A stretch of 64,000 bases of DNA from NCBI RefSeq assembly GCF_013520865.1, contig NZ_JACDXJ010000003.1, positions 186,001 through 250,000 on the forward strand. The letters run 5' to 3'. The first letter of the stretch is position 1, and each line of letters starts with the position of its first letter. Positions 1 through 64,000 of this stretch are shown here, in pieces. The notes beneath the pieces were generated by a model. It saw nothing but the letters and a program-made list of their open reading frames with translations, had not been told where the DNA came from and did no database searches. A program made the translations under genes and the position numbers. The stretch is from Microvirga mediterraneensis (GTDB taxonomy: Bacteria > Pseudomonadota > Alphaproteobacteria > Rhizobiales > Beijerinckiaceae).

Positions 1-52
1 TGTCTAGCAGGCGCTGCGGCTCTGCAATAAGCGCATCACGCAAACGAATCCT

Positions 53-976
53 TCAACGGTCCGCCAGAAGCACCTTGCGGATATTGTCCTTTTCCTCTGC
101 CACCAAGCTTCTGAGGATCTCAGCAAAATTATCGGCAGGGCGACCACGCGGTTTTCCCCGCGGGAATATCATGAAAGCGCTATGGCGCGGTGCCGGGGAG
201 AATGGGCGCGCGACCAATCCGCCATGCAGGTATCCACGTGCAACAAACGGATCGACCACGGCGATGCCCACATCCTGCATGACGAGAGAACAGGTTATCG
301 AGCTGTAGGGCGTTTCGATCGTGTTCAACACCTCCACGTTTGCCTCCAGGAAAATCCTGTCCAAGGCGAGGCGAACCGGCTCGCCGCGTGCCGAGGTAAT
401 AAACCGTTCGCCCGCCAAGTCGTGCGGAGTGATGATCTCTTTCGATGATAACCGATGAGATTTCGGCATGATGCAAACGCCGTCTGTCGTGTACAGTTGT
501 TCTGTCTCAACCGTCTCTTCCTCGCCGGGATATGAAACAACAGCCAAGTCGCAGGAATGCTCCCTGACCCATTGCGATAGTACGTTTGAATGCGCAGTGT
601 GGATCGACAGGGCGACTTGCGGAAATGCCTCGCTGAAAAGCTTAATGGCCCGCGGGATCAAAGAAAGCGACAGAGCTTGCACCGCTCCGAGACGCAGAAC
701 ACCGCTGCCCGATCTTTGAATGCGGCTGGCCGCCTCCGCCAATCTCTGCAGCCCTATGAAACTGCGCTGGACTTCCTCGAATAGCGCACGAGCGTCCGCT
801 GTCGGAAGAAGTTTCCCCGGAACTCTCTCGAACAGCTTGAGGCCGGTCAGCTTCTCGAGCCGTGAAATCGACCGGCTGATATTGGGCTGTGAGGTGTGCA
901 TCATGGTGGCTGCCGCAGTCATGGAGCCTGTCAGCATCACGGCGTTGAATGCCTCGAAATGGCTGAGCTTTATCAT
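53..976 (-). CDS. LysR-family transcriptional regulator
   Basis: A 307-residue DNA-binding regulator, probably controlling the adjacent uptake and oxidase genes, which point the same way. The N-terminal winged helix-turn-helix lies at about residues 8-50 (motif SQPNISRSISRLEKLTG) and is followed by the LysR effector-binding domain to the C terminus. The start at 976 was chosen because the protein then begins MIKLSHFEAF, the usual LysR opening; an upstream in-frame ATG at 1096 would add 40 residues with no family match. It is separated from the RidA gene by about 565 bp, so it is probably transcribed from its own promoter. The ligand is not known; an amino acid, opine or polyamine is inferred from the neighbours. 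Confidence 0.9.
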   Translation of the reverse strand: MIKLSHFEAFNAVMLTGSMTAAATMMHTSQPNISRSISRLEKLTGLKLFERVPGKLLPTADARALFEEVQRSFIGLQRLAEAASRIQRSGSGVLRLGAVQALSLSLIPRAIKLFSEAFPQVALSIHTAHSNVLSQWVREHSCDLAVVSYPGEEETVETEQLYTTDGVCIMPKSHRLSSKEIITPHDLAGERFITSARGEPVRLALDRIFLEANVEVLNTIETPYSSITCSLVMQDVGIAVVDPFVARGYLHGGLVARPFSPAPRHSAFMIFPRGKPRGRPADNFAEILRSLVAEEKDNIRKVLLADR

Positions 977-1541
977 CGCGGAGCTTGTTGTATGGACGTG
1001 GTCAATCGTCGACGGGGAAATATTGTACGAGCAGGCCGTGAGATTTGGCGAGTTCATTTTTTGACCGGAAAGGTCCAAGTTCGGCAATATCGACAAGCCG
1101 CACCTTCTCCTTCAAGTGGATATCCAGGCTTTGAGCGGACGCTCTTCCAGCAGAGCCTGGCTGCCGACATTGCAGTCTTCGCGACTATGACCATAGGCGC
1201 TTGCGTGGTCGCTTCGGCTGACAGCCAGGCCACCGGTCAAGGCTTCCTTGATATCTCGCTCATGCCGTTGCCGGTCTGATGCATCGCGTCGATGCAGGCG
1301 CCCGGCGGCACGAAAAGTCTGCGTCAGGGCCGTGTTTGGAGACGCAAGGCCACGCGCACGTGGTGGAACTGGCACCAACCGAGATACCTCGGATAGGTTG
1401 CCAATTCCACTACGAAACGGAACAGCGCCCGATCTTGCCTCTGCTGACCAGGTTCGAGATCGGTTTTGTAGATCTAGTTCATCGTTTCGGACGCTTTTAG
1501 AGCCGCGTGAACCGGCTCGCATTTATGATCGCACGCCCCGC
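977..1541. other. Intergenic stretch without a convincing gene
   Basis: About 565 bp between the LysR gene and the RidA gene. Open frames exist on both strands, but none begins with a good ribosome site or shows a protein family I recognise. It probably holds the lysR promoter, and could include decayed coding sequence. Confidence 0.5.
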
Positions 1542-1901
1542 CTACTCCGGCAGAGCCGCGGTTACGATGATCTCCACCAGCACGTCAGGCGCTCCCATCT
1601 CGCATTGAGACGTCGCTCGGGTCGGGGCTGCATTCGGCGCGGTCCACTCGTTCCAGACCTCATTCATACCATCGAAATCCCTGGCGAGGTCCTTGATCCA
1701 GATCTGTGCGGTCAGGAGACGACTCTTGTCAGTGCCGGCTTCAGCGAGAAACTTCTCGATTTTTTCAAGCGTCTGCTTCGTTTGTCCCTTGATATCCTGG
1801 CTGCGGTCATCGGCGGTCATACCGCCTACAAAGACCATTCCATTATAAACCACGGCACGGCTGCGGCGCTTGTCGGTCTCGATGCGTACGATATTGCTCA
1901 T
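1542..1901 (-). CDS. RidA/YjgF family enamine-imine deaminase
   Basis: A 119-residue single-domain protein of the Rid family, which hydrolyses reactive enamine/imine intermediates released by amine- and amino-acid-metabolising enzymes. The family fold is visible as YNGMVFVGG near residue 20, the helix QTLEKIEKFLAEAG and the active-site strand with PTRAT, whose Arg (about residue 95) corresponds to the catalytic arginine of RidA. It lies 50 bp downstream of the FAD oxidase subunits on the same strand. The likely job (inference) is to clear the imine product of that oxidase. It could belong to a Rid subfamily other than RidA itself. Confidence 0.88.
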   Translation of the reverse strand: MSNIVRIETDKRRSRAVVYNGMVFVGGMTADDRSQDIKGQTKQTLEKIEKFLAEAGTDKSRLLTAQIWIKDLARDFDGMNEVWNEWTAPNAAPTRATSQCEMGAPDVLVEIIVTAALPE

Positions 1902-1951
1902 TGTCTGTCCTTTCTGCTGTTTGTTGGTGTTCGTGTCTGAAATTCGCCGGT

Positions 1952-3322
1952 CTATTCAAGGAAATCGCCAAGCATGACAGGTTTGATCGGCGGACGGATG
2001 CGGTAATATCCGACCGCATCAGGTTCGACGCTCCGCGCTTGAGCAATGATTTCGGTGACGGTGAGGCCGCAGAGCCGCCCTTGGCACGGACCCATTCCGC
2101 AGCGACCAAATGCCTTGGTTTGATTAGGGCCAAGGCAACCAAGTTCGACGTAACGGCGTATTTGGCCGGCGGTTACCTCCTCACATCGGCAAACCACGAC
2201 GTTGTCTTCTTGCGGAATTCGGTTCTCGTTTCTGGGCCGGTAGAGGATGTCCAGGAACGGCCTGATATATGTGTAGCGTTTGAACTGGCGCTGAAGCGGC
2301 GCTGCGCGTCGCGCAATATCCGTCACGACGCCGAGCCGCTCGCCGATCGCAAGGGCGGCCAGCCGACCCTGCACCGCCGATGCCTGTGCCCCTACAATGG
2401 CCCGGCTGTCTCCGGCGACATAGATGGCCGTTGCCCCCAACCGTCCCCACGGATCCGTGACCGGCTGCCAGCACAGCTGCTCCGCATTCCAGCTATGCTC
2501 CGCGCCGATCGACCAGCTGAGCTGTGTATTGGGAACGACGCCTTGATGCAGCAGCAGCAGCGATGCCGGGACGCGAACCCGCCTGCCCCGATGCTTGAAG
2601 GAAAGCCCCTCGACGCGGCTTTCACCCTCGATCGAAAGGTGGCTGGCGCCGGAAAAGACCGGGACGCCATGCCGCCGCAGGGCTGCAAGCAACTTGATTC
2701 CCTTGGCGAGGTCTCGCCAACCCATCGTTGCGCCAATCACATGGCGCAAGGCGTGCAAGCTGACGGAGAGGTTAGTGGTATCAACCAGCGCCTCGATCTT
2801 TACACCGGCACGCAGATACTGCCAGGCCAGCAGATACAGCAACGGACCGCAACCGGCGAGCACGACCGGTTCGGTCGGCAGGGCACCTGAAGACTTTAGG
2901 AGGATCTGCCCCGCGCCAGCGCCCATCACCCCCGGCAAGGTCCAGCCGGGGATCGGGAAAGGCCGCTCCATGGCGCCGCTGGCAAGCAGGACATGCTTGC
3001 CGACAACCTGATGGGCCCCGCTGTTCGTGATATAGTCGACAACGCCGTCGGGAGTTACGTTCCAGACAACGGCGCCGTCGATATATTGCGTTCCGCTGGC
3101 GCGGAACTCCGCAGCCAAGCTCAAGCCAGCCGCGTAGTCCTTCCCCAACACGTTGAGGCGGTCGGCCGGCGCTGATTCGATATTGCGATAGATCTGCCCC
3201 CCAACGGCCGCTTGCTCGTCGAGCAAGACAACGGACAAATCGAGCTTTCGAGCCTCGCATGCCGCAGCCATGCCGGCAGAGCCAGCGCCGATGATGACGA
3301 GGTCTGCCACGGCGTCACTCAT
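1952..3322 (-). CDS. FAD/NAD(P)-dependent oxidase subunit with C-terminal BFD-like 2Fe-2S domain (opine oxidase A / HcnB-like)
   Basis: A 456-residue flavoprotein. An N-terminal Rossmann fold binds FAD (IIGAGSAGMAAACEA at about residues 9-23), with a second nucleotide-binding segment in the middle. The C-terminal region from about residue 375 carries CRCEEVTAGQ and later RCGMGPCQGRLC, a cysteine pattern typical of the BFD-like [2Fe-2S] domain of opine oxidase, hydrogen cyanide synthase and heteromeric proline/hydroxyproline dehydrogenase alpha subunits. Its start overlaps the 2Fe-2S subunit stop by 8 bp, so the subunits are translationally coupled. Together with the next two genes it should form a membrane-associated amine-oxidising complex. 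The exact substrate cannot be read from sequence. Confidence 0.88.
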   Translation of the reverse strand: MSDAVADLVIIGAGSAGMAAACEARKLDLSVVLLDEQAAVGGQIYRNIESAPADRLNVLGKDYAAGLSLAAEFRASGTQYIDGAVVWNVTPDGVVDYITNSGAHQVVGKHVLLASGAMERPFPIPGWTLPGVMGAGAGQILLKSSGALPTEPVVLAGCGPLLYLLAWQYLRAGVKIEALVDTTNLSVSLHALRHVIGATMGWRDLAKGIKLLAALRRHGVPVFSGASHLSIEGESRVEGLSFKHRGRRVRVPASLLLLHQGVVPNTQLSWSIGAEHSWNAEQLCWQPVTDPWGRLGATAIYVAGDSRAIVGAQASAVQGRLAALAIGERLGVVTDIARRAAPLQRQFKRYTYIRPFLDILYRPRNENRIPQEDNVVVCRCEEVTAGQIRRYVELGCLGPNQTKAFGRCGMGPCQGRLCGLTVTEIIAQARSVEPDAVGYYRIRPPIKPVMLGDFLE

Positions 3323-3650
3323 GATTGTTCTCCGAACTCAAATCGCCCAAGTCCACGGCACCGACCTGTCGCTTCACCTGCATTCCATCCCGTACCGGGA
3401 CAAGGCAGCTCTGCCTTGCGGGAACACCGTCGATCTCGACGAGGCATTCGAAACAGACACCCATCATGCAGTAAGGTGCTCGCGGAACCTGGCCGACGAC
3501 GCTCGAGCGAAAGTCACGCACGCCGCCAGCCAACAGGGCCGCCGCAACACTGATGCCGGCCGGCACCGTGAAACTGTTTCCCTCGAATGTGATCGTGACC
3601 GTTTCCAGTCCCAAGGATCGAGGAATCGAGAACAGTGGTTTAATGGTCAT
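3315..3650 (-). CDS. Small (2Fe-2S)-binding subunit of the oxidase (HcnA-like)
   Basis: A 111-residue plant-type ferredoxin-like protein. The cluster ligands are visible in CMMGVCFEC with a later Cys in RQSCLVP, and the fold opens with VTITFEGNSFTVPAG. Small proteins of this kind form one subunit of HcnABC, opine oxidase and related three-gene dehydrogenases and pass electrons between the flavins and the respiratory chain. The start at 3650 (MTIKPLFS) overlaps the end of the DadA-like gene by 11 bp; an upstream ATG at 3686 would add 12 residues of no family character. Confidence 0.88.
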   Translation of the reverse strand: MTIKPLFSIPRSLGLETVTITFEGNSFTVPAGISVAAALLAGGVRDFRSSVVGQVPRAPYCMMGVCFECLVEIDGVPARQSCLVPVRDGMQVKRQVGAVDLGDLSSENNHE

Positions 3651-4776
3651 GGGAAAACTTCGCGTTTGGGTCCGAGAACCTGTCACCCTTGAAGACGTCG
3701 AAATCAGGCGGGGCTTCCGTGAGCCCGCCCATCCAAGGGCCGATCACAAGGCTATGCGCGGCCGCCAGCGAGACGCCGCTATGACTTGTGGCTACATATG
3801 CGCCCGGACATGACGACGAGGCTTGGTAGATCGGATAGCCATCAGGCGTCAGCGGCCGCAGGGCGCCCCAGGCGCGGACCAAGCGCGCCCGCGCCAGCGC
3901 AGGAAAAGTCGCGACCGCGCGGCGAGCCAGCCCTTCGATTTTCTCGGTCGTCGTGCCGTCATCCAGCCCGACGTCTTCACTCGTCGAACCGATCTGCACA
4001 CTGCCTTCGCGGGTTTGCCTGAGCTTGTTCGTAGGGTAGTTGAGAAACGGCTTGAGGCGTTCCGAGATCAGAACCTGCCCTCGGGTTGATGTGACAGGCG
4101 CATGCAATCCGACTTGCGGCGACAGACGCGCATTGCCGAGACCTGCGGCAAGAACGAGCCGATCGCTTTTCCAGCTCTGACCATCGCTCGCTATAGCCTC
4201 GAACACGCCGTTACCGGGATCGTATCGAACGTCCGTGACGTCAACTCCGGTGATCACGTCGGCGCCTCGTTGACGCAGACCCGCATACAGACCGCGGAGC
4301 AGCATCAGCGGATTTGCATGGCCGTCGAGCGGACAGTAGCTGCCGCCCACGACAGCGGGACCAAGCCCTGGCAGATATTGCCTGAGCTCGGATGGGCTCA
4401 TCATCTGAAAGGGGATGTCCCCAACCTCGCGGTCAATCTTTTCCAGCAAGATGGCCCGCGCCTTAACATCCGCGTCGCTGAAGCCTAGCCAGAAGCCCCC
4501 CGGCTGCTGCAACCCGGAGTCCACGCCCGTCAGGTTCTGGAGCTCCTCATGCAGGGCCGGCCATAGTTTCGCGGCATCACGGCTCCAACGCGCATAGCGC
4601 GGCATCTTAGGGCCCTTGCTTGACACCCAGACGAGCCCAAAATTGCCTCGGGAGGCTCGAAAGGCGACATCTCCTCCGTCAAGGACGCGAACGCGCAAGC
4701 CGGCCCGTGCCGCTCCGTAGGCGATCGCCGCCCCGACAAGGCCGCCCCCCACCACGGTCATCTGCTGATTGCTCAT
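3640..4776 (-). CDS. FAD-dependent amine/D-amino-acid oxidoreductase (DadA/opine oxidase B-like)
   Basis: A 378-residue protein of the DAO family. The N-terminal dinucleotide motif VVGGGLVGAAIAYGAARAG (about residues 8-26) binds FAD, and the C-terminal region carries VATSHSGVSLAAAHS, the usual second flavin-contact segment. It would be the catalytic subunit that oxidises a secondary amine, opine or D-amino acid to the imine. It overlaps the 2Fe-2S gene downstream and follows the permease gene by 98 bp. The ABC genes upstream are of the polyamine/opine type, so the substrate is probably imported by them (inference). Confidence 0.87.
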   Translation of the reverse strand: MSNQQMTVVGGGLVGAAIAYGAARAGLRVRVLDGGDVAFRASRGNFGLVWVSSKGPKMPRYARWSRDAAKLWPALHEELQNLTGVDSGLQQPGGFWLGFSDADVKARAILLEKIDREVGDIPFQMMSPSELRQYLPGLGPAVVGGSYCPLDGHANPLMLLRGLYAGLRQRGADVITGVDVTDVRYDPGNGVFEAIASDGQSWKSDRLVLAAGLGNARLSPQVGLHAPVTSTRGQVLISERLKPFLNYPTNKLRQTREGSVQIGSTSEDVGLDDGTTTEKIEGLARRAVATFPALARARLVRAWGALRPLTPDGYPIYQASSSCPGAYVATSHSGVSLAAAHSLVIGPWMGGLTEAPPDFDVFKGDRFSDPNAKFSHDH

Positions 4777-4874
4777 CGTACCCTCTGGTCCATGGGTCTG
4801 CTGGTTCCTAAATTTGGGCGCAACTGCCCTGCCCTCTCGCCGCGAGGCGAGGAACTACAGGCTGAAAACTCGCC

Positions 4875-5684
4875 CTACTTTTTCCCGATCAAGACTTTGT
4901 CGAGGCCGACTATCCGGTCCAGGACAAACATCAGAGCCATCGTCCCGACGATCATGATCGTCGATACGGACGTCGTGACGGGATCTGTCAGAAGTGCCAC
5001 GCGGTGATACAGCGCGACCGGAAGTGTCGTTGTCCCCGGCGTTGCGACGAAGATCGTCATCGTGACTTCGTCAAAACTCTGGATGAAGGCCAAGACCCAT
5101 CCACCAGCTACTCCTGGCAGGATCAACGGCAGGAGAATTCGCCGGAAGGCTACGAAGCGCGATGCACCAAGCGATCTGGCGGCAAGTTCGGCGTCGCGTT
5201 CCAGACCGGCCACGGCGGCCAGCGTCAGCCGCAGGGAGAAAGGCACCACTATGAGCGCGTGAACCAGAAGCAGGCCGACGAACGATCCTGTCCACCCCAT
5301 GATCGAGAAGAACCGCAGGAATGCAACGCCCATCACAACATGTGGAATCATCAGCGGCGACATGAGGAACGCCATCAATCCGTCTCGACCAAAGAACCGG
5401 TGCCTTGCGATGGCGAGAGCGGCAGGAATGGCAATCACCGTAGCCAGCGTCGCCGATCCGAGGCCCAGCCAGATCGACAACCAAAACGCAGCGATCAATT
5501 CGGGCGCTTTGAGAATGGCGAGGTACCACCGTAAGGAGGCACCGTCGAACGGCATGGAGACGTATCCTTTGTCCGAGAACGAGACCAAGACCACCACAAT
5601 GAGCGGTGCAATTATGAAAATCGTGAACAGGGTGTGGAATGCCAACGCAACCGGCCCATTCCGTTCCATCTCCCGGTTCCTCAT
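4875..5684 (-). CDS. ABC transporter permease (PotC-like)
   Basis: A 269-residue inner-membrane permease with about six hydrophobic segments. The EAA loop that docks the ATPase is visible as AARSLGASRFVAFRRILLP (about residues 165-185). Length and motif fit the second permease of spermidine/putrescine-type importers. The start overlaps the upstream permease stop by 4 bp (ATGA), indicating translational coupling. Confidence 0.9.
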   Translation of the reverse strand: MRNREMERNGPVALAFHTLFTIFIIAPLIVVVLVSFSDKGYVSMPFDGASLRWYLAILKAPELIAAFWLSIWLGLGSATLATVIAIPAALAIARHRFFGRDGLMAFLMSPLMIPHVVMGVAFLRFFSIMGWTGSFVGLLLVHALIVVPFSLRLTLAAVAGLERDAELAARSLGASRFVAFRRILLPLILPGVAGGWVLAFIQSFDEVTMTIFVATPGTTTLPVALYHRVALLTDPVTTSVSTIMIVGTMALMFVLDRIVGLDKVLIGKK

Positions 5685-6550
5685 GCGAACACCTGCTTGA
5701 ATCGCCGCTCAACGAACCGATTGCTTCCGATGACGACGAAGACGATGCCGAGCAGCAGCAGCATTGCGATAGCGGCTCCCAGCGGCCAGTTCAGCGAACT
5801 CAGAAACTCGTCGTAGATGGCCGTAGTGACGACCTTCACTCTCCTGCCGCCGATGATGGCTGGCGTCGCGAATGCCGACGCGGCCAAGGTGAATACGATG
5901 ATCGCGCCGGAGAGTATGCCGGGCATCAATTGCGGAAGGATGATGCGGCGGAAGGTCGTTCCCGGCCCCGCGCCAAGAGACCTCGCGGCATGGGCGACCT
6001 GACCATCGAGCTTTTGCATGGCAGTCCAGACCGCAATGATCATGAACGGCATGAGCACATGCGTCAGGACGATGATGACTCCCGTCATGGTGAACATCAG
6101 CTGCGTTGGACGATCGATCAGACCGAGGGAGAGAAGAGTGGAGTTCACCATTCCCTGGCGGCCGAGCAGGATTGACCATCCGAGTGTGCGGACGACCACG
6201 GAAATGAGCAAGGGTCCGAGAATGACGACGAAGAACGTTCCCTGCCAAGCCGGTCGCATCTTGGCCAGGATCAGCGTTTCAGGCACCCCAACGATGATGC
6301 AAATGAGTGTAACGCCTAGCGACATCGCGCCGGTGCGCAGAAATAATTCATGGTAATAGCCGTCGGACAGAATTTCGATGTAGCTACCGAGGGTATAGTC
6401 AGGCTGCACACCGCGCATGCCGTCGAAAACATTGAACGAGAGAATTGCAGTCAGCGCCAGCGGTACGACCAATAACCCCAGAAACAATGCAAGGGCCGGC
6501 AGGGAGAGGAGCCAAGGCGTACCGGCCGCGCGGAGCGTCTTATCAGTCAT
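5681..6550 (-). CDS. ABC transporter permease (PotB-like)
   Basis: A 289-residue permease with a first membrane segment at about residues 12-35 (LLSLPALALFLGLLVVPLAL) and the EAA loop ARSLGAGPGTTFRRIILPQ. The start at 6550 (MTDKTLRAAG) was chosen over a far upstream ATG because it overlaps the ATPase gene by 8 bp and gives the normal family length. It forms the channel heterodimer with the next permease. Confidence 0.9.
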   Translation of the reverse strand: MTDKTLRAAGTPWLLSLPALALFLGLLVVPLALTAILSFNVFDGMRGVQPDYTLGSYIEILSDGYYHELFLRTGAMSLGVTLICIIVGVPETLILAKMRPAWQGTFFVVILGPLLISVVVRTLGWSILLGRQGMVNSTLLSLGLIDRPTQLMFTMTGVIIVLTHVLMPFMIIAVWTAMQKLDGQVAHAARSLGAGPGTTFRRIILPQLMPGILSGAIIVFTLAASAFATPAIIGGRRVKVVTTAIYDEFLSSLNWPLGAAIAMLLLLGIVFVVIGSNRFVERRFKQVFA

Positions 6551-7613
6551 GTGCCACCTCTGGAGCGATGACCTGCAGATCGCCGTCGTTCCAGCGTATC
6601 CCAACGATTTCGCCCTCCATGGGCTGTACGGTACCCTGATTTGGCGTGGTAACGCGCAGTTGCCCGATGTCGCTGTCGATCTCATAGAACCATACGCCGC
6701 CAAGAAAGAGGCGCGTCATTACGCGTCCCTTGACGTTGCACTCGTCGACAGCCCCGATACGGAGACGCTCGGGACGAACGAACAGCTTAACATCGGCGCC
6801 GACATGATCCCTGCCAATGTCGGCTGGGAAGGAAATCGGTCCAACGCTCACGGATGCGGTGCGATCATTCCTTGAGGAGATCTTTCCCGTGATGACGTTC
6901 GTCTGCCCGAGAAATCTGAATGCAAACTCCGAGACCGGTGCGTCATAGACGTCTTGGGGACTACCCAGCTCGGCAATGCCGCCGTTCGACATGACGGCAA
7001 TCCTATCGCTCATCGTCATCGCTTCGAGTTGATCGTGCGTCACAAGGATGGTCGTGATCCCGAGGCGGCGCTGCAGCGCGCGAAGTTCGACATGCATTTC
7101 GCTGCGGAGCTTGGCGTCAAGGTTGGACATGGGTTCGTCCAACAGCATGACGCGCGGACGTATCGCCAGCACGCGCGCTATCGCGACCCTTTGACGTTGC
7201 CCTCCGGATAACTCACGAGGGTACCGGCCTTCGAGGCCGGACAGGCGCACCATCGCGAGGGCTTCCTCAATGCGATCCCGCAGTTGCGCGCCTTTTATCT
7301 TGCGCATCTCCAGGCCAAAGCCGACGTTCTGTGATACCGTCATATGCGGGAACAGCGCGTAGCTTTGGAAGACAATCCCCATGTCGCGCTTTTCCGGCGC
7401 GACGTAGGTCATATCCTGTCCTTCAAGCACGATGGTGCCGGCGGTTGGGGGCACGAAGCCCGCAACCATCTGCAACGTTGTGGTCTTGCCGCATCCGGAG
7501 GGACCTAAAAGCGAAAGGAACTCTCCGCTTTCCACGTCTAGATCTAGGCGGCGAACGGCTTGGAAATCGCCGCCATAGGTTTTCGAAAGTCCACGTAGTG
7601 ACAACTTACTCAT
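6543..7613 (-). CDS. ABC transporter ATP-binding protein (PotA-like)
   Basis: A 356-residue ATPase of the polyamine/opine import family. Visible motifs are Walker A GPSGCGKTT (about residues 38-46), the signature LSGGQRQRVAIAR, Walker B VMLLDEPMSNLD and the His-loop region LVTHDQLEAMTMSD. The last 120 residues form a TOBE-type regulatory domain with FVRPERLRIG. It lies between the binding protein and the permeases and overlaps the permease gene. Confidence 0.94.
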   Translation of the reverse strand: MSKLSLRGLSKTYGGDFQAVRRLDLDVESGEFLSLLGPSGCGKTTTLQMVAGFVPPTAGTIVLEGQDMTYVAPEKRDMGIVFQSYALFPHMTVSQNVGFGLEMRKIKGAQLRDRIEEALAMVRLSGLEGRYPRELSGGQRQRVAIARVLAIRPRVMLLDEPMSNLDAKLRSEMHVELRALQRRLGITTILVTHDQLEAMTMSDRIAVMSNGGIAELGSPQDVYDAPVSEFAFRFLGQTNVITGKISSRNDRTASVSVGPISFPADIGRDHVGADVKLFVRPERLRIGAVDECNVKGRVMTRLFLGGVWFYEIDSDIGQLRVTTPNQGTVQPMEGEIVGIRWNDGDLQVIAPEVAHD

Positions 7614-7665
7614 CGGATAAGGCTTATGCTCTCTTGGACTGCAGCGATCTCATGGCGAGCTGCGC

Positions 7666-8700
7666 TCATCTTTCGACCGTGCGGTTCCACTGATTGGTCC
7701 ACTCGGCGCGTTGCGGATTGATGACCGGCCAGTCCACGTTGATCAACTTCGACAGCTTTTCCTCGCCATAGGGCAGTTCCGCTGCCAGCGTACCCTCTAG
7801 CTTTGTCTGGCGATTTGTTGGCCCGAAGCCTTGCGTAGCCAATTTCACTTGAACGTCTGGCGATGCTAGATACTGCAGGAGTGCCTGAGACGCCTCTGGC
7901 AACTTGTTATCGGCAACGGCACAGGCTGAGGCTACGATTGCCGGGGCTCCCTCCTTCGGATAGGCGAACTCGACTGGAAAGCCGGTTTGCTTCAGCGCAA
8001 TCGCTCGGCTGCTTCCCCAGACGGCAACATCGATGTCGCCATTCTGAAACATTTGGGCGAGCTGCGCATTCGACGATGACCAACTCAGCACATTCGGAAC
8101 AAGCTTTTCCCGGACGGCCTTGAAGCCCGGCTCGATGTTTTTCTCGCCGCCGCCATTGAGGCGGGCGAACATCAACAGCATGTTGAGACCATAGGTGCCC
8201 GAAATCGGATTCGAGGCGACACGCTGCTCGAACTTTGGGTCAGTGAGGTCGTTCCATGAGGTAGGAGGCGCCCAGCCGTTCTTTTCGAAGCTGTCCTTGT
8301 TGTACGCAATGCCGGTCGCCACCAAACCGACGCCGACTGCACGCCCCCCGAAAGTGGCAGCGCTCGCGACATCGTAGATGTCCTTGTAAACCGGTGCTTC
8401 GGTCACCTTGTCGCAAAATCCAAACTGGATGGCCTGTTGCATCGGCCCGTTGTCGACCAGAATGACGTTTATCTCTTGATTGCCCTTCTGCGCCTGCAGC
8501 TTCGCGAGGACCTCGCTGGAATTGCCCGCTACGTACACAACCTTGACGTTATGCTTGGCCTGAAATTCAGGGATTATTTCCTTCTCGAACATCGTCTGAA
8601 AGTCGCCGGAGTACCCGGCGAAATAGAGCGTCTGTTGAGCCAGTGCGGGTGAGCTGAGCGCTGTCGCGCCAAGTAAAAATAGAGTGCGCAGATGTTTCAT
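7666..8700 (-). CDS. Extracellular solute-binding protein of the polyamine/opine ABC importer
   Basis: A 344-residue periplasmic protein with a clear signal peptide (LFLLGATALSSPALA, cleavage near residue 21). The mature part resembles PotD/AfuA-type binding proteins, with QTLYFAGYSGDF near the start and AVWGSSRAIALKQTGFPV in the second lobe. As first gene of the cluster it probably follows the main promoter in the 8701-9200 gap. Its ligand probably decides the substrate of the downstream oxidase. Confidence 0.9.
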   Translation of the reverse strand: MKHLRTLFLLGATALSSPALAQQTLYFAGYSGDFQTMFEKEIIPEFQAKHNVKVVYVAGNSSEVLAKLQAQKGNQEINVILVDNGPMQQAIQFGFCDKVTEAPVYKDIYDVASAATFGGRAVGVGLVATGIAYNKDSFEKNGWAPPTSWNDLTDPKFEQRVASNPISGTYGLNMLLMFARLNGGGEKNIEPGFKAVREKLVPNVLSWSSSNAQLAQMFQNGDIDVAVWGSSRAIALKQTGFPVEFAYPKEGAPAIVASACAVADNKLPEASQALLQYLASPDVQVKLATQGFGPTNRQTKLEGTLAAELPYGEEKLSKLINVDWPVINPQRAEWTNQWNRTVER

Positions 8701-9200
8701 TCGTCCCTCTATGGTTCTGATCCTGATACAGGGAGATATGGTTTCTTTGTTTTTAGAACCCCTGTAAGGACTGGGATCATTAACGGCCTTGCCTAGGTCG
8801 GCAAATATAAATTCGTATGGGGTTTATGCGTTCATGATATAGCCACTGGGCGCACCATACTGGCGGGCACTCGAGCAGGATATCGAGACCTTAGCGGCCC
8901 ATTTCTTTGGAACTCCAGCACCAGTTGCGAAACGTTCTATCGCCTATCGTACCAGCTTAAGCGGCAATCCCGTGAGCTCATCGGGCTGCGGTGCGCGACG
9001 AGCCGCCGTGAGATGCCTCAAGGTCGTGCTAACACAGGAGTTTATTCTGGATGGCCAGGGCGCGGGAACGCTTTGGAAGCCAGAGGATCGCCTTCGGGTC
9101 AATCTGAGTCGTTAAGCGTGGCAGTGTGAAGGTCTCCTTGGCAGGCGGTACCTTGCCCTTAGCTCCACGTGGGTATGGGCGGTTTGCTGTCCGGCATTCC
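8701..9200. other. Intergenic gap holding the presumed promoter of the uptake cluster
   Basis: A 500-bp stretch between the leftward-reading binding-protein gene and the 3' end of the DUF1612-like gene. No coding sequence, strong hairpin or repeat is convincing. It marks the boundary between the catabolic cluster and the mobile segment. Confidence 0.5.
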
Positions 9201-10391
9201 TTAGACGATGCCCCATGCGCGGTAGCGCCGCCTCCCCGTGAGCTCTCTCGGCAGGGCTCCTCCGAGCTGCGCCAACATGAGGTCGACCGCCTTCGGCGTG
9301 ACCCCGATCAGTTTCGATGCGATCGCCCCCGATACGAGCGGCCGCGACAGGAACAGCTCGATGAGCTGCGGCAGCCGCGAGTTGCTCCGGCAGTCCTTCG
9401 CCCGTCGCAGCATCGTCTCGCGCGCCAGCGCCAGCCGCTGCATGTCCTTCTCGCCTTGGTCCACCGCCTCGTCAACGATCCGGGCGAAGGCCTCGACCTT
9501 CTCGACGCCCCCTTCCCTCCCCTGGAGCCGATAGCGCGAGGCCTTGTAGCCGGAGACGAGCGGCAGGAGGTGCGTGGTCAGTCCCCTCGCCCGCAGGATC
9601 GCCCCGGCCATGATGAGGCCGAGCCAGGGCTGGCGGTGATACATGCCGAGGCCCGTCCAGGCGTCCCAGGCGATGGCGGCCGCCGCGATCGCGGGCCACT
9701 TCTCGGTGCGCTTGACCACGTCGAGCCAGAGGTCCTCGTTCTCGGCCTCGTCGACCTCCGGGTCGTAGACCAGGTGCGATCGGCGCTTCGGAATCGGCGT
9801 TTCGCCCGCGAGCGTCTTGGTGGTGCGGGCCAGGATGGCATCGATCTCCGCAAGGTGGCTCGCCAGCGGATCCTCGTCGTCATGGACCGGCCCATCCTCG
9901 GCCCCGGCCCCCCTATCCTTCCCCAGAGGTTCGACCTCTGGGGAGCCGAGCATCAATCCCCGCAGGGCCGACAGGCCGTCGATGGACAGAGGCCAGGGCG
10001 CTTTGCGGGCGAGCACCATGCGCCGGGCCCGCAGCGCCGCCGCCGCGCGGGTGAGCTCGTGGGTCGGGCTGCGCACGTCCATGCCGGCGTCGTGCAGCAC
10101 CACGTCGCCGATGTCGACGAAGTGGCCGTCGAGGATTAGCGCCCGGGTCGCTTCGATCATGTCGCAGCGGGACTGCCAGCCGGCGGAGAGCCCAGACGCC
10201 GTCAGCCGCGCGTCGAGGTGCATGACGGCGACGGCGGTCCGCTCCAGTTTTCCGGCCAGGGACCACGGCAGCTCCGGCAGGTCGTAGGTCTTTGGCACGA
10301 GCGGCGCGAAGTCCTCGTCGTCATAGCGTCCCCTGCTCTCGAACAGTAACTGGGGCAGTTTGGGGGGCGAGGGATTCCTCCGACTGGACAT
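9201..10391 (-). CDS. RHE_PE00001/DUF1612-type protein with C-terminal helix-turn-helix
   Basis: A 396-residue protein of a family frequent on rhizobial plasmids and symbiotic islands. The conserved core GDVVLHDAGMDVRSPTHEL (about residues 97-115) and the following helix RAAAALRARRM are characteristic. The last 60 residues (SKLIGVTPKAVDLMLAQLG) look like a DNA-binding helix-turn-helix. The family function is unknown; a link to mobile elements or plasmid maintenance is inferred from its distribution. It is divergent from the IS66-type transposase with only 18 bp between the starts, so the two may share a promoter region. The family name is from memory of the motif. Confidence 0.7.
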   Translation of the reverse strand: MSSRRNPSPPKLPQLLFESRGRYDDEDFAPLVPKTYDLPELPWSLAGKLERTAVAVMHLDARLTASGLSAGWQSRCDMIEATRALILDGHFVDIGDVVLHDAGMDVRSPTHELTRAAAALRARRMVLARKAPWPLSIDGLSALRGLMLGSPEVEPLGKDRGAGAEDGPVHDDEDPLASHLAEIDAILARTTKTLAGETPIPKRRSHLVYDPEVDEAENEDLWLDVVKRTEKWPAIAAAAIAWDAWTGLGMYHRQPWLGLIMAGAILRARGLTTHLLPLVSGYKASRYRLQGREGGVEKVEAFARIVDEAVDQGEKDMQRLALARETMLRRAKDCRSNSRLPQLIELFLSRPLVSGAIASKLIGVTPKAVDLMLAQLGGALPRELTGRRRYRAWGIV

Positions 10392-10409
10392 TCATGATTC
10401 AATCTCGGC

Positions 10410-11792
10410 ATGACCTCGCCCGGTGGTTCCAACAAGCCGCTGTCTCAGAAGGCCCTGCGCGAGCTGGTCTCGGATCTGGCCGGCAAGATTGATCGACTGG
10501 AGCAAGAGGTTGAGCAACTGCGCCTCGACAACAGCAACCTGCGCCTCGACAACCAGGCCCTGAAGGACGAGATCGCCCGGCTCAAGCACCTGCCGCCGCG
10601 CCCGCCGTTCAAACCCTCTGGCATGGAGAAAGCCACCCAGCCGCGGCCCACCAGTCCGGGCCGCCCAGGCCGCGGCGCCAAACGGGATCAGGTGACCCGC
10701 GAAATCACGATCCGGGTCGAGGTTCCGCCCGGCTCGCGCTTCAAAGGCTACAAGACGGTGGTGCGCCGGGATCTCGTGTTGGCTGCCGAGATCGTGCGCT
10801 ACAGGCGGGAACGCTGGGTGACGCCCCAGGGCCAGACCATCATCGCGCCGCTGCCGGCGGGGATTGCCGGCGGGTTCGGGCCCGGCGTGCGACGGTTCTG
10901 CCTCGCCCTGCACACGCAAGGCCAGGTCACCACCGAGCGGCTCACCGATCTTCTGAACGGGATCGGCCTGTCGATCTCCAAGCGAGAGGTGGTGCGCCTG
11001 CTCACCTCGGATCTGGAGCCGTTCGAACAGGAGGACCACGCGGTCCTGGAAGCGGGCCTGGTCTCGTCCCCTTACATCACCGTCGATGACACCGGTGCGC
11101 GGCATGCCCGCTGCCCTGGGGTGACCACGCAGATCGGCGGCGAACGCTTTACGGTCTTTCGCACCAGCCGGTCGAAATCGCGCCTGAACTTCCTGTCGCT
11201 GCTGCGGGCTGGCCGTGAGGACTACGTCATCAACGAGGCCGCGCTGGACTATCTGCGCGCACAGCCTGTCGAGGCCGCCGTGATCGCCCGGTTAGCGAAG
11301 CTCCAGGGCCAAGTGTTCTGCTCGCAGATCGAATGGTGGCAGCATCTGGCACGGTGCTCGATCAACATCTTCGACCGGCCTCTGCTCCAGCTGCTGAACG
11401 CGGCTGCCACTTGGGGTGCGATCCGGCACCACGGGCGGATGGCAAACACGGTCGTGGTCTCTGACGATGCCGGCCAGTTCCGCGTTGCCACGCACGCCCT
11501 GTGCTGGGTTCATGCCGAGCGCCACCTCGAGAAGCTGATGCCGACCTCGCCCAAGCAGGCCCAGGCGGTGGAATTGGTCCGCCAGGCAATCTGGTGCTTT
11601 TACCGCGGTCTGAAGCTGTGGAAGCAGAGTCCCTCACCGGGCGCCGAGGCGTTATTCCGGCGACAGTTCAACCGCATCTTTGGCCAGCGCACGGGCTACA
11701 AGGACCTCGACGAACTGCTCGCCCGCCTGGCCCGGCGGAAAGCCGAGCTGCTGCGGGTGCTCGGAGAGCATGAGGAAGCGTGGGGCAGTTAA
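10410..11792 (+). pseudogene. IS66-type transposase, truncated at its 3' end by an ISKra4-like element
   Basis: 460 codons. The N terminus is a leucine-rich coiled coil (about residues 12-60, KIDRLEQEVEQLRLDN), then a basic linker (RPGRGAKRD), then the DDE core with VDDTGARH near residue 228, VVSDDAGQF and CWVHAERHLEKL. IS66 transposases normally continue to a third catalytic region with a conserved Asn/Glu segment; here the family sequence stops after RRKAELLRVL and the last residues GEHEEAWGS are encoded by the end of the inserted element from 11763. The missing 3' part is not present on the other side of the element, so sequence has been lost. The product is very probably inactive. Confidence 0.82.
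11763..11787 (+). repeat. Terminal inverted repeat of the ISKra4-like element, left
   Basis: A 25-bp end that pairs with the end at 14020-14044, with mismatches only at positions 15-17. It is read through by the truncated IS66 transposase, giving the tail GEHEEAWG. Confidence 0.75.
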
Positions 11793-13192
11793 GCGGCGGC
11801 CTGTCCGTGGTCCTTGGCGTTGTCGTTCATCATGCCAGGATACCAGTGCTCGAATGCGGCACGCAGTGAGCCATCCAGGGTCTTGGTCCGCGTTTGCAGG
11901 AGCAAATGAGCCCCGCGCCGGCTCCACTGCATCTGCTGCTTCTTGGCAAAACGTTTGCTGATCACCGCATTCACCGTCGCCTCGACAAAGGCTGAAGAGA
12001 TCCGCTCGCCGGACCGATAGCGCTCGCCATAGTTGATCAGGCTGGGCTCGTTGCTGGCGATGTAGATCTGGAATTCCCGCATCGCTGTCCTGAACTTGCG
12101 CAGGTTAGGATAGCGACTGTCGAGAGCTTCGAGATCGAGGAGCAGATCATCGATGGCCTCGCGGGCTCGATAGGTGTTGCCGTGCCAGAGGAACCACTTG
12201 ATCCGGCGCAGCTCATCGAGAGCCGCCACCCCATCGTCCTTGTCATGGCGCACCAGTCCCTGAGCAAACTGGCGCAGAACCGAGATCCGCATGGTGATGT
12301 GGAACCAGTCGAGGACGTGCTCGCTGCACGGGCTGATCCGCTCAGCGAGGGTGCGGACCTCCTCCCCGCCGTCAGTGATAAAGGTCAGATCCTGATCGGC
12401 CTGGAAGCCCTGGCGCCTGAGATGGTCGATGATGCGGCGCTGCGGCTTGCGATCATAGCCGTGGACGAAGCCGATGTACCGCGCCTCCCCTTCTTCGGGT
12501 ATGGACCGGCCGACGATGAGCTCGAAGTTCCGCTTTCTGTCGCGCCAATCGCGGATATAGCCGCCGTCCAGGCCGATGACCATCCGACCCTCGGGGACCG
12601 ACAGATCCTCCCAGTCGCGAGGATCTGTGCCCTCGGTAAATGAGGTCCGCTGCTCAGCAAGATCGTCCTCCATTCGCTCGGCGGCGCGGAGCACATGCTG
12701 CCGTACGGTTGTCGCGTTGACGCCACCTCCGATAGGAAGCACGTCGGCTAGGAGATCGGCGGCTGCCGCATAGGAGACAAGCGAGGCCCAGCGGGTCTCG
12801 AGGTACAGGCGCTCCGGCGCAATATGGTCAGGGAGCAACTGCGTTAACGGCGAGATCGTCGCTGGCCCGTTGGTCTGGCGCTCTTTGGGAACGTAGAAGC
12901 GTGGGCTCTTCAGCTGGACATCGCCGAACAAGGTCCGGAAGGTGATCGGGTAACTGCCCTTGCACCGGAGCTTCCGACCAGTGACCTTGCAGTGGCGGTG
13001 GGTCGCGAGCCAGCCATTGACCTGAGCCTCGACGATCCGCTGCTGAGCGGCCGCCAGCAGAGCCTTGCTCTCGGCCAGTGACAGGCCCAGATCTTCGGCT
13101 CCCTCGGTGACCTTCGTCAGGTCTGCGACCTCCTCTGTGGTGCGGATGTTACCGTCGTCGGCGACGATCTGAAGCATGATCTTGACCTGCAT
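11789..13192 (-). CDS. ISKra4-family transposase
   Basis: A 467-residue transposase. The N-terminal helical region is followed by the conserved CKVTGRKLRCKGSYPITFRTLFGDV segment (abridged here; about residues 68-92), then a DDE-type core with MVIGLDGGYIRD and FITDGGEEVRTLAERI, and a C-terminal EATVNAVISKRFAKKQQMQW block that carries the conserved basic region. The reading frame is intact, so the element may still be active. Its stop codon overlaps the stop of the IS66 transposase on the other strand at the shared sequence TTAA. Confidence 0.88.
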   Translation of the reverse strand: MQVKIMLQIVADDGNIRTTEEVADLTKVTEGAEDLGLSLAESKALLAAAQQRIVEAQVNGWLATHRHCKVTGRKLRCKGSYPITFRTLFGDVQLKSPRFYVPKERQTNGPATISPLTQLLPDHIAPERLYLETRWASLVSYAAAADLLADVLPIGGGVNATTVRQHVLRAAERMEDDLAEQRTSFTEGTDPRDWEDLSVPEGRMVIGLDGGYIRDWRDRKRNFELIVGRSIPEEGEARYIGFVHGYDRKPQRRIIDHLRRQGFQADQDLTFITDGGEEVRTLAERISPCSEHVLDWFHITMRISVLRQFAQGLVRHDKDDGVAALDELRRIKWFLWHGNTYRAREAIDDLLLDLEALDSRYPNLRKFRTAMREFQIYIASNEPSLINYGERYRSGERISSAFVEATVNAVISKRFAKKQQMQWSRRGAHLLLQTRTKTLDGSLRAAFEHWYPGMMNDNAKDHGQAAA

Positions 13193-13254
13193 GGCCCCTC
13201 CGTACTCTCGCGGGAGGGCTCAAGCACCGTCTTCAGATCAACGGGACTATGGCC

Positions 13255-13953
13255 TCACCACTGTTGATGCATGAGGTCCAGATACTCGGCCCTGCTTAGC
13301 CGAGCGTTGACGTCCTTGCGGGAGAATGGGTTGCCCTGCCATCCTTGGCGTCCTTCAAGGCGCTCCAGAGCCTCCTGAACGTCGTTGATCTCCTCAGCGT
13401 CGATGGACCTGCCTGTGCTCCGCTTCAACGCAAGCTGATCAATGAAACCGGCCAGGACAGCGAGATCATAACCAGCTTCTGGAGTGGTCCAGGCCTCACG
13501 CCGGGCCAGAAAACCGGCCACCCCGCCGCAATCCTCCGGCGGGCAGGATCCATCCCCGTCCAGACAAATGGGATAGCTACTCTTAGGGTCAGCCTCATGC
13601 CGGCTCTCGAGGCGTACCTCGTGCTCCCAGGGACCGTTGAGGTCGTACTCATAGCGGAAACGGGTTCCTTGGTGGAGGCGAAGCTCGGAGAGTGCAACAT
13701 CCGGAGACCGGGTCGCCACCTCCATGGAGCCGAACCGTCTGGCCCGGAGCGTGAACTGGAACAGGTGAATGCCCTCCCAGCCCATGGCCACCTGGATGAC
13801 GCCGTGCAGCTCACGCAGGGTCATGCTGGCTGGCACCTGAACCCGCCGCCAGATCATGGGGCTGATGCCGAGCAGCCAAACCTTGAACTGCAGGATCTCC
13901 GGAGTTGGAGAAGGATCAGGAGGCCCAGGATTGGACGGGGTGCGCTTTGGCAA
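13255..13953 (-). CDS. pRiA4b ORF-3-type passenger protein of the insertion element
   Basis: A 232-residue protein of the plasmid pRiA4b ORF-3 family. Typical blocks are LQFKVWLLGISPMIWRRVQV (about residues 21-40), LRELHGVIQVAMGWEG and YDLNGPWEHEV, with the GDGSCPPEDCGG loop near residue 140. It is read in the same direction as the transposase, 62 bp upstream, within the inverted repeats, so it travels with the element. The family has no established role in transposition; it is found both alone and as an IS passenger. Confidence 0.85.
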   Translation of the reverse strand: MPKRTPSNPGPPDPSPTPEILQFKVWLLGISPMIWRRVQVPASMTLRELHGVIQVAMGWEGIHLFQFTLRARRFGSMEVATRSPDVALSELRLHQGTRFRYEYDLNGPWEHEVRLESRHEADPKSSYPICLDGDGSCPPEDCGGVAGFLARREAWTTPEAGYDLAVLAGFIDQLALKRSTGRSIDAEEINDVQEALERLEGRQGWQGNPFSRKDVNARLSRAEYLDLMHQQW

Positions 13954-14002
13954 AGGAAGGTGTCCCGCAACCTTGTTTAGTCTGGCTTGAAACCTTGTAC
14001 AA

Positions 14003-14779
14003 TCAACCCGTTACCAGTTTGCCCCACAACTCCTCATGCTCTCCTAGAAGGGTCCCGTAAGCCTCGCGCACGATCCTATAGCATTCGCATGACGCCGCCT
14101 CGAGGCCAGCCCGGTCGAGCACCCTGATGCACCCCGGCTCCAGCCGGACGATGCCGCGTGTCTGAAGGGACTTGGTCACTCCACTCAAAGTTTGTCGGCG
14201 CGCGCCCAGCATGAGAGCGAGACGAGCCTGGGACATCTGGACCGTCTCTTCCTGGACTGCGCGGTCATGCGCATGGAGCAAACAGCGGGCGCAGCGGGCC
14301 TCGAGGGTGTGGAGATCGTTGCACGCGGCCGCTTGGATGGACTGCGTGAGGAGCACCTTGCTGAATCGCAGCAACAAGTCAGCGAGCGGAACGTACGTTC
14401 GGCTGATCTCCAGAAGGCTGTCGATCGACAAGCGGGTTGCGGTCCCTGGCACCTGAACGAGGGCGCGGCAGAGCGCCCGGTCATCGCTGCCCAGGACTGC
14501 CCAGAAGCCAAGGTACCCTTCCGATCCGACGGCTGCGGTTTCGACGGCGCGCCCGTCACCCATTGGCGCGATCAGGGCGATGACGCCGCTATGCGGGAAT
14601 AGAGCTTCCCGCACCGGCTCGCCTACCTCTTGCAGTACTCGCCCGCGAGCTAATGGAACGATGCTTGCCCGCTCCATCAGAGCGGACAAGACGTCTTGGG
14701 GAAGAGCGGCGAGGATGCGGTTCCTGCCACGCTCCGTAGCGTCGGATTGGGTATGCCCCTGGATCGTCACGGCAGCCAT
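14003..14779 (-). CDS. Crp/Fnr-family regulator with an IS-encoded C-terminal tail
   Basis: A 258-residue regulator. The N-terminal cyclic-nucleotide-binding-like domain spans about residues 25-150 and the C-terminal helix-turn-helix about 178-215 (QARLALMLGARRQTLSGVT). It resembles the short-chain Crp group common in Methylobacterium and Bradyrhizobium, where the ligand is unknown. The family sequence runs to about CECYRIVREAYGTLL; the final 13 residues, GEHEELWGKLVTG, lie within the ISKra4-like element. The DNA-binding domain is complete, so function may be retained. An EcfG-like promoter lies 27 bp upstream of the start. Confidence 0.85.
   Translation of the reverse strand: MAAVTIQGHTQSDATERGRNRILAALPQDVLSALMERASIVPLARGRVLQEVGEPVREALFPHSGVIALIAPMGDGRAVETAAVGSEGYLGFWAVLGSDDRALCRALVQVPGTATRLSIDSLLEISRTYVPLADLLLRFSKVLLTQSIQAAACNDLHTLEARCARCLLHAHDRAVQEETVQMSQARLALMLGARRQTLSGVTKSLQTRGIVRLEPGCIRVLDRAGLEAASCECYRIVREAYGTLLGEHEELWGKLVTG
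14020..14044 (-). repeat. Terminal inverted repeat of the ISKra4-like element, right
   Basis: Partner of 11763-11787 (22 of 25 bases). Read from the outside on the minus strand it is translated as GEHEELWGK at the end of the Crp/Fnr protein. Confidence 0.75.
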
Positions 14780-14805
14780 TGAAGAGAAGCTTCGGTTGGG
14801 CAGGT

Positions 14806-14830
14806 AACGCGTCAGGCGGGGGCTGGTTCG
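14806..14830 (-). promoter_or_regulatory. EcfG-like promoter candidate for the Crp/Fnr gene
   Basis: On the minus strand CGAAC, 16 bases, CGTT, one mismatch from the general stress response consensus GGAAC-N16/17-CGTT. The -10 part is 27 bp upstream of the Crp start at 14779. Confidence 0.4.
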
Positions 14831-15161
14831 AACGCGCGGACAGCAGTGGCGCTTCGTCTCCAGCCAAGCGAGACCGTTCCGATTTATCGACCGAGCATGG
14901 AAAGCATGAAGTTCCCTGAAGATGTGTTCTCGTAGCTCAACAAGTTCTCATTGTGCCATTCCGAGTTCGGGTAGTGATCACCCCAATTTGCAGAATTGCG
15001 AAGTAATAACTGCTCAGCTTCTCGGTCGAGTGTTGTCGAAAGGCGACAGGACTGACGATTTTGCAGTCCTGGCCTAGTGTTGACACTTGGTTCATGTCTA
15101 GTGCGCATCTTCAGCCGACGGGAAGGCTGCAACGAGACAGGAATTTGTTAAGGGGTGCACC
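14831..15161. other. Gap of about 330 bp without a recognisable gene
   Basis: AT-richer than its surroundings. It contains TTGACA within the small palindrome AGTGTTGACACT near 15074-15085, a possible -35 box or operator for the gene at 15162, but no good -10 partner was seen. A frame on the minus strand has no recognisable product. Confidence 0.35.
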
Positions 15162-15437
15162 ATGAATGACACGCACATTGGCCAGCGGGGTTCGGTGACC
15201 AAGCTCCACCCGGTTACCACACCACCCGCCGATGAGAACACCGCATCGATGGTCGACCTGCTGCAGGAGCATCTGCGTCTCGCTCGCGAGGGCAAGCTGC
15301 GTTCGCTCGCCGTCGTGTCCGTGTCCGCTGATGGGTCAGCCATTGGGACCCAGTGGTCGTGCGATCCAGGCGACATGGCATCGCTGATCGGCAAGCTTAC
15401 CGTCCTCACCCACGATCTCATGGCCGCTCGCAAGTGA
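15162..15437 (+). CDS. Small conserved-looking protein of unknown function
   Basis: 91 residues, with a plausible ribosome site (AAGGGG) a few bases before the ATG. The central helix SMVDLLQEHLRLAREGKLRS followed by LAVVSVSADGSAIGTQWSC and a C-terminal helix IGKLTVLTHDLMAARK suggest a compact alpha/beta protein. No signal peptide or membrane segment. I do not recognise the family well enough to name a function. Confidence 0.65.
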   Translation: MNDTHIGQRGSVTKLHPVTTPPADENTASMVDLLQEHLRLAREGKLRSLAVVSVSADGSAIGTQWSCDPGDMASLIGKLTVLTHDLMAARK

Positions 15438-15701
15438 GCCGCCAGTTTATGCGGAGGCCGGTTCACTGTCGGCCCAAACAGAATGATCAGGTCCAGAAGC
15501 TTCGCATTGATATACCCCCGACGTCGAAGGTGACGGCGTCGCCGACCTTAACGCCGGCCCGTCGATCGCGGCACTCGCCATCGCGCCCGAACCGGGCAGC
15601 GACAGGATGAACTCGGCGAGCCGTCGGGTCACTTTGGCCTCCGGCATGCGGTTGGATGGCAGCCTGACATCTTGGAGGCTTCCCTGCATGTGGAAGGGTT
15701 T
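15438..15701. other. Gap with possible decayed coding sequence
   Basis: On the minus strand a short frame includes VTRRLAEFILSLPGSGA, which resembles the opening of MmgE/PrpD-family proteins, but the similarity stops within 20 residues and continues in no frame. It may be a remnant; evidence is weak. Confidence 0.25.
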
Positions 15702-16511
15702 TCATGCGGCTTGCAGGAGGGCGTTCCTGACGGTGTGCCAGACATCGCGGTTCTGGGCGACCAGCAAGCCTGGGCGTTGATCCGACGGCCGATACTCCGA
15801 GCCATCGAGGCGCGCGACGTAGCCACCTGCCTCTTCGACGAGGAAGGCACCAGGCGCATGGTCCCATGGCAGGAGCCGCCAGAACATCAGGAAGTTCTGA
15901 GCCCCTGTGATGACTGCGGGGTAGTCGATGCCGGCGCATTTGGCTCCTGGTAGGATCGCCGCGAGCTCGGCTGACCTCACCGTCACCTGCTCCTTCAATT
16001 CTTCAGGCTGGAACCGTGTGAGCACGGAGCCGCGACACTCCTGTGGCGGCAAGGGCACTGTCGGCGTTCGAACCCGGACTCCGTCAATGAACGCACCGCT
16101 GCCACGAGCCGCTACTGACAGTTGACCGCTGGCCGGGTCTAGCAGCCAGGAGACGATCGTCTGTCCTTCCTGCAGGAGCGCAACCATCACCGAGAAGGCT
16201 GGCGATCCAGCCACGAAATTTGCCGTTCCATCGAGTGGGTCAACCAGCCAGACCGTGCCTTCATCAAGCCCGTCGATGAGCTTCGGGTTCATCGCTACGG
16301 CCTCCTCGCCGACGACCCGGGAGCTTGGGAGGAGGGTGGCCAGCTGGGGGCTAATGATCTGCTCGGCCTCTCGGTCCGCGATGGTGACGACCTCACCGGG
16401 CGTTTTCTCCTCGATCTGGCCATCTACCAGCCTTCGGAAGCGAGGCAGCATCACATCCGCCGCGGCCTGGCGCATGATCGCCGTCACCTCGTCTATCAGG
16501 CCCGACCGCAT
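15702..16511 (-). CDS. Inositol monophosphatase family phosphatase
   Basis: A 269-residue Mg-dependent phosphatase. Metal-site motifs are VVTIADREAE (about residues 40-49), the GEE motif in SSRVVGEEAVA, WLVDPLDGTANFVAG (about 88-102) and WDHAPGAFLVEEAGG near 216. Members act on inositol phosphates, histidinol phosphate or 3',5'-bisphosphonucleosides; which of these cannot be told from the motifs. It lies 47 bp downstream of the metallophosphoesterase gene on the same strand, probably in one transcript. Confidence 0.88.
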   Translation of the reverse strand: MRSGLIDEVTAIMRQAAADVMLPRFRRLVDGQIEEKTPGEVVTIADREAEQIISPQLATLLPSSRVVGEEAVAMNPKLIDGLDEGTVWLVDPLDGTANFVAGSPAFSVMVALLQEGQTIVSWLLDPASGQLSVAARGSGAFIDGVRVRTPTVPLPPQECRGSVLTRFQPEELKEQVTVRSAELAAILPGAKCAGIDYPAVITGAQNFLMFWRLLPWDHAPGAFLVEEAGGYVARLDGSEYRPSDQRPGLLVAQNRDVWHTVRNALLQAA

Positions 16512-16558
16512 CGGAGCTCCTCTTTCTGGTGCAGTGACCGTCCTGGTCCTGCGTGGAT

Positions 16559-17917
16559 TTAAGTGATGGCGACCATGACCCTTAGGTCCGGTCCGGCGAA
16601 GCGGCGGTCCTGGCTACCATGCTGCCCATATCCGACACTCCACCGTTCCGGCCAGTGGAGCGTCTCCAGCCCTGTCGCAGAGGCTGCCGCAAGCGACGTC
16701 CAGCGGCCCTCGCTCCAAGGGCGGCACAGAACGCCGCCGGGCCCCATGTCGGGGTTGATCGCGAGATGAACGTCGAAGTCCTCCCCGGTTGGAATGTTAG
16801 GACCGATCCAGTAATGCGGGCTGCGCCCGGGCTCGCGCCCCATGATCAGGGTCAATGTCTGCCGCGGTCCTTGCAACCCGATCCATACCGGAGCGATGCT
16901 TCCAGGCGAGAAGGCGGAAAGAAGCGTCTGCGCCGAGCTAACCGTGTCGGCTGCCGCGCGTCCCCGGAACCGGACCTCAATCCTGCGGCCCTGGCCCAGC
17001 CGTCCGGTGACGGGGGCCTCCTCCTCTCCTCTGGCAAGTTCCCGCCACCGTCGGGCGGAGAACGGTGCCATCGGCCATTCCAGGCGCTCACGCGCGCGCC
17101 CGTCCGTGTCCAGGACCTGATAACGCAGTCCGTCATCGTCGAGAGCCGCCTGCACGCAGTGGAGATACTCGACGCCTTCGGGCATGCGATGGGCCGTTCC
17201 CGCTCCTGCCGTGCAGATCTGGAGCACGCCTCGATGCACCTGCACGTCGAAGGCCAGGATGTGGCTGCAGACATAAGCGAGCACATCCGCCTCCACCAGG
17301 ATATCCCAGAAGCGTCCGGCGTGCTCTGGGCCGATCTCGCGCTGGTACGGTCCGGAGAACCCGTTGACTGGGTAAACCGGATGGTGGCCCAGAACGAGCT
17401 TGTGCCGGGCGTCGGCATGCTGGCGCAGCACGCTCTCCAGCCACTCGGTCTCGACGTGCCCCTCGCCCCCCAGCCCGGTCCAGAGGGTATGGACGAAGAC
17501 CAGCAGCAGGTCGCCGCGGCGCACCCAGTACGACAGCCCCTCCTGCCCGGGCGGTCCGTTCCGGGGCAGGTCAAGCATCTCCCGGAACACATCCTCGCTC
17601 ATGGCGTCGTAAGCCGTATGATTTCCGGTAGTGTGCAAGAGCGGGGTGGTCGCGCGATTGAGCCAGCCCATCTCGTGGTCGAGCCAGTGCCGCCATTGCG
17701 CCCGCAGCGCGTCGGCGTCGGCCGTGAGGCCGATGATCTCGTCGCCGGGGAAGAGGATGAACTCCGGCTGCGGCCGTAGCCTCCGGATCACCGCGTTGAC
17801 GGAGGCGAACGTGGTCTCATGAAGAGCGCCAGGCACTCCCGAACACGCATCGCCATAGAGGACGAATTGGTGGCCTGGGATGCGCGGCATGAGGGCCGGG
17901 ATTTCGTCTTGTGGCAT
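16559..17917 (-). CDS. Calcineurin-like metallophosphoesterase
   Basis: A 452-residue protein. The two-metal site is visible as YGDACSG near residue 22, FPGDEIIG near 56, TGNHTAYD near 97, LGHHPVYPV near 174 and CSHILAFD near 215; the usual GDxH, GDxxD and GNHE motifs are slightly altered but the metal ligands are mostly present. The C-terminal 150 residues form a separate beta-rich domain of unknown role. There is no signal peptide. Substrate unknown; phosphate or nucleotide ester hydrolysis is inferred. It probably shares a transcript with the inositol-phosphatase-like gene. Confidence 0.78.
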   Translation of the reverse strand: MPQDEIPALMPRIPGHQFVLYGDACSGVPGALHETTFASVNAVIRRLRPQPEFILFPGDEIIGLTADADALRAQWRHWLDHEMGWLNRATTPLLHTTGNHTAYDAMSEDVFREMLDLPRNGPPGQEGLSYWVRRGDLLLVFVHTLWTGLGGEGHVETEWLESVLRQHADARHKLVLGHHPVYPVNGFSGPYQREIGPEHAGRFWDILVEADVLAYVCSHILAFDVQVHRGVLQICTAGAGTAHRMPEGVEYLHCVQAALDDDGLRYQVLDTDGRARERLEWPMAPFSARRWRELARGEEEAPVTGRLGQGRRIEVRFRGRAAADTVSSAQTLLSAFSPGSIAPVWIGLQGPRQTLTLIMGREPGRSPHYWIGPNIPTGEDFDVHLAINPDMGPGGVLCRPWSEGRWTSLAAASATGLETLHWPERWSVGYGQHGSQDRRFAGPDLRVMVAIT

Positions 17918-17962
17918 TTCGGCGACGCGCTGATATGGAAGCCGACAAATGCCCCATCTTTC

Positions 17963-18619
17963 ATGATTTGGGAACCGCCATCATCGTGTAAGCGCCAGCG
18001 CCCCGCTGCTCGGTCGGCAGATACGCCTGGTCTACATACCATCTGCTCCGCAGAAGGTCGGTGCCCCTTCATTGGCGCCAAGCTCGCACAAGAAGGGCGC
18101 CGCCAGCCCGCGTCGTCTGCGCTGCTCGTCGTCGAGGACAATCCGCTGGTGCGTGACTTCGCGGTCACAGCCCTAGAGGACGCCGGCTACCATGTGATCG
18201 TGGCTGAGGACGGGCCGAGTGGCCTCAGGCTGCTGGAGCGGCACAAGGAAGAGATCGCTCTTCTGTTCACAGATGTCGTGCGGGCCGGGCGGATGAACGG
18301 CCGCAAAGTGGCTGACGAAGCTCTCAAGATCTCGTCGAGGTTGAAGGTGCTGTTCACCACGGGCTACACGCGCAATGCCATCATCCACCATGGCCGTTTG
18401 GATGAAGGCGTGGAGCTGATCACCAAGCCGTTCACAGCCGTGGCCTGGCGGATCGGGTCCATTGGCTCCTCGCTGCCATTTGAGCGTAAACTGCCGACAG
18501 CTCGCCTTATGTTGTTCCCTATAGCGCCGCGCTCTTCGTTCAAGCACGAAGGAGATCGATCCAGGTCGCAGACCTCTGACCCACTGCTCGTCCATACTGT
18601 TCCACCCCCATGTCGATAG
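17963..18619 (+). CDS. Response-regulator receiver domain protein, probably a hybrid-kinase remnant
   Basis: The receiver domain is clear: SALLVVEDNPLVRDFAV, the phosphoacceptor Asp in LLFTDVV, the Thr switch in LFTTGYTRN and the Lys in ITKPFT. This is close to the C-terminal receiver of hybrid histidine kinases of this group, and no kinase domain precedes it. The sequence after TKPFT does not follow the family, which suggests a frameshift or replaced tail. The start is uncertain; the ATG at 17963 has no good ribosome site, and the frame is open upstream to 17819, overlapping the metallophosphoesterase start. Confidence 0.55.
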   Translation: MIWEPPSSCKRQRPAARSADTPGLHTICSAEGRCPFIGAKLAQEGRRQPASSALLVVEDNPLVRDFAVTALEDAGYHVIVAEDGPSGLRLLERHKEEIALLFTDVVRAGRMNGRKVADEALKISSRLKVLFTTGYTRNAIIHHGRLDEGVELITKPFTAVAWRIGSIGSSLPFERKLPTARLMLFPIAPRSSFKHEGDRSRSQTSDPLLVHTVPPPCR

Positions 18620-18665
18620 CTTGCAAGCACGCCCCGCACATCCGGCGGGTCTGGAGACTTCCCAC

Positions 18666-20564
18666 TTACGACCTTTCAGCGCTTACGACGGCGCGGTCCG
18701 GGGACCGATGGCGCTCGACCTCAACGTTGGTTTCCCCCGCTTTAGGGAATGAGCTTGCGACAAGTTCCTGCAACTCACCCTCGTCCAAAGTTTCCTTCTC
18801 CAGCAGGCGCCGGGCCGTCCGCTCCAGGACATCCCGCCTCTCCCGCAGGAGCGCGACAGTCTGCTCGAACACCTGGTCCACAATGGCCCGCACCTCGTCG
18901 TCAATCGCAGCCGCGGTCTCATCCGAGTAGGAGCGTTCGCGTGCGCCATTGCCGAGCGGGTTCGGGCTCAGGAATGATCGCTCATCCTTTTCCAGGGCAA
19001 CATTCCCGAGCTTTTCCGACATGCCATAGCGGGTCACCATCGAGCGGGCGATGTCAGTCACACGCACCAGGTCATCCGACGCGCCGGTGGAGAGATGGTT
19101 GAAGACGATCAGCTCGGCGGCGCGCCCGCCGAGCAGCACCGCCATCTTGTTCTCCAGCTCCTCGCGGGTCATCAGGAAGCGATCTTCGGTGGGCCGCTGG
19201 ATCGTGTAGCCCAGCGCCCCGACGCCGCGCGGGATGATCGACACCTTGTGCACCGGGTCCACGCCGGGGAGCGCCAGGGCGACGAGCGCATGGCCCATTT
19301 CATGGTACGCCACCACCTCGCGCTCCTTCGGGTTCAGGAGCCGGTTGCGTTTCTCCAACCCGGCGACGATGCGCTCGATGGCGTTGTTGAAGTCCGCCAT
19401 GGTCACGGCGTCCGCTCCGCGCCGGGTGGCCAAGAGCGCGGCCTCGTTCACGAGGTTGGCCAGATCCGCACCTGTGAAGCCAGGGGTGAGCGCCGCCACC
19501 TTTTCGGCATCCACATCCGGGGCCAGCTTCGCCTTGCGCATGTGCACCTGGAGGATTTGGATGCGGCCCTTCTTGTCGGGCCGGTCCACCAGCACCTGGC
19601 GGTCGAAGCGCCCGGCGCGCAGCAGCGCCGGGTCCAGGATCTCGGGCCGGTTGGTGGCGCCGAGCAGCACCAGGCCGGTGCGGGAGTCGAAGCCATCGAG
19701 TTCGACAAGAAGCTGGTTGAGCGTTTGCTCCTTCTCGTCATGGCCTCCGGCCAGGCCGCCCATGCCGCGGGCGCGGCCAAGGGCGTCGAGCTCGTCGATG
19801 AAGATGATGGCCGGCGCCTTTTCGCGGGCCTGCTGGAACAGGTCGCGCACACGCGCGGCACCGACGCCGACGAACATCTCGACGAACTCCGAGCCGGAGA
19901 TGGAGAAGAACGGCACCTTCGCTTCGCCGGCCACCGCCTTGGCGAGCAGCGTCTTGCCGGTGCCCGGCGGGCCGACCAGGAGCACGCCCTTCGGCATGCG
20001 CCCGCCAAGCCGGCCGTACTGCTCCGGGTTTCTGAGGAACTCGACGACCTCCCGCAACTCGTCCTTGGCCTCATCGACACCGGCCACGTCCTCGAAGCGT
20101 ACGCCGGTGTCGGCTTCGACATAGACCTTGGCCTTGCTCTTGCCGATCTGCATCAGGCCTCCGCCAAGGCCGCCCGCCCCAGCCATGCGGCGCATGAGGA
20201 AGGCCCAAATCCCGAAGAAGATCAGGACAGGCAGAACCCAGGAGAGGATGTCGCGGAACAGCGTGCTTTCGATCTGTCCAGTATAGGTGACGCCGTATTG
20301 CTGCAGCTCTTGGGCAAAGTCCGGGTCAACGCGGGTCGTCGCGAACCGCGTCTGGCCGCCAGGCAGAGGCTCCTTCAGCCGCCCCTGGATGAAGCGGTCG
20401 GAGATGCCGATCTCGGCCACCTTGCCGCCCCGGAGCAGCTCCTGGAACTGGCTGTAGGGAATAGGCGCGATCTGCTGGGCCGTGCTGAAGACGTACTGGA
20501 TCAGCAGGATGCCCAGGATGGCGGCGATCCAGTACCAGGTGTTGAACTGCTTGCTCTTGTCCAT
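18666..20564 (-). CDS. ftsH: ATP-dependent zinc metalloprotease FtsH
   Basis: A 632-residue membrane protease that degrades misfolded or regulatory proteins. TM1 is near residues 9-27 and TM2 near 100-120, enclosing a periplasmic domain. The AAA domain has Walker [14 protein letters not shown], Walker [12 protein letters not shown] and second region of homology [20 protein letters not shown]. The zinc site is HEMGHALV. The start at 20564 (MDKSKQFN) was chosen over the ATG 27 bases upstream because it gives the family N terminus. An accessory FtsH copy is a core member of the tLST/LHR heat-resistance island, and the context here fits. Candidate EcfG promoter about 50 bp upstream. Confidence 0.95.
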
Positions 20565-20615
20565 CGAGGTTCCCCACAGCGGCTCGACCACCAGGACGAG
20601 CCCTCAGACCGGGTC

Positions 20616-20640
20616 AACGTGAGGCAGCAATCCTGGTTCG
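20616..20640 (-). promoter_or_regulatory. EcfG-like promoter candidate for ftsH
   Basis: Minus strand CGAAC, 16 bases, CGTT; one mismatch to the general stress response consensus. The -10 end is 52 bp from the chosen ftsH start. Confidence 0.4.
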
Positions 20641-20896
20641 ATCAGAGCCATGGCGGTGGTACCTTACTGGCCAATCACATCCATTGGTCGTGTTCGATTG
20701 TTCTTCTTCTCTCCATCCGAAACAGACGGGGTGGTCGTAGATAATTGTGCGACGTCGGGTGGACAGCTTCATTGGATGGCTATCCGGAGCCCTGGCCCAA
20801 ATTGCCAACGCCGGTCCCTTCCATCATCCTGCAAGGGACCGACCGGATGGCTGGCCATCATGGTTAAAGGTCCGACAGGACCGTAGGGAGCTAGGG

Positions 20897-21283
20897 ATGA
20901 CGTCAGAAGAGATGCATGCGCGTTTGCCCGTCATCCGAACAATTGCCATGCCCTCGGACACCAACCCTGCTGGAGACATCTTCGGCGGTTGGCTGATGTC
21001 GCAGATGGACCTTGCCGCCGGCAATGCGGCTGCACGGCGCGCTCGGGGACGCTGCGTAACCGTTGCAGTGGATGGAATGGTATTTCACACTCCAGTGCAT
21101 GTCGGTGACGAGGTCTCAGTTTACGCCGACCTGATTTCCACGGGCCGCACCTCCATGAAGTTCCAGGTTGAAGCTTGGCGCCGCTCCCGTGATGGCGACG
21201 AACAGATCAAGGTGACGGAAGCGGTCTTCACGTTTGTCGCCATCGACAGTGGCTCCCGCCCTCGCCCACTGCCCCCGAGTTGA
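20897..21283 (+). CDS. Acyl-CoA thioesterase, YciA-like hot-dog fold
   Basis: 128 residues forming one hot-dog domain. The conserved segment PSDTNPAGDIFGGWLMSQMD (about residues 19-38) carries the active-site Asn/Asp and Gly-Gly of YciA/acyl-CoA hydrolases, followed by VTVAVDGMVFHTPVHVGDEV. It hydrolyses acyl-CoA to free CoA and fatty acid in the cytoplasm. The start at 20897 has the ribosome site TAGGGAGC just upstream. Divergent from ftsH. Confidence 0.88.
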   Translation: MTSEEMHARLPVIRTIAMPSDTNPAGDIFGGWLMSQMDLAAGNAAARRARGRCVTVAVDGMVFHTPVHVGDEVSVYADLISTGRTSMKFQVEAWRRSRDGDEQIKVTEAVFTFVAIDSGSRPRPLPPS

Positions 21284-21662
21284 GCCCAGTACGATTGATC
21301 CTTACGGAATTCACCCCTCTGAGGAGCGAACAGAGGGCGAAGATTTTCGCTCACCTTATGACTGGGGTCAGGCGGCCTAGGCGGTCGGGTTCTGAGCTGA
21401 GGCTTGCTAATTGACCGCAAACTGAGCACCGACGACGCCGTTCTCCCTCAGGGTTCGCGACCCTCCCTGGAGGCGGGAACGTGTTGTGGCGGCAGAGTCA
21501 GGTGATGGCGGCCATCCACCATGCAAAGCTACCCGATAGCCGAGCTTATCGGCAATCAGCCGCCGAGATCGACATTCTCGGCATCCCGGACGCCTCTGCT
21601 TAATGTGCAATTTTGCAAACAAAGCATTCCCTCAGAAGAACGGTTCGATCTTCACATACGCT

Positions 21663-21685
21663 AGATATGCACCAATTGCATATCT
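21663..21685. repeat. Perfect 9-bp inverted repeat, operator-like
   Basis: AGATATGCA, 5-base spacer CCAAT, TGCATATCT. The symmetry, AT-rich arms and position about 115 bp upstream of the DUF1127 ATG suggest a binding site for a dimeric regulator. No known regulator is assigned. Confidence 0.55.
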
Positions 21686-21763
21686 GAGCTTCTCTTTCGT
21701 CTGTTTCAGAGCTCACTTCCCGTTCTTATATGTTTGATTGCAAACAAGCAAAGTACGAAATTG

Positions 21764-21780
21764 CCGGCCGCATGGGCCGG
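21764..21780 (+). promoter_or_regulatory. Hairpin in the presumed 5' leader of the DUF1127 gene
   Basis: CCGGCC, loop GCATG, GGCCGG, ending 19 bases before the ATG at 21800. Could affect translation or mark transcript processing. Confidence 0.4.
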
Positions 21781-21799
21781 TTAAACACTCAGGATCATC

Positions 21800-21955
21800 A
21801 TGTTCGTAACGATTCTTCTGTCCAAACTCCGCGCTTATCGGCGGTACCGCGAAACGCTTCGCGAGCTTTCCGGTCTCACCGACCGTGAACTCGACGACAT
21901 TGGTCTCTCCCGTTCTGAGATCGATGCTATCGCGCATCGCTCGGCTGTCGCGTAA
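21800..21955 (+). CDS. DUF1127 family small protein
   Basis: 51 residues, starting at the ATG in ATCATGTTCGTA. The C-terminal half RELSGLTDRELDDIGLSRSEI is the typical DUF1127 (YjiS-like) motif, an arginine-rich short helix pair. Members in alphaproteobacteria have been linked to phosphate and carbon metabolism and small-RNA regulation, but no general function is fixed. It has its own terminator directly downstream and a long leader with inverted repeats, so it is a free-standing unit. Confidence 0.82.
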   Translation: MFVTILLSKLRAYRRYRETLRELSGLTDRELDDIGLSRSEIDAIAHRSAVA

Positions 21956-21980
21956 ATCAAGTCATCTCCAGCAATTGCTT

Positions 21981-22003
21981 CGCCCGCCGCCCGGCGGGCG
22001 TTT
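21981..22003 (+). terminator. Rho-independent terminator of the DUF1127 gene
   Basis: Stem CGCCCGCC, loop GCCC, GGCGGGCG, followed by TTTGTG; 26 bases after the stop codon. Confidence 0.75.
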
Positions 22004-22555
22004 GTGCTTCAAGTTGAAGCAAGAGCAGTTGGGTAAGGACCCAGAAGCCCACCATGTAACTTTGCAGCCACTCACACGGGCTGGGGTGGGTTGCGATCGG
22101 CAACGGGATCATCGTGCCTGGCCGGCCATCGAAAGCGAGTTTGCAGGCCGTTTCGGTCACAGCCAACTCGGCTAGCACCGCCTTGGCCTGCTCGCATCCG
22201 TCGGCTTGAACCAGGGGCTGAACTTGAGACGCGATGGCTGACCCTCACCCGAGCCAGCTTTGCTCATCGGCTCCCGAATCGATTCATCAAAGTTCCAAGC
22301 GAATTACTGGTGCACGGTGTTGGATCTGAATTTGAGCGCACGCCGACGACCAAGTTGCACATACAATGCTGGAGTTCCGCCACGAGCACCTTCGTGCTGC
22401 GGCTGCCGACCCTAAAGGTACCAGCGATGCGCTGAACACGGCCATCAACACCCAGGACGGGCAGATCATGTCGTCGGTCTAACACATCTTCTTATCCAGT
22501 GATCTTCCTCTGCCCCCGCGCGTTCTTCGGTGCACGGTGGTCGGGAGATGCGGTC
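22004..22555. other. Gap between the DUF1127 terminator and the antiporter gene
   Basis: About 550 bp. Short frames on both strands show no recognisable family and no good ribosome site. The promoter of the antiporter gene should be here but none stands out. Confidence 0.45.
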
Positions 22556-24334
22556 ATGGCCGAGCGGCTGTTGTTCGAGATGCTGGTGATTGTGGTGGCG
22601 TCGTTCGCTGTGGTGACGACCCTGGTTCGCCTCCGCTTCTCGCCTGTCACTGGTTACCTGCTCGCCGGCGTTCTGATCGGGCCGCATGGGCTGGGGCTCC
22701 TGCCCGCGACGGAGGGAGTGCGGTTTCTCGGCGAGCTCGGGGTCGTGCTCCTGATGTTTATCATCGGGCTGGAATTCTCCCTGCCACGCATGTTGGCGGC
22801 GCGCTCGCTCGTATTCGGCATGGGCAGCCTGCAGGTTGCTCTCACGACACTGGCTGGTGGCATCCTGGCGTGGGTGGCGGGCCTCGGCTGGGGCGCCGGC
22901 GTTCTGATTGGCGGGGCCATTGCCATGTCGTCCACGGCCATCGCGGCCAAGCAGCTCTCGGACCAGGAGGAGCTGAACACCCAACACGGACGCCTGGCTC
23001 TGGGCATTCTCCTGTTCCAGGATCTCGCCACGCTGCCGTTCCTCATCCTCACCGACGCCTTGAGCGGGCGCGGCGAGGCAAGTCCTGCCTTGGCGGCAGG
23101 CCGGGCTGTTCTTGCGGTGGTCATCTTTCTGGCCATTGCCCTGCTGGCGCGACGCACCTTGGCTCGGTTCTTCGAGATGCTGGCGCGCACCCGTTCGAAC
23201 GAGGTCTTCCTGCTCGGCGTCCTCTCGCTCGTCCTGCTGTCCGCCTTCGGGGCCGAGGAGGTTGGGTTGTCCCTGCCGATAGGGGCCTTCCTGGTCGGCA
23301 TGATCATCGGCGAGAGCGACTTCCGGCATCAGGTCGAGGACGAGATCCGCCCGTTCCGGGACGTGCTCCTAGGTCTGTTCTTCATCACGGTGGGCATGGC
23401 CGTCGATCCGCGGACGATCCTCACCCATCCGCTCTCCGTCATCGTCGCCCTGGCAGCCCTTGTTGGTTTGAAGGCGGCCATCGTGTTTGGCGCGGCCCGG
23501 GCCGCCGGCTGGACGGCACCCGCGGCGTTCCGGGGCGGCGTGGTGTTGGCGCATGGCGGCGAGTTCGCCCTTCTGTTGATGACGCAGGCGCTCGCGATTG
23601 GGCTTTTACCGGCGGGGACAGGCCAAGTGGTTCTGGTCACCGTCGTGCTCAGCATGGCGCTGGCCCCGCTTCTGATCCAATGGAATGGGCGCTTGGCCCG
23701 CGGGGTCGGCCTTGGTTCGCCGCAGGCCTTGCCCCACCCGGACGAAGCCGCCCTGGCGGAAGTCGGCGACACCCTGTCCGGGCATGTCATCCTGTGCGGA
23801 TGCGGACGGGTCGGATGCTTGGTCGCCAGGGTACTGGACATCGGCGGCATCCCATATGTTGCCGTCGAGCATGACATGGATCGATTGAGGAAGGCACGCG
23901 CGCAGGGGCATCACGTCGTCTTCGGGGACGCAACCCGGCCCGTCATACTCCGCGCCGCAGGCTTCGACCGGGCCAAGGCCGTGGTGGCCACGTTGGACAG
24001 CCCGTCCGCCTTGGAGCGGCTGGTCCACCGGGTCCGGCACCTGAACCATGCGCTGCCAGTCATCGTCAGCACCACCGACACGACATCAGTGCGAAGGCTG
24101 CTGGAGGTCGGCGCGACCCACGCCCTGCCGGAGAACCTTGCCGCCGGGCTCGGCCTCGCCGAGCACCTGCTCCGGGCTCTTGGAATGCCGCCGCAGGATG
24201 TCGAAGACCGCATCAACCAAGTTCGGACCCTTCTCAGCCCCGCCCCGGTGGACAATGCCGGCCTGAACGTCGCTTCCCGCCCAAAAGATGAGACACTCAG
24301 CGAGGTGCGTTCGGGCCTGCCGGAAAATTCATGA
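22556..24334 (+). CDS. KefB-like monovalent cation:proton antiporter (CPA2) with TrkA-N domain
   Basis: 592 residues. The N-terminal two thirds holds about 12 membrane segments (for example MLVIVVASFAVVTTLVRL, GVVLLMFIIGLEFSL with the CPA2 core GLEF). The cytoplasmic RCK/TrkA-N domain starts with HVILCGCGRVGCLVARVL near residue 420, a nucleotide-binding Rossmann fold. Such proteins exchange K+ or Na+ for H+ and protect against electrophile or pH stress. A KefB homologue is a regular member of the tLST/LHR island. The start at 22556 (MAERLLFEM) follows GGGAGATGCGGTC. Confidence 0.92.
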   Translation: MAERLLFEMLVIVVASFAVVTTLVRLRFSPVTGYLLAGVLIGPHGLGLLPATEGVRFLGELGVVLLMFIIGLEFSLPRMLAARSLVFGMGSLQVALTTLAGGILAWVAGLGWGAGVLIGGAIAMSSTAIAAKQLSDQEELNTQHGRLALGILLFQDLATLPFLILTDALSGRGEASPALAAGRAVLAVVIFLAIALLARRTLARFFEMLARTRSNEVFLLGVLSLVLLSAFGAEEVGLSLPIGAFLVGMIIGESDFRHQVEDEIRPFRDVLLGLFFITVGMAVDPRTILTHPLSVIVALAALVGLKAAIVFGAARAAGWTAPAAFRGGVVLAHGGEFALLLMTQALAIGLLPAGTGQVVLVTVVLSMALAPLLIQWNGRLARGVGLGSPQALPHPDEAALAEVGDTLSGHVILCGCGRVGCLVARVLDIGGIPYVAVEHDMDRLRKARAQGHHVVFGDATRPVILRAAGFDRAKAVVATLDSPSALERLVHRVRHLNHALPVIVSTTDTTSVRRLLEVGATHALPENLAAGLGLAEHLLRALGMPPQDVEDRINQVRTLLSPAPVDNAGLNVASRPKDETLSEVRSGLPENS

Positions 24335-24421
24335 GCGGAGCCGTGCGGCGAAACCGAGCGGATTGGATGCTGACCGTGCACCCTGATGTTGATCCCTTAT
24401 GTTAGGAGGTAGGGCATACTC

Positions 24422-24450
24422 CTGCGCCGCCTATGGCTGAGGTGGCGCAG
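24422..24450 (+). repeat. Strong hairpin downstream of the antiporter gene
   Basis: CTGCGCCGCC, 9-base loop, GGTGGCGCAG (10 pairs with one G-T wobble). No T-run follows, so it is not a classical terminator; it may protect the 3' end or act as a rho-dependent stop. Confidence 0.45.
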
Positions 24451-24642
24451 ACTGCTGGGCGGATCGCCGCCGGACTGTCAGAAGCCTTCGGGTAGTCGTC
24501 ATGTGGGAGCATGCGATCAGGACTTTGTCTCCGTGTGTGTTAACGGCTGAGTGTCAAAGCCTAGGAAACGCTCTGATATCGGCTGAGCTCCCGGCTACAG
24601 GCTGTCGACCGAGCGAGGCGAACGCGGCTATCGGGGCGCAAG

Positions 24643-24668
24643 GGAACCTTCCCCTCGGGTTTTGCGTC
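24643..24668 (+). promoter_or_regulatory. EcfG-like promoter candidate for the ferritin-like small gene
   Basis: GGAAC, 17 bases, CGTC; one mismatch in the -10 half. The -10 half runs into the first copy of the 18-bp tandem repeat. Confidence 0.4.
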
Positions 24669-24701
24669 AGTGCCTTTGTTAACGTCAGTGCCTTTGTTAA
24701 C
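24666..24701 (+). repeat. Perfect tandem duplication of 18 bp in the 5' leader
   Basis: Unit GTCAGTGCCTTTGTTAAC twice with no spacer, ending at the ribosome site AGAGGAGG of the gene at 24717. Confidence 0.9.
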
Positions 24702-24716
24702 AGAGGAGGCTCATCC

Positions 24717-24932
24717 ATGGCAGACAAAACCGGCACCAACGACCCCACCTATAACCTTATCAGCGTCCTGTATCACGCCCTCCAGGGGGCGGAGACCTAC
24801 GAGAAGTACGCCAGCGACGCTGGAAGCGATCAGGATCTCGCCAACTTTTTCCGGGAAGTCCAGCAGCAGGAGAAGCAACGGGCCGACCGCGCCAAGCAAC
24901 TCTTGGCCACACGCCTCCAGCAGGGTGGATAA
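24717..24932 (+). CDS. Small helical protein, ferritin-like
   Basis: 71 residues with a strong ribosome site (AGAGGAGGC). The sequence is almost wholly helical: YNLISVLYHALQGAETYEKY then DLANFFREVQQQEKQRADRA, two amphipathic helices with acidic and aromatic positions like those of ferritin-like/rubrerythrin helical hairpins. It is too short for a whole four-helix ferritin, so it might dimerise. Metal binding is not demonstrated by the sequence. It precedes two universal stress proteins on the same strand. Confidence 0.7.
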   Translation: MADKTGTNDPTYNLISVLYHALQGAETYEKYASDAGSDQDLANFFREVQQQEKQRADRAKQLLATRLQQGG

Positions 24933-25011
24933 GGTTCCAGACGACAGCCATTTGGTCTGTCGAGCCGTTGAGAGGCAGCGAGGGATCGCTGATTTGCGGA
25001 CCAACTTTGGT

Positions 25012-25031
25012 GAGCCCGTGATACGTGGGCT
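25012..25031 (+). repeat. Small hairpin upstream of the first universal stress protein gene
   Basis: GAGCCC, 8 bases, GGGCTC, ending 26 bases before the ATG at 25058; possibly part of the leader. Confidence 0.35.
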
Positions 25032-25057
25032 CGCCTCTACGGCAATGGACGGCGCCC

Positions 25058-25876
25058 ATGGCGTTCAAGGATGTTCTTGTCCTGCTTGATGAGAGATCCA
25101 ACCAAGCCAAGCAGTATGCAGCTTTGCTCGCCACTGCGTTCGACGCGCATGTCACGGCTGCCGCTTTGGCTCCGGATCCAGGGACAAGCGGTGGCTTCCT
25201 CGATGACGGCGCCGCGTTCCTCATACCCGCCCTCGAGGAAGCGAGACACGCAATCCTTCAGATGTTGGAAGAGTTCGCAACCTCTTTCCGACGTTCCGGA
25301 GCCAGAGTGGAAACGGAGGTGTTCACCGAGGCATCTGGTACGGCCGATCGCGCGCTCGGTCCGCTGGCCCGCAACTTCGACTTGATCGTTGCCGAGCAGC
25401 CCGACCCCGACCTCCCCGACGAGAGGCGAAGCATGATCGAGGCCGTCCTGTTCGCCTCCGGGCGCCCCGTGCTTGTGGTCCCTTCCAAGGAGGGCGTCTT
25501 GGGCAAACTGGAAAACGTGCTGGTTGCCTGGGACGGGAGCGCGACGGCCGCAAGGGCTGTGGGCGACGCCATTCCGTTCCTTGCACGCGCCCGGCGGGTT
25601 GAGCTCGTCACAGCGGTTGATGCCGTCGACAAAACCGCCGGATCCAGTCCGCGGATTGTTCGTCATTTGGCCCGCCATGGGGTAGAGGCAGCGTTTCACA
25701 GGCTTCCGATCGCGGATGATGTTGCGAGCACCCTTCTCTCGCATGCCTCTCACGCCGCGGCTGACCTGATGGTGATGGGCGGCTATGGGCATTCTCGCTT
25801 GCGCGAACGGATGCTTGGCGGAGCCACCCGAGGCGTTCTTGAAGCGATGACGTTGCCGGTATTGATGGCGCATTGA
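25058..25876 (+). CDS. Tandem-domain universal stress protein 1
   Basis: 272 residues made of two UspA-type halves. The first half begins FKDVLVLLDERSNQ; the second begins LENVLVAWDGSATAARAVGDA (about residue 148, written in part) and ends with the ATP-binding loop GGYGHSRLRERMLGGATRG. The first half lacks a clear ATP loop, as is usual in this type. Cytoplasmic stress protein of poorly known mechanism. The paralogue at 26133 has the same length and order. The start at 25058 was chosen because it opens with the Usp strand. Confidence 0.88.
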   Translation: MAFKDVLVLLDERSNQAKQYAALLATAFDAHVTAAALAPDPGTSGGFLDDGAAFLIPALEEARHAILQMLEEFATSFRRSGARVETEVFTEASGTADRALGPLARNFDLIVAEQPDPDLPDERRSMIEAVLFASGRPVLVVPSKEGVLGKLENVLVAWDGSATAARAVGDAIPFLARARRVELVTAVDAVDKTAGSSPRIVRHLARHGVEAAFHRLPIADDVASTLLSHASHAAADLMVMGGYGHSRLRERMLGGATRGVLEAMTLPVLMAH

Positions 25877-25906
25877 AGCGCGACAGGAACTAGGACCTAC
25901 GTCATG

Positions 25907-25944
25907 GCAGCCCCACGGGCCCGCCTTCAGGCACATGGGGCTGC
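25907..25944 (+). repeat. Stem-loop between the two universal stress protein genes
   Basis: GCAGCCCCA and TGGGGCTGC, a perfect 9-bp stem around a 20-base loop, 30 bases after the first stop codon. No T-run. Confidence 0.5.
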
Positions 25945-26132
25945 GATCGGGTGCCCCTCTGCCATAGACCCGAGAAGGTAGCAATAGGGCTAATGCGGGA
26001 GGCGGAAATGGCCGCCGGCACTCCGAACCTCGTTGAGCAGTCGTGCCGGCAGCTCCGAGGGGCGTGTCGATGGGAACTGATGAAGCGATACAATCATAAT
26101 CATATACCGACACGATGGGAGGGGACGCTCCA

Positions 26133-26951
26133 ATGGCCATCAAAGACATCGTCGTTGTGCTCGACACCAGTTCCAGGACAGTGGGCCCGTATGCGACTTC
26201 GCTGGCGGCCCTGTTTAAGGCGCACCTTACCGCCACTATGCTCGTGCACGACCCGATCACGAGCGTCACCTGGCCGGAAGCATCCATCCCCCTGCTGACA
26301 TCGGTGATTGAAGCCACACGGGAGGAGGCGCGTCAGACCCTTGAGGCGTTCGCCACAACGAGCCGGGCGCTCGGCATTACGGCCGAGACGGAGGTCATCG
26401 AGGTCACGCTTGGCTTGCCAGGCCGAGCGCTTGGTCCTCTGGCACGCCGCTTCGATCTTGCGGTGATCGAACAGCCGAACCCGGACGCACAAAACGACCG
26501 GGAGATCATGGCGGAATCGGTTCTGTTCGAGTCCGGCCGGCCTGCCCTGATTGTCCCATATGTGGCGCTCACGCCGTTCCGGCTCGAGACAGTGTTGATC
26601 GCCTGGGACGGCAGCGCCACGGCGGCACGTGCGCTTGGCGATGCGATGCCGTTTCTGGCCCGAGCCAAACAGGTCGAGATTCTCACGGTCGCTGACGAGC
26701 CGAGCGAGGCTGAAGCCTCCGGCCAGCAGATGGTCCGCCACCTGGAGCGCCACGGCGTCGCTGCGCAGTTCCGCGGGCTTCCTAGGGCCGGCGGTATTGC
26801 GAGCACGCTGCTGTCGCACGCGTTTGACGCACAAGCCGATCTGATGGTGATGGGAGGCTATGGGCACTCCCGCATGCGCGAATTCATCCTGGGCGGGGCC
26901 ACTCGTGAGGTGCTCGAGACCATGACCCTGCCGGTACTGATGTCACATTGA
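26133..26951 (+). CDS. Tandem-domain universal stress protein 2
   Basis: 272 residues, a paralogue of the protein at 25058 with identical layout: IKDIVVVLDTSSRT at the start, second domain from LETVLIAWDGSATAARALGD, and ATP loop GGYGHSRMREFILGGATRE near the end. Ribosome site GGGAGGGG. The 256-bp spacer from the first copy contains a strong stem-loop, so expression may be separate. The pair suggests an old tandem duplication followed by divergence. Confidence 0.88.
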   Translation: MAIKDIVVVLDTSSRTVGPYATSLAALFKAHLTATMLVHDPITSVTWPEASIPLLTSVIEATREEARQTLEAFATTSRALGITAETEVIEVTLGLPGRALGPLARRFDLAVIEQPNPDAQNDREIMAESVLFESGRPALIVPYVALTPFRLETVLIAWDGSATAARALGDAMPFLARAKQVEILTVADEPSEAEASGQQMVRHLERHGVAAQFRGLPRAGGIASTLLSHAFDAQADLMVMGGYGHSRMREFILGGATREVLETMTLPVLMSH

Positions 26952-27030
26952 ACGACACGGACATGGCTTGAGGCGGGGCCGCGTGTCAGGACGCAAGTCA
27001 CCGAGCGGGGCGGCGCGTTCCGGTTTCGTT

Positions 27031-27044
27031 GGCGGCGCGCCGCC
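27031..27044. repeat. GC palindrome after the second universal stress protein gene
   Basis: GGCGGCGCGCCGCC, a perfect 14-bp palindrome, 80 bp after the stop and 78 bp before the glycosidase start. Could be a weak terminator or chance in GC-rich DNA. Confidence 0.3.
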
Positions 27045-27121
27045 GCCACTCGCCTTAGACCGTCTTCTTGGAGCCGATCGCTCAGGTTTTGCGATTTCCG
27101 CGTTCCACAGGGGAGAAGCCT

Positions 27122-28486
27122 ATGACGGATGTCACCCGTAGCCCCTCGCGTGAGGTGCGTGCCGACCGGCAGCCAACCAGGATTCCCTTGTTCCTGTTCG
27201 CGACCGGCATCGAGAACAGCTATCCCACCATCCAGAACGGCCGGGTGCGCCGCGACCAGATGGAGGAGTGCGGCCATTATTTCTTCAGGGAGCGGGATTT
27301 CGACCTCCTCGACGAGCTCGGTATCCGCTTCCTGCGCTATGGCCCGCCCTTGTACCAGACCTTCCTCGGCCAGGGCCGGTACGCTTGGGAGTTCACCGAC
27401 CTGACGTTCGCCCGGCTGAAGGAGCGCGACATCGTTCCCATCGTCGACCTGTGCCATTTCGGTGTGCCGGACTGGATCGGCAACTTCCAGAACCCCGATT
27501 TCCCAGCGCTGTTTGCGGAATACGCCGGCGCCTTCGCGCGCCGCTTCCCGTGGGTCCAGCTCTACACCCCCGTCAACGAGATGTTCATCTGCGCCACGTT
27601 CTCGGCGGCGACCGGGTACTGGAACGAGCAGCTGAAAAGCGACCATGGCTTCGTCACCGCCCTCAAGCACCTCGTCAAGGCGAACGTGCTGGCCATGCAC
27701 GCCATCCTGGAGGAGCGGCCCGACGCGATCTTCATCCAGAGCGAGTCGACCGAGTATTTCCACGCCGAACACCCGCAGGCGATCAAGCCCGCGGAGATCC
27801 AGAACGCCCGGCGGTTCCTCTCGCTCGACCTGAACTACGGCCGCCCGGTCAATTCGGAGATGCACGAGTTCCTGCTCGATAACGGCATGACGCGGGAGGA
27901 ATACCACTTCTTTCTCGACAACACCCTGCGCCACCACTGCATCATGGGCAACGACTTCTACCACACCAACGAGCACCGGGTGGACCCCGGCGGGCAGATC
28001 CGGCCCGCCGGCGAGGTGTTCGGCTATGACGAGATCACGCGCCAGTACCACGACCGCTATGGCCTGCCGGTCATGCACACCGAGACCAACTTCGACCAGG
28101 GCCCGGAGGGAGACGAGGCGGTCGACTGGCTGTGGAAGCAGTGGGCCAACGTCCTACGCGGGCGCAACAACCGTGTGCCCATCGTCGGCTTCACATGGTA
28201 CTCGCTCACCGACCAGATCGACTGGGACGTCGCTCTTCGCGAGCAGCGGGGCCGGGTGAACCCGCGCGGGCTGTACGACCTCGCCCGCAACGTCCGGCCC
28301 GTCGGGGAAGCCTACAAGAAACTTCTGTCCCAGTGGCGCGAGGTGTTGCCGACGCAGAGCGTCTGCCTGTTCGTGCCGGTGGTGTTGCCGAGCGAGTACG
28401 ACGAACCCATGGCGGTGCGACGGCGCGAGGGATGGCGTCGATACCTCCGCCACGAAATGAGGGCAAAGCCCAAGGTCAGGAATTAG
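27122..28486 (+). CDS. Family 1-like glycoside hydrolase (atypical)
   Basis: 454 residues forming a GH1-type TIM barrel. The acid/base region reads LYTPVNEMFICATFSA (about residue 160) where classical beta-glucosidases have T-x-NEP, and the nucleophile region reads PVMHTETNFDQG (about residue 320) where the classical motif is I/V-TENG; both Glu residues are present. The C-terminal VGFTWYSLTDQIDW matches the W-SL-DN-EW region. No signal peptide, so cytoplasmic. Substrate unknown. Its place in a stress cluster is odd; release of glucose from a stress glycoside is only a guess. The start at 27122 replaces an upstream ATG at 27068 lacking a ribosome site. Confidence 0.82.
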   Translation: MTDVTRSPSREVRADRQPTRIPLFLFATGIENSYPTIQNGRVRRDQMEECGHYFFRERDFDLLDELGIRFLRYGPPLYQTFLGQGRYAWEFTDLTFARLKERDIVPIVDLCHFGVPDWIGNFQNPDFPALFAEYAGAFARRFPWVQLYTPVNEMFICATFSAATGYWNEQLKSDHGFVTALKHLVKANVLAMHAILEERPDAIFIQSESTEYFHAEHPQAIKPAEIQNARRFLSLDLNYGRPVNSEMHEFLLDNGMTREEYHFFLDNTLRHHCIMGNDFYHTNEHRVDPGGQIRPAGEVFGYDEITRQYHDRYGLPVMHTETNFDQGPEGDEAVDWLWKQWANVLRGRNNRVPIVGFTWYSLTDQIDWDVALREQRGRVNPRGLYDLARNVRPVGEAYKKLLSQWREVLPTQSVCLFVPVVLPSEYDEPMAVRRREGWRRYLRHEMRAKPKVRN

Positions 28487-28506
28487 GCTCGCTCACGGAT
28501 CCCTGG

Positions 28507-28710
28507 CTAGCTGCTGACGACATCAATGTCGTCCTCCGGGGCAATGGGCGGCAGCACGCCCGTGCCAGGCGTTGCAAGCGGATCTATGGGTTCCGGAGCA
28601 TCGTGGGGGCCCGCAGGAGGAATGGGCGGTACCTTGCCGGCTGGAGGCTTCCCGGCGCCGGCATGGGGAGCATCCGGCCCAACGTGCTCTTGCGCGTCCG
28701 ACTTCGCCAT
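28507..28710 (-). CDS. Small proline-rich protein of unknown function
   Basis: 67 residues with about one quarter proline (GKPPAGKVPPIPPAGPHD) and an acidic C terminus (PEDDIDVVSS). Ribosome-like GGAGAG precedes the ATG. Composition predicts disorder. It lies on the strand opposite to both neighbours. It may be real but could be a chance frame in GC-rich DNA. Confidence 0.5.
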   Translation of the reverse strand: MAKSDAQEHVGPDAPHAGAGKPPAGKVPPIPPAGPHDAPEPIDPLATPGTGVLPPIAPEDDIDVVSS

Positions 28711-28895
28711 GAGGGCTCTCCGAACCTATCTCCAAGACAACGAGCTAGCTTCTTTCCAGGATCAAGCGAAAACAGGCAGGCGCGCGCAAAGGTTCATTCG
28801 TCAAGCAACTCCGCGGGTCCGGCTGGAAAAGTCCTGGGCAGCAAGCCGGCCTTGCGCGTTGACTTCCCAGTTTCGCCCGCGTTCGAGGATCCGCT

Positions 28896-30062
28896 GTGCA
28901 CGACACCAACCCTGTGACATCCATCGCTCAGATTGCCCTCACCTTTTCCGACTGGAGGCCGCTGCGGCATGTGGACGACCCGCTCCACAAGGACCTCTCT
29001 GCCGTCACCCGGATCGGCGAGTGCCTCTTTCTGGCCTGCGATGAGACCGCAAGCGTCGAGCGCCTCCAGCGGCTGGACGATGGCTGCTTCGGCGAGCACC
29101 GGCACTTCGCCCTCTCAGATCTGGTCGACTTGCCCGCCGGGCCTGACGGTGAGATGGACATTGAGGGGTTGTGCGCTGCCAATGGCTTCCTCTGGATTGT
29201 TGGCTCGCACTCCCTGAAGCGGTGCAAACCCCGGAAGGATGACGGAGACCGCGAGCACGCCCTCCAACGCATGGAGCGGATCCAGCACGAGCCCAATCGC
29301 TACTTTCTGGGCCGGGTCCCGCTCGCTGAGGAGGCTCCAGGGCTGTTCGTGCCCGTCCGATCAGATGGCGGGCGGTCGTCCGCTTGGTTCAAGCTCGGCA
29401 AGAAGCGGAGCGCCTTGGCCAAGTGGCTTGGTGGTGACCCGCACCTTGGGCCGTTCGTGAGCATTCCCTCGAAAGAGAACGGCTTGGATGTCGAAGGCTT
29501 GGCTGTGAGCGGCAACCGGGTTTGGCTCGGCTTACGTGGTCCCGTCCTCCGTGGCCATGCTGTCGTTCTCGATCTGCAGATCAAAGCAAAAGCCGAAAGC
29601 CGGCTGAAGGCCCGCAGGGTCGACGGCGACCGGCGCTACCGCAAGCACCTGCTCGACACCCGGGGTTTGGGGATCCGGGACATGCGGCTCGACGGTGACG
29701 ACCTTCTCCTGCTGGTTGGCCCTACCATGTCGCTGGAGGGGCCTGCCTTCGTCCTCCGCTGGCGTGACGCGGTTCATGACGATGCGTCGGGCGTGATTGC
29801 CCCTGGCCGCATCGAAACCGTGGCCGAACTGCCCTACCAGCTGCACGTCGATCATCCGGAGGGGCTTGAGCTCTGGCCTGAGGCTGGCCCCGGGGCCCTG
29901 TTGATCATCTACGACGCCCCGGCCCCGGAGCGGACCGACCCTGACACCTTCACGGTTCGGGCGGACGTGATCTGCCCAAGCGGTGCAGAGACGGGTTTCC
30001 TGGGTCGCCTAATGGATGCAGCCGGAACGCGCCCTGAAAGGGCCGATGATCAGAGCCAGTGA
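28896..30062 (+). CDS. DUF3616 family protein
   Basis: 388 residues starting at a GTG. The layout fits DUF3616: LSAVTRIGECLFLACDET near residue 35, DMDIEGLC-like EMDIEGLCAANGFLWIVGSHS near 88, and GLDVEGLAVSGNRVWLGLRGP near 200, repeated blades that suggest a beta-propeller. No signal peptide is obvious. Function unknown. Its 3' end overlaps the convergent corA 3' end by 13 bp. Confidence 0.82.
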   Translation: MHDTNPVTSIAQIALTFSDWRPLRHVDDPLHKDLSAVTRIGECLFLACDETASVERLQRLDDGCFGEHRHFALSDLVDLPAGPDGEMDIEGLCAANGFLWIVGSHSLKRCKPRKDDGDREHALQRMERIQHEPNRYFLGRVPLAEEAPGLFVPVRSDGGRSSAWFKLGKKRSALAKWLGGDPHLGPFVSIPSKENGLDVEGLAVSGNRVWLGLRGPVLRGHAVVLDLQIKAKAESRLKARRVDGDRRYRKHLLDTRGLGIRDMRLDGDDLLLLVGPTMSLEGPAFVLRWRDAVHDDASGVIAPGRIETVAELPYQLHVDHPEGLELWPEAGPGALLIIYDAPAPERTDPDTFTVRADVICPSGAETGFLGRLMDAAGTRPERADDQSQ

Positions 30063-31063
30063 TTCCGGCGGAAGCGCCAGTACAGGACGGAGCAGAAGGC
30101 TCCGATCATTACGAGAACCAGGAGGTAACCGTATCGCCATTGCAGCTCCGGCATGTGCTCGAAGTTCATGCCGTAGATGCCGGCCACCGCCGTCGGCACT
30201 GCCAGGATGGCGGCCCAGGCGGCGAGCTTGCGCGTGATCTCGGTCTGCTGCGCCTGGCCCGTCATCAGACTGGTCTCGAACGCGAAGGCCAGCACCTCGC
30301 GCAAGGACTCGATCTCCTCCTGCACCCGGCGGATGTGGTCCGAGACGTCCCGAAAGAGCGGCTGCATCGACGCATTGATCCCCGGCAGACCCGGCTGCTC
30401 CAGGCGCCGGCAGACCTCCACCAGCGGGACGGCGGCGTTGCGCAGGCGCAGGAGATCGCGACGGAGCTGGTACAGGCGGCGCACATGGGATTGGGTGGAG
30501 GTCTCGGCCAGGATGCAGTCCTCGATCTCCTCCACCTCCGCCTGGATGGTCTCGATCACGGGCATGTAGTTGTCGACGATGAAGTCGAGGATGGCATAGA
30601 GGATGAAGTCTTCGCCTTCCAACAGGGCCTTCGGAGAGGCCTCGCAACGCTCGCGCACCGGCGTGTAGGATGTCGAGGCGCCGTGGCGGACCGTCACCAC
30701 ATAGCCGTGCCCGACGAACAGGTGGGTCTCGCCAAAGGAAATCCGGCCGTCGAGCATCTGAGCCGTCCTGGCGACAACGAAGAGAGCGTCGCCGTATTGT
30801 TCAAGCTTGGGCCGCTGGTGCGCCTTGAGCGCATCCTCGATAGCTAGGTCATGCAGGCCGAATTCCGCCTGAAGCCGCCGCAGCAGCTCCAAGCTGGGCT
30901 CGTGCAGGCCGATCCAGACCACATGGCCCGGACGGCGGGACCACTCCCCGGCCTCCTCCACCATGATTTCGGCCACCCGGCGCCCGCCCGCGTATGCGGC
31001 GGCGGCAACCACGCTGGACTCGCGCGCCGGTAGCGGGTGAAGGGATTTAATCGGCTGATCCAT
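30050..31063 (-). CDS. corA: CorA-type magnesium/divalent metal transporter
   Basis: 337 residues. A large N-terminal cytoplasmic domain leads to two C-terminal membrane helices; the signature GMNFEHMPE (about residues 298-306) follows the first helix, where classical CorA has GMN, and the loop MPE fits the MPEL motif. Such channels import Mg2+ or Co2+, or export Zn2+ (ZntB group). The long coiled helix before TM1 (RRVQEEIESLREVLAFAFE) is typical. The start is at 31063 (MDQPIKSL). Confidence 0.92.
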   Translation of the reverse strand: MDQPIKSLHPLPARESSVVAAAAYAGGRRVAEIMVEEAGEWSRRPGHVVWIGLHEPSLELLRRLQAEFGLHDLAIEDALKAHQRPKLEQYGDALFVVARTAQMLDGRISFGETHLFVGHGYVVTVRHGASTSYTPVRERCEASPKALLEGEDFILYAILDFIVDNYMPVIETIQAEVEEIEDCILAETSTQSHVRRLYQLRRDLLRLRNAAVPLVEVCRRLEQPGLPGINASMQPLFRDVSDHIRRVQEEIESLREVLAFAFETSLMTGQAQQTEITRKLAAWAAILAVPTAVAGIYGMNFEHMPELQWRYGYLLVLVMIGAFCSVLYWRFRRNHWL

Positions 31064-31199
31064 GGTGATCTAACGCCGGCCGCCCCGTGCGGTGCCGCGG
31101 CTCGACCAGCCAGAGCGAATTTGAAGCGATCATGAACCAAGGCCAATCCTGGATTGTTAGTTTGATGTTCGACTTGGTTCAAGCGGAACGGGGATGATC

Positions 31200-31988
31200 A
31201 TGCGCCCATATGAGCAAAACCAACACGCCTATGGCACCGGCTTTGCCCGGACGGCGGCTCAGGTCGATCAAGGCCTGCGCGCCTTCATGCTCGGCGTCTA
31301 CAACAACATGGTCCTGGGCCTTGCCATCTCGGCCCTGGTCGCGCTTGGCATCAACATGCTGGCCACCACGAGCGATCCGTCGCAAGCGGTCGCCCGGATG
31401 GGCGGTATCGGCCTGACCCAGTTCGGGGCGACCCTGTATGGCTCGCCCCTGATGTGGGTCGTGGCGCTGGCGCCTTTGGCTTTCATCTTCTTCTTCTCGT
31501 TCCGGATGGACCGGATGTCGGCGGCTTCTGCCCGCACCACCTTCTTCGCCTTCGCGGCGGTGATGGGTGCTTCGCTCTCGACGCTTCTCATCCGCTACAC
31601 CGGTGCGAGCGTCGTGCAGGTGTTCTTCATCACGGCGGCGGCCTTCGGCTCGCTGTCCCTGTGGGGCTACACCACGAACCGCAGCCTGTCGGGCATGGGC
31701 TCGTTCCTGATGATGGGCCTCGTCGGCCTGATCCTGGCCTCGATCGTGAACATCTTCGTGGCATCGAGCATGCTGCAGTTCGGCATCTCCGTGATCGGCG
31801 TGCTGATCTTCGCCGGCCTCACGGCCTACGATACGCAGAAGCTGAAGGAGATGTACCTGTACGGCAACTTCGATACCGAAGCCGCCGCCAAGGTCTCCGT
31901 GTTCGGCGCCCTGACGCTGTACCTGGACTTCATCAACATGTTCCAGTTCCTGCTGGCTCTCGTGGGTAACCGCAACGAGAACGGGTAG
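31200..31988 (+). CDS. Bax inhibitor-1/YccA family membrane protein
   Basis: 262 residues with about seven membrane segments. Family features are the N-terminal GLRAFMLGVYNNMVLGLAI and the last segments FAGLTAYDTQKLKEMY with the conserved Asp of the BI-1 proton/calcium-leak pore. Bacterial homologues associate with FtsH and with calcium or proton leak, which suits the presence of ftsH in this window. The second ATG at 31200 is preferred because CGGGG lies six bases before it. PdhA follows 44 bp downstream. Confidence 0.92.
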   Translation: MRPYEQNQHAYGTGFARTAAQVDQGLRAFMLGVYNNMVLGLAISALVALGINMLATTSDPSQAVARMGGIGLTQFGATLYGSPLMWVVALAPLAFIFFFSFRMDRMSAASARTTFFAFAAVMGASLSTLLIRYTGASVVQVFFITAAAFGSLSLWGYTTNRSLSGMGSFLMMGLVGLILASIVNIFVASSMLQFGISVIGVLIFAGLTAYDTQKLKEMYLYGNFDTEAAAKVSVFGALTLYLDFINMFQFLLALVGNRNENG

Positions 31989-32032
31989 ACCGGCAGCATT
32001 CGCCACGTATCTGAACGACAGCGGAGGAATCC

Positions 32033-33073
32033 ATGGCAGTGGTGGCGGAGCGGACAGAACGTGCGAAGCGGCGCGTGCCAAAGTGGTCAAAGGACGTCGC
32101 GGCCGAGCAGCCCTCATTCACCCGGGAGCAGGACCTGTCCGCCTACGAGGACATGCTTCTGATCCGGCGCTTCGAGGAGAAGTCCGGCCAGATGTACGGC
32201 ATGGGCCTGATCGGCGGCTTCTGCCACCTCTATATCGGCCAGGAAGCGGTCGTCGTCGGCATGCAGATGGCGACGAAAGAGGGTGACCAGGTGATTACCG
32301 GCTACCGGGATCACGGCCACATGCTCGCCTGCGGCATGGATCCGAAAGGCATCATGGCCGAACTCACGGGGCGGCGTGGTGGTGTGTCAAAGGGCAAGGG
32401 CGGCTCCATGCACATGTTCTCCAAGGAGAAGCACTTCTATGGCGGCCATGGCATCGTCGGCGCACAGGTGTCGCTGGGCACCGGCATTGCGTTCGCCAAC
32501 CACTACCGCGAGAACGGCAATGTCTGCCTCACCTATTTCGGCGACGGCGCGGCCAATCAGGGCCAGGTCTACGAGAGCTTCAACATGGCGCAGCTCTGGA
32601 AGCTGCCCGTGGTCTACGTGATCGAGAACAACCGCTACGCCATGGGAACGTCAGTGAGCCGCGCCTCGGCCCAGACCGATTTCTCCAAGCGCGGCGTGTC
32701 CTTCGGCATTCCCGGCGAGCAGGTGGACGGCATGGATGTCCGGGCGGTCTATGCTGCCGGCCAACGTGCTATCGAGCATGCCCGCTCAGGCAAGGGGCCG
32801 TACATCCTCGAGATGCAGACCTACCGCTATCGCGGCCATTCCATGTCCGATCCGGCGAAATACCGCACGAAGGACGAAGTGGCCCGCATGCGCGAGGAGC
32901 ACGATCCGATCGAGCAGTCCCGCCGCCGTCTGCTGGAGCGCTGGAAGCTGTCGGAAGACGAGTTGAAGGCCATCGACAGCCGGGTGCGCGAGATCGTCAA
33001 CGAGGCGGCCGAGTTCGCCACGCACGATCCGGAGCCCGATCCGTCCGAGCTCTGGACGGATGTTCTGCTTTAA
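32033..33073 (+). CDS. pdhA: Pyruvate dehydrogenase E1 alpha subunit, without its partner genes
   Basis: 346 residues. The thiamine diphosphate site is YFGDGAANQGQVYESFNMAQ (written in part) with following VIENN (about residues 168-200), and the phosphorylation loop region YRYRGHSMSDPAKYR is near 265. Ribosome site GGAGG. E1 alpha normally needs E1 beta (pdhB) and E2; neither is in the window. It may be a second copy that uses the chromosomal partner, or supply E1 for another 2-oxoacid. It probably shares a transcript with the BI-1 gene. Confidence 0.9.
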   Translation: MAVVAERTERAKRRVPKWSKDVAAEQPSFTREQDLSAYEDMLLIRRFEEKSGQMYGMGLIGGFCHLYIGQEAVVVGMQMATKEGDQVITGYRDHGHMLACGMDPKGIMAELTGRRGGVSKGKGGSMHMFSKEKHFYGGHGIVGAQVSLGTGIAFANHYRENGNVCLTYFGDGAANQGQVYESFNMAQLWKLPVVYVIENNRYAMGTSVSRASAQTDFSKRGVSFGIPGEQVDGMDVRAVYAAGQRAIEHARSGKGPYILEMQTYRYRGHSMSDPAKYRTKDEVARMREEHDPIEQSRRRLLERWKLSEDELKAIDSRVREIVNEAAEFATHDPEPDPSELWTDVLL

Positions 33074-33712
33074 CTGCGAGCCAACGGGATTCTGCAAAGA
33101 CCGGGAATGCTCATCGACCTGATCAAGAACGTGGCTGAACCCAGCGGATAGTGAAATCACGAGACGCCAGCTTAGCTTCGACTTCCGAGGCGCCACAGCC
33201 GGCGCTGGAGAAGCGCTCGCGATCCGAGTTGGTGCAACCGTATTTCGGGAGGATCACGCCAGAAGTCTTTGGATCGTTGCGGGAACAGAAACGGTGATCG
33301 GCCCTTAACTATGAGATCTTTCTGGAGCAGCCGTGGCGCTCCAATTCGCGATGGCCTGCCTTAGGTTAGTGTATCATATGGAAGTGAGCAGAAACCTCCG
33401 TGCAGACCCTATTCCGGCTTTTTCTTATCTTGACTTTGCCTGTTGGCAGCCTCCTTGCCGCGATGGTTGCGTTGGCGACCTTTGTCCAACCTACCGAGCG
33501 AGATTTCCGTCGTCGTTTCGAAGGATCGATTATCTCCATCGGCGCGCTGACGTGCATTTGGCCATCGGGCGCGACCGCCAGCAATGAGATCGTTGCGGTG
33601 AGCGTGTCTTGAACTTGGTTCGAAGTGGGCTTTGGCCGGCATGCAGCCAAGGGCAAGTCTTCAAGACGTTCGGTTGACGCACTCAGCAGCAGTGGAACAG
33701 CCCACCGCGTCA
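33074..33712. other. Gap after pdhA with at most one weak small gene
   Basis: About 640 bp. Apart from a doubtful GTG-started frame at 33400 no coding sequence is seen. Near 33607 the sequence CTTGAACTTGG could be part of a promoter, without a clear partner. Confidence 0.4.
33400..33612 (+). CDS. Doubtful small membrane or secreted protein
   Basis: 70 residues from a GTG codon, with a hydrophobic N-terminal segment (LFLILTLPVGSLLAAMVALA) that could be a signal anchor. No ribosome site and no family recognised. Reported with low confidence. Confidence 0.25.
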   Translation: MQTLFRLFLILTLPVGSLLAAMVALATFVQPTERDFRRRFEGSIISIGALTCIWPSGATASNEIVAVSVS

Positions 33713-33738
33713 GGAACATGCATGAGCCGCTTTGCGTT
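33713..33738 (+). promoter_or_regulatory. Perfect EcfG-type promoter upstream of the rhomboid gene
   Basis: GGAAC, 17 bases, CGTT, an exact match to the alphaproteobacterial general stress response consensus. The -10 end is only 11 bases before the rhomboid ATG at 33750, which implies a very short leader or leaderless mRNA. Confidence 0.55.
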
Positions 33739-33749
33739 CGGTCTCAACT

Positions 33750-34505
33750 ATGGTCCCCGTTCGCACCTCTGTACCGACCCGCTATCCTCCTTGGGGGACA
33801 TACGGCCTGATCGCCGTCAACAGTTTCGTGTTCCTGTTCCAGACGACGCTGCCGCCGGGAGCAGAGGAGGTTTTCATCTATTTCTACGGTCTTGTGCCCG
33901 CCCGCTACACGGATCCGGGATGGGCCATGCAGATCGGGCTCCCACCGGATAATTACCTGCCGTTTTTGACAACCATGTTCCTGCACGGAGGCTGGCTGCA
34001 TCTCATCCTGAACATGTGGACGCTGTGGCTATTCGGCGGCGCCGTGGAGGACCGGCTAGGGCACGGGCGCTATCTCGCATTCTATCTCGCCTGCGGTCTG
34101 GCGGCTAGTTTTGCCCACGCCTTTGTTAATGCTGGGTCGACCATACCGGCTGTTGGAGCCTCGGGTGCGATCGCCGGCGTAACCGGAGCTTATGCGCGCT
34201 TGTTCCCACGCTCTTGGATTGTCCTGCTGGTTCCTATCTTCTTTATCCCGTTCTTCTTCGAGCTGCCTGCGCTCCTCTACATTGCTTTCTGGTTTTTCAT
34301 GCAGGTTTTGCAGGGCACGGCTGGGTTGATGATGCCCGAGGCTGGTGGCGTTGCTTGGTGGGCTCATATCGGCGGTTTCGTGGCTGGCATTCTGCTGGCT
34401 CCGGTGATCCACCGACCGCGTCCGAGCTACCGTCACTTCTATCCCGATGAAGGCGTGTTAGGCTATGGGCCGGCTGGTCAACGGTCGCTCCCACGGAGGT
34501 TCTGA
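33750..34505 (+). CDS. Rhomboid family intramembrane serine protease
   Basis: 251 residues with six or seven membrane segments. The catalytic Ser lies in GASGAIAGV (about residue 136), the His in WAHIGGFVAG (about 208), and the L1 motif HGGWLHLILNMWTLWLFG is typical. It cleaves membrane proteins within the bilayer. The downstream SDH-type protease begins 3 bp after its stop, so the two are one operon. Two proteases of the membrane behind a stress-type promoter suggest membrane protein quality control (inference). Confidence 0.92.
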   Translation: MVPVRTSVPTRYPPWGTYGLIAVNSFVFLFQTTLPPGAEEVFIYFYGLVPARYTDPGWAMQIGLPPDNYLPFLTTMFLHGGWLHLILNMWTLWLFGGAVEDRLGHGRYLAFYLACGLAASFAHAFVNAGSTIPAVGASGAIAGVTGAYARLFPRSWIVLLVPIFFIPFFFELPALLYIAFWFFMQVLQGTAGLMMPEAGGVAWWAHIGGFVAGILLAPVIHRPRPSYRHFYPDEGVLGYGPAGQRSLPRRF

Positions 34506-34508
34506 GCG

Positions 34509-35345
34509 ATGAGCGCCATCGACCTCTTCTGGATTTTTATCGCTCTGGTTTCCCTGCAGCCTGTGATCAGTCAGCGGATGCTGGGAGCGATGCGTCAGCG
34601 CAAGATCGCCGAGATCGAGAAGAAGCGGGGCTCGCGTGTGATCCTTCTGGTGCATCGTCAGGAAACGATGCGCCTGCTTGGCTTCCCACTGATGCGCTAC
34701 ATTGACGTGAACGACGCCGAGCAGGTCATGCGGGCAATCCATATGACGGATCCCGATACACCTCTCGATCTCGTGCTTCATACCCCTGGCGGCCTTGTTG
34801 TGGCCTCGCTCCAGATCGCGCGCGCACTCAAGCTCCATAAGGCCAAGACAACTGTGTTCGTTCCGCACCTTGCCATGTCAGGCGGGACACTGATCGCGCT
34901 TGCCGCGGACGAGATCGTCATGTGCCCGCACGCAGTGCTCAGTCCCGTCGACCCACAGATCAATGGGTTCCCGGCGGCCTCCATCATCCGCGCCGCAGAG
35001 GATAAGCCGATCGCCGAAGTTGACGACCAGACCTTGATGCTGGCTGACGTCGGTCGCAAGGCAGTTGCTCAAATCAGAGCAGCTGTGAGCGAACTCCTGC
35101 AGGAGCATCTTCCAAAGGAACAGGCCGACCAGATCGCCGACCGCCTGAGCCGGGGCGAGTGGACGCACGATTACCCGATTGCGCCCACCGAAGCGCAATC
35201 CCTGGGACTTAAGGTGAGCACGGACCTGCCCGGCAACGTGCTGGAGCTGATGGGTCTTTATCCTCAGCCCGTCCGCACGCAGCAGACCGTTGAATACCTC
35301 CCACGTCAGAGATCCGGTGGGGACCGGCCCCCGTTGGCTGGTTAG
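34509..35345 (+). CDS. SDH-family Clp-fold serine protease, membrane anchored
   Basis: 278 residues of the PF01972 (SDH_sah) type, related to ClpP/SppA. An N-terminal anchor (IDLFWIFIALVSLQPVI) precedes a Clp fold with DLVLHTPGGLVVASLQIA (about 95) and VPHLAMSGGTLIALAADEIVM (about 120, in part) holding the presumed catalytic Ser in AMSGG and the SPVDPQI region. It is transcribed with the rhomboid gene. Substrate unknown; degradation of membrane or membrane-proximal peptides is inferred from the pairing. Confidence 0.88.
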   Translation: MSAIDLFWIFIALVSLQPVISQRMLGAMRQRKIAEIEKKRGSRVILLVHRQETMRLLGFPLMRYIDVNDAEQVMRAIHMTDPDTPLDLVLHTPGGLVVASLQIARALKLHKAKTTVFVPHLAMSGGTLIALAADEIVMCPHAVLSPVDPQINGFPAASIIRAAEDKPIAEVDDQTLMLADVGRKAVAQIRAAVSELLQEHLPKEQADQIADRLSRGEWTHDYPIAPTEAQSLGLKVSTDLPGNVLELMGLYPQPVRTQQTVEYLPRQRSGGDRPPLAG

Positions 35346-35483
35346 CAAGCTCCCAGGCCGTGAGGAGCGTTCGTCATCTCTCTCCTTGAAGAAAACCGCC
35401 TGTGCAGTTCAGCGGATCGACATCACTGGTTCGCTGCCTTCTATTCTCAATAACGCTGTAATGTGCTTGGTTCAGGCGCACAG

Positions 35484-37907
<2,424 letters not shown>

Positions 37908-37919
37908 GGCGGACTCTCC

Positions 37920-38318
37920 TCAGGACACTTTGCGGAGGCTGATGATCAGGCAACCATCACCGGCGACACGCAGGACGGCGTCGTAGCGACCGGGAGGCAG
38001 CGGGATGCGGCGCTCGAACCGACCCTGCGGCAGCTCCAACCGGTGGATGACAGCGGTGCGGAGCTGGGGCGGCAGAACCCGGCGGCCGGAGACGACAAGG
38101 GTTCCATCCTCGATCACTGCCTCGACCTGGTCCGGCGCCACGCCCGGCAGGGCGATGAGAATGAGAACCTCCTGCTCCGTCTCCAGAACATCGACGGGTG
38201 GCTCCCAGGCTGGCCGGCGCGTGGCCGAAGGCGGCTGGAACATTTGCCGGTGCAGGCGCTCGGCGCGAGCGAGGGCTTGAATCGCTTCCGAGAGCATCCA
38301 GTCTGCAGGATCACGCAT
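37920..38318 (-). CDS. Hsp20/alpha-crystallin family chaperone, lon-linked
   Basis: 132 residues. The alpha-crystallin domain runs from PPVDVLETEQEVLILIALPGV (in part; about residue 42) through GTLVVSGRRVLP to RIPLPPGRYDAVLRVAGDGCLIISLRK. The usual A-x-x-x-n-G-v-L-t segment reads RVAGDGCLIISL, a diverged form. The start at 38318 (MRDPADWML) was chosen because the upstream extension has no family sequence. It is the first gene of a two-gene unit with lon: a holdase plus a protease. Confidence 0.85.
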   Translation of the reverse strand: MRDPADWMLSEAIQALARAERLHRQMFQPPSATRRPAWEPPVDVLETEQEVLILIALPGVAPDQVEAVIEDGTLVVSGRRVLPPQLRTAVIHRLELPQGRFERRIPLPPGRYDAVLRVAGDGCLIISLRKVS

Positions 38319-38641
38319 GGCCGAGCATGCCTCAGGGTTGCGGTCCCTGCCCGGGCGCGGGTCTCCCGCCTTGGCGTCGGGAGCGCCCCGGCACAGAACC
38401 AGTTGGAACAGGAACCCTGTCAATGCGCAGGCACGCCGTTTTGTTCGTGATTGTCTTTATTGCGAGACACGTGGATCCAAGTTGGCCCTCATACGCGTTT
38501 GTTGGTCGCGAACGCTACGGAAATTACCTGCCAAGATCCCGGGAGTTCGGCGTTGAACCAGCTGATGGTAGCCGGGCCGATCAATGCGAAAGGAGACGGC
38601 AGCGGCGGGGCGCGCCTGAAATTCGATCGAAGGAGAGCACC
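38319..38641. other. Divergent gap between hsp20-lon and the following + strand genes
   Basis: About 320 bp that must hold two promoters. No perfect stress promoter was found. On the + strand GGAAC occurs twice (near 38395 and 38401) without a matching -10. No coding sequence is convincing. Confidence 0.45.
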
Positions 38642-38908
38642 ATGCAGCCCAACGATCCAAGACCTGATGATATCGATCCTGTCGAAGAGGCAAGCCTAGA
38701 ATCCTTCCCGGCCAGCGATCCACCGGCGTGGATCCCGACGCGCACCGGCCCAGTGGATGTCTCCGCGCTTCTCGACGCGACGACCGAGGCCCGGGCCGTC
38801 TGGAACGAGGCGCTCGAGCAAGCAGCCCAGATGGCTGATGGGAGTGGATCGGCCGAGCTGTCATCGCAGATCCGATCCCTGAAACGTTCCGAGTCGGGCG
38901 ATGCCTGA
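38642..38908 (+). CDS. Small acidic protein with ESFPASDPPAW motif
   Basis: 88 residues with ribosome site AAGGAGAG. The N terminus carries VEEASLESFPASDPPAW (about residues 14-30), a motif that recurs at the C terminus of the protein at 42791. The rest is a short helical region (TEARAVWNEALEQAAQMAD). Proteins with this motif occur widely in Rhizobiales near stress genes, but no function is established. It could be a docking or targeting peptide (inference). Confidence 0.7.
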   Translation: MQPNDPRPDDIDPVEEASLESFPASDPPAWIPTRTGPVDVSALLDATTEARAVWNEALEQAAQMADGSGSAELSSQIRSLKRSESGDA

Positions 38909-38938
38909 CATCATGCTTTGAACAACGGAGGTGAGAGC

Positions 38939-39349
38939 ATGAACTTCAGCCCAAAGATCTATGATCGCGAAAGGTCAAGCCACCATCGGAATTCTTCCCA
39001 TCATGAGTGGACCATCGTCGAGACAGTCGACGCGGTGCTTGCCGTGATGCTGATCGTCTCTCCCTGGACGTTTCGCTACTCGGATACTTCGGCCGCGACC
39101 TGGAGTGCAGTTGTCCTCGGGCTCTTGTTGGGAGCCGTAACCGCCACCCGCGTGGTTGACGTTGGAGACTGGCAAGGCTGGGCCAGTATCGCGCTGGGAG
39201 CCTGCGCGCTTCTGGCTCCCTGGATCCTCGGCTTCAGCGAGATCAAGAATGCGGCGGGCATCCATGTTACGGCAGGCTTCGTGGTGCTGACGATGACCCT
39301 GATCACGTTCTGGGTTCATTACCTTGATCAGCCTAACAGCCCAGCGTGA
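38939..39349 (+). CDS. SPW-repeat family membrane protein
   Basis: 136 residues with four membrane segments. The two repeats carry VSPWTFRYS (about residue 43) and LAPWILGFS (about 96), typical of the SPW motif pair. The N terminus is His-rich and cytoplasmic. Ribosome site CGGAGGTGAG. Function unknown. It occupies the kind of place where HdeD-like four-helix membrane proteins sit in tLST islands. Confidence 0.85.
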   Translation: MNFSPKIYDRERSSHHRNSSHHEWTIVETVDAVLAVMLIVSPWTFRYSDTSAATWSAVVLGLLLGAVTATRVVDVGDWQGWASIALGACALLAPWILGFSEIKNAAGIHVTAGFVVLTMTLITFWVHYLDQPNSPA

Positions 39350-39418
39350 TCGATGGCCTTACCATTCGGCGTCACCATGATCTGATGAGTTGCAACCGCG
39401 ACGAAAAGGTTTGGAGCG

Positions 39419-39664
39419 ATGAACTTGAGCGAGATCGCCTGCGAGATTCTGGATCTATTCCGGGAAACGCACCGCCGGCCCGGCGCCCGCATGCTGATCA
39501 CCACCCTCGATCATCGCCTCGGCACGGACCCGGCCGTTACGGTCGCCATCTCTGAGCTGAAGGATGCAGGCTATCTCGTCGCCCCCGATGCCGAGACGGT
39601 GGAGCTGACTGCCGTGGGATTCGATGCGATCCAAAGTGGCCGCTACCATGCAGCTTCCGATTGA
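39419..39664 (+). CDS. Small winged-helix-like protein
   Basis: 81 residues: MNLSEIACEILDLFRETH, then ITTLDHRLGTDPAVTVAISELKDAG (in part) and a beta hairpin YLVAPDAETVELTAVGFDAI. This pattern of helix-turn-helix followed by a wing with T-x-x-G is typical of small winged helices. DNA binding is not certain. It stands just upstream of the large disaggregase gene. Confidence 0.6.
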   Translation: MNLSEIACEILDLFRETHRRPGARMLITTLDHRLGTDPAVTVAISELKDAGYLVAPDAETVELTAVGFDAIQSGRYHAASD

Positions 39665-39675
39665 ACGTCCAGCCG

Positions 39676-39691
39676 CTGCTGAAATCAGCAG
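39676..39691. repeat. Short inverted repeat upstream of the ClpK gene
   Basis: CTGCTGA, AA, TCAGCAG, 12 bases after the preceding stop and about 185 bp before the ClpK start. Operator-like or a small 3' hairpin. Confidence 0.35.
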
Positions 39692-39874
39692 AGTGGAGTT
39701 GCGGTGTTATGCCTGAATCATGAGGCATGCTGCTAAGCCGGGCGGGCATCGATCCGACCAACGTACGAAACCGTACAAACGAGGTTTTTGCATTTTTTCA
39801 TCGGCCACGCTGAAACAAAACCAACTCCCAGCAATTCAGTTGGCACACGAAAGCGTGATGAGGGAGCGGCAATC

Positions 39875-42745
<2,871 letters not shown>

Positions 42746-42790
42746 GGCACCGGACGAGCATTAGGACAGCGAACTCTGGAGTGAGCACCC

Positions 42791-43405
42791 ATGGCTGAGG
42801 CATCCATCAGTCGGGATCACAATCTCTCGCGGGCAGCGCCGATCCTTCCCGGCACGTCGTCGCCCGCGGGCGGGGAGCTTCCACTTGCGCGCATCCATCA
42901 GCCCGGACGCTCCGCGACGTCGTCGGGTCCACCCCGCAAGGGATGGGTGCTGGAGTTCGAGCGCAGCTCGGCTCCCACCATCGAGCCCCTGATGGGCTGG
43001 ACCGCAGGCGATGATCCCTTCGCCACAATCCGGCTGACCTTCCCGGACCTGCAGAGCGCCATCGGGTTCGCCGAGCGGCATGGTTGGCGATACCGGGTCG
43101 AGGAGCCGCCACCGCGGCGGCTGATGCTCAAGTCCTATGCCGACCGGTTCCGATACGACCTCGCTGAGGCGGTCCAGCGGGCTGCACCCTATGCCGGGCC
43201 GGCGGTGACCGAAGCCGCCCGAGCGCGGATCGACGAAATGGCGGGAGGCAGTCAGGGCCGGGACGGTGAGAACCGGCCGCAGCTGAACTCAAGCGGAGGA
43301 GACGCGGAGAGCGACAACGACGCCATCGACCTCGTTGAGGAGGCATTGCTCGAATCGTTTCCCGCTTCAGATCCGCCCGTATGGACGGGAGCCGCCATCC
43401 GATAG
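42791..43405 (+). CDS. NDUFS4-like protein (complex I accessory) with C-terminal ESFPASDPPVW motif
   Basis: 204 residues. The central part GWVLEFERSSAPTIEPLMGW (about 52-71), then FPDLQSAIGFAERHGWRYRV, is the ETC_C1_NDUFS4 domain known from an accessory subunit of respiratory complex I. The C terminus VEEALLESFPASDPPVW repeats the motif of the protein at 38642. A 50-residue disordered N terminus precedes the domain. Standing between clpK and hsp20 it is unlikely to be the main complex I subunit; a role in guarding complex I under heat is only a guess. Confidence 0.8.
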   Translation: MAEASISRDHNLSRAAPILPGTSSPAGGELPLARIHQPGRSATSSGPPRKGWVLEFERSSAPTIEPLMGWTAGDDPFATIRLTFPDLQSAIGFAERHGWRYRVEEPPPRRLMLKSYADRFRYDLAEAVQRAAPYAGPAVTEAARARIDEMAGGSQGRDGENRPQLNSSGGDAESDNDAIDLVEEALLESFPASDPPVWTGAAIR

Positions 43406-43444
43406 GAACCAAGCATCCATCTTTCAAAGCAAGAGGAACTGATC

Positions 43445-44038
43445 ATGGCCCGTAATCCGCTAACGCCCTCCCGCACCGGGTTTGGCTTGCTGGGCGGGAA
43501 CGATCCCTTCCTGTCGCTTCACCGCGAAATGAACCGCCTGTTCGACGACGTGCTGCGCGGTACGGGGTTGCCTGCCGCCGGAGGGCAAAGCCAAGGCGGT
43601 GTCGGCAACTTCGTCAACGCCAGCATGAATGTGTCGGAAACCGAGAACGAGATCCGCATCACCGCGGAACTGCCCGGCGTCACCGAACAGGACATCGATG
43701 TGAGCCTCGACGACGACGTGCTCACCATCCGGGGCGAGAAGAAGTTCGAGCAGAAGAACGAAAAGGAGAACTTCCATTTCGTCGAGCGCTCCTACGGCAC
43801 CTTCCAACGCTCCGTGCGCCTGCCCTTCCCGATCAACCCGGAACAGGTGCAGGCGCACTTCGAGAACGGGGTGCTCCCCGTGCCCCTGCCGAAGACGGCC
43901 CAGCAGGAGCGCTCCCGCCGCATTCAGGTTCAGGCCCGCGGGGCCGGAGGCCAGAGCGCCCAAGGAGGTCAGGACGCTTCCGGCAGCACCGGTGGCGCAG
44001 GAGGCGAGAGCGGCCAAGGTGGTCAGAGCGGTGCATGA
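43445..44038 (+). CDS. Hsp20 chaperone, copy 1 (two Thr-to-Pro changes)
   Basis: 197 residues. N-terminal SRTGFGLLGGNDPFLSLH, then the alpha-crystallin domain from NVSETENEIRITAELPGV (about 65) to FENGVLPVPLPKTAQQE (about 140), and a Gly/Gln-rich tail. Bases 43466-43965 are the same as 59588-60087 except for two A-to-C differences, so the conserved strand GVLTVTLPK of the other copy reads GVLPVPLPK here. Two prolines in that strand could damage folding or oligomer contacts. It follows the NDUFS4-like gene by 39 bp. Confidence 0.93.
   Translation: MARNPLTPSRTGFGLLGGNDPFLSLHREMNRLFDDVLRGTGLPAAGGQSQGGVGNFVNASMNVSETENEIRITAELPGVTEQDIDVSLDDDVLTIRGEKKFEQKNEKENFHFVERSYGTFQRSVRLPFPINPEQVQAHFENGVLPVPLPKTAQQERSRRIQVQARGAGGQSAQGGQDASGSTGGAGGESGQGGQSGA
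43466..43965 (+). repeat. 500-bp direct repeat, copy 1
   Basis: 498 of 500 bases are the same as 59588-60087; differences at 43877 and 43883. The first seven codons of the two genes differ only at silent third positions and the tails are unrelated, so the identity is confined to the middle of the genes. Confidence 0.97.
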
Positions 44039-44177
44039 GACAAGCGCCCCGGCCCTATCACGCCGCCATAAATCAACGCCAGCCCGAGACGGTCCATCCC
44101 GCCCCCGAGTTCAAGTTTGAGAGCACCCAGAGCCGCTGACGCTGGCGCCATGCCGGCATTTTGAGAGGAGGATACCC

Positions 44178-44783
44178 ATGGCAGAACTGATTGTGGTTGG
44201 CTTCGACGATCCGAACGAAGCGGATCGCGCCCTGACCGAACTGGCGCGCCTGCAGAAAGAATACCTCGTCGACCTGGAGGACGCGGTGGTGGCGATCCGC
44301 GGTCCCGACGGCAAGCTGCGGCTGAAGCAGAGCGTCGACTTGGTGGGTGTCGGCGCCGCCTCAGGCAGCCTCTGGGGCGCCATGTGGGGCTCGCTCGTCG
44401 GCCTGCTGTTCTTGAACCCCCTGCTCGGGATGGCGACCGGGGCCGCCTTGGGGGCCGGAGCCGGAGCGCTGTCTGGCAAGCTCGCCGACTACGGCATCGA
44501 CGACGAGTTCATCCGCTCGATTGGCGAAACCCTCCAGCCCAACAGCTCGGCACTGTTCGTCCTCCTCCGCAAGGTGCAGCCGGAGAAGGTGCTGGAGGAG
44601 CTGAAGCGATTCCGCGGACGGGTTCTGCGCTCCTCACTCTCGCCTGATCAGGAGGCCCGGCTACAGGCTGCCCTGTCAGGCTCCAACGTGTCGATGCCCG
44701 GCAGCACCAGCACCGCGCCTGAAACCACCAATCCGACGTCCAGTGACACAAGCGCCACCCCTGTCCAAGGAGCCGCATCATGA
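44178..44783 (+). CDS. DUF1269 family protein
   Basis: 201 residues. The N-terminal half [24 protein letters not shown] and the glycine-rich hydrophobic hairpin [33 protein letters not shown] (in part; about 60-95) fit DUF1269, a membrane-associated family. The C terminus is a disordered Ser/Thr-rich tail. Its stop overlaps the groES start (ATGA), so the proteins are translationally coupled. Ribosome site GAGAGGAGG. Confidence 0.88.
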
Positions 44784-45067
44784 GGTTCAGACCGCTCCAT
44801 GACCGTGTCGTGATCCGTCGTGTCGAGGCTGAGGAGAAGACGGCCGGCGGCATCATCATCCCGGACACTGCCAAGGAAAAGCCCCAGCAGGGAGAGGTCG
44901 TCGCCGTTGGCCCAGGCGCCCGCGACGAGAGCGGCAAGGTTGCCCCCCTCGACGTCAAGGCCGGCGATCGCGTCCTGTTCGGCAAGTGGTCCGGCACCGA
45001 GGTGCGCATCGATGGCGAGGACCTCCTCATCATGAAGGAGTCCGACATCCTAGGCGTGGTCGGATGA
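44780..45067 (+). CDS. groES: Co-chaperonin GroES
   Basis: 95 residues, the full GroES length. [20 protein letters not shown] opens the fold, the mobile loop contains [10 protein letters not shown], and [20 protein letters not shown] is conserved. It caps the GroEL chamber. The ATG overlaps the DUF1269 stop codon by 4 bases; no CIRCE repeat is seen upstream of the gene. Confidence 0.97.
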
Positions 45068-46750
<1,683 letters not shown>

Positions 46751-46759
46751 GCGCCTGCG

Positions 46760-46789
46760 GCTGGAAGGCTTCGCCCGAGGCCTCCCAGC
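46760..46789 (+). repeat. Imperfect hairpin between groEL and the next gene
   Basis: GCTGGAAGGC and GCCTCCCAGC pair with one mismatch around a short loop, ten bases after the groEL stop. No T-run; may reduce read-through or stabilise the groEL mRNA. Confidence 0.4.
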
Positions 46790-46845
46790 CCGCACGCCGT
46801 CGATGGCCGACGAGCCGGAGCAACTGTGAAGGGAAAGGAGACGCT

Positions 46846-47385
46846 ATGGCCGCATTGGCTATTCCCATCACGGGTGAGGATCATCTCCAGGGTCGCGAGG
46901 GCGCCCCGCTCAAGCTCGTGGAATACGGCAACTACGAGTGCCGGCGTTGCGGGGCGGCCCACCCCATCGTCAAGGCGATCTTAGAGCATTTCGGACCGGA
47001 GATCGTCTTTGTGTACCGGCACTTCGCCCTTCTCGAGGGCTATCCGAATGCCGAGCGGGCGGCGGAAGTCGCGGAACTTGCTGCGGCGCATGGCCGGTTC
47101 TGGGAAATGCATGACCTCCTGTACGCCAATCAGGAGCATTTGACCGGATTGCTCCCGGTCACTCTGGCGCGCCAATTGGCTCTGCCCGAGAACGAGATCC
47201 AGGAGGCGCTGATCGGGAAGCGCTTCGCCGTCAAAATCCACACTGACTTCACCGGGGGCTTGCGGAGCGGCGTGACCAGCACGCCGACGTTCTTCATCAA
47301 CGGCCTTGGATACGAGGGCCCCGCCGAATTGGAGCCGCTCACCGCTGCCATCGAAGCTGAGCGATCTGGAAGCGGATCGTCGTGA
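46846..47385 (+). CDS. Thioredoxin-fold DsbA-family protein, cytoplasmic
   Basis: 179 residues with no signal peptide. The active-site CxxC is in NYECRRCGAAHPIVKAI (about residues 32-35), the cis-Pro region reads GVTSTPTFFINGLGYEG near 146, and the helical insert fits DsbA-type rather than simple thioredoxins. Probably a cytoplasmic disulfide oxidoreductase for stress-damaged proteins. The tLST island also holds a thioredoxin-like gene. Ribosome site AAAGGAG; 95 bp after groEL. Confidence 0.85.
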   Translation: MAALAIPITGEDHLQGREGAPLKLVEYGNYECRRCGAAHPIVKAILEHFGPEIVFVYRHFALLEGYPNAERAAEVAELAAAHGRFWEMHDLLYANQEHLTGLLPVTLARQLALPENEIQEALIGKRFAVKIHTDFTGGLRSGVTSTPTFFINGLGYEGPAELEPLTAAIEAERSGSGSS

Positions 47386-47541
47386 ACGGATTGAATGCCT
47401 TAGCTTGCCAATTGAAGAAGGAGATGACGCACGGATCACATCGAACAACGGTACCTATCATCAATGCCCCTTGTCGTTCCCGGACAATGGTTATCGTCTC
47501 CCGATTTGATCGGGCGTAGACGGCTGCGAGACACGACTGTG

Positions 47542-47560
47542 CTCCCGCTCCAAGCGGGAG
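47542..47560 (+). promoter_or_regulatory. Hairpin that may hide the ribosome site of the Crp pseudogene
   Basis: CTCCCGC, loop TCCAA, GCGGGAG. The 3' arm contains GGGAG, which together with AGAG could be the ribosome site of the GTG start at 47567, so folding would block initiation. Confidence 0.4.
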
Positions 47561-47566
47561 AGAGCC

Positions 47567-47968
47567 GTGTCCGCTCCTCAGCAATCCTCCGTTCGCAATC
47601 AGTTGCTCGCCGCTCTCCCGCGCGAGGACTTTGTGGCGTTTCAGCCGCATCTGGAGCGGGTCGAGTTTGAGCTGCGCCGTGTGCTGATCGAGCCCAACGA
47701 ACTCATCGAGAGTGTCTACTTCCCGGAAGTGGGCTACCCGTCCGTCGGCACCAATGCCAATGACGGCAAGTTTCAGATCGGCATCATTGGGCGCGAGGGT
47801 ATGGTCGGCGTTATTGTGGCCCTTGGCGTGAGGCAGCCAGAAATTCCTGCCTCGTTTAACCTGAGTGAAGGCTGCAGCCCTGCGAAAGGAGCATTGTCAC
47901 AATTGTGGGTTGGTTCTTTTCAAATCTCTCGGCATCAATCCGCAGCCCAACTATGCCTAAACGCCTGA
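47567..47968 (+). pseudogene. Crp/Fnr-family regulator, broken
   Basis: The first 85 residues (NQLLAALPREDFVAFQPHLE, then VYFPEVGYPSVGTN, then GIIGREGMVGVIVALGV) are the N-terminal half of the short Crp group. After VALGVRQPE the family sequence ends and a non-homologous tail runs to the stop at 47966-47968. The helix-turn-helix domain is missing, so the gene is non-functional. GTG start. A relative, intact in the DNA-binding part, is at 14003. Confidence 0.75.
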
Positions 47969-47986
47969 TCTTATGGTGAAGAGCTC

Positions 47987-48013
47987 CCTCACCGGTCACC
48001 GCCGGTGGGAGAG
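47987..48013 (+). repeat. Hairpin upstream of the receiver-protein gene
   Basis: CACCGG and CCGGTG around a short loop, extended by weaker pairing with CTCCCT and GGAGAG. No T-run; about 80 bp before the ATG at 48094. Confidence 0.35.
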
Positions 48014-48093
48014 TCCTTACTGGCCACCCCAAAAACGGCTCAGGTCAGCGTAGGTGAACGCCAACCCCTCTCCCCTGCTATTGCGGTGAGATC

Positions 48094-48489
48094 ATGAGCC
48101 AAGAAACGGCAGATCAGCCCTGCTGCCTCATCATCGAAGACCAAGCGCTCATTGCTATGTCGATTGAGACCTACCTTGCGGATACCGGCATGGTCGTCCA
48201 GACAGTGGGCTCTATGGCCGAGGCACGCACCTGGTTAGATGCCGGTATGGCGGACATCGCCATTCTCGATTACATTCTCAAGGACGGCCCTGCCACAGAG
48301 CTGGCAGGGGAGCTGAACCGACGTGAGATTCCCTTCCTCATCTATTCCGGGTACCCGCGCAGGCATGACATGCCCTGTGAACTCCGGGGCGTGCCCTGGC
48401 TTGAAAAGCCGACAAGGCGTGAAGACTTGCTGAAGGCCCTCGTGGCACTAACAGCTAAAGATCTATCTGCCCCTCTTCTCCGTTCCTGA
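48094..48489 (+). CDS. Single-domain response regulator
   Basis: 131 residues, one receiver domain. Acid pocket CCLIIEDQALIAMSIE, phosphoacceptor Asp in IAILDYILKDG (about residue 61), switch Ser in FLIYSGYP, conserved Lys in WLEKPTRRE. No output domain, so it probably acts by protein contact or as a phosphate sink. No kinase partner is adjacent. Single-domain receivers of this kind take part in general stress response signalling in alphaproteobacteria, but that role is not shown here. Confidence 0.88.
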   Translation: MSQETADQPCCLIIEDQALIAMSIETYLADTGMVVQTVGSMAEARTWLDAGMADIAILDYILKDGPATELAGELNRREIPFLIYSGYPRRHDMPCELRGVPWLEKPTRREDLLKALVALTAKDLSAPLLRS

Positions 48490-48956
48490 TTGCACTGTCT
48501 CCACGAACCGGACTTCACGGAACGGGCTGTTGCGGACCATCGGCAGACGAGTAGGTTCGCGGTGCCGTGGCATGGAATAAGTCACTGCAGAGGCGTTTGT
48601 CCCAACTACGCTGGCACATTTCATTGCTTGAGGGATCCTCCAGCAAGCGCCAAGTCATCGACTTCATCATCCCGGGCGACCTGTGTGACTTGAGCGCGCT
48701 GGTTACGAGCTCAATGGATCGTAGCATCAGCACGCTGACGCCTGCAAGTGTAGCCTTGATCGCTGGCGAGGCTCCAGAAGGCCGCGGCCTGCACTCCGGA
48801 ATACCTGTTCATCACCCCGGAAAACAGGAACACAGATTTACACAAGCCGGCGCAGTCTGGGCTGATCCTGGACCAAACGTTCAGGTTCGAGATTGTTCCT
48901 TTACGGCTAATCCGCATCCGGCCAGAAGGAGGAAAACGGGAGGCTGGCAAACTCGG
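48490..48956. other. Gap without a convincing gene
   Basis: About 470 bp. The open frames are composed of non-family sequence, and the long + strand frame here runs on into the antisense of the next gene. No RNA gene or repeat was recognised. Confidence 0.45.
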
Positions 48957-49532
48957 CTACTCGGGTCCACGCTCGCGCGACCTCTCCTCTGCCGGTGCAC
49001 CAGTCCAGCCCATCCCTCGCCAGACAGCGATCCGCTCATCCATGTCGATGGCACCAGCTTGATCCAAGAGTTGGACGACCTCCTCGACGTTGTCCTCGCT
49101 GGTCCGCACCACAACCAGGGTGCCGCCGCGCCGGACGCCTTCCTCATAGGCCTTTGCCCAATCCACACCGATGCCTGCATCCACGAGCGAGCCAGCAAGA
49201 GCACCGAAGGCAGCGCCAGCGCCGCCTCCGATGAGAGGAGTCAGGACGGCACCTGCTCCGAGTACAGGGCCTACCCCAGGAAGCAACATCAGCGCCAATC
49301 CAGCCAAGAGGCCGGCACTTCCACCCAGAATGGCGCCGACGGTAGTCCCGACATCGTCCTTGTCGTCGCTGCTGTTCGCTAAGCGTGTCATCGCCTGTGA
49401 GGAGCGCTCATCCTGATTGTTCGCGATGATGCTGACCTCGATTTGGCGCGGACCGTTCCGCTCGAGGTGTCTCACCGCAGCAGCCGCGGTTTCGAACTCA
49501 TCGAACAGCGCTGCGATCGTCCTATCGCTCAT
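48957..49532 (-). CDS. YflT-type general stress protein with glycine-rich membrane hairpin
   Basis: 191 residues. N-terminal RTIAALFDEFETAAAAVRHLE is the heat-induced YflT/GsiB-like opening, followed by a glycine-zipper hairpin (GAILGGSAGLLAGLALMLLP and GGGAGAAFGALAGSLV) and a C-terminal ferredoxin-like GGTLVVVRTSEDNVEEVV. It lies 67 bp downstream of the dehydrogenase gene on the same strand. Probably membrane associated. Confidence 0.82.
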   Translation of the reverse strand: MSDRTIAALFDEFETAAAAVRHLERNGPRQIEVSIIANNQDERSSQAMTRLANSSDDKDDVGTTVGAILGGSAGLLAGLALMLLPGVGPVLGAGAVLTPLIGGGAGAAFGALAGSLVDAGIGVDWAKAYEEGVRRGGTLVVVRTSEDNVEEVVQLLDQAGAIDMDERIAVWRGMGWTGAPAEERSRERGPE

Positions 49533-49599
49533 AGGCCAGTCCTCAACCCTTCACATGACGGGACACCGCTCCTTTCCGAGCACTGCTTCCTGAGCCCCA

Positions 49600-50646
49600 T
49601 CATCCCTGGCAACGTCGCGGCTTCTGAAGACTCCGTATGATTGCCTGCGCGAATTCGGGCGTGCGGAGCGAGCCTCCCAGATCGCGCGTCTTTTCTCCCG
49701 CCTGCAGGGTGGCCAGGATGGCAGCGCGAAGGTGGTTCGCCTTTGCGGTTTCTCCGACATGATCCAGCATCATGCCGACCGCCATCAGGAGCGCCGTCGG
49801 GTTGGCGACTCCCTTGCCAGCGATGTCCGGCGCCGATCCGTGGACCGCCTCGAAGATCGCCGCCTTGTCGCCGATGTTGGCTCCTGGCGCCAGCCCCAGT
49901 CCGCCGACAAGGCCGGCGATCAGGTCCGAGAGGATGTCGCCAAACAGGTTGGTGGTGACGATCACGTCGAAGCGCTCCGGCGCCATGACGAGCTGCATGG
50001 CGCAGGCGTCCACGATGCTCTCGTCGAGGGTCACCCGGCCGTGATAGTCCCGGGCGACCTCCTGCGCCGCCTCGAGGAAGACGCCCGACAGGATCTTGAG
50101 GATGTTGGCCTTGTGGACGACAGTGACCCGCTTACGCCCGAGACGGACGGCGAGATCGAAAGCGTACCGGATGACCCGGTGGGCTTCTTCCTTCGTGTTG
50201 ATGCCAATGCCCACGCCAACCGCGTGGGGGTCGGCGCCGACGCCGATGTAGTGCTCGCGCCCGACATAGAGACCTTCCAGGTTCTCCCGCACCAGGATGA
50301 TGTCGACGTTGTCGTACCGGCCGGGTATGATGGTCTTGCCCGGACGGACGTTGGCGTAAAGGTCGAATGCCTCGCGCATCCGCACCGTGACCGAGCGATA
50401 GCCGCCGCTCGAAGGGGTCGTCAGGGGCCCCTTGAGGGCAAGTCCCGTTCGCCGGATGCTCTCCAGCGTGGCGTCGGGCAAGGGGTCGAGGCCTGCCTCG
50501 ACGGCAGTCGTGCCAGCCTGCTGCACGTCCCACACGAACGGGGCCCCGAGAGCCTCCAGGACCTGCAGGACGGCTTCAGTGATCTCGGGGCCGATGCCAT
50601 CGCCTGGGATCAGGGTCGCTTCCATTGTCCGACTTCTGTTCGCCAT
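49600..50646 (-). CDS. Isocitrate/isopropylmalate dehydrogenase family protein
   Basis: 348 residues. LIPGDGIGPEITEAVLQ opens the fold, VTVVHKANILK carries the catalytic Lys, and the coenzyme loop EAVHGSAPDIAGKGVANP is near 265. The sequence TTPSSGGYRSVTVRMRE at the substrate site points to the NAD-dependent isocitrate dehydrogenase group rather than LeuB. It decarboxylates the hydroxyacid to 2-oxoglutarate. The start at 50646 has GAGGGA upstream; the ATG at 50625 is an alternative. Divergent by 56 bp from the small gene at 50703. Confidence 0.88.
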   Translation of the reverse strand: MANRSRTMEATLIPGDGIGPEITEAVLQVLEALGAPFVWDVQQAGTTAVEAGLDPLPDATLESIRRTGLALKGPLTTPSSGGYRSVTVRMREAFDLYANVRPGKTIIPGRYDNVDIILVRENLEGLYVGREHYIGVGADPHAVGVGIGINTKEEAHRVIRYAFDLAVRLGRKRVTVVHKANILKILSGVFLEAAQEVARDYHGRVTLDESIVDACAMQLVMAPERFDVIVTTNLFGDILSDLIAGLVGGLGLAPGANIGDKAAIFEAVHGSAPDIAGKGVANPTALLMAVGMMLDHVGETAKANHLRAAILATLQAGEKTRDLGGSLRTPEFAQAIIRSLQKPRRCQG

Positions 50647-50702
50647 GCCCGTCCCTCATCCTGTGAGGCCATGCGAAAATATGACCGGGAAGGGAAAACT
50701 CG

Positions 50703-50942
50703 ATGCGAGAGGTAAGGTTCGTTCTCGACGTCTATGGGTCCGACGGGGGCGCGTTGTTCACGGTTGACGCGGCAACCCCATTCGCTGCCATGAACAAGGG
50801 GGACATCGTGCACATCGATCCCATTGCCGGGTTCGCGGCAACCGGCATTTCGGCACGGATCGGGCAAATCGAACATGTTCTGTCGGCTGTCGACCCGGAG
50901 ACTATTGAACACAAGATTGTCCTTCGTCTTGAGGACATTTGA
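50703..50942 (+). CDS. Small protein of unknown function
   Basis: 79 residues with ribosome site AAGGGA. All-beta in appearance: EVRFVLDVYGSDGGALFTVD then KGDIVHIDPIAGFAAT and HKIVLRLEDI. I do not recognise the family. It lies between the dehydrogenase and sigma factor genes, facing the latter. Confidence 0.6.
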   Translation: MREVRFVLDVYGSDGGALFTVDAATPFAAMNKGDIVHIDPIAGFAATGISARIGQIEHVLSAVDPETIEHKIVLRLEDI

Positions 50943-51015
50943 TGGGCCGTGATAGTTGCGGCTCGGCCTGGGAGCCTCCTTTCGCGATAGGTTCCTCTGC
51001 GAGCTGCGAGGATCG

Positions 51016-51627
51016 TCAACCCTGGATCTTGTGCCTTGCCTCGAGAAGAAACTCCTGCGCCCTGGCAACCGAAGTGCCTGTGACGAAAGCCACCTGTTGG
51101 ATCGAGATGCCGTGGCGATCGTGCATGACCAAGATGCGGCGCGCCGGCTCTGACAGGGAGCCGGGCTGCCCCTCGACAGCGGCGATCATCTCGTCCGCGG
51201 ATGTGCGCGGATCGGGGATAACGTCCTCCCAGCTCTCGAAGTCGTCGGGCTGCCGCCATCCGGGTGCGGCACCACCATCACTGGGAGGCGCGTCCAGCGA
51301 AACGCGCACCAGATCTCCCGTGCCCTTTTGCTCGCTCACCAACCTGTCAGCGGTCCGATGCAACAGCCCAAACAGCCAAGCCTTGAGGTCGAGGGTTTCG
51401 GGTTTGCGCTGTCGCTCGTCCCAAGCCTTGAGCAGGACCTCGGCCACGAGGTCGTCGGGGCTGACTGATCCGGTGCCCAGATCACCGACGCAGACGTGAT
51501 AGGTGATCTCGTGTTCGGCGGCCTTGCGGAGTTCGGCAAGGTATGGCTCGACAAGGCGCCGGAACGCGTCCTTGTCTCCGGCCTTGATCTTCTGCCAATC
51601 CTGGGTGGTCGTTTGGGTGGCGGTCAT
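51016..51627 (-). CDS. ECF-like RNA polymerase sigma factor
   Basis: 203 residues. Region 2 is seen in DDLVAEVLLKAWDERQ and LDLKAWLFGLLHRTADRL (about 60-95); region 4 in EPARRILVMHDRHGISIQQVAFVTG (in part; about 160-185), separated by a long acidic linker. It is unlike EcfG itself, which has a shorter linker. The start at 51627 (MTATQTT) has AGGAG six bases upstream. No anti-sigma factor is adjacent. A palindrome lies 47 bp upstream and could be its operator or part of its promoter. Confidence 0.8.
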   Translation of the reverse strand: MTATQTTTQDWQKIKAGDKDAFRRLVEPYLAELRKAAEHEITYHVCVGDLGTGSVSPDDLVAEVLLKAWDERQRKPETLDLKAWLFGLLHRTADRLVSEQKGTGDLVRVSLDAPPSDGGAAPGWRQPDDFESWEDVIPDPRTSADEMIAAVEGQPGSLSEPARRILVMHDRHGISIQQVAFVTGTSVARAQEFLLEARHKIQG

Positions 51628-51902
51628 TGGCATCTCCTGGACTTTGAGCCAACACCAGGGTGATCGTTCCACGGGAAGGAATTTCCTTCCGGCGGGGTCC
51701 GGCGTTCTTCGAGCTTGTCGATTAGGAGGAGAGTCCTGTCATGGTCCTCGAGCGCCTCAAAACGCCGCCGGACCGCGCCGGCGAGCTGGTCGACTAGCAT
51801 GTCGCGGCTTCTGACGCTGCCGTTCGGCAAGGCACGGAGGATGGCGCCGCACGGGTCGGCAACGTCGGCATGGTCGCTCGTGCTCAGCTGCCAAAGCTCC
51901 AT
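51624..51902 (-). pseudogene. Degenerate hemerythrin-domain protein
   Basis: About 92 codons. The first part MELWQLSTSDHADVADP and VRSRDMLVDQLAGAVRRRFEALEDHD are clearly related to the start of the hemerythrin protein at 56218 (MEFWHLIANDHANIVS, VRSRDRLFDELDGELRRHIEAEED). Several metal-ligand positions (His of RRHIEAEED) are lost, and the rest of the domain is missing; the frame ends in unrelated sequence. No ribosome site. A truncated duplicate is the best explanation. Confidence 0.6.
51674..51690. promoter_or_regulatory. 17-bp palindrome upstream of the sigma factor gene
   Basis: GGAAGGAATTTCCTTCC, perfect 8-bp arms around one T, 47 bp upstream of the sigma factor start. Its compact form suits a repressor or activator site; it also could form a hairpin. 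Confidence 0.45.
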
Positions 51903-52063
51903 CCGACTGTTCCGTCGAACTGATGCGAGTACCAACGGGCACCCGTCACGGGCAGTTCCCGGCGGCGATCGCGCTGGAGAACGCATAAATCGGCTTGGAG
52001 CTTCCGGCCGAATACGCCGCAATCCGCTCTCGGACCGCCCGCCCTCTGCCCTGAACAAGGAGC

Positions 52064-52088
52064 CGAACCTGGCCTCCGCTTGGTCGTT
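52064..52088 (+). promoter_or_regulatory. EcfG-like promoter candidate for terC
   Basis: CGAAC, 16 bases, CGTT; one mismatch to consensus. The -10 end is 93 bp upstream of the TerC start. Confidence 0.35.
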
Positions 52089-52181
52089 AAGCATCCTGAG
52101 CAGCCCGTGATTGGATCGCGAGTGGCGGAGGAGTCAATGCCGGGTGCGGACCTTTGGTTATGAAGCGCATTCGCTGTTCTC

Positions 52182-53165
52182 GTGGTAGCGCTTCTCGTGC
52201 TCGACCTCGGCGTCCTGCACTGGGAGGCGCGCGCCATCGGTGTCGGGGAGGCCCTGTGGCTGAGCCTCGGCTACCTCGTCCTCGCTCTCCTGTTTGCCGG
52301 CGGGGTGTACTGGTTCCTCGGCGGGCAGGCTAGCGTCGAGTTCCTGACCGGCTACTTCATCGAGAAGTCGCTCTCCATCGACAACATCTTCGTCTTCGTC
52401 CTGATCTTCTCCAACTTCGGGGTTCCCGCCGCCTACCAGCACCGGGTGCTGTTCTGGGGCGTGCTCGGCGCTCTGGCGCTCCGCGCCGTGCTCGTCTTCG
52501 TCGGCGTTCAGCTCCTCCATGCGTTCGCCTGGATGACGCTTGTTTTCGGCGCCTTTCTGGTCATCACCGGGATCCGAATGCTGTTCGCGGCCGAGGGGAC
52601 GCCGGACCTCCACAACAACACGGTCCTCAAGCTTCTCCGCCGTTTGCCGGTCACCGAGGACTACGAAGGAGCCACCTTTCTGGTCCGGCGCGACGGCGCG
52701 CTCTATGTGACGCCGCTGTTCCTCGTGCTGGTGATGGTCGAGTTCACCGACTTGGTGTTCGCGGTCGACCCCATCCCGGCGATCCTGGCGATCACGCAGG
52801 ACCCGTTCATCGTCTACACATCCAATGTGATGGCGATCCTCGGGCTGCGGGCGCTCTACTTCGCGCTCGCCGGGATCGTGAAGCGGTTCGTTTATCTTAA
52901 ATACGCGCTGTCGCTCATCCTCGTGCTGGTCGGCGCCAAGATGACGGTCAATCATCTCTACGGCGGCAAGGTCATTCCTACAGAGGCCGCGCTGCTCGTC
53001 ACGGCCATCCTGATTGGCGGCGCAATCGCCCTATCTCTCTTGCGCACGCGCGCGCAAGCCCGAAGACGAGGTCAGGCTGCCCACTGGCTGGGTGCCGGGC
53101 AGCAGGTCGCAACCCAGAGCCACGCCGGCGGCCGATCTGTCCGGCAGGCCCGAAAAACAGGGTGA
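52182..53165 (+). CDS. TerC family integral membrane protein
   Basis: 327 residues with eight or nine membrane segments. The family signatures are GYFIEKSLSIDNIFVFVLIF (about residues 57-76) with the Asp of the ion site, and MVEFTDLVFAVDPIPAILAI (about 186). TerC/Alx proteins move Mn2+ or Ca2+ and help tolerate stress. The protein begins at a GTG; in-frame sequence upstream reads on into a stop at 52161, so the N terminus is shorter than in most members. A basic, non-conserved C-terminal tail follows. Confidence 0.85.
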   Translation: MVALLVLDLGVLHWEARAIGVGEALWLSLGYLVLALLFAGGVYWFLGGQASVEFLTGYFIEKSLSIDNIFVFVLIFSNFGVPAAYQHRVLFWGVLGALALRAVLVFVGVQLLHAFAWMTLVFGAFLVITGIRMLFAAEGTPDLHNNTVLKLLRRLPVTEDYEGATFLVRRDGALYVTPLFLVLVMVEFTDLVFAVDPIPAILAITQDPFIVYTSNVMAILGLRALYFALAGIVKRFVYLKYALSLILVLVGAKMTVNHLYGGKVIPTEAALLVTAILIGGAIALSLLRTRAQARRRGQAAHWLGAGQQVATQSHAGGRSVRQARKTG

Positions 53166-53317
53166 GGCTCAACACATGTGATTTCGCACGCACTGATGCA
53201 GTCGCGACAGACGTGTCCTTTGGGCAGACACCTGCGCCAGCATACTGCTCGCGTGGTCCACGTAAGCGCACGGCCAAATCCTCCTTCTCCAATGTGTCAG
53301 CTTGGAAGGATCATGCA

Positions 53318-53938
53318 ATGTTGGACACTGCCGCCTCGGCCCTTGTGCTTCTGTTCGTGACGATCGGTCCGGTTGAGATTGCAGCGGTCTTCGCTGTGCT
53401 TACTGCGGGTGTCCGGCCCCGGAAAGGCGACGTCTTTCCTTGAGCGGGGTGCTGGTTGCAGGTTTCGTCCTGCTGATCTTTGCTCTTCTTGGAAACGGTC
53501 TGCTCGATTGGCTCCACGTCTCCCTTCCAGCGTTCCGGATCCCCGGAGGAGCCTTGCTCATGCTCCTGTCCGTCGATCTGGTCTTTGCGCATCCATCAGG
53601 CCTGGCCTCGATTACAGCCGGCGAGAGGCAGGAAGCCAAGCAGCCCGGGGACGTCGCCGTCTTTCCGCTCGGCATACCGCCCATCGCAGGGCCTGGCAGC
53701 ATGACGGCCATCGTGCTCCTGATGGGACAGGCCGGAGCCGATATCGTCAGAGCCGTCACTGTGCTCGCCATGCCGGCAGGCTGCCTTGGAGCGACCTATC
53801 TGGCCCTGCTTCTCGTTTATTGACCCACTCGCCTGCTTGGGATCACGGGGACCAATGTAGTCGCGCACATTTCAGGCATCCTGTTGGCGGCGTCTTTGTG
53901 GACTCCAAGGGCCTGCTTTCAACTGTTTGGGCGAAGCA
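53318..53938 (+). pseudogene. MarC-family membrane protein, frameshifted
   Basis: The start at 53318 has GGAAGGA upstream and reads MLDTAASALVLLFVTIGPVE, typical MarC. The frame shifts between about 53405 and 53435 and continues as PERRRLSLSGVLVAGFVLL in another frame to a stop at 53821-53823. MarC-like sequence resumes (TRLLGITGTNVV, then ISGILLAA) and shifts again near 53890. Three lesions make it a pseudogene unless the sequence has errors. Confidence 0.8.
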
Positions 53939-54060
53939 GGTAGCAGTCCGTAAGGTGGACGCGAGTTCCACACACCTGTGAAAATTTATGTGTCTTGGCC
54001 CACCGAAACCAACCTCTGACCTCGGAATTGGTAGGGAAACCTGATCATGGAGTGGGTGTG

Positions 54061-54372
54061 ATGAAGGCCTCAGGGGCTTCTGCTCGTAGACGAATTTCGC
54101 CGCTCGGCGGCGCTCTCAGGATCATGGCTGTTCTAGCTGTTGCGATCGGCTTCGGTCTGGCTGCGGAACGCACGGATGCTGTTGATGCGGGGCACCGCGT
54201 GGCGGCCAAGCCCGGCAAGGAGCCCGCAACCGTGGTCGCAGCTTCGGATGTGGAGACCACATCGTCAATCGAGACGAAATCGCCTGACGATGCGTCCTGC
54301 GACATTTCCCGCAAACGCCTGTTCGTGGAAAGTGAGGGGTGGATCGTCCGCCGGGTGACCACCTGCTACTGA
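54061..54372 (+). CDS. Small exported protein of unknown function
   Basis: 103 residues with an N-terminal signal or anchor: basic RRR, then ALRIMAVLAVAIGFGLAAE. The mature part is Thr/Ser-rich and ends in CDISRKRLFVESEGWIVRRVTTCY (in part), with two Cys that might form a disulfide. A terminator follows the stop. Family not recognised. Confidence 0.65.
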   Translation: MKASGASARRRISPLGGALRIMAVLAVAIGFGLAAERTDAVDAGHRVAAKPGKEPATVVAASDVETTSSIETKSPDDASCDISRKRLFVESEGWIVRRVTTCY

Positions 54373-54402
54373 TCGGCGGCTTTGCCTAAAGCCAAAAGAA
54401 AT

Positions 54403-54425
54403 GCTCCGCCGTGTGGCGGGGCTTT
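54403..54425 (+). terminator. Rho-independent terminator after the small exported protein gene
   Basis: Stem GCTCCGCC, loop GTGT, GGCGGGGC (one G-T wobble), then TTT; preceded by an A-rich stretch, so it might work in both directions. Confidence 0.65.
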
Positions 54426-54622
54426 CCCGCGACGGCCTTCGGGCCACCTGGCGCTTCGTGCGGACCGGAAGGGCCGCCCTGAAGGATGTGCTCCTTGACG
54501 AGGGAGCGTTCGTCCCACAAATGGATCCACTTTCAAGTCCAATGCTTGAGGATCAGGCGAATGGTCTGGCCTTCAATCTGGAACGGCCTTGGTGAGAGAC
54601 AGGAGTTTATGTCAGTGCTGGC

Positions 54623-55402
54623 TCACGCGAAGGCGACGTCCAGGATCATCATGGTCGGAAGCCCCAGCATAAAGCCGCCTGTTGCAAGTCTCTCGTGCCC
54701 ACGTCGATGGGTTTCGGGAATGATCTCATGGCTGATGACGAACAGCATCGCACCAGCCGAGAAACCCATCCCCCAGGGCAGAATCGGCCCGGCAAAGGTA
54801 ACGGCAGTCACGCCCAAAAGCCCGCCGAGAGGTTCGACGAGGCCGGTTCCAAGCGCAAGGGCTACAGATGCCAGCCGCGAATAGCCCAAGGTCAGCAGTG
54901 ATCCTGCCACGGCCAGTCCCTCGGGCAGGTTTTGAGTTCTGATCGCGATGGCGAGCGAGGCAGCCTGGGCCATATCGTTCCCGCCGAAGCCGACGCCGAC
55001 CGCGAGCCCCTCAGGCACGTTGTGGAGCGTAATCGCGATGACAAACAGCCAGACGCGCTTGAGATCGGCAGTTGACCGGCCCTGACGCCCATGAATGAAG
55101 TGCTCGTGCGGTGCGTACCATTCAATCAGTCCGATCACCACCGCGCCCGCGAGAAGCGCTGCCGCAACGCTTGCGACAGGGGCGACTTGTCCCTCGATCT
55201 GGGCGCGGGCGGCATCAAGCCCGGGCAGGAGCAGCGAGAAGAACGCAGCCGCTGTCATCACGCCAGCCGCGAAGCCGAGCATAGCGTCCTCGGTTCTCGG
55301 GGAGATGCGCTTGACCAGCAGCAGAGGCAGGGCCCCGAGCCCGGTAGCGGCGCCGGCAGCCGCGCTGGCACCAACAGCAATGAGAACGTTCGAGGCCATC
55401 AT
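54623..55402 (-). CDS. ZIP family metal transporter
   Basis: 259 residues with about eight membrane segments. The metal path is marked by ITLHNVPEGLAVGVGFG (about residue 125) and IRTQNLPEGLAVAG (about 150), the two PEG motifs of ZIP helices 4 and 5. An HGRQGRST loop lies between helices 3 and 4. Imports Zn2+, Fe2+ or Mn2+. The start at 55402 (MMASNVLIAV) removes 20 residues that have no hydrophobic match. Confidence 0.9.
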   Translation of the reverse strand: MMASNVLIAVGASAAAGAATGLGALPLLLVKRISPRTEDAMLGFAAGVMTAAAFFSLLLPGLDAARAQIEGQVAPVASVAAALLAGAVVIGLIEWYAPHEHFIHGRQGRSTADLKRVWLFVIAITLHNVPEGLAVGVGFGGNDMAQAASLAIAIRTQNLPEGLAVAGSLLTLGYSRLASVALALGTGLVEPLGGLLGVTAVTFAGPILPWGMGFSAGAMLFVISHEIIPETHRRGHERLATGGFMLGLPTMMILDVAFA

Positions 55403-55575
55403 CACATCACCGAGCTCATGGTCAGAACTAACAAACGCTGCGACCACCACGTATGGATTCACCGGATCCCGGCGTGTCTTGCGAAATCACAGAGGCATCA
55501 AAGTTGCCCGACGAGGCTACCAGATGTGTAGGGAAACTTCAGATGGGGTTCATGGGAAGCGGGGCGGCAGATCGA

Positions 55576-56010
55576 TCAATAGGTCAGGACATCCGGAGCA
55601 CGCCGACTGCTCGGGTCATAAAGAGCCCCATATGTCCTCCCGAGCACAACGCCGAAAAGCAGGTGAAGCGCAAGGGAACCTATGTTGATCGGAGCATACG
55701 CACTCGGCTCGACGTACCAAGCCCCAGCTAAGCCCACGCACCAAATGATGGCTCCAAACAGTGCACCCTTGCCCCAAGAGGGACCAGGGAGGATAGGGCT
55801 TAAAAGCGCAAACAACATGCCCCAGAGAAATGTTCCCACCCCGAAGTGGATGACCCAACTCAACCCGATGGGCTGAATGACAATTCCATTGGTGATGAGG
55901 AGCGGGTCCGGCTCAGGGAAGACGCCGACCGTCCAACCAAGCACGATGACCGCGGACACGACACCTGCGGCAACAAGCCCTGAGATTGTGCCTCTGCCGA
56001 GATCAATCAT
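55576..56010 (-). CDS. Membrane protein with about four segments, family unknown
   Basis: 144 residues. Hydrophobic segments at about 7-28 (ISGLVAAGVVSAVIVLGWTV), 48-68, 75-95 and 108-128 (GSLALHLLFGVVLGRTYG). Strong ribosome site GGAAGGAGG before the ATG at 56010. No catalytic motif. It lies between the ZIP and hemerythrin genes, all on the minus strand. Confidence 0.8.
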   Translation of the reverse strand: MIDLGRGTISGLVAAGVVSAVIVLGWTVGVFPEPDPLLITNGIVIQPIGLSWVIHFGVGTFLWGMLFALLSPILPGPSWGKGALFGAIIWCVGLAGAWYVEPSAYAPINIGSLALHLLFGVVLGRTYGALYDPSSRRAPDVLTY

Positions 56011-56217
56011 CACTCCTCCTTCCGGCAACGCTGAAGTTCGTCCGATCCCAATATGATCCGACACCTAATGGATGGATGGTGGCAGCCGTCCCGTCGCGCC
56101 TGTAACGACAGCAAGGTCCTCCAAGCAGGGCCACGGAAATCTGCTGGTCGGCTGCAGCCGAGCGAAACGTACTTGGAGCTTGTTCGTGATGTGACGTTCG
56201 GCTTGGATGCATGGGTC

Positions 56218-57108
56218 TCACCAGGAGCTCTGGCGCGAGCGCGCAGCTCGCTCGCGCCCCTGAGTGGTGATTTCAACAATACGGCCACGTCCGGTCTCTT
56301 CGGGTCTGAACACGCGCACCAAGCCTTGGCGTTCAAGGGCCGCCACGAGCGAGTAGGTTGTCCCAAGAGGAAGCTGCAGGCGCGACGAGATATCCTGAAC
56401 GGGCGTGCGCGTGCGTCGTGCGACATCCCTCAACACATCGGGGCCATGGATCCGGACAGCTCGCCCCCCGCGACTGAAGAGGCCCGAGAGCCGGTTCGTC
56501 ACCGGCAGGCGGGACAGGAGACGCTGCGCTGGACGAGCCGCGGGGAGCCTCTGCAAGGAGCCGCTGCGCCACGCTATGAATGCGAGCGCTCCGGCAGCTG
56601 CGCTGGCAAGCGCCCCCACCATCAGGCCGGATGGGAGATCGCCTAAGGCGCCATGCCGTCTCTTGCGAAACTCCTCGATCTTCTCCTCCGCGAATACATG
56701 GCGTATCGCTCGGATCGCTTCCGGGTTCAGGACCTCGCGTGCCAACGGCTGCAGCTCGTGCTGCTCCCGATGAAAATGGCGATCAAGCAGGTAGGTGAAA
56801 TCCTCGAACTGCTGGGTCCATTCTCGGCTGCTCTTGTCACCGATCCGGGAAAGGTGCCTGAGCTGCTTCTTAATCTGCTTGTGCTCATCTTCGAGCTCAT
56901 CGATCAGGCGCTTCGCCCGCTTATCATCCTCGAGAGCGTCATAGAGGCTGTCCTCCTCAGCCTCGATATGTCGCCGGAGCTCGCCGTCGAGTTCATCGAA
57001 CAGTCGGTCGCGGCTCCTGACACCAGCGCCCGGGATCGCGCGGAGGATATCCTTATGAAGGCTCACGATATTGGCATGATCGTTCGCGATCAGGTGCCAG
57101 AACTCCAT
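56218..57108 (-). CDS. Hemerythrin-domain membrane protein with C-terminal winged helix
   Basis: 296 residues. Residues 1-135 are a hemerythrin HHE domain: HLIANDHANI, RRHIEAEEDSLYDAL, DEHKQIKKQL and RHFHREQHELQPLA supply the His/Glu di-iron ligands. A single membrane segment, LMVGALASAAAGALAFIAW, is near residues 158-176. The C-terminal 100 residues (RDVARRTRTPVQDISSRLQ, GTTYSLVAALERQGLVRVF) are a MarR/IclR-like winged helix. An oxygen- or NO-sensing membrane-bound regulator is a reasonable inference. A perfect EcfG-type promoter lies 32 bp upstream. Confidence 0.82.
   Translation of the reverse strand: MEFWHLIANDHANIVSLHKDILRAIPGAGVRSRDRLFDELDGELRRHIEAEEDSLYDALEDDKRAKRLIDELEDEHKQIKKQLRHLSRIGDKSSREWTQQFEDFTYLLDRHFHREQHELQPLAREVLNPEAIRAIRHVFAEEKIEEFRKRRHGALGDLPSGLMVGALASAAAGALAFIAWRSGSLQRLPAARPAQRLLSRLPVTNRLSGLFSRGGRAVRIHGPDVLRDVARRTRTPVQDISSRLQLPLGTTYSLVAALERQGLVRVFRPEETGRGRIVEITTQGRERAARSRQSSW
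56232..56258 (-). repeat. 10-bp GC stem-loop at the 3' end of the hemerythrin gene
   Basis: GGCGCGAGCG, 7-base loop, CGCTCGCGCC, inside the last codons of the gene. Without T-run; may act as a rho-dependent pause or stabilise the mRNA end. Confidence 0.4.
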
Positions 57109-57139
57109 TGCGTCGCTCCTCGGTCTGAAGGCGAGGATC

Positions 57140-57165
57140 AACGGAAGGATGCGAGCCCCGGTTCC
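57140..57165 (-). promoter_or_regulatory. Perfect EcfG-type promoter of the hemerythrin gene
   Basis: Minus strand GGAAC, 17 bases, CGTT. The -10 end is 31 bp from the ATG at 57108, a good promoter-to-start distance. Confidence 0.6.
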
Positions 57166-57252
57166 GGCCTCGAAACTGGCTATCTCGAGTGGATGAACCT
57201 TTTACCCGGCCGGGACTTGATCCCGTCGATGGCAGACGGGACATGGTGAGCC

Positions 57253-58044
57253 ATGATCATTCGGTGTTACCTGCTCGCGTCTTCGCTGGCACGGTTGATC
57301 CATCGGGAGCGCGGGACGGCCCGCGTGGTGGAAGGATCCTTCCGCACGCGGTCGGGCCAGATTCTGAGCGTGCAGGTGGAGAATGACGTTGGTCGTCTTG
57401 ATCTGGTTCATGGCGTAGCCCAGCCATGGCCGAGAGTGAACCGCAGCCCGGTGCCGCCCGGGCACGCGGACGCGCTCCTGGATGTGGCTGAGGGAAGGAT
57501 CGCCTACGAGCGCTCGCGGATGGTCGTCGCCGGACGCGAGATCCTGATTGACAGGGTTGGAACCGCGTCGGAGCCGGGTCGTATCGTCATCGAGTTCGAC
57601 AATGAGGATCAGGCCGGACACTTTGCTCCGCCGCAATGGTTCGGACCTGAGATCACCCCGATGGACCGCACTTCTGCGGCCGAGGGGATCCGAGTGGACG
57701 ACGATGAACTCATCTCAGATGCGGCGCTTAATGATCTGCTGGATGTCTTGGAGGGCTTTGAAGGCTTAGGGCCAGGACGTTCCTCCGCGCCGGCGTCCGA
57801 CCGAATCAGCCGTCCCGATTCCCCGAGAGATGCCGTTTCCGATGAGATCCACAGGAAGGCAACAGATGGATCTGCGGACGTTCGAGCCGCTCCTGCAACG
57901 ATCACGGCTACGCTGCGAGAGGCTTCGTCAGCGCAAGTCGTCTTCAAGGAAGGGGCGCAGAGCACGCAGGTTCAGATCAACGCAATCCGGGTCCGGGAGA
58001 CCGCGATCCTACTCCAGGAGGGAGAGGAGGAACCGGATGCCTGA
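57253..58044 (+). CDS. CYTH-domain-like protein
   Basis: 263 residues. The first 135 look like a CYTH (triphosphate tunnel) fold: LLASSLARLIHRERGTARVV, then ILIDRVGTASEPGRIVIEFDNE and PPQWFGPEITP. The usual N-terminal ExExK of active CYTH enzymes is not present, so catalysis is doubtful. The C-terminal half is acidic and low in structure. It is 62 bp upstream of degP and probably in the same transcript. Confidence 0.65.
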   Translation: MIIRCYLLASSLARLIHRERGTARVVEGSFRTRSGQILSVQVENDVGRLDLVHGVAQPWPRVNRSPVPPGHADALLDVAEGRIAYERSRMVVAGREILIDRVGTASEPGRIVIEFDNEDQAGHFAPPQWFGPEITPMDRTSAAEGIRVDDDELISDAALNDLLDVLEGFEGLGPGRSSAPASDRISRPDSPRDAVSDEIHRKATDGSADVRAAPATITATLREASSAQVVFKEGAQSTQVQINAIRVRETAILLQEGEEEPDA

Positions 58045-58053
58045 CACGGCATT
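58029..58053 (+). promoter_or_regulatory. EcfG-like promoter candidate for degP
   Basis: GGAAC, 16 bases, CATT; one mismatch. It lies over the end of the CYTH gene with the -10 end 53 bp from the degP ATG. Confidence 0.4.
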
Positions 58054-58106
58054 CACTCCGAGCCTTCAACGCCGATGCAGGCCAACCCGACCGCCACGAG
58101 GTTTCC

Positions 58107-59540
<1,434 letters not shown>

Positions 59541-59566
59541 TCCATCTCTGAAAGGAGGATACGAGA

Positions 59567-60175
59567 ATGGCCCGCAATCCCCTCACACCCTCCCGCACCG
59601 GGTTTGGCTTGCTGGGCGGGAACGATCCCTTCCTGTCGCTTCACCGCGAAATGAACCGCCTGTTCGACGACGTGCTGCGCGGTACGGGGTTGCCTGCCGC
59701 CGGAGGGCAAAGCCAAGGCGGTGTCGGCAACTTCGTCAACGCCAGCATGAATGTGTCGGAAACCGAGAACGAGATCCGCATCACCGCGGAACTGCCCGGC
59801 GTCACCGAACAGGACATCGATGTGAGCCTCGACGACGACGTGCTCACCATCCGGGGCGAGAAGAAGTTCGAGCAGAAGAACGAAAAGGAGAACTTCCATT
59901 TCGTCGAGCGCTCCTACGGCACCTTCCAACGCTCCGTGCGCCTGCCCTTCCCGATCAACCCGGAACAGGTGCAGGCGCACTTCGAGAACGGGGTGCTCAC
60001 CGTGACCCTGCCGAAGACGGCCCAGCAGGAGCGCTCCCGCCGCATTCAGGTTCAGGCCCGCGGGGCCGGAGGCCAGAGCGCCCAAGGTGGGCATGGCCCC
60101 ACAGAAGGCGGGAGCGGTCAGGGTGGACAGGGTGGCGGAACGCCGGACAACACCCCGGGCGGCGCCAGCACCTGA
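59567..60175 (+). CDS. Hsp20 chaperone, copy 2
   Basis: 202 residues. Same alpha-crystallin domain as copy 1 at 43445, with the canonical strand FENGVLTVTLPK (about residue 138). Ribosome site AAAGGAGG; 26 bp after degP, so co-transcribed. Only the Gly-rich C-terminal tail and silent positions of the first codons differ from copy 1. Holds unfolded proteins for later refolding. Confidence 0.95.
   Translation: MARNPLTPSRTGFGLLGGNDPFLSLHREMNRLFDDVLRGTGLPAAGGQSQGGVGNFVNASMNVSETENEIRITAELPGVTEQDIDVSLDDDVLTIRGEKKFEQKNEKENFHFVERSYGTFQRSVRLPFPINPEQVQAHFENGVLTVTLPKTAQQERSRRIQVQARGAGGQSAQGGHGPTEGGSGQGGQGGGTPDNTPGGAST
59588..60087 (+). repeat. 500-bp direct repeat, copy 2
   Basis: Partner of 43466-43965; differences are at 59999 and 60005, both A here and C in copy 1. 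The copies are 16122 bp apart in the same orientation, so recombination between them could delete the region from GroESL to DegP. Confidence 0.97.
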
Positions 60176-60193
60176 GCAGACGGACCGCGCATT

Positions 60194-60769
60194 ATGCAAC
60201 CATCTGAAGAGGGGGATCACCCCAGCACCAACGGGACCGATCCCCGCTCGCCGATGGGCACCGGCCGGGCCGCCGCGGCCGTGGACCACGCCCTGCGCGA
60301 AACCCGTGAGGCGTGGCCGGGCCTGAGCACCTACGAGCGCTTCGAGCAGGTCGTCTCGCTCGTCCTGACCGGCCTGATCAGCCTTGTGATCGCGGCGGCG
60401 CTCGTGAACCTGACGTTCCGCATCCTCATGTTGGTGCTGTTCGGGCTGCTCGACCCGGCCGAGACCGGCGTGTTCCAGGCGATCTTCGGCATGATCTTCA
60501 CCGTGCTGATCGCCCTGGAGTTCAACCACTCGATCATCGGCGTCCTGCACCGCAAGGAAAGCATCGTGCAGGTGCGCACGGTGGTGCTGATCGCCTTGTT
60601 GGCGCTCGTGCGCAAGTTCATCATCCTGGACGCGACCAAGACCGAGCCGCTCACCATCATCGGCTTGGCCGCGGCCATCCTGGCGCTGGGCTCAGTGCAC
60701 TGGCTTGTGCGCGACCAGGACCGGAAGGACGCCGCGGTTAGGGAGCATGAAGGCACAGCGGCAGAATAA
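60194..60769 (+). CDS. PsiE-like phosphate-starvation-inducible membrane protein
   Basis: 191 residues with four membrane segments (VSLVLTGLISLVIAAALVNL near 52, FQAIFGMIFTVLIALEFNHS near 95). The conserved FNHSIIG and RTVVLIALLALVRKFIILD regions fit the PsiE family. PsiE is found in the tLST/LHR island next to DegP, as here. Function unknown. 18 bp after the Hsp20 gene, so probably co-transcribed. Confidence 0.88.
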   Translation: MQPSEEGDHPSTNGTDPRSPMGTGRAAAAVDHALRETREAWPGLSTYERFEQVVSLVLTGLISLVIAAALVNLTFRILMLVLFGLLDPAETGVFQAIFGMIFTVLIALEFNHSIIGVLHRKESIVQVRTVVLIALLALVRKFIILDATKTEPLTIIGLAAAILALGSVHWLVRDQDRKDAAVREHEGTAAE

Positions 60770-60795
60770 GTCACCTCCGTTGGCTTCGGGTCTGG

Positions 60796-61317
60796 TCACC
60801 AACCGAGATACTCCGACAGCCCTGCTCCCGGTGCAAGGAGAGCGAACGCCCAGATGAGGGCCGAGGCGACGTTCACTGCCATGAACAGCGGCAACTGCAT
60901 GCCGAAAACGCCCGCGACCAGGGGAACCACAGCCCGCGCCGGACCGAAGAAGCGGCCGATGAACACGCCCCAAATGCCGTGTCGGCAGAAAAAGCGCTCA
61001 CCCTTGCCAACAAGCTGCGGGTGGGTTGAGAGCGGCCAGATCCTGTAGATGGACGTCTTGAAGCGCCGGCCGAGCGTATAGGACACCACGTCGCCGGTGG
61101 CTGCCCCAATGGCCGCGCCGAGCCAGAGCGGCCAGAACTCCAGGTCGGCCACCCCAATGAAGGCGCTGATCGCAATCAGGATTACAGTGGCGGGCACAAA
61201 CAGCGACAGGAAGGCGACCGACTCGCCGAACGCCAGCGCAGCGACGATGAAAGGCGCCCAGGACTGGTTCTGCCGCACGAACTCGACAATGCTGGTCTGG
61301 ATCGTTTCAATGTCCAT
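60796..61317 (-). CDS. DedA family membrane protein
   Basis: 173 residues with four or five membrane segments. The family signature GRFFGPARAVVPLVAGVFGM (about 119-138) and the reentrant region FVPATVILIAISAFIG are visible. DedA proteins flip or transport lipids and help keep the proton motive force. The start at 61317 (MDIETIQ) overlaps the small gene upstream by 11 bp. Confidence 0.9.
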   Translation of the reverse strand: MDIETIQTSIVEFVRQNQSWAPFIVAALAFGESVAFLSLFVPATVILIAISAFIGVADLEFWPLWLGAAIGAATGDVVSYTLGRRFKTSIYRIWPLSTHPQLVGKGERFFCRHGIWGVFIGRFFGPARAVVPLVAGVFGMQLPLFMAVNVASALIWAFALLAPGAGLSEYLGW

Positions 61318-61612
61318 GGGTAGCCTGCACTTTCCGCCTGAACACGTCCTTGATGGCCTCGGGCTGCATTGCCCAATCCGGTGCGACGGGCCGCCCCTCC
61401 CAGTCCAACAGCCGATGCAGCATCGCGTCGAACAGAGCTTTGGCCGCCGCGTCGCGCCTGGCCTGCCGCCGGATGCGCGCACCCACCCGGTTATCGATCG
61501 GCCGCACGATCTCCATTGGATCCCCGTGAACCGGTGCCGCCACGACGTGATCAGCGACGAGCTTCAGCTGCTGATACCAGTCAAGCAAGTTGAGCCGGGC
61601 ATGCTGGTCCAC
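61307..61612 (-). CDS. Small protein of unknown function upstream of dedA
   Basis: 101 residues from a GTG start. It is basic and helical (RIRRQARRDAAAKALFDAML), with no signal or membrane segment. It overlaps the dedA start by 11 bp, which supports translation as a unit. Family not recognised. Confidence 0.55.
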   Translation of the reverse strand: MDQHARLNLLDWYQQLKLVADHVVAAPVHGDPMEIVRPIDNRVGARIRRQARRDAAAKALFDAMLHRLLDWEGRPVAPDWAMQPEAIKDVFRRKVQATHGH

Positions 61613-61641
61613 GACGTGTCCTGCAATGGTGGTCTTGCCGG

Positions 61642-62094
61642 TCAGCCGGAACTTATTGCGCGACGATCTGGATCAGAGGAACTTCCAGCCTGATCGCCGC
61701 GCGCCAGGAACTGGCGCGCCAGCCGTTCGGCTGTCTCGAACAGGTGGTCATGGCCTTTCCTAGTGCCAAAGATCGCAGCCACCTCGTTGGAGAACTGGTG
61801 CCTTCGACGGGACCGTTCGTCGAGTGTCAGAGGCCACTCATCGTAGTAGCCATCGTTGATCCGACGCCGAACCTCCGAATAGAGATCAAGCTTCGGCTCT
61901 GTCCTGACGAGGCCATGGACATTGTAGGGATTGGCCTCGATCACCTTGGTGCCGGACGGGAACTCATACTGGATGGCGGCCACATACTCGGCCTCTTCGC
62001 GCGTGTCGGCATCGACGATCACCGACAAGGTGCGGCAGCTGCCGGGTGGCCTGTAATGAACACGGAATTCCAAACCGGCCTCCCGGAGCACCAC
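61642..62094 (-). CDS. Protein of unknown function
   Basis: 150 residues. N-terminal alpha/beta part (FRVHYRPPGSCRTLSVIVDA, EAEYVAAIQYEFPSGTKVIE) followed by a helical part (SEVRRRINDGYYDEWPL, ETAERLARQFLARGD). No membrane or signal sequence. It precedes the gene at 61612 by 29 bp and is probably in the same transcript. Confidence 0.6.
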   Translation of the reverse strand: MVLREAGLEFRVHYRPPGSCRTLSVIVDADTREEAEYVAAIQYEFPSGTKVIEANPYNVHGLVRTEPKLDLYSEVRRRINDGYYDEWPLTLDERSRRRHQFSNEVAAIFGTRKGHDHLFETAERLARQFLARGDQAGSSSDPDRRAISSG

Positions 62095-62154
62095 GAATAA
62101 ACACCGAGACGGGCTTCGTGTGCCCTCGCCCTCGCGGCTTCGGTTACGCTACCT

Positions 62155-63333
62155 CTAAGCCTTGGCGGGTCCGATGTTGTCGGCCATCTGGGCTCCGCGG
62201 GTGCCCAGCGGCTGGGGCGGACCCTCCGTCGTGTCCTGCGCCGTCTGGTGCTCCATCTCGGCGTTGATCTCGGCGCCCAGCAGCACGATGACGCTCGACA
62301 GCCAGATCCAGGTCATGAAGCCGATGGCGGCGCCGAGCGAGCCGTAGGTCTCGTTGTAGCTGCCGAAGTTCGAGACATACCACGAGAACAGCATCGAGCC
62401 GGCAAGCCATAGCACCGCCGCCACGATGCCGCCGGGCGTCACCCATTTCCACTCGGCCTTGTCGCGGCTTGGCCCATAGCGGTAGAGCACCGCCAATCCC
62501 GCAACCACCACGGCCAGGAGGATTGGCCAGCGGGCCAGGGAGAGAAGCCACTCAACGGCCGCGCCCAAGCCGACGAAGTCGAGCACGACCGGCAGCACGA
62601 CAATGCCGGCCAGTGCGACAAGCACGAACGCGATGGCGGCGAGCGTGAACGTGAGGGACTGGGCATTCAACCACAGGAAGCTGCGTTTCTCCTCCTCGTC
62701 GTAGACGATGTTGAGGGCGTCGAAGACCGCCTTCATGCCGGCATTGGCACTCCAGAGTGAGATTACGAGGCCGATGATGAAGCTGAGCCCCAGCTTGCCT
62801 CCGCCCGCCGAGGCGATGCGCTTCACCTGCTCGCCGATGATCTCCATGGCGCCGCCCGGCAGCACGCCCGAGAGGGCATTGAGATGGTCCTGGATGGTCA
62901 CTGGGTCAGCAAACAGGCCGTAGATCGACACCAGCGCGGCAATGGCGGGGAAAATGGCCAGCAGGGCGTAGTAGGTCACGCCAGCAGCGACCGACATGAT
63001 CCTGTCTTGGCTGAACTCCTCGTAGGTCCGCCACAGGATGTCCTTCCAGCCGAGGCTCGGGATCTGGGTCGGGGTGTTGGCCTCGCGACCGCGCCCCTTC
63101 TCGTCCGCAGCCTCCCTAGGAGCATGGGCCTTGCCCCCGAACCCGGCTGCCTGTCCTTCGGACGTGCGCTCAGCCTGCCGCGCTAGGGGCTTGGCTGTCG
63201 CTCGGTTTCCGGGCGATCCGCCGATGACAAGCCTGATCAGCGCCCAGCCCAGAACGGCGGCTCCGACCGTCGACAACATGGATGGGCCTTGTCCATTCGG
63301 GCGCCCCTGGGGTGGTGGAGTGATGGCGGTCAT
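62155..63333 (-). CDS. YihY/BrkB family inner membrane protein
   Basis: 392 residues. The first 90 are a low-complexity cytoplasmic tail, then six membrane segments of the BrkB core: MSVAAGVTYYALLAIFPAIAA (about 122), GLVISLWSANAGMKAVFDALN (about 198) and TYGSLGAAIGFMTWIWLSSV (about 325), all in part. The family was once thought to be RNase BN; its role is unclear. A candidate EcfG promoter lies 57 bp upstream. Confidence 0.88.
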   Translation of the reverse strand: MTAITPPPQGRPNGQGPSMLSTVGAAVLGWALIRLVIGGSPGNRATAKPLARQAERTSEGQAAGFGGKAHAPREAADEKGRGREANTPTQIPSLGWKDILWRTYEEFSQDRIMSVAAGVTYYALLAIFPAIAALVSIYGLFADPVTIQDHLNALSGVLPGGAMEIIGEQVKRIASAGGGKLGLSFIIGLVISLWSANAGMKAVFDALNIVYDEEEKRSFLWLNAQSLTFTLAAIAFVLVALAGIVVLPVVLDFVGLGAAVEWLLSLARWPILLAVVVAGLAVLYRYGPSRDKAEWKWVTPGGIVAAVLWLAGSMLFSWYVSNFGSYNETYGSLGAAIGFMTWIWLSSVIVLLGAEINAEMEHQTAQDTTEGPPQPLGTRGAQMADNIGPAKA

Positions 63334-63389
63334 GGCAAGCGAAATCCTTGAGTCGAAAAGCCGCTCGCGAAGAGCTTGGCAGGCGATCC

Positions 63390-63415
63390 AACCACGGACG
63401 GCGGCCGACGGTTCC
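63390..63415 (-). promoter_or_regulatory. EcfG-like promoter candidate for the BrkB gene
   Basis: Minus strand GGAAC, 17 bases, GGTT; one mismatch in the -10 half. Confidence 0.4.
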
Positions 63416-63554
63416 AGGCGGCATTACCCTTGGGCGACGCCAGTTCTTAGGCCAAGGATCACAGGGTTGGCTCCTAAGGGGCGGCTACAATGGGACCTGC
63501 TTTTGGTAAGGTTCAGGTTGGCACCATGTTGCCAGCTCGAAGCGGAGGAAAAGG

Positions 63555-63791
63555 ATGGACGCGCTCGTCTTCGTGAGCCGGGGCACCATTGGACGATGGG
63601 ACATCTACGCCCGCGATCCGAAGGACCTGCTCCTCGGCACGATTGAACAGGAGGACAACCAGCTGCTCTACATCGATGCGGCGACTGATCCGCTGACCGG
63701 GGTCAACGAGGGCCCGTATCCCGATCTCGACGCCGCCATGAGGGCTGTGGCCGACCGGATCCAGGGGACATGCGTGAAATGGGTCCCCTGA
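63555..63791 (+). CDS. Small protein of unknown function
   Basis: 78 residues with ribosome site GCGGAGGA. MDALVFVSRGTIGRWDIYAR then LGTIEQEDNQLLYIDA and a C-terminal helix LDAAMRAVADRIQGTC: an alpha/beta mini-domain. Family not recognised. Confidence 0.6.
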   Translation: MDALVFVSRGTIGRWDIYARDPKDLLLGTIEQEDNQLLYIDAATDPLTGVNEGPYPDLDAAMRAVADRIQGTCVKWVP

Positions 63792-63896
63792 TCGGCCGCC
63801 CTTGCCCTGACGGTTGGGGACGCCGGCGCCTTATAGCAGGGCCTCGACTGGGATTAGGTCCAAACCCGAACCGGGCCCGGGCACGTTGTGAAACCG

Positions 63897-64000
63897 TCAA
63901 AACAGGCCGTTGCGGCGCTTCTTGTGGCGCTCCTCGATCAGGGGACGGCATGTCTGCTCGATGGCCTTCACGGCCGAGTCGAGCCGTTTCTTGAGCGGAT
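63897..64000 (-). CDS. 3' end of a leftward gene entering from the right edge
   Basis: 34 codons up to the window edge, ending with PLIEERHKKRRNGLF and a TGA stop at 63897-63899. It is basic and helical. The rest of the gene lies outside, so the family cannot be named. Confidence 0.5.
   Translation of the reverse strand, partial: PLKKRLDSAVKAIEQTCRPLIEERHKKRRNGLF

Follow-up and report, generated by a model that had tools for sequence, protein, structure and literature searches.

A scattered stress-gene region of Microvirga mediterraneensis as a putative relative of the transmissible locus of stress tolerance

Is a set of stress genes spread over some 42 kb of an alphaproteobacterial contig a form of the transmissible locus of stress tolerance (tLST), its ancestor, or an assembly of another kind? 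The question arises from a stretch of 64,000 nucleotides of M. mediterraneensis, here called the window, which a sequence-only reading took for an expanded tLST-like island. The window is part of the 256-kb contig C3, which also carries a RepC gene; RepC is likewise present on another contig of this genome, C2. The ends of C3 show no mutual overlap, therefore C3 is a closed plasmid only putatively. A Pfam scan covered 70 window ORFs and placed an IS66 domain match at 10410-11792, while a five-gene codon model for ORF scoring was too weak for gene calling.

The Pfam scan confirmed the stress genes named in the sequence-only reading, with family corrections for the thioredoxin-fold protein and DegP, and found all those described as interleaved with them (Lon, GroESL, two universal stress proteins, rhomboid and SDH proteases, SPW-repeat, DUF1269 and NDUFS4-like proteins). 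Genes are on the plus strand unless stated otherwise. The region starts with an island-type FtsH (18666-20591, minus strand; Pfam M41, active site HEMGH), followed by a KefB/KefC-like K+/H+ antiporter of the CPA2 type with TrkA_N (22499-24334), two universal stress proteins (25025-25876 and 26115-26951, both PF00582), a GH1-like protein (27068-28486) which recurs in related clusters, with 93% identity in another genome (G044) and 69% on a Phenylobacterium zucineum plasmid, and a Bax inhibitor-1 family membrane protein (31194-31988, PF01027). A rhomboid protease (33732-34505) precedes a ClpP-like SDH-type serine protease (34509-35345, PF01972), its partner by synteny in compact alphaproteobacterial islands. 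The accessory Lon protease (35484-37907, minus strand) shows 47% identity to the chromosomal Lon, and immediately upstream of it lies an Hsp20-like gene (37920-38423, minus strand; Pfam HSP20), the third in addition to the two Pfam Hsp20 genes mentioned below.

A small ORF with the motif SFPASDPP (38642-38908) and an SPW-repeat membrane protein (38918-39349) precede clpK, which encodes an AAA+ disaggregase of 957 residues identified by Pfam, NCBIfam and trees; its ORF was annotated at 39788-42745, and the upstream alignment indicates 39872 as the likely true start (39872-42745). Downstream are an NDUFS4-like protein (42791-43405, PF04800) with the same SFPASDPP motif at its C-terminus, an Hsp20 (43445-44038), a DUF1269 protein (44178-44783), GroES (44780-45067), whose start overlaps the end of the DUF1269 gene, GroEL (45116-46750) and a DsbA-like Thioredoxin_4 protein (46846-47385, PF13462). 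An ECF-like sigma factor (51016-51672, minus strand), with Pfam and NCBIfam matches that are weak and under the cut-off, has a homologue in a cluster on C2. The last genes are a TerC family membrane protein (52182-53165), a DegP/Do protease (58107-59540, NCBIfam TIGR02037), the second Hsp20 (59567-60175) and a PsiE family protein (60194-60769). The Hsp20 copies at 43445 and 59567 form a 557-bp repeat of 96.8% identity, 16 kb apart. Beyond the region, on the minus strand, are a VTT-domain membrane protein (60796-61482) and a BrkB family membrane protein (62155-63333), the latter linked to such clusters in G044, G011, G006 and on C2. Motif inspection located the Walker A and pore loop of ClpK, HExxH in FtsH, DGPSAG in Lon, GNSG in DegP and GASG in the rhomboid protease; for the SDH-type protease of the window, inspection did not identify the catalytic residues. 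The whole genome contains four GroEL, three Lon and six M41 matches, one of each inside the 42-kb region. The GH1, DUF3616, E1 dehydrogenase and isocitrate/isopropylmalate-type dehydrogenase genes inside the 42 kb have no clear stress role.

Trees were drawn with midpoint throughout, those of DegP, PsiE, Hsp20, NDUFS4 and Lon being quick trees. In the ClpK tree, where ClpB rows serve as outgroup, the Microvirga sequences form a clade (100/98) that is sister to G526, classical tLST and compact alphaproteobacterial tLST (100/95; 99/96); ClpK of G010, of the same genus, sits in a different clade in both ClpK trees. By this placement, ClpK of the window belongs to the tLST lineages, apart from host chromosomal copies, as the sequence-only reading had proposed to check. 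Against the ClpK family NF033606 of NCBIfam the protein scores 1563 bits, under the cut-off of 1900. Beyond alphaproteobacteria the tree draws on three loci out of a phylum sample of 398 genomes, on plasmid records and on two loci of Pseudomonas; in this sampled tree the neighbours of classical tLST ClpK are alphaproteobacterial. The final tree was thinned by hand of near-duplicates with 13 prefixes (G025, L087, G009_C90, G041, G046, G042, G019, G571, G273, G411, G309, G1351 and L090); most of these rows are present in an earlier ClpK tree, which agrees with the final one and is the only one to include Paracoccus bogoriensis.

FtsH of the window falls with tLST FtsH in an island clade whose 22 rows all show HEMGH; the two copies collected from contig C1 of the genome show HEAGH, the set omitting the sixth M41 match. 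Its closest relative is the P. zucineum plasmid copy (75%), and tree and motif together assign it to the tLST lineage, apart from chromosomal copies, in agreement with the earlier reading. KefB groups with tLST and alphaproteobacterial KefB at 91/87, separate from two paralogues of its own genome, which suggests the same membership with less support than for ClpK and FtsH. Two further proteins taken as tLST core members turned out otherwise. The quick tree places the window DegP in a separate Microvirga clade and tLST DegP with another copy of this genome, on C1, which rules out the tLST type for the former; and the thioredoxin-fold protein, belonging to PF13462, is not Trx-GI, for which tblastn gave no match anywhere on C3. 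A Trx-GI homologue is present in the C2 cluster. PsiE shows 38% identity to tLST PsiE; its quick tree is dominated by long branches and contains no paralogues of its own genome. A PsiE gene accompanies ClpK at 11 of the 19 Microvirga loci.

The tLST of an Escherichia coli plasmid (NZ_CP128580) has in common with the window ClpK (72%), FtsH (67%, also with HEMGH), KefB (41%), PsiE and Hsp20. Lon, GroESL, Usp, TerC, NDUFS4-like, rhomboid and SDH protease genes of the window go beyond it, and in E. coli the slot matching that of the NDUFS4-like gene is occupied by another gene. For PscA/PscB (YfdX1/2) and HdeD_GI, Pfam gave no match in the 70 ORFs and tblastn none reaching 55 bits on the whole of C3; neither HtpX nor Cls turned up in the window by the Pfam scan or by tblastn on C3. 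Order and spacing also differ: the region covers 42 kb, against about 15-19 kb for the tLST, and the compact order hsp20-clpK-...-kefB-psiE-degP is absent from the window, which bears out the scattered arrangement originally described. Alignable DNA is limited to clpK (2.4 kb) and ftsH (1.3 kb), both at 76%, and, against a compact alphaproteobacterial locus (G623), to 2.3 kb at 79%; these values fall short of the >80% DNA identity found among tLST copies. On these comparisons the region is a relative of the tLST and not a member of it.

Compact alphaproteobacterial tLST loci, exemplified by Agrobacterium CP129669, Shinella NZ_CP086612, Paracoccus yeei NZ_CP020447 and a Hyphomicrobiales locus, combine NDUFS4-like, rhomboid and SDH protease genes with ClpK and FtsH, a trait also found in the window. 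Identities are 74% for ClpK, 67-68% for FtsH, 41-42% for the NDUFS4-like protein, 49-52% for rhomboid, 63-66% for SDH protease, 39-41% for KefB and 51-52% for PsiE, and Hsp20 is also common; the three named islands were retrieved through the SDH protease and so do not attest independently to its presence there. Matches to this protease (E 1e-20) occur in 16 of 72,556 plasmid records; the comparison covered four of the ten alphaproteobacterial records among them, the three named islands and Roseomonas NZ_CP147884, which lacks ClpK in the stretch examined. Unlike the window, the compact island is laid out divergently over about 16 kb and includes MarR, sigma-70, HdeD and TrxC, a set to which HtpX and another DegP are added in the Agrobacterium plasmid; ClpK and FtsH of the compact island form a clade of their own that excludes the window copies. 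It is located on named plasmids and shows 97.4% DNA identity over 23.6 kb between orders, which indicates that it moves between orders.

The scattered layout is matched better elsewhere. On the P. zucineum HLK1 plasmid NC_011143 (Luo et al. 2008, PMC2529317), stress genes are scattered over about 70 kb. It shares with the window the Hsp20-lon pair (Lon 69%), the HEMGH FtsH, GroESL, GH1, NDUFS4-like, TerC, Bax1-I, ZIP and sigma factor genes; however, it has DnaK/GrpE/ClpB in place of ClpK, carries YfdX and TrxC, and showed neither the rhomboid/SDH pair nor PsiE in 74 kb. The Azospirillum brasilense plasmid NZ_CP059451 has disaggregase, NDUFS4-like, Hsp20 and DUF1269 genes in the order of the window, with one hypothetical gene between the first two, and shares PsiE, Usp, GroESL, DegP, DsbA-like and sigma factor genes; it contains ClpB/DnaK/GrpE instead of ClpK, and FtsH and Lon were not found in 40 kb. 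A second, parallel stress cluster lies on C2. Homologues of 35 window proteins, with paralogous queries (the Hsp20 pair and the Usp pair) scored separately, number 16 on C2, 16 on the P. zucineum plasmid, 14 on the Azospirillum plasmid and seven in the E. coli tLST, against a background of four in the 186 kb of C3 left of the window and one and zero in two Microvirga plasmid regions. In their scattered gene content, the Phenylobacterium, Azospirillum and C2 clusters are better counterparts than the E. coli tLST. Kamal et al. (2021, PMC8290217), in the part considered, describe further alphaproteobacterial tLST-like clusters, of the ClpH/ClpG2 type, which have relatives of ClpG_GI at their centre, that of Methylobacterium CCH7-A2 among them; the resemblance of the window to these is drawn from the description.

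ClpK was found in 17 of 48 genomes of the genus, 16 of 298 of the family, 12 of 397 of the order, three of 385 of the class and six of 398 of the phylum, counts that include the genome itself at each rank. The rhomboid/SDH pair occurs in one of 19 Microvirga ClpK loci, that of the window, and four of the 19 contain the NDUFS4-like gene, thus these partners are untypical of the genus. Gene order varies within the genus; the Hsp20-lon pair is found in relatives, and rhomboid-SDH and ClpK-NDUFS4 stay adjacent in the window. This patchy occurrence and re-ordering rule out a conserved core chromosome, the outcome named in advance as one that would count against an island, and mark the region as accessory. 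G044 carries a cluster of this kind on a single 3.8-Mb contig, in a genome without RepC, so plasmid residence is not general.

Taken together, the region is probably an accessory stress supercluster, in which a sister lineage of the tLST merged with plasmid stress-cluster modules and which provides a second protein-quality-control machinery. The tLST sister would have contributed ClpK, FtsH, probably KefB, and the NDUFS4-like, rhomboid and SDH partners of compact alphaproteobacterial tLST, joined with modules of other alphaproteobacterial plasmid clusters. The wording "relative or ancestor of the compact island" holds in its first half, through ClpK, FtsH and the weaker KefB; an ancestral, uncompacted tLST that later condensed is unlikely. 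ClpK, FtsH, KefB, NDUFS4-like, rhomboid and SDH protease are common with the compact islands and classical ClpK is flanked by alphaproteobacterial ClpK in the sampled tree, as ancestry would have it; however, most Microvirga ClpK are sister to the classical and compact clade and not a paraphyletic base within it, compact arrangements are seen in both other lineages, and the window yielded no HdeD, YfdX, HtpX, Cls or tLST-type DegP.

Equally improbable is that a compact alphaproteobacterial island entered Microvirga and was split by rearrangement and later insertions. The surviving rhomboid-SDH and ClpK-NDUFS4 adjacencies, the single rhomboid/SDH locus, as if acquired, and the Hsp20 repeat, which could drive rearrangement, agree with such a history, but Microvirga ClpK and FtsH fall outside the compact clade, the nearest FtsH is that of P. 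zucineum, and DegP and Trx are of different lineages. A chance gathering of unrelated stress genes on an accessory-rich plasmid would account for the interspersed non-stress genes and the differing order among relatives; it is very improbable given the joint occurrence of many of the same families on C2 and across genomes of three orders, in comparison with four of 35 in 186 kb.

As a supercluster of merged lineages, the region may work as a sequence of steps. Hsp20 proteins would bind and hold unfolding proteins, ClpK as an autonomous disaggregase would extract proteins from aggregates, and the co-directional GroES/GroEL would refold them. Those beyond salvage would be left to accessory Lon, island FtsH, the rhomboid and SDH-type proteases and DegP for degradation, and ion balance, redox state and envelope would be protected by the KefB-like antiporter together with the Usp, the DsbA-like protein and the membrane proteins. 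The region may be inducible, contribute to survival of heat or oxidants, and be transferable.

It is possible, though we put it forward tentatively, that such loci form a recurrent, undescribed class of alphaproteobacterial plasmid superclusters around an interchangeable disaggregase (ClpK or ClpB) beside NDUFS4-like, Hsp20 and DUF1269 genes, the pool in which the tLST was assembled and mobilised. If so, the SFPASDPP-tailed NDUFS4-like protein would belong to the machinery as a conserved component so far unrecognised. Three candidate partner genes emerge, NDUFS4-like, rhomboid and SDH-type protease; the words "rhomboid" and "NADH" are absent from the main text of Kamal et al. (2021), which, in the part considered, finds the data insufficient to indicate the source of the tLST. 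The alphaproteobacterial nearest relatives of classical ClpK, in an alphaproteobacteria-heavy sample, offer a concrete place to seek that origin, and the larger superclusters contain parts of the mobile, plasmid-borne compact form.

Searches for regulatory sites gave no strict RpoH consensus or CIRCE site in the window, and a loose RpoH pattern occurred once, compared with 1.38 per 64 kb in the remainder of C3. Among the alignment output listed, clpK upstream regions aligned too poorly for a footprint. For the general-stress sigma factor EcfG we took the consensus to be GGAAC-N16/17-CGTT, together with a loose form. The loose form gave 15 sites against 6.5 expected, a number reached in one of 100 shuffles; the other occurred three times in the window, once in 186 kb of C3, three times in 80 kb of C2 and three times in 100 kb of G044, too few sites to claim regulation by EcfG. 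One of the G044 sites precedes the same hemerythrin/HTH gene as in the window.

All protein families named in the sequence-only reading are encoded in the window at or close to the positions it assigned to them, although two identifications were amended. The thioredoxin-fold gene is present but encodes a DsbA-like PF13462 protein (46846-47385), and the DegP is a Do-family protease (58107-59540) whose lineage differs from that of the DegP of the transmissible locus of stress tolerance (tLST). A third Hsp20-like copy lies on the minus strand at 37920-38423, directly before lon. ClpK probably starts at 39872, where conservation begins in an alignment of upstream regions, which gives a protein of 957 residues with a CxxC close to its N-terminus. 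Two hsp20 copies 16 kb apart form a 557-bp direct repeat (43415-43971 and 59540-60093, 96.8% identity), likely a recent duplication. In the left flank (53-14800), genes for a LysR regulator, FAD oxidoreductases and a set of ABC transporter proteins occur together with DUF1612/HTH_13, IS66-like and pRiA4b ORF-3-like genes; they have the look of a catabolic module and of remnants of mobile elements. Three sites, at 33713 (plus strand), 51934 and 57140 (both minus strand), match the EcfG general-stress promoter consensus; the 57140 site is likewise placed in the relative G044.

Protein trees bore out the proposed tLST kinship for ClpK, FtsH and, more weakly, KefB, but not for DegP. In the 46-row ClpK tree, where three ClpB-like rows serve as the outgroup, the Microvirga clade also takes in genomes G082 and G588 from other genera; its sister is a clade formed by genome G526, the classical tLST and the compact alphaproteobacterial islands. 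A 48-row tree was concordant and grouped Paracoccus bogoriensis with the classical tLST, and the ClpK of G010, from the same genus as the window, falls in a third clade. The window FtsH grouped with tLST and alphaproteobacterial FtsH, apart from the two copies collected from the chromosomal contig C1, and its nearest neighbour is the FtsH of the Phenylobacterium zucineum plasmid; all 22 rows of this island clade show the motif HEMGH and the other two HEAGH. KefB grouped with tLST and alphaproteobacterial KefB (support 91/87), apart from two paralogues of the same genome. The tLST DegP branches with the chromosomal copy C1:2939097, and close relatives of the window DegP appear in the tree only in Microvirga. 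The PsiE and Hsp20 trees were too weak to place the window copies.

Likeness of layout was scored by tblastn with 35 window proteins, a set that leaves out some small ORFs, a response regulator and left-flank genes; Hsp20 and Usp paralogues were scored separately and a disaggregase match was counted even where it was ClpB. The classical tLST of the E. coli plasmid NZ_CP128580 matched 7 of the 35, and the compact islands of Agrobacterium (CP129669), Shinella (NZ_CP086612) and Paracoccus yeei (NZ_CP020447) matched 11, 10 and 9, respectively. Plasmid stress clusters of P. zucineum HLK1 (NC_011143, 74 kb) and Azospirillum brasilense (NZ_CP059451, 40 kb) matched 16 and 14, and contig C2 of the same genome matched 16 within 80 kb. 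Among relatives, G044, G011 and G046 matched 23, 22 and 11, while the controls gave 4 (C3 to the left of the window, 186 kb), 1 and 0 (two other Microvirga plasmid regions). The Azospirillum order ClpB-hypothetical-NDUFS4-like-Hsp20-DUF1269 is close to ClpK-NDUFS4-like-Hsp20-DUF1269 of the window. The 2008 paper on P. zucineum (PMC2529317) reports 17 heat-shock chaperones on the plasmid, nine of them Hsp20, in passages that do not present these genes as a mobile island; FtsH has no match in its main text.

The genome (5.35 Mb, eight contigs) carries the window at 186001-250000 of C3, which is 256,001 bases long and whose ends, when compared, showed no overlap. Both C3 and C2 look like secondary replicons, since RepC is present on each. 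There are four GroEL copies (two of them on C1, a single one on C2 and on C3), three Lon copies (one on each of these contigs) and six M41 matches, and the window Lon is 84% identical to the C2 Lon versus 47% to that of C1. A second, paralogous stress cluster lies on C2 at about 113-157 kb (L220-L222), with a ClpB-like protein in place of ClpK; it contains BrkB, FtsH, Hsp20, a sigma factor, Usp, SPW, NDUFS4-like and GroESL genes, as well as a Trx-GI-like (tLST thioredoxin) gene, MarC, Lon, Hsp20, the ClpB-like gene and Bax1-I. Both kinds of cluster lie side by side in a single stretch in G044 (about 64 kb) and in G011 (about 78 kb). Plasmid relatives of the accessory Lon reach 59-70% identity (records H127-H141, from Phenylobacterium, Azospirillum, Azoarcus, Cupriavidus, Paraburkholderia and others), the next records listed being at about 45-48%.

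Of 48 genomes of the genus, 17 have ClpK (near full-length matches, at least 68% identity, G015 being counted although in fragments); at E≤1e-200 and with the own genome included, it was found in 16/298 of the family, 12/397 of the order, 3/385 of the class and 6/398 of the phylum. At 19 Microvirga ClpK loci, which leave out G015, the partners were PsiE (11), accessory Lon (8), DegP (5), FtsH (4), NDUFS4-like (4) and KefB (2); these counts are lower bounds for the relatives because stretches of only 18-100 kb were covered there, whereas the own genome was covered over its whole contig. Within the fetched stretches, eight loci lack PsiE, Lon, FtsH and KefB alike, and the pair of rhomboid (33732-34505) and ClpP-like SDH-type serine protease (34509-35345) occurs at one, the window itself. 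The rarity of this pair and of the NDUFS4-like gene within Microvirga slightly raises the still low probability that the region is a degenerate tLST. It lowers just as slightly that of an accessory stress supercluster, which stays the likeliest reading, and that of the less likely proposal that such superclusters are a recurrent class on alphaproteobacterial plasmids from which the tLST was assembled. At 26 non-Microvirga loci, picked by ClpK alone, FtsH and PsiE were each found at 15, NDUFS4-like and KefB-like genes at 14 and the rhomboid/SDH pair at 13; the NDUFS4-like gene is absent at the remaining 12 (G082, G209, G245, G588, G526, G674, G370, G604, G522, G1337, G1329 and G1116). Relatives of the SDH protease, at 54% identity, are also carried by six Thermus plasmids (H71-H76).

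The compact island is fullest in G623, G052, G932, G792 and the Agrobacterium plasmid, with HtpX-DegP-PsiE-Hsp20-Hsp20-Hsp20 in one direction and FtsH-ClpK-HdeD-hypothetical-NDUFS4-like-rhomboid-SDH protease-Trx-KefB in the opposite one. In the Agrobacterium annotation, FtsH is also preceded by a MarR gene and ClpK followed by one for a sigma-70 factor; HtpX and DegP are absent among the rows listed for the Shinella and P. yeei plasmid islands, YfdX is present in that of P. yeei, and gene order differs in P. bogoriensis (L007). G932 and G623, from different orders, have 23.6 kb in common at 97.4% DNA identity, which points to recent transfer. G674, from the window's order, carries a classical or nearly classical tLST (C33, L198, L199) with 92% DNA identity to E. 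coli over 15.3 kb, and with ClpK and FtsH 97 and 100% identical. On a draft contig of G273 (C101, L176), an alpha-type ClpK island is joined at 1282-3362 to classical HspGI, YfdX1 and YfdX2 (93% DNA identity to E. coli), which suggests either that different tLST types have recombined or that the contig is misassembled here. In a finished Acinetobacter plasmid, an NDUFS4-like gene adjoins classical tLST genes.

The window ClpK keeps both Walker A and both pore-loop motifs of tLST ClpK, and catalytic motifs are kept in FtsH, Lon, DegP and rhomboid; those of the SDH protease were looked for in its sequence and not located. From clpK to the DsbA-like gene (39872-47385) all genes run in the same direction, no gap between them exceeds 139 bases and the DUF1269 gene overlaps groES, so this stretch is likely an operon. 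ClpG_GI is described as an autonomous disaggregase, and tLST heat-shock genes and KefB as protecting against heat and chlorine (PMC8290217, PMC8407380); by analogy, the window ClpK may act as an autonomous disaggregase, and its heat-shock genes and KefB would give the same protection. Kamal et al. 2021 (PMC8290217) report tLST-like clusters of alphaproteobacteria, and Wang et al. 2021 the tLST in every proteobacterial group except Epsilonproteobacteria. In the running text of the top-ranked open-licence papers, figures and supplements aside, we found no description of the Microvirga supercluster, nor of NDUFS4-like, rhomboid and SDH-protease genes as partners.

A short motif, roughly EAS-ESFPASDPPAW, stands near the end of the window NDUFS4-like protein (43340) and in a small ORF before clpK (38687). 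Strings of the SFPASDPP type had no mention in open-licence papers, and a stricter pattern had no match across 79 ClpB/ClpK loci (1.35 Mb), most of them from other phyla. The motif recurs, with L307 12961 and L237 17827 among its positions, in the NDUFS4-like genes of compact islands, near the start of an Azospirillum GrpE and, in Paraburkholderia, in the tail of a ClpK-like protein; plasmid matches also fall in other proteins, such as ribose-phosphate pyrophosphokinase.
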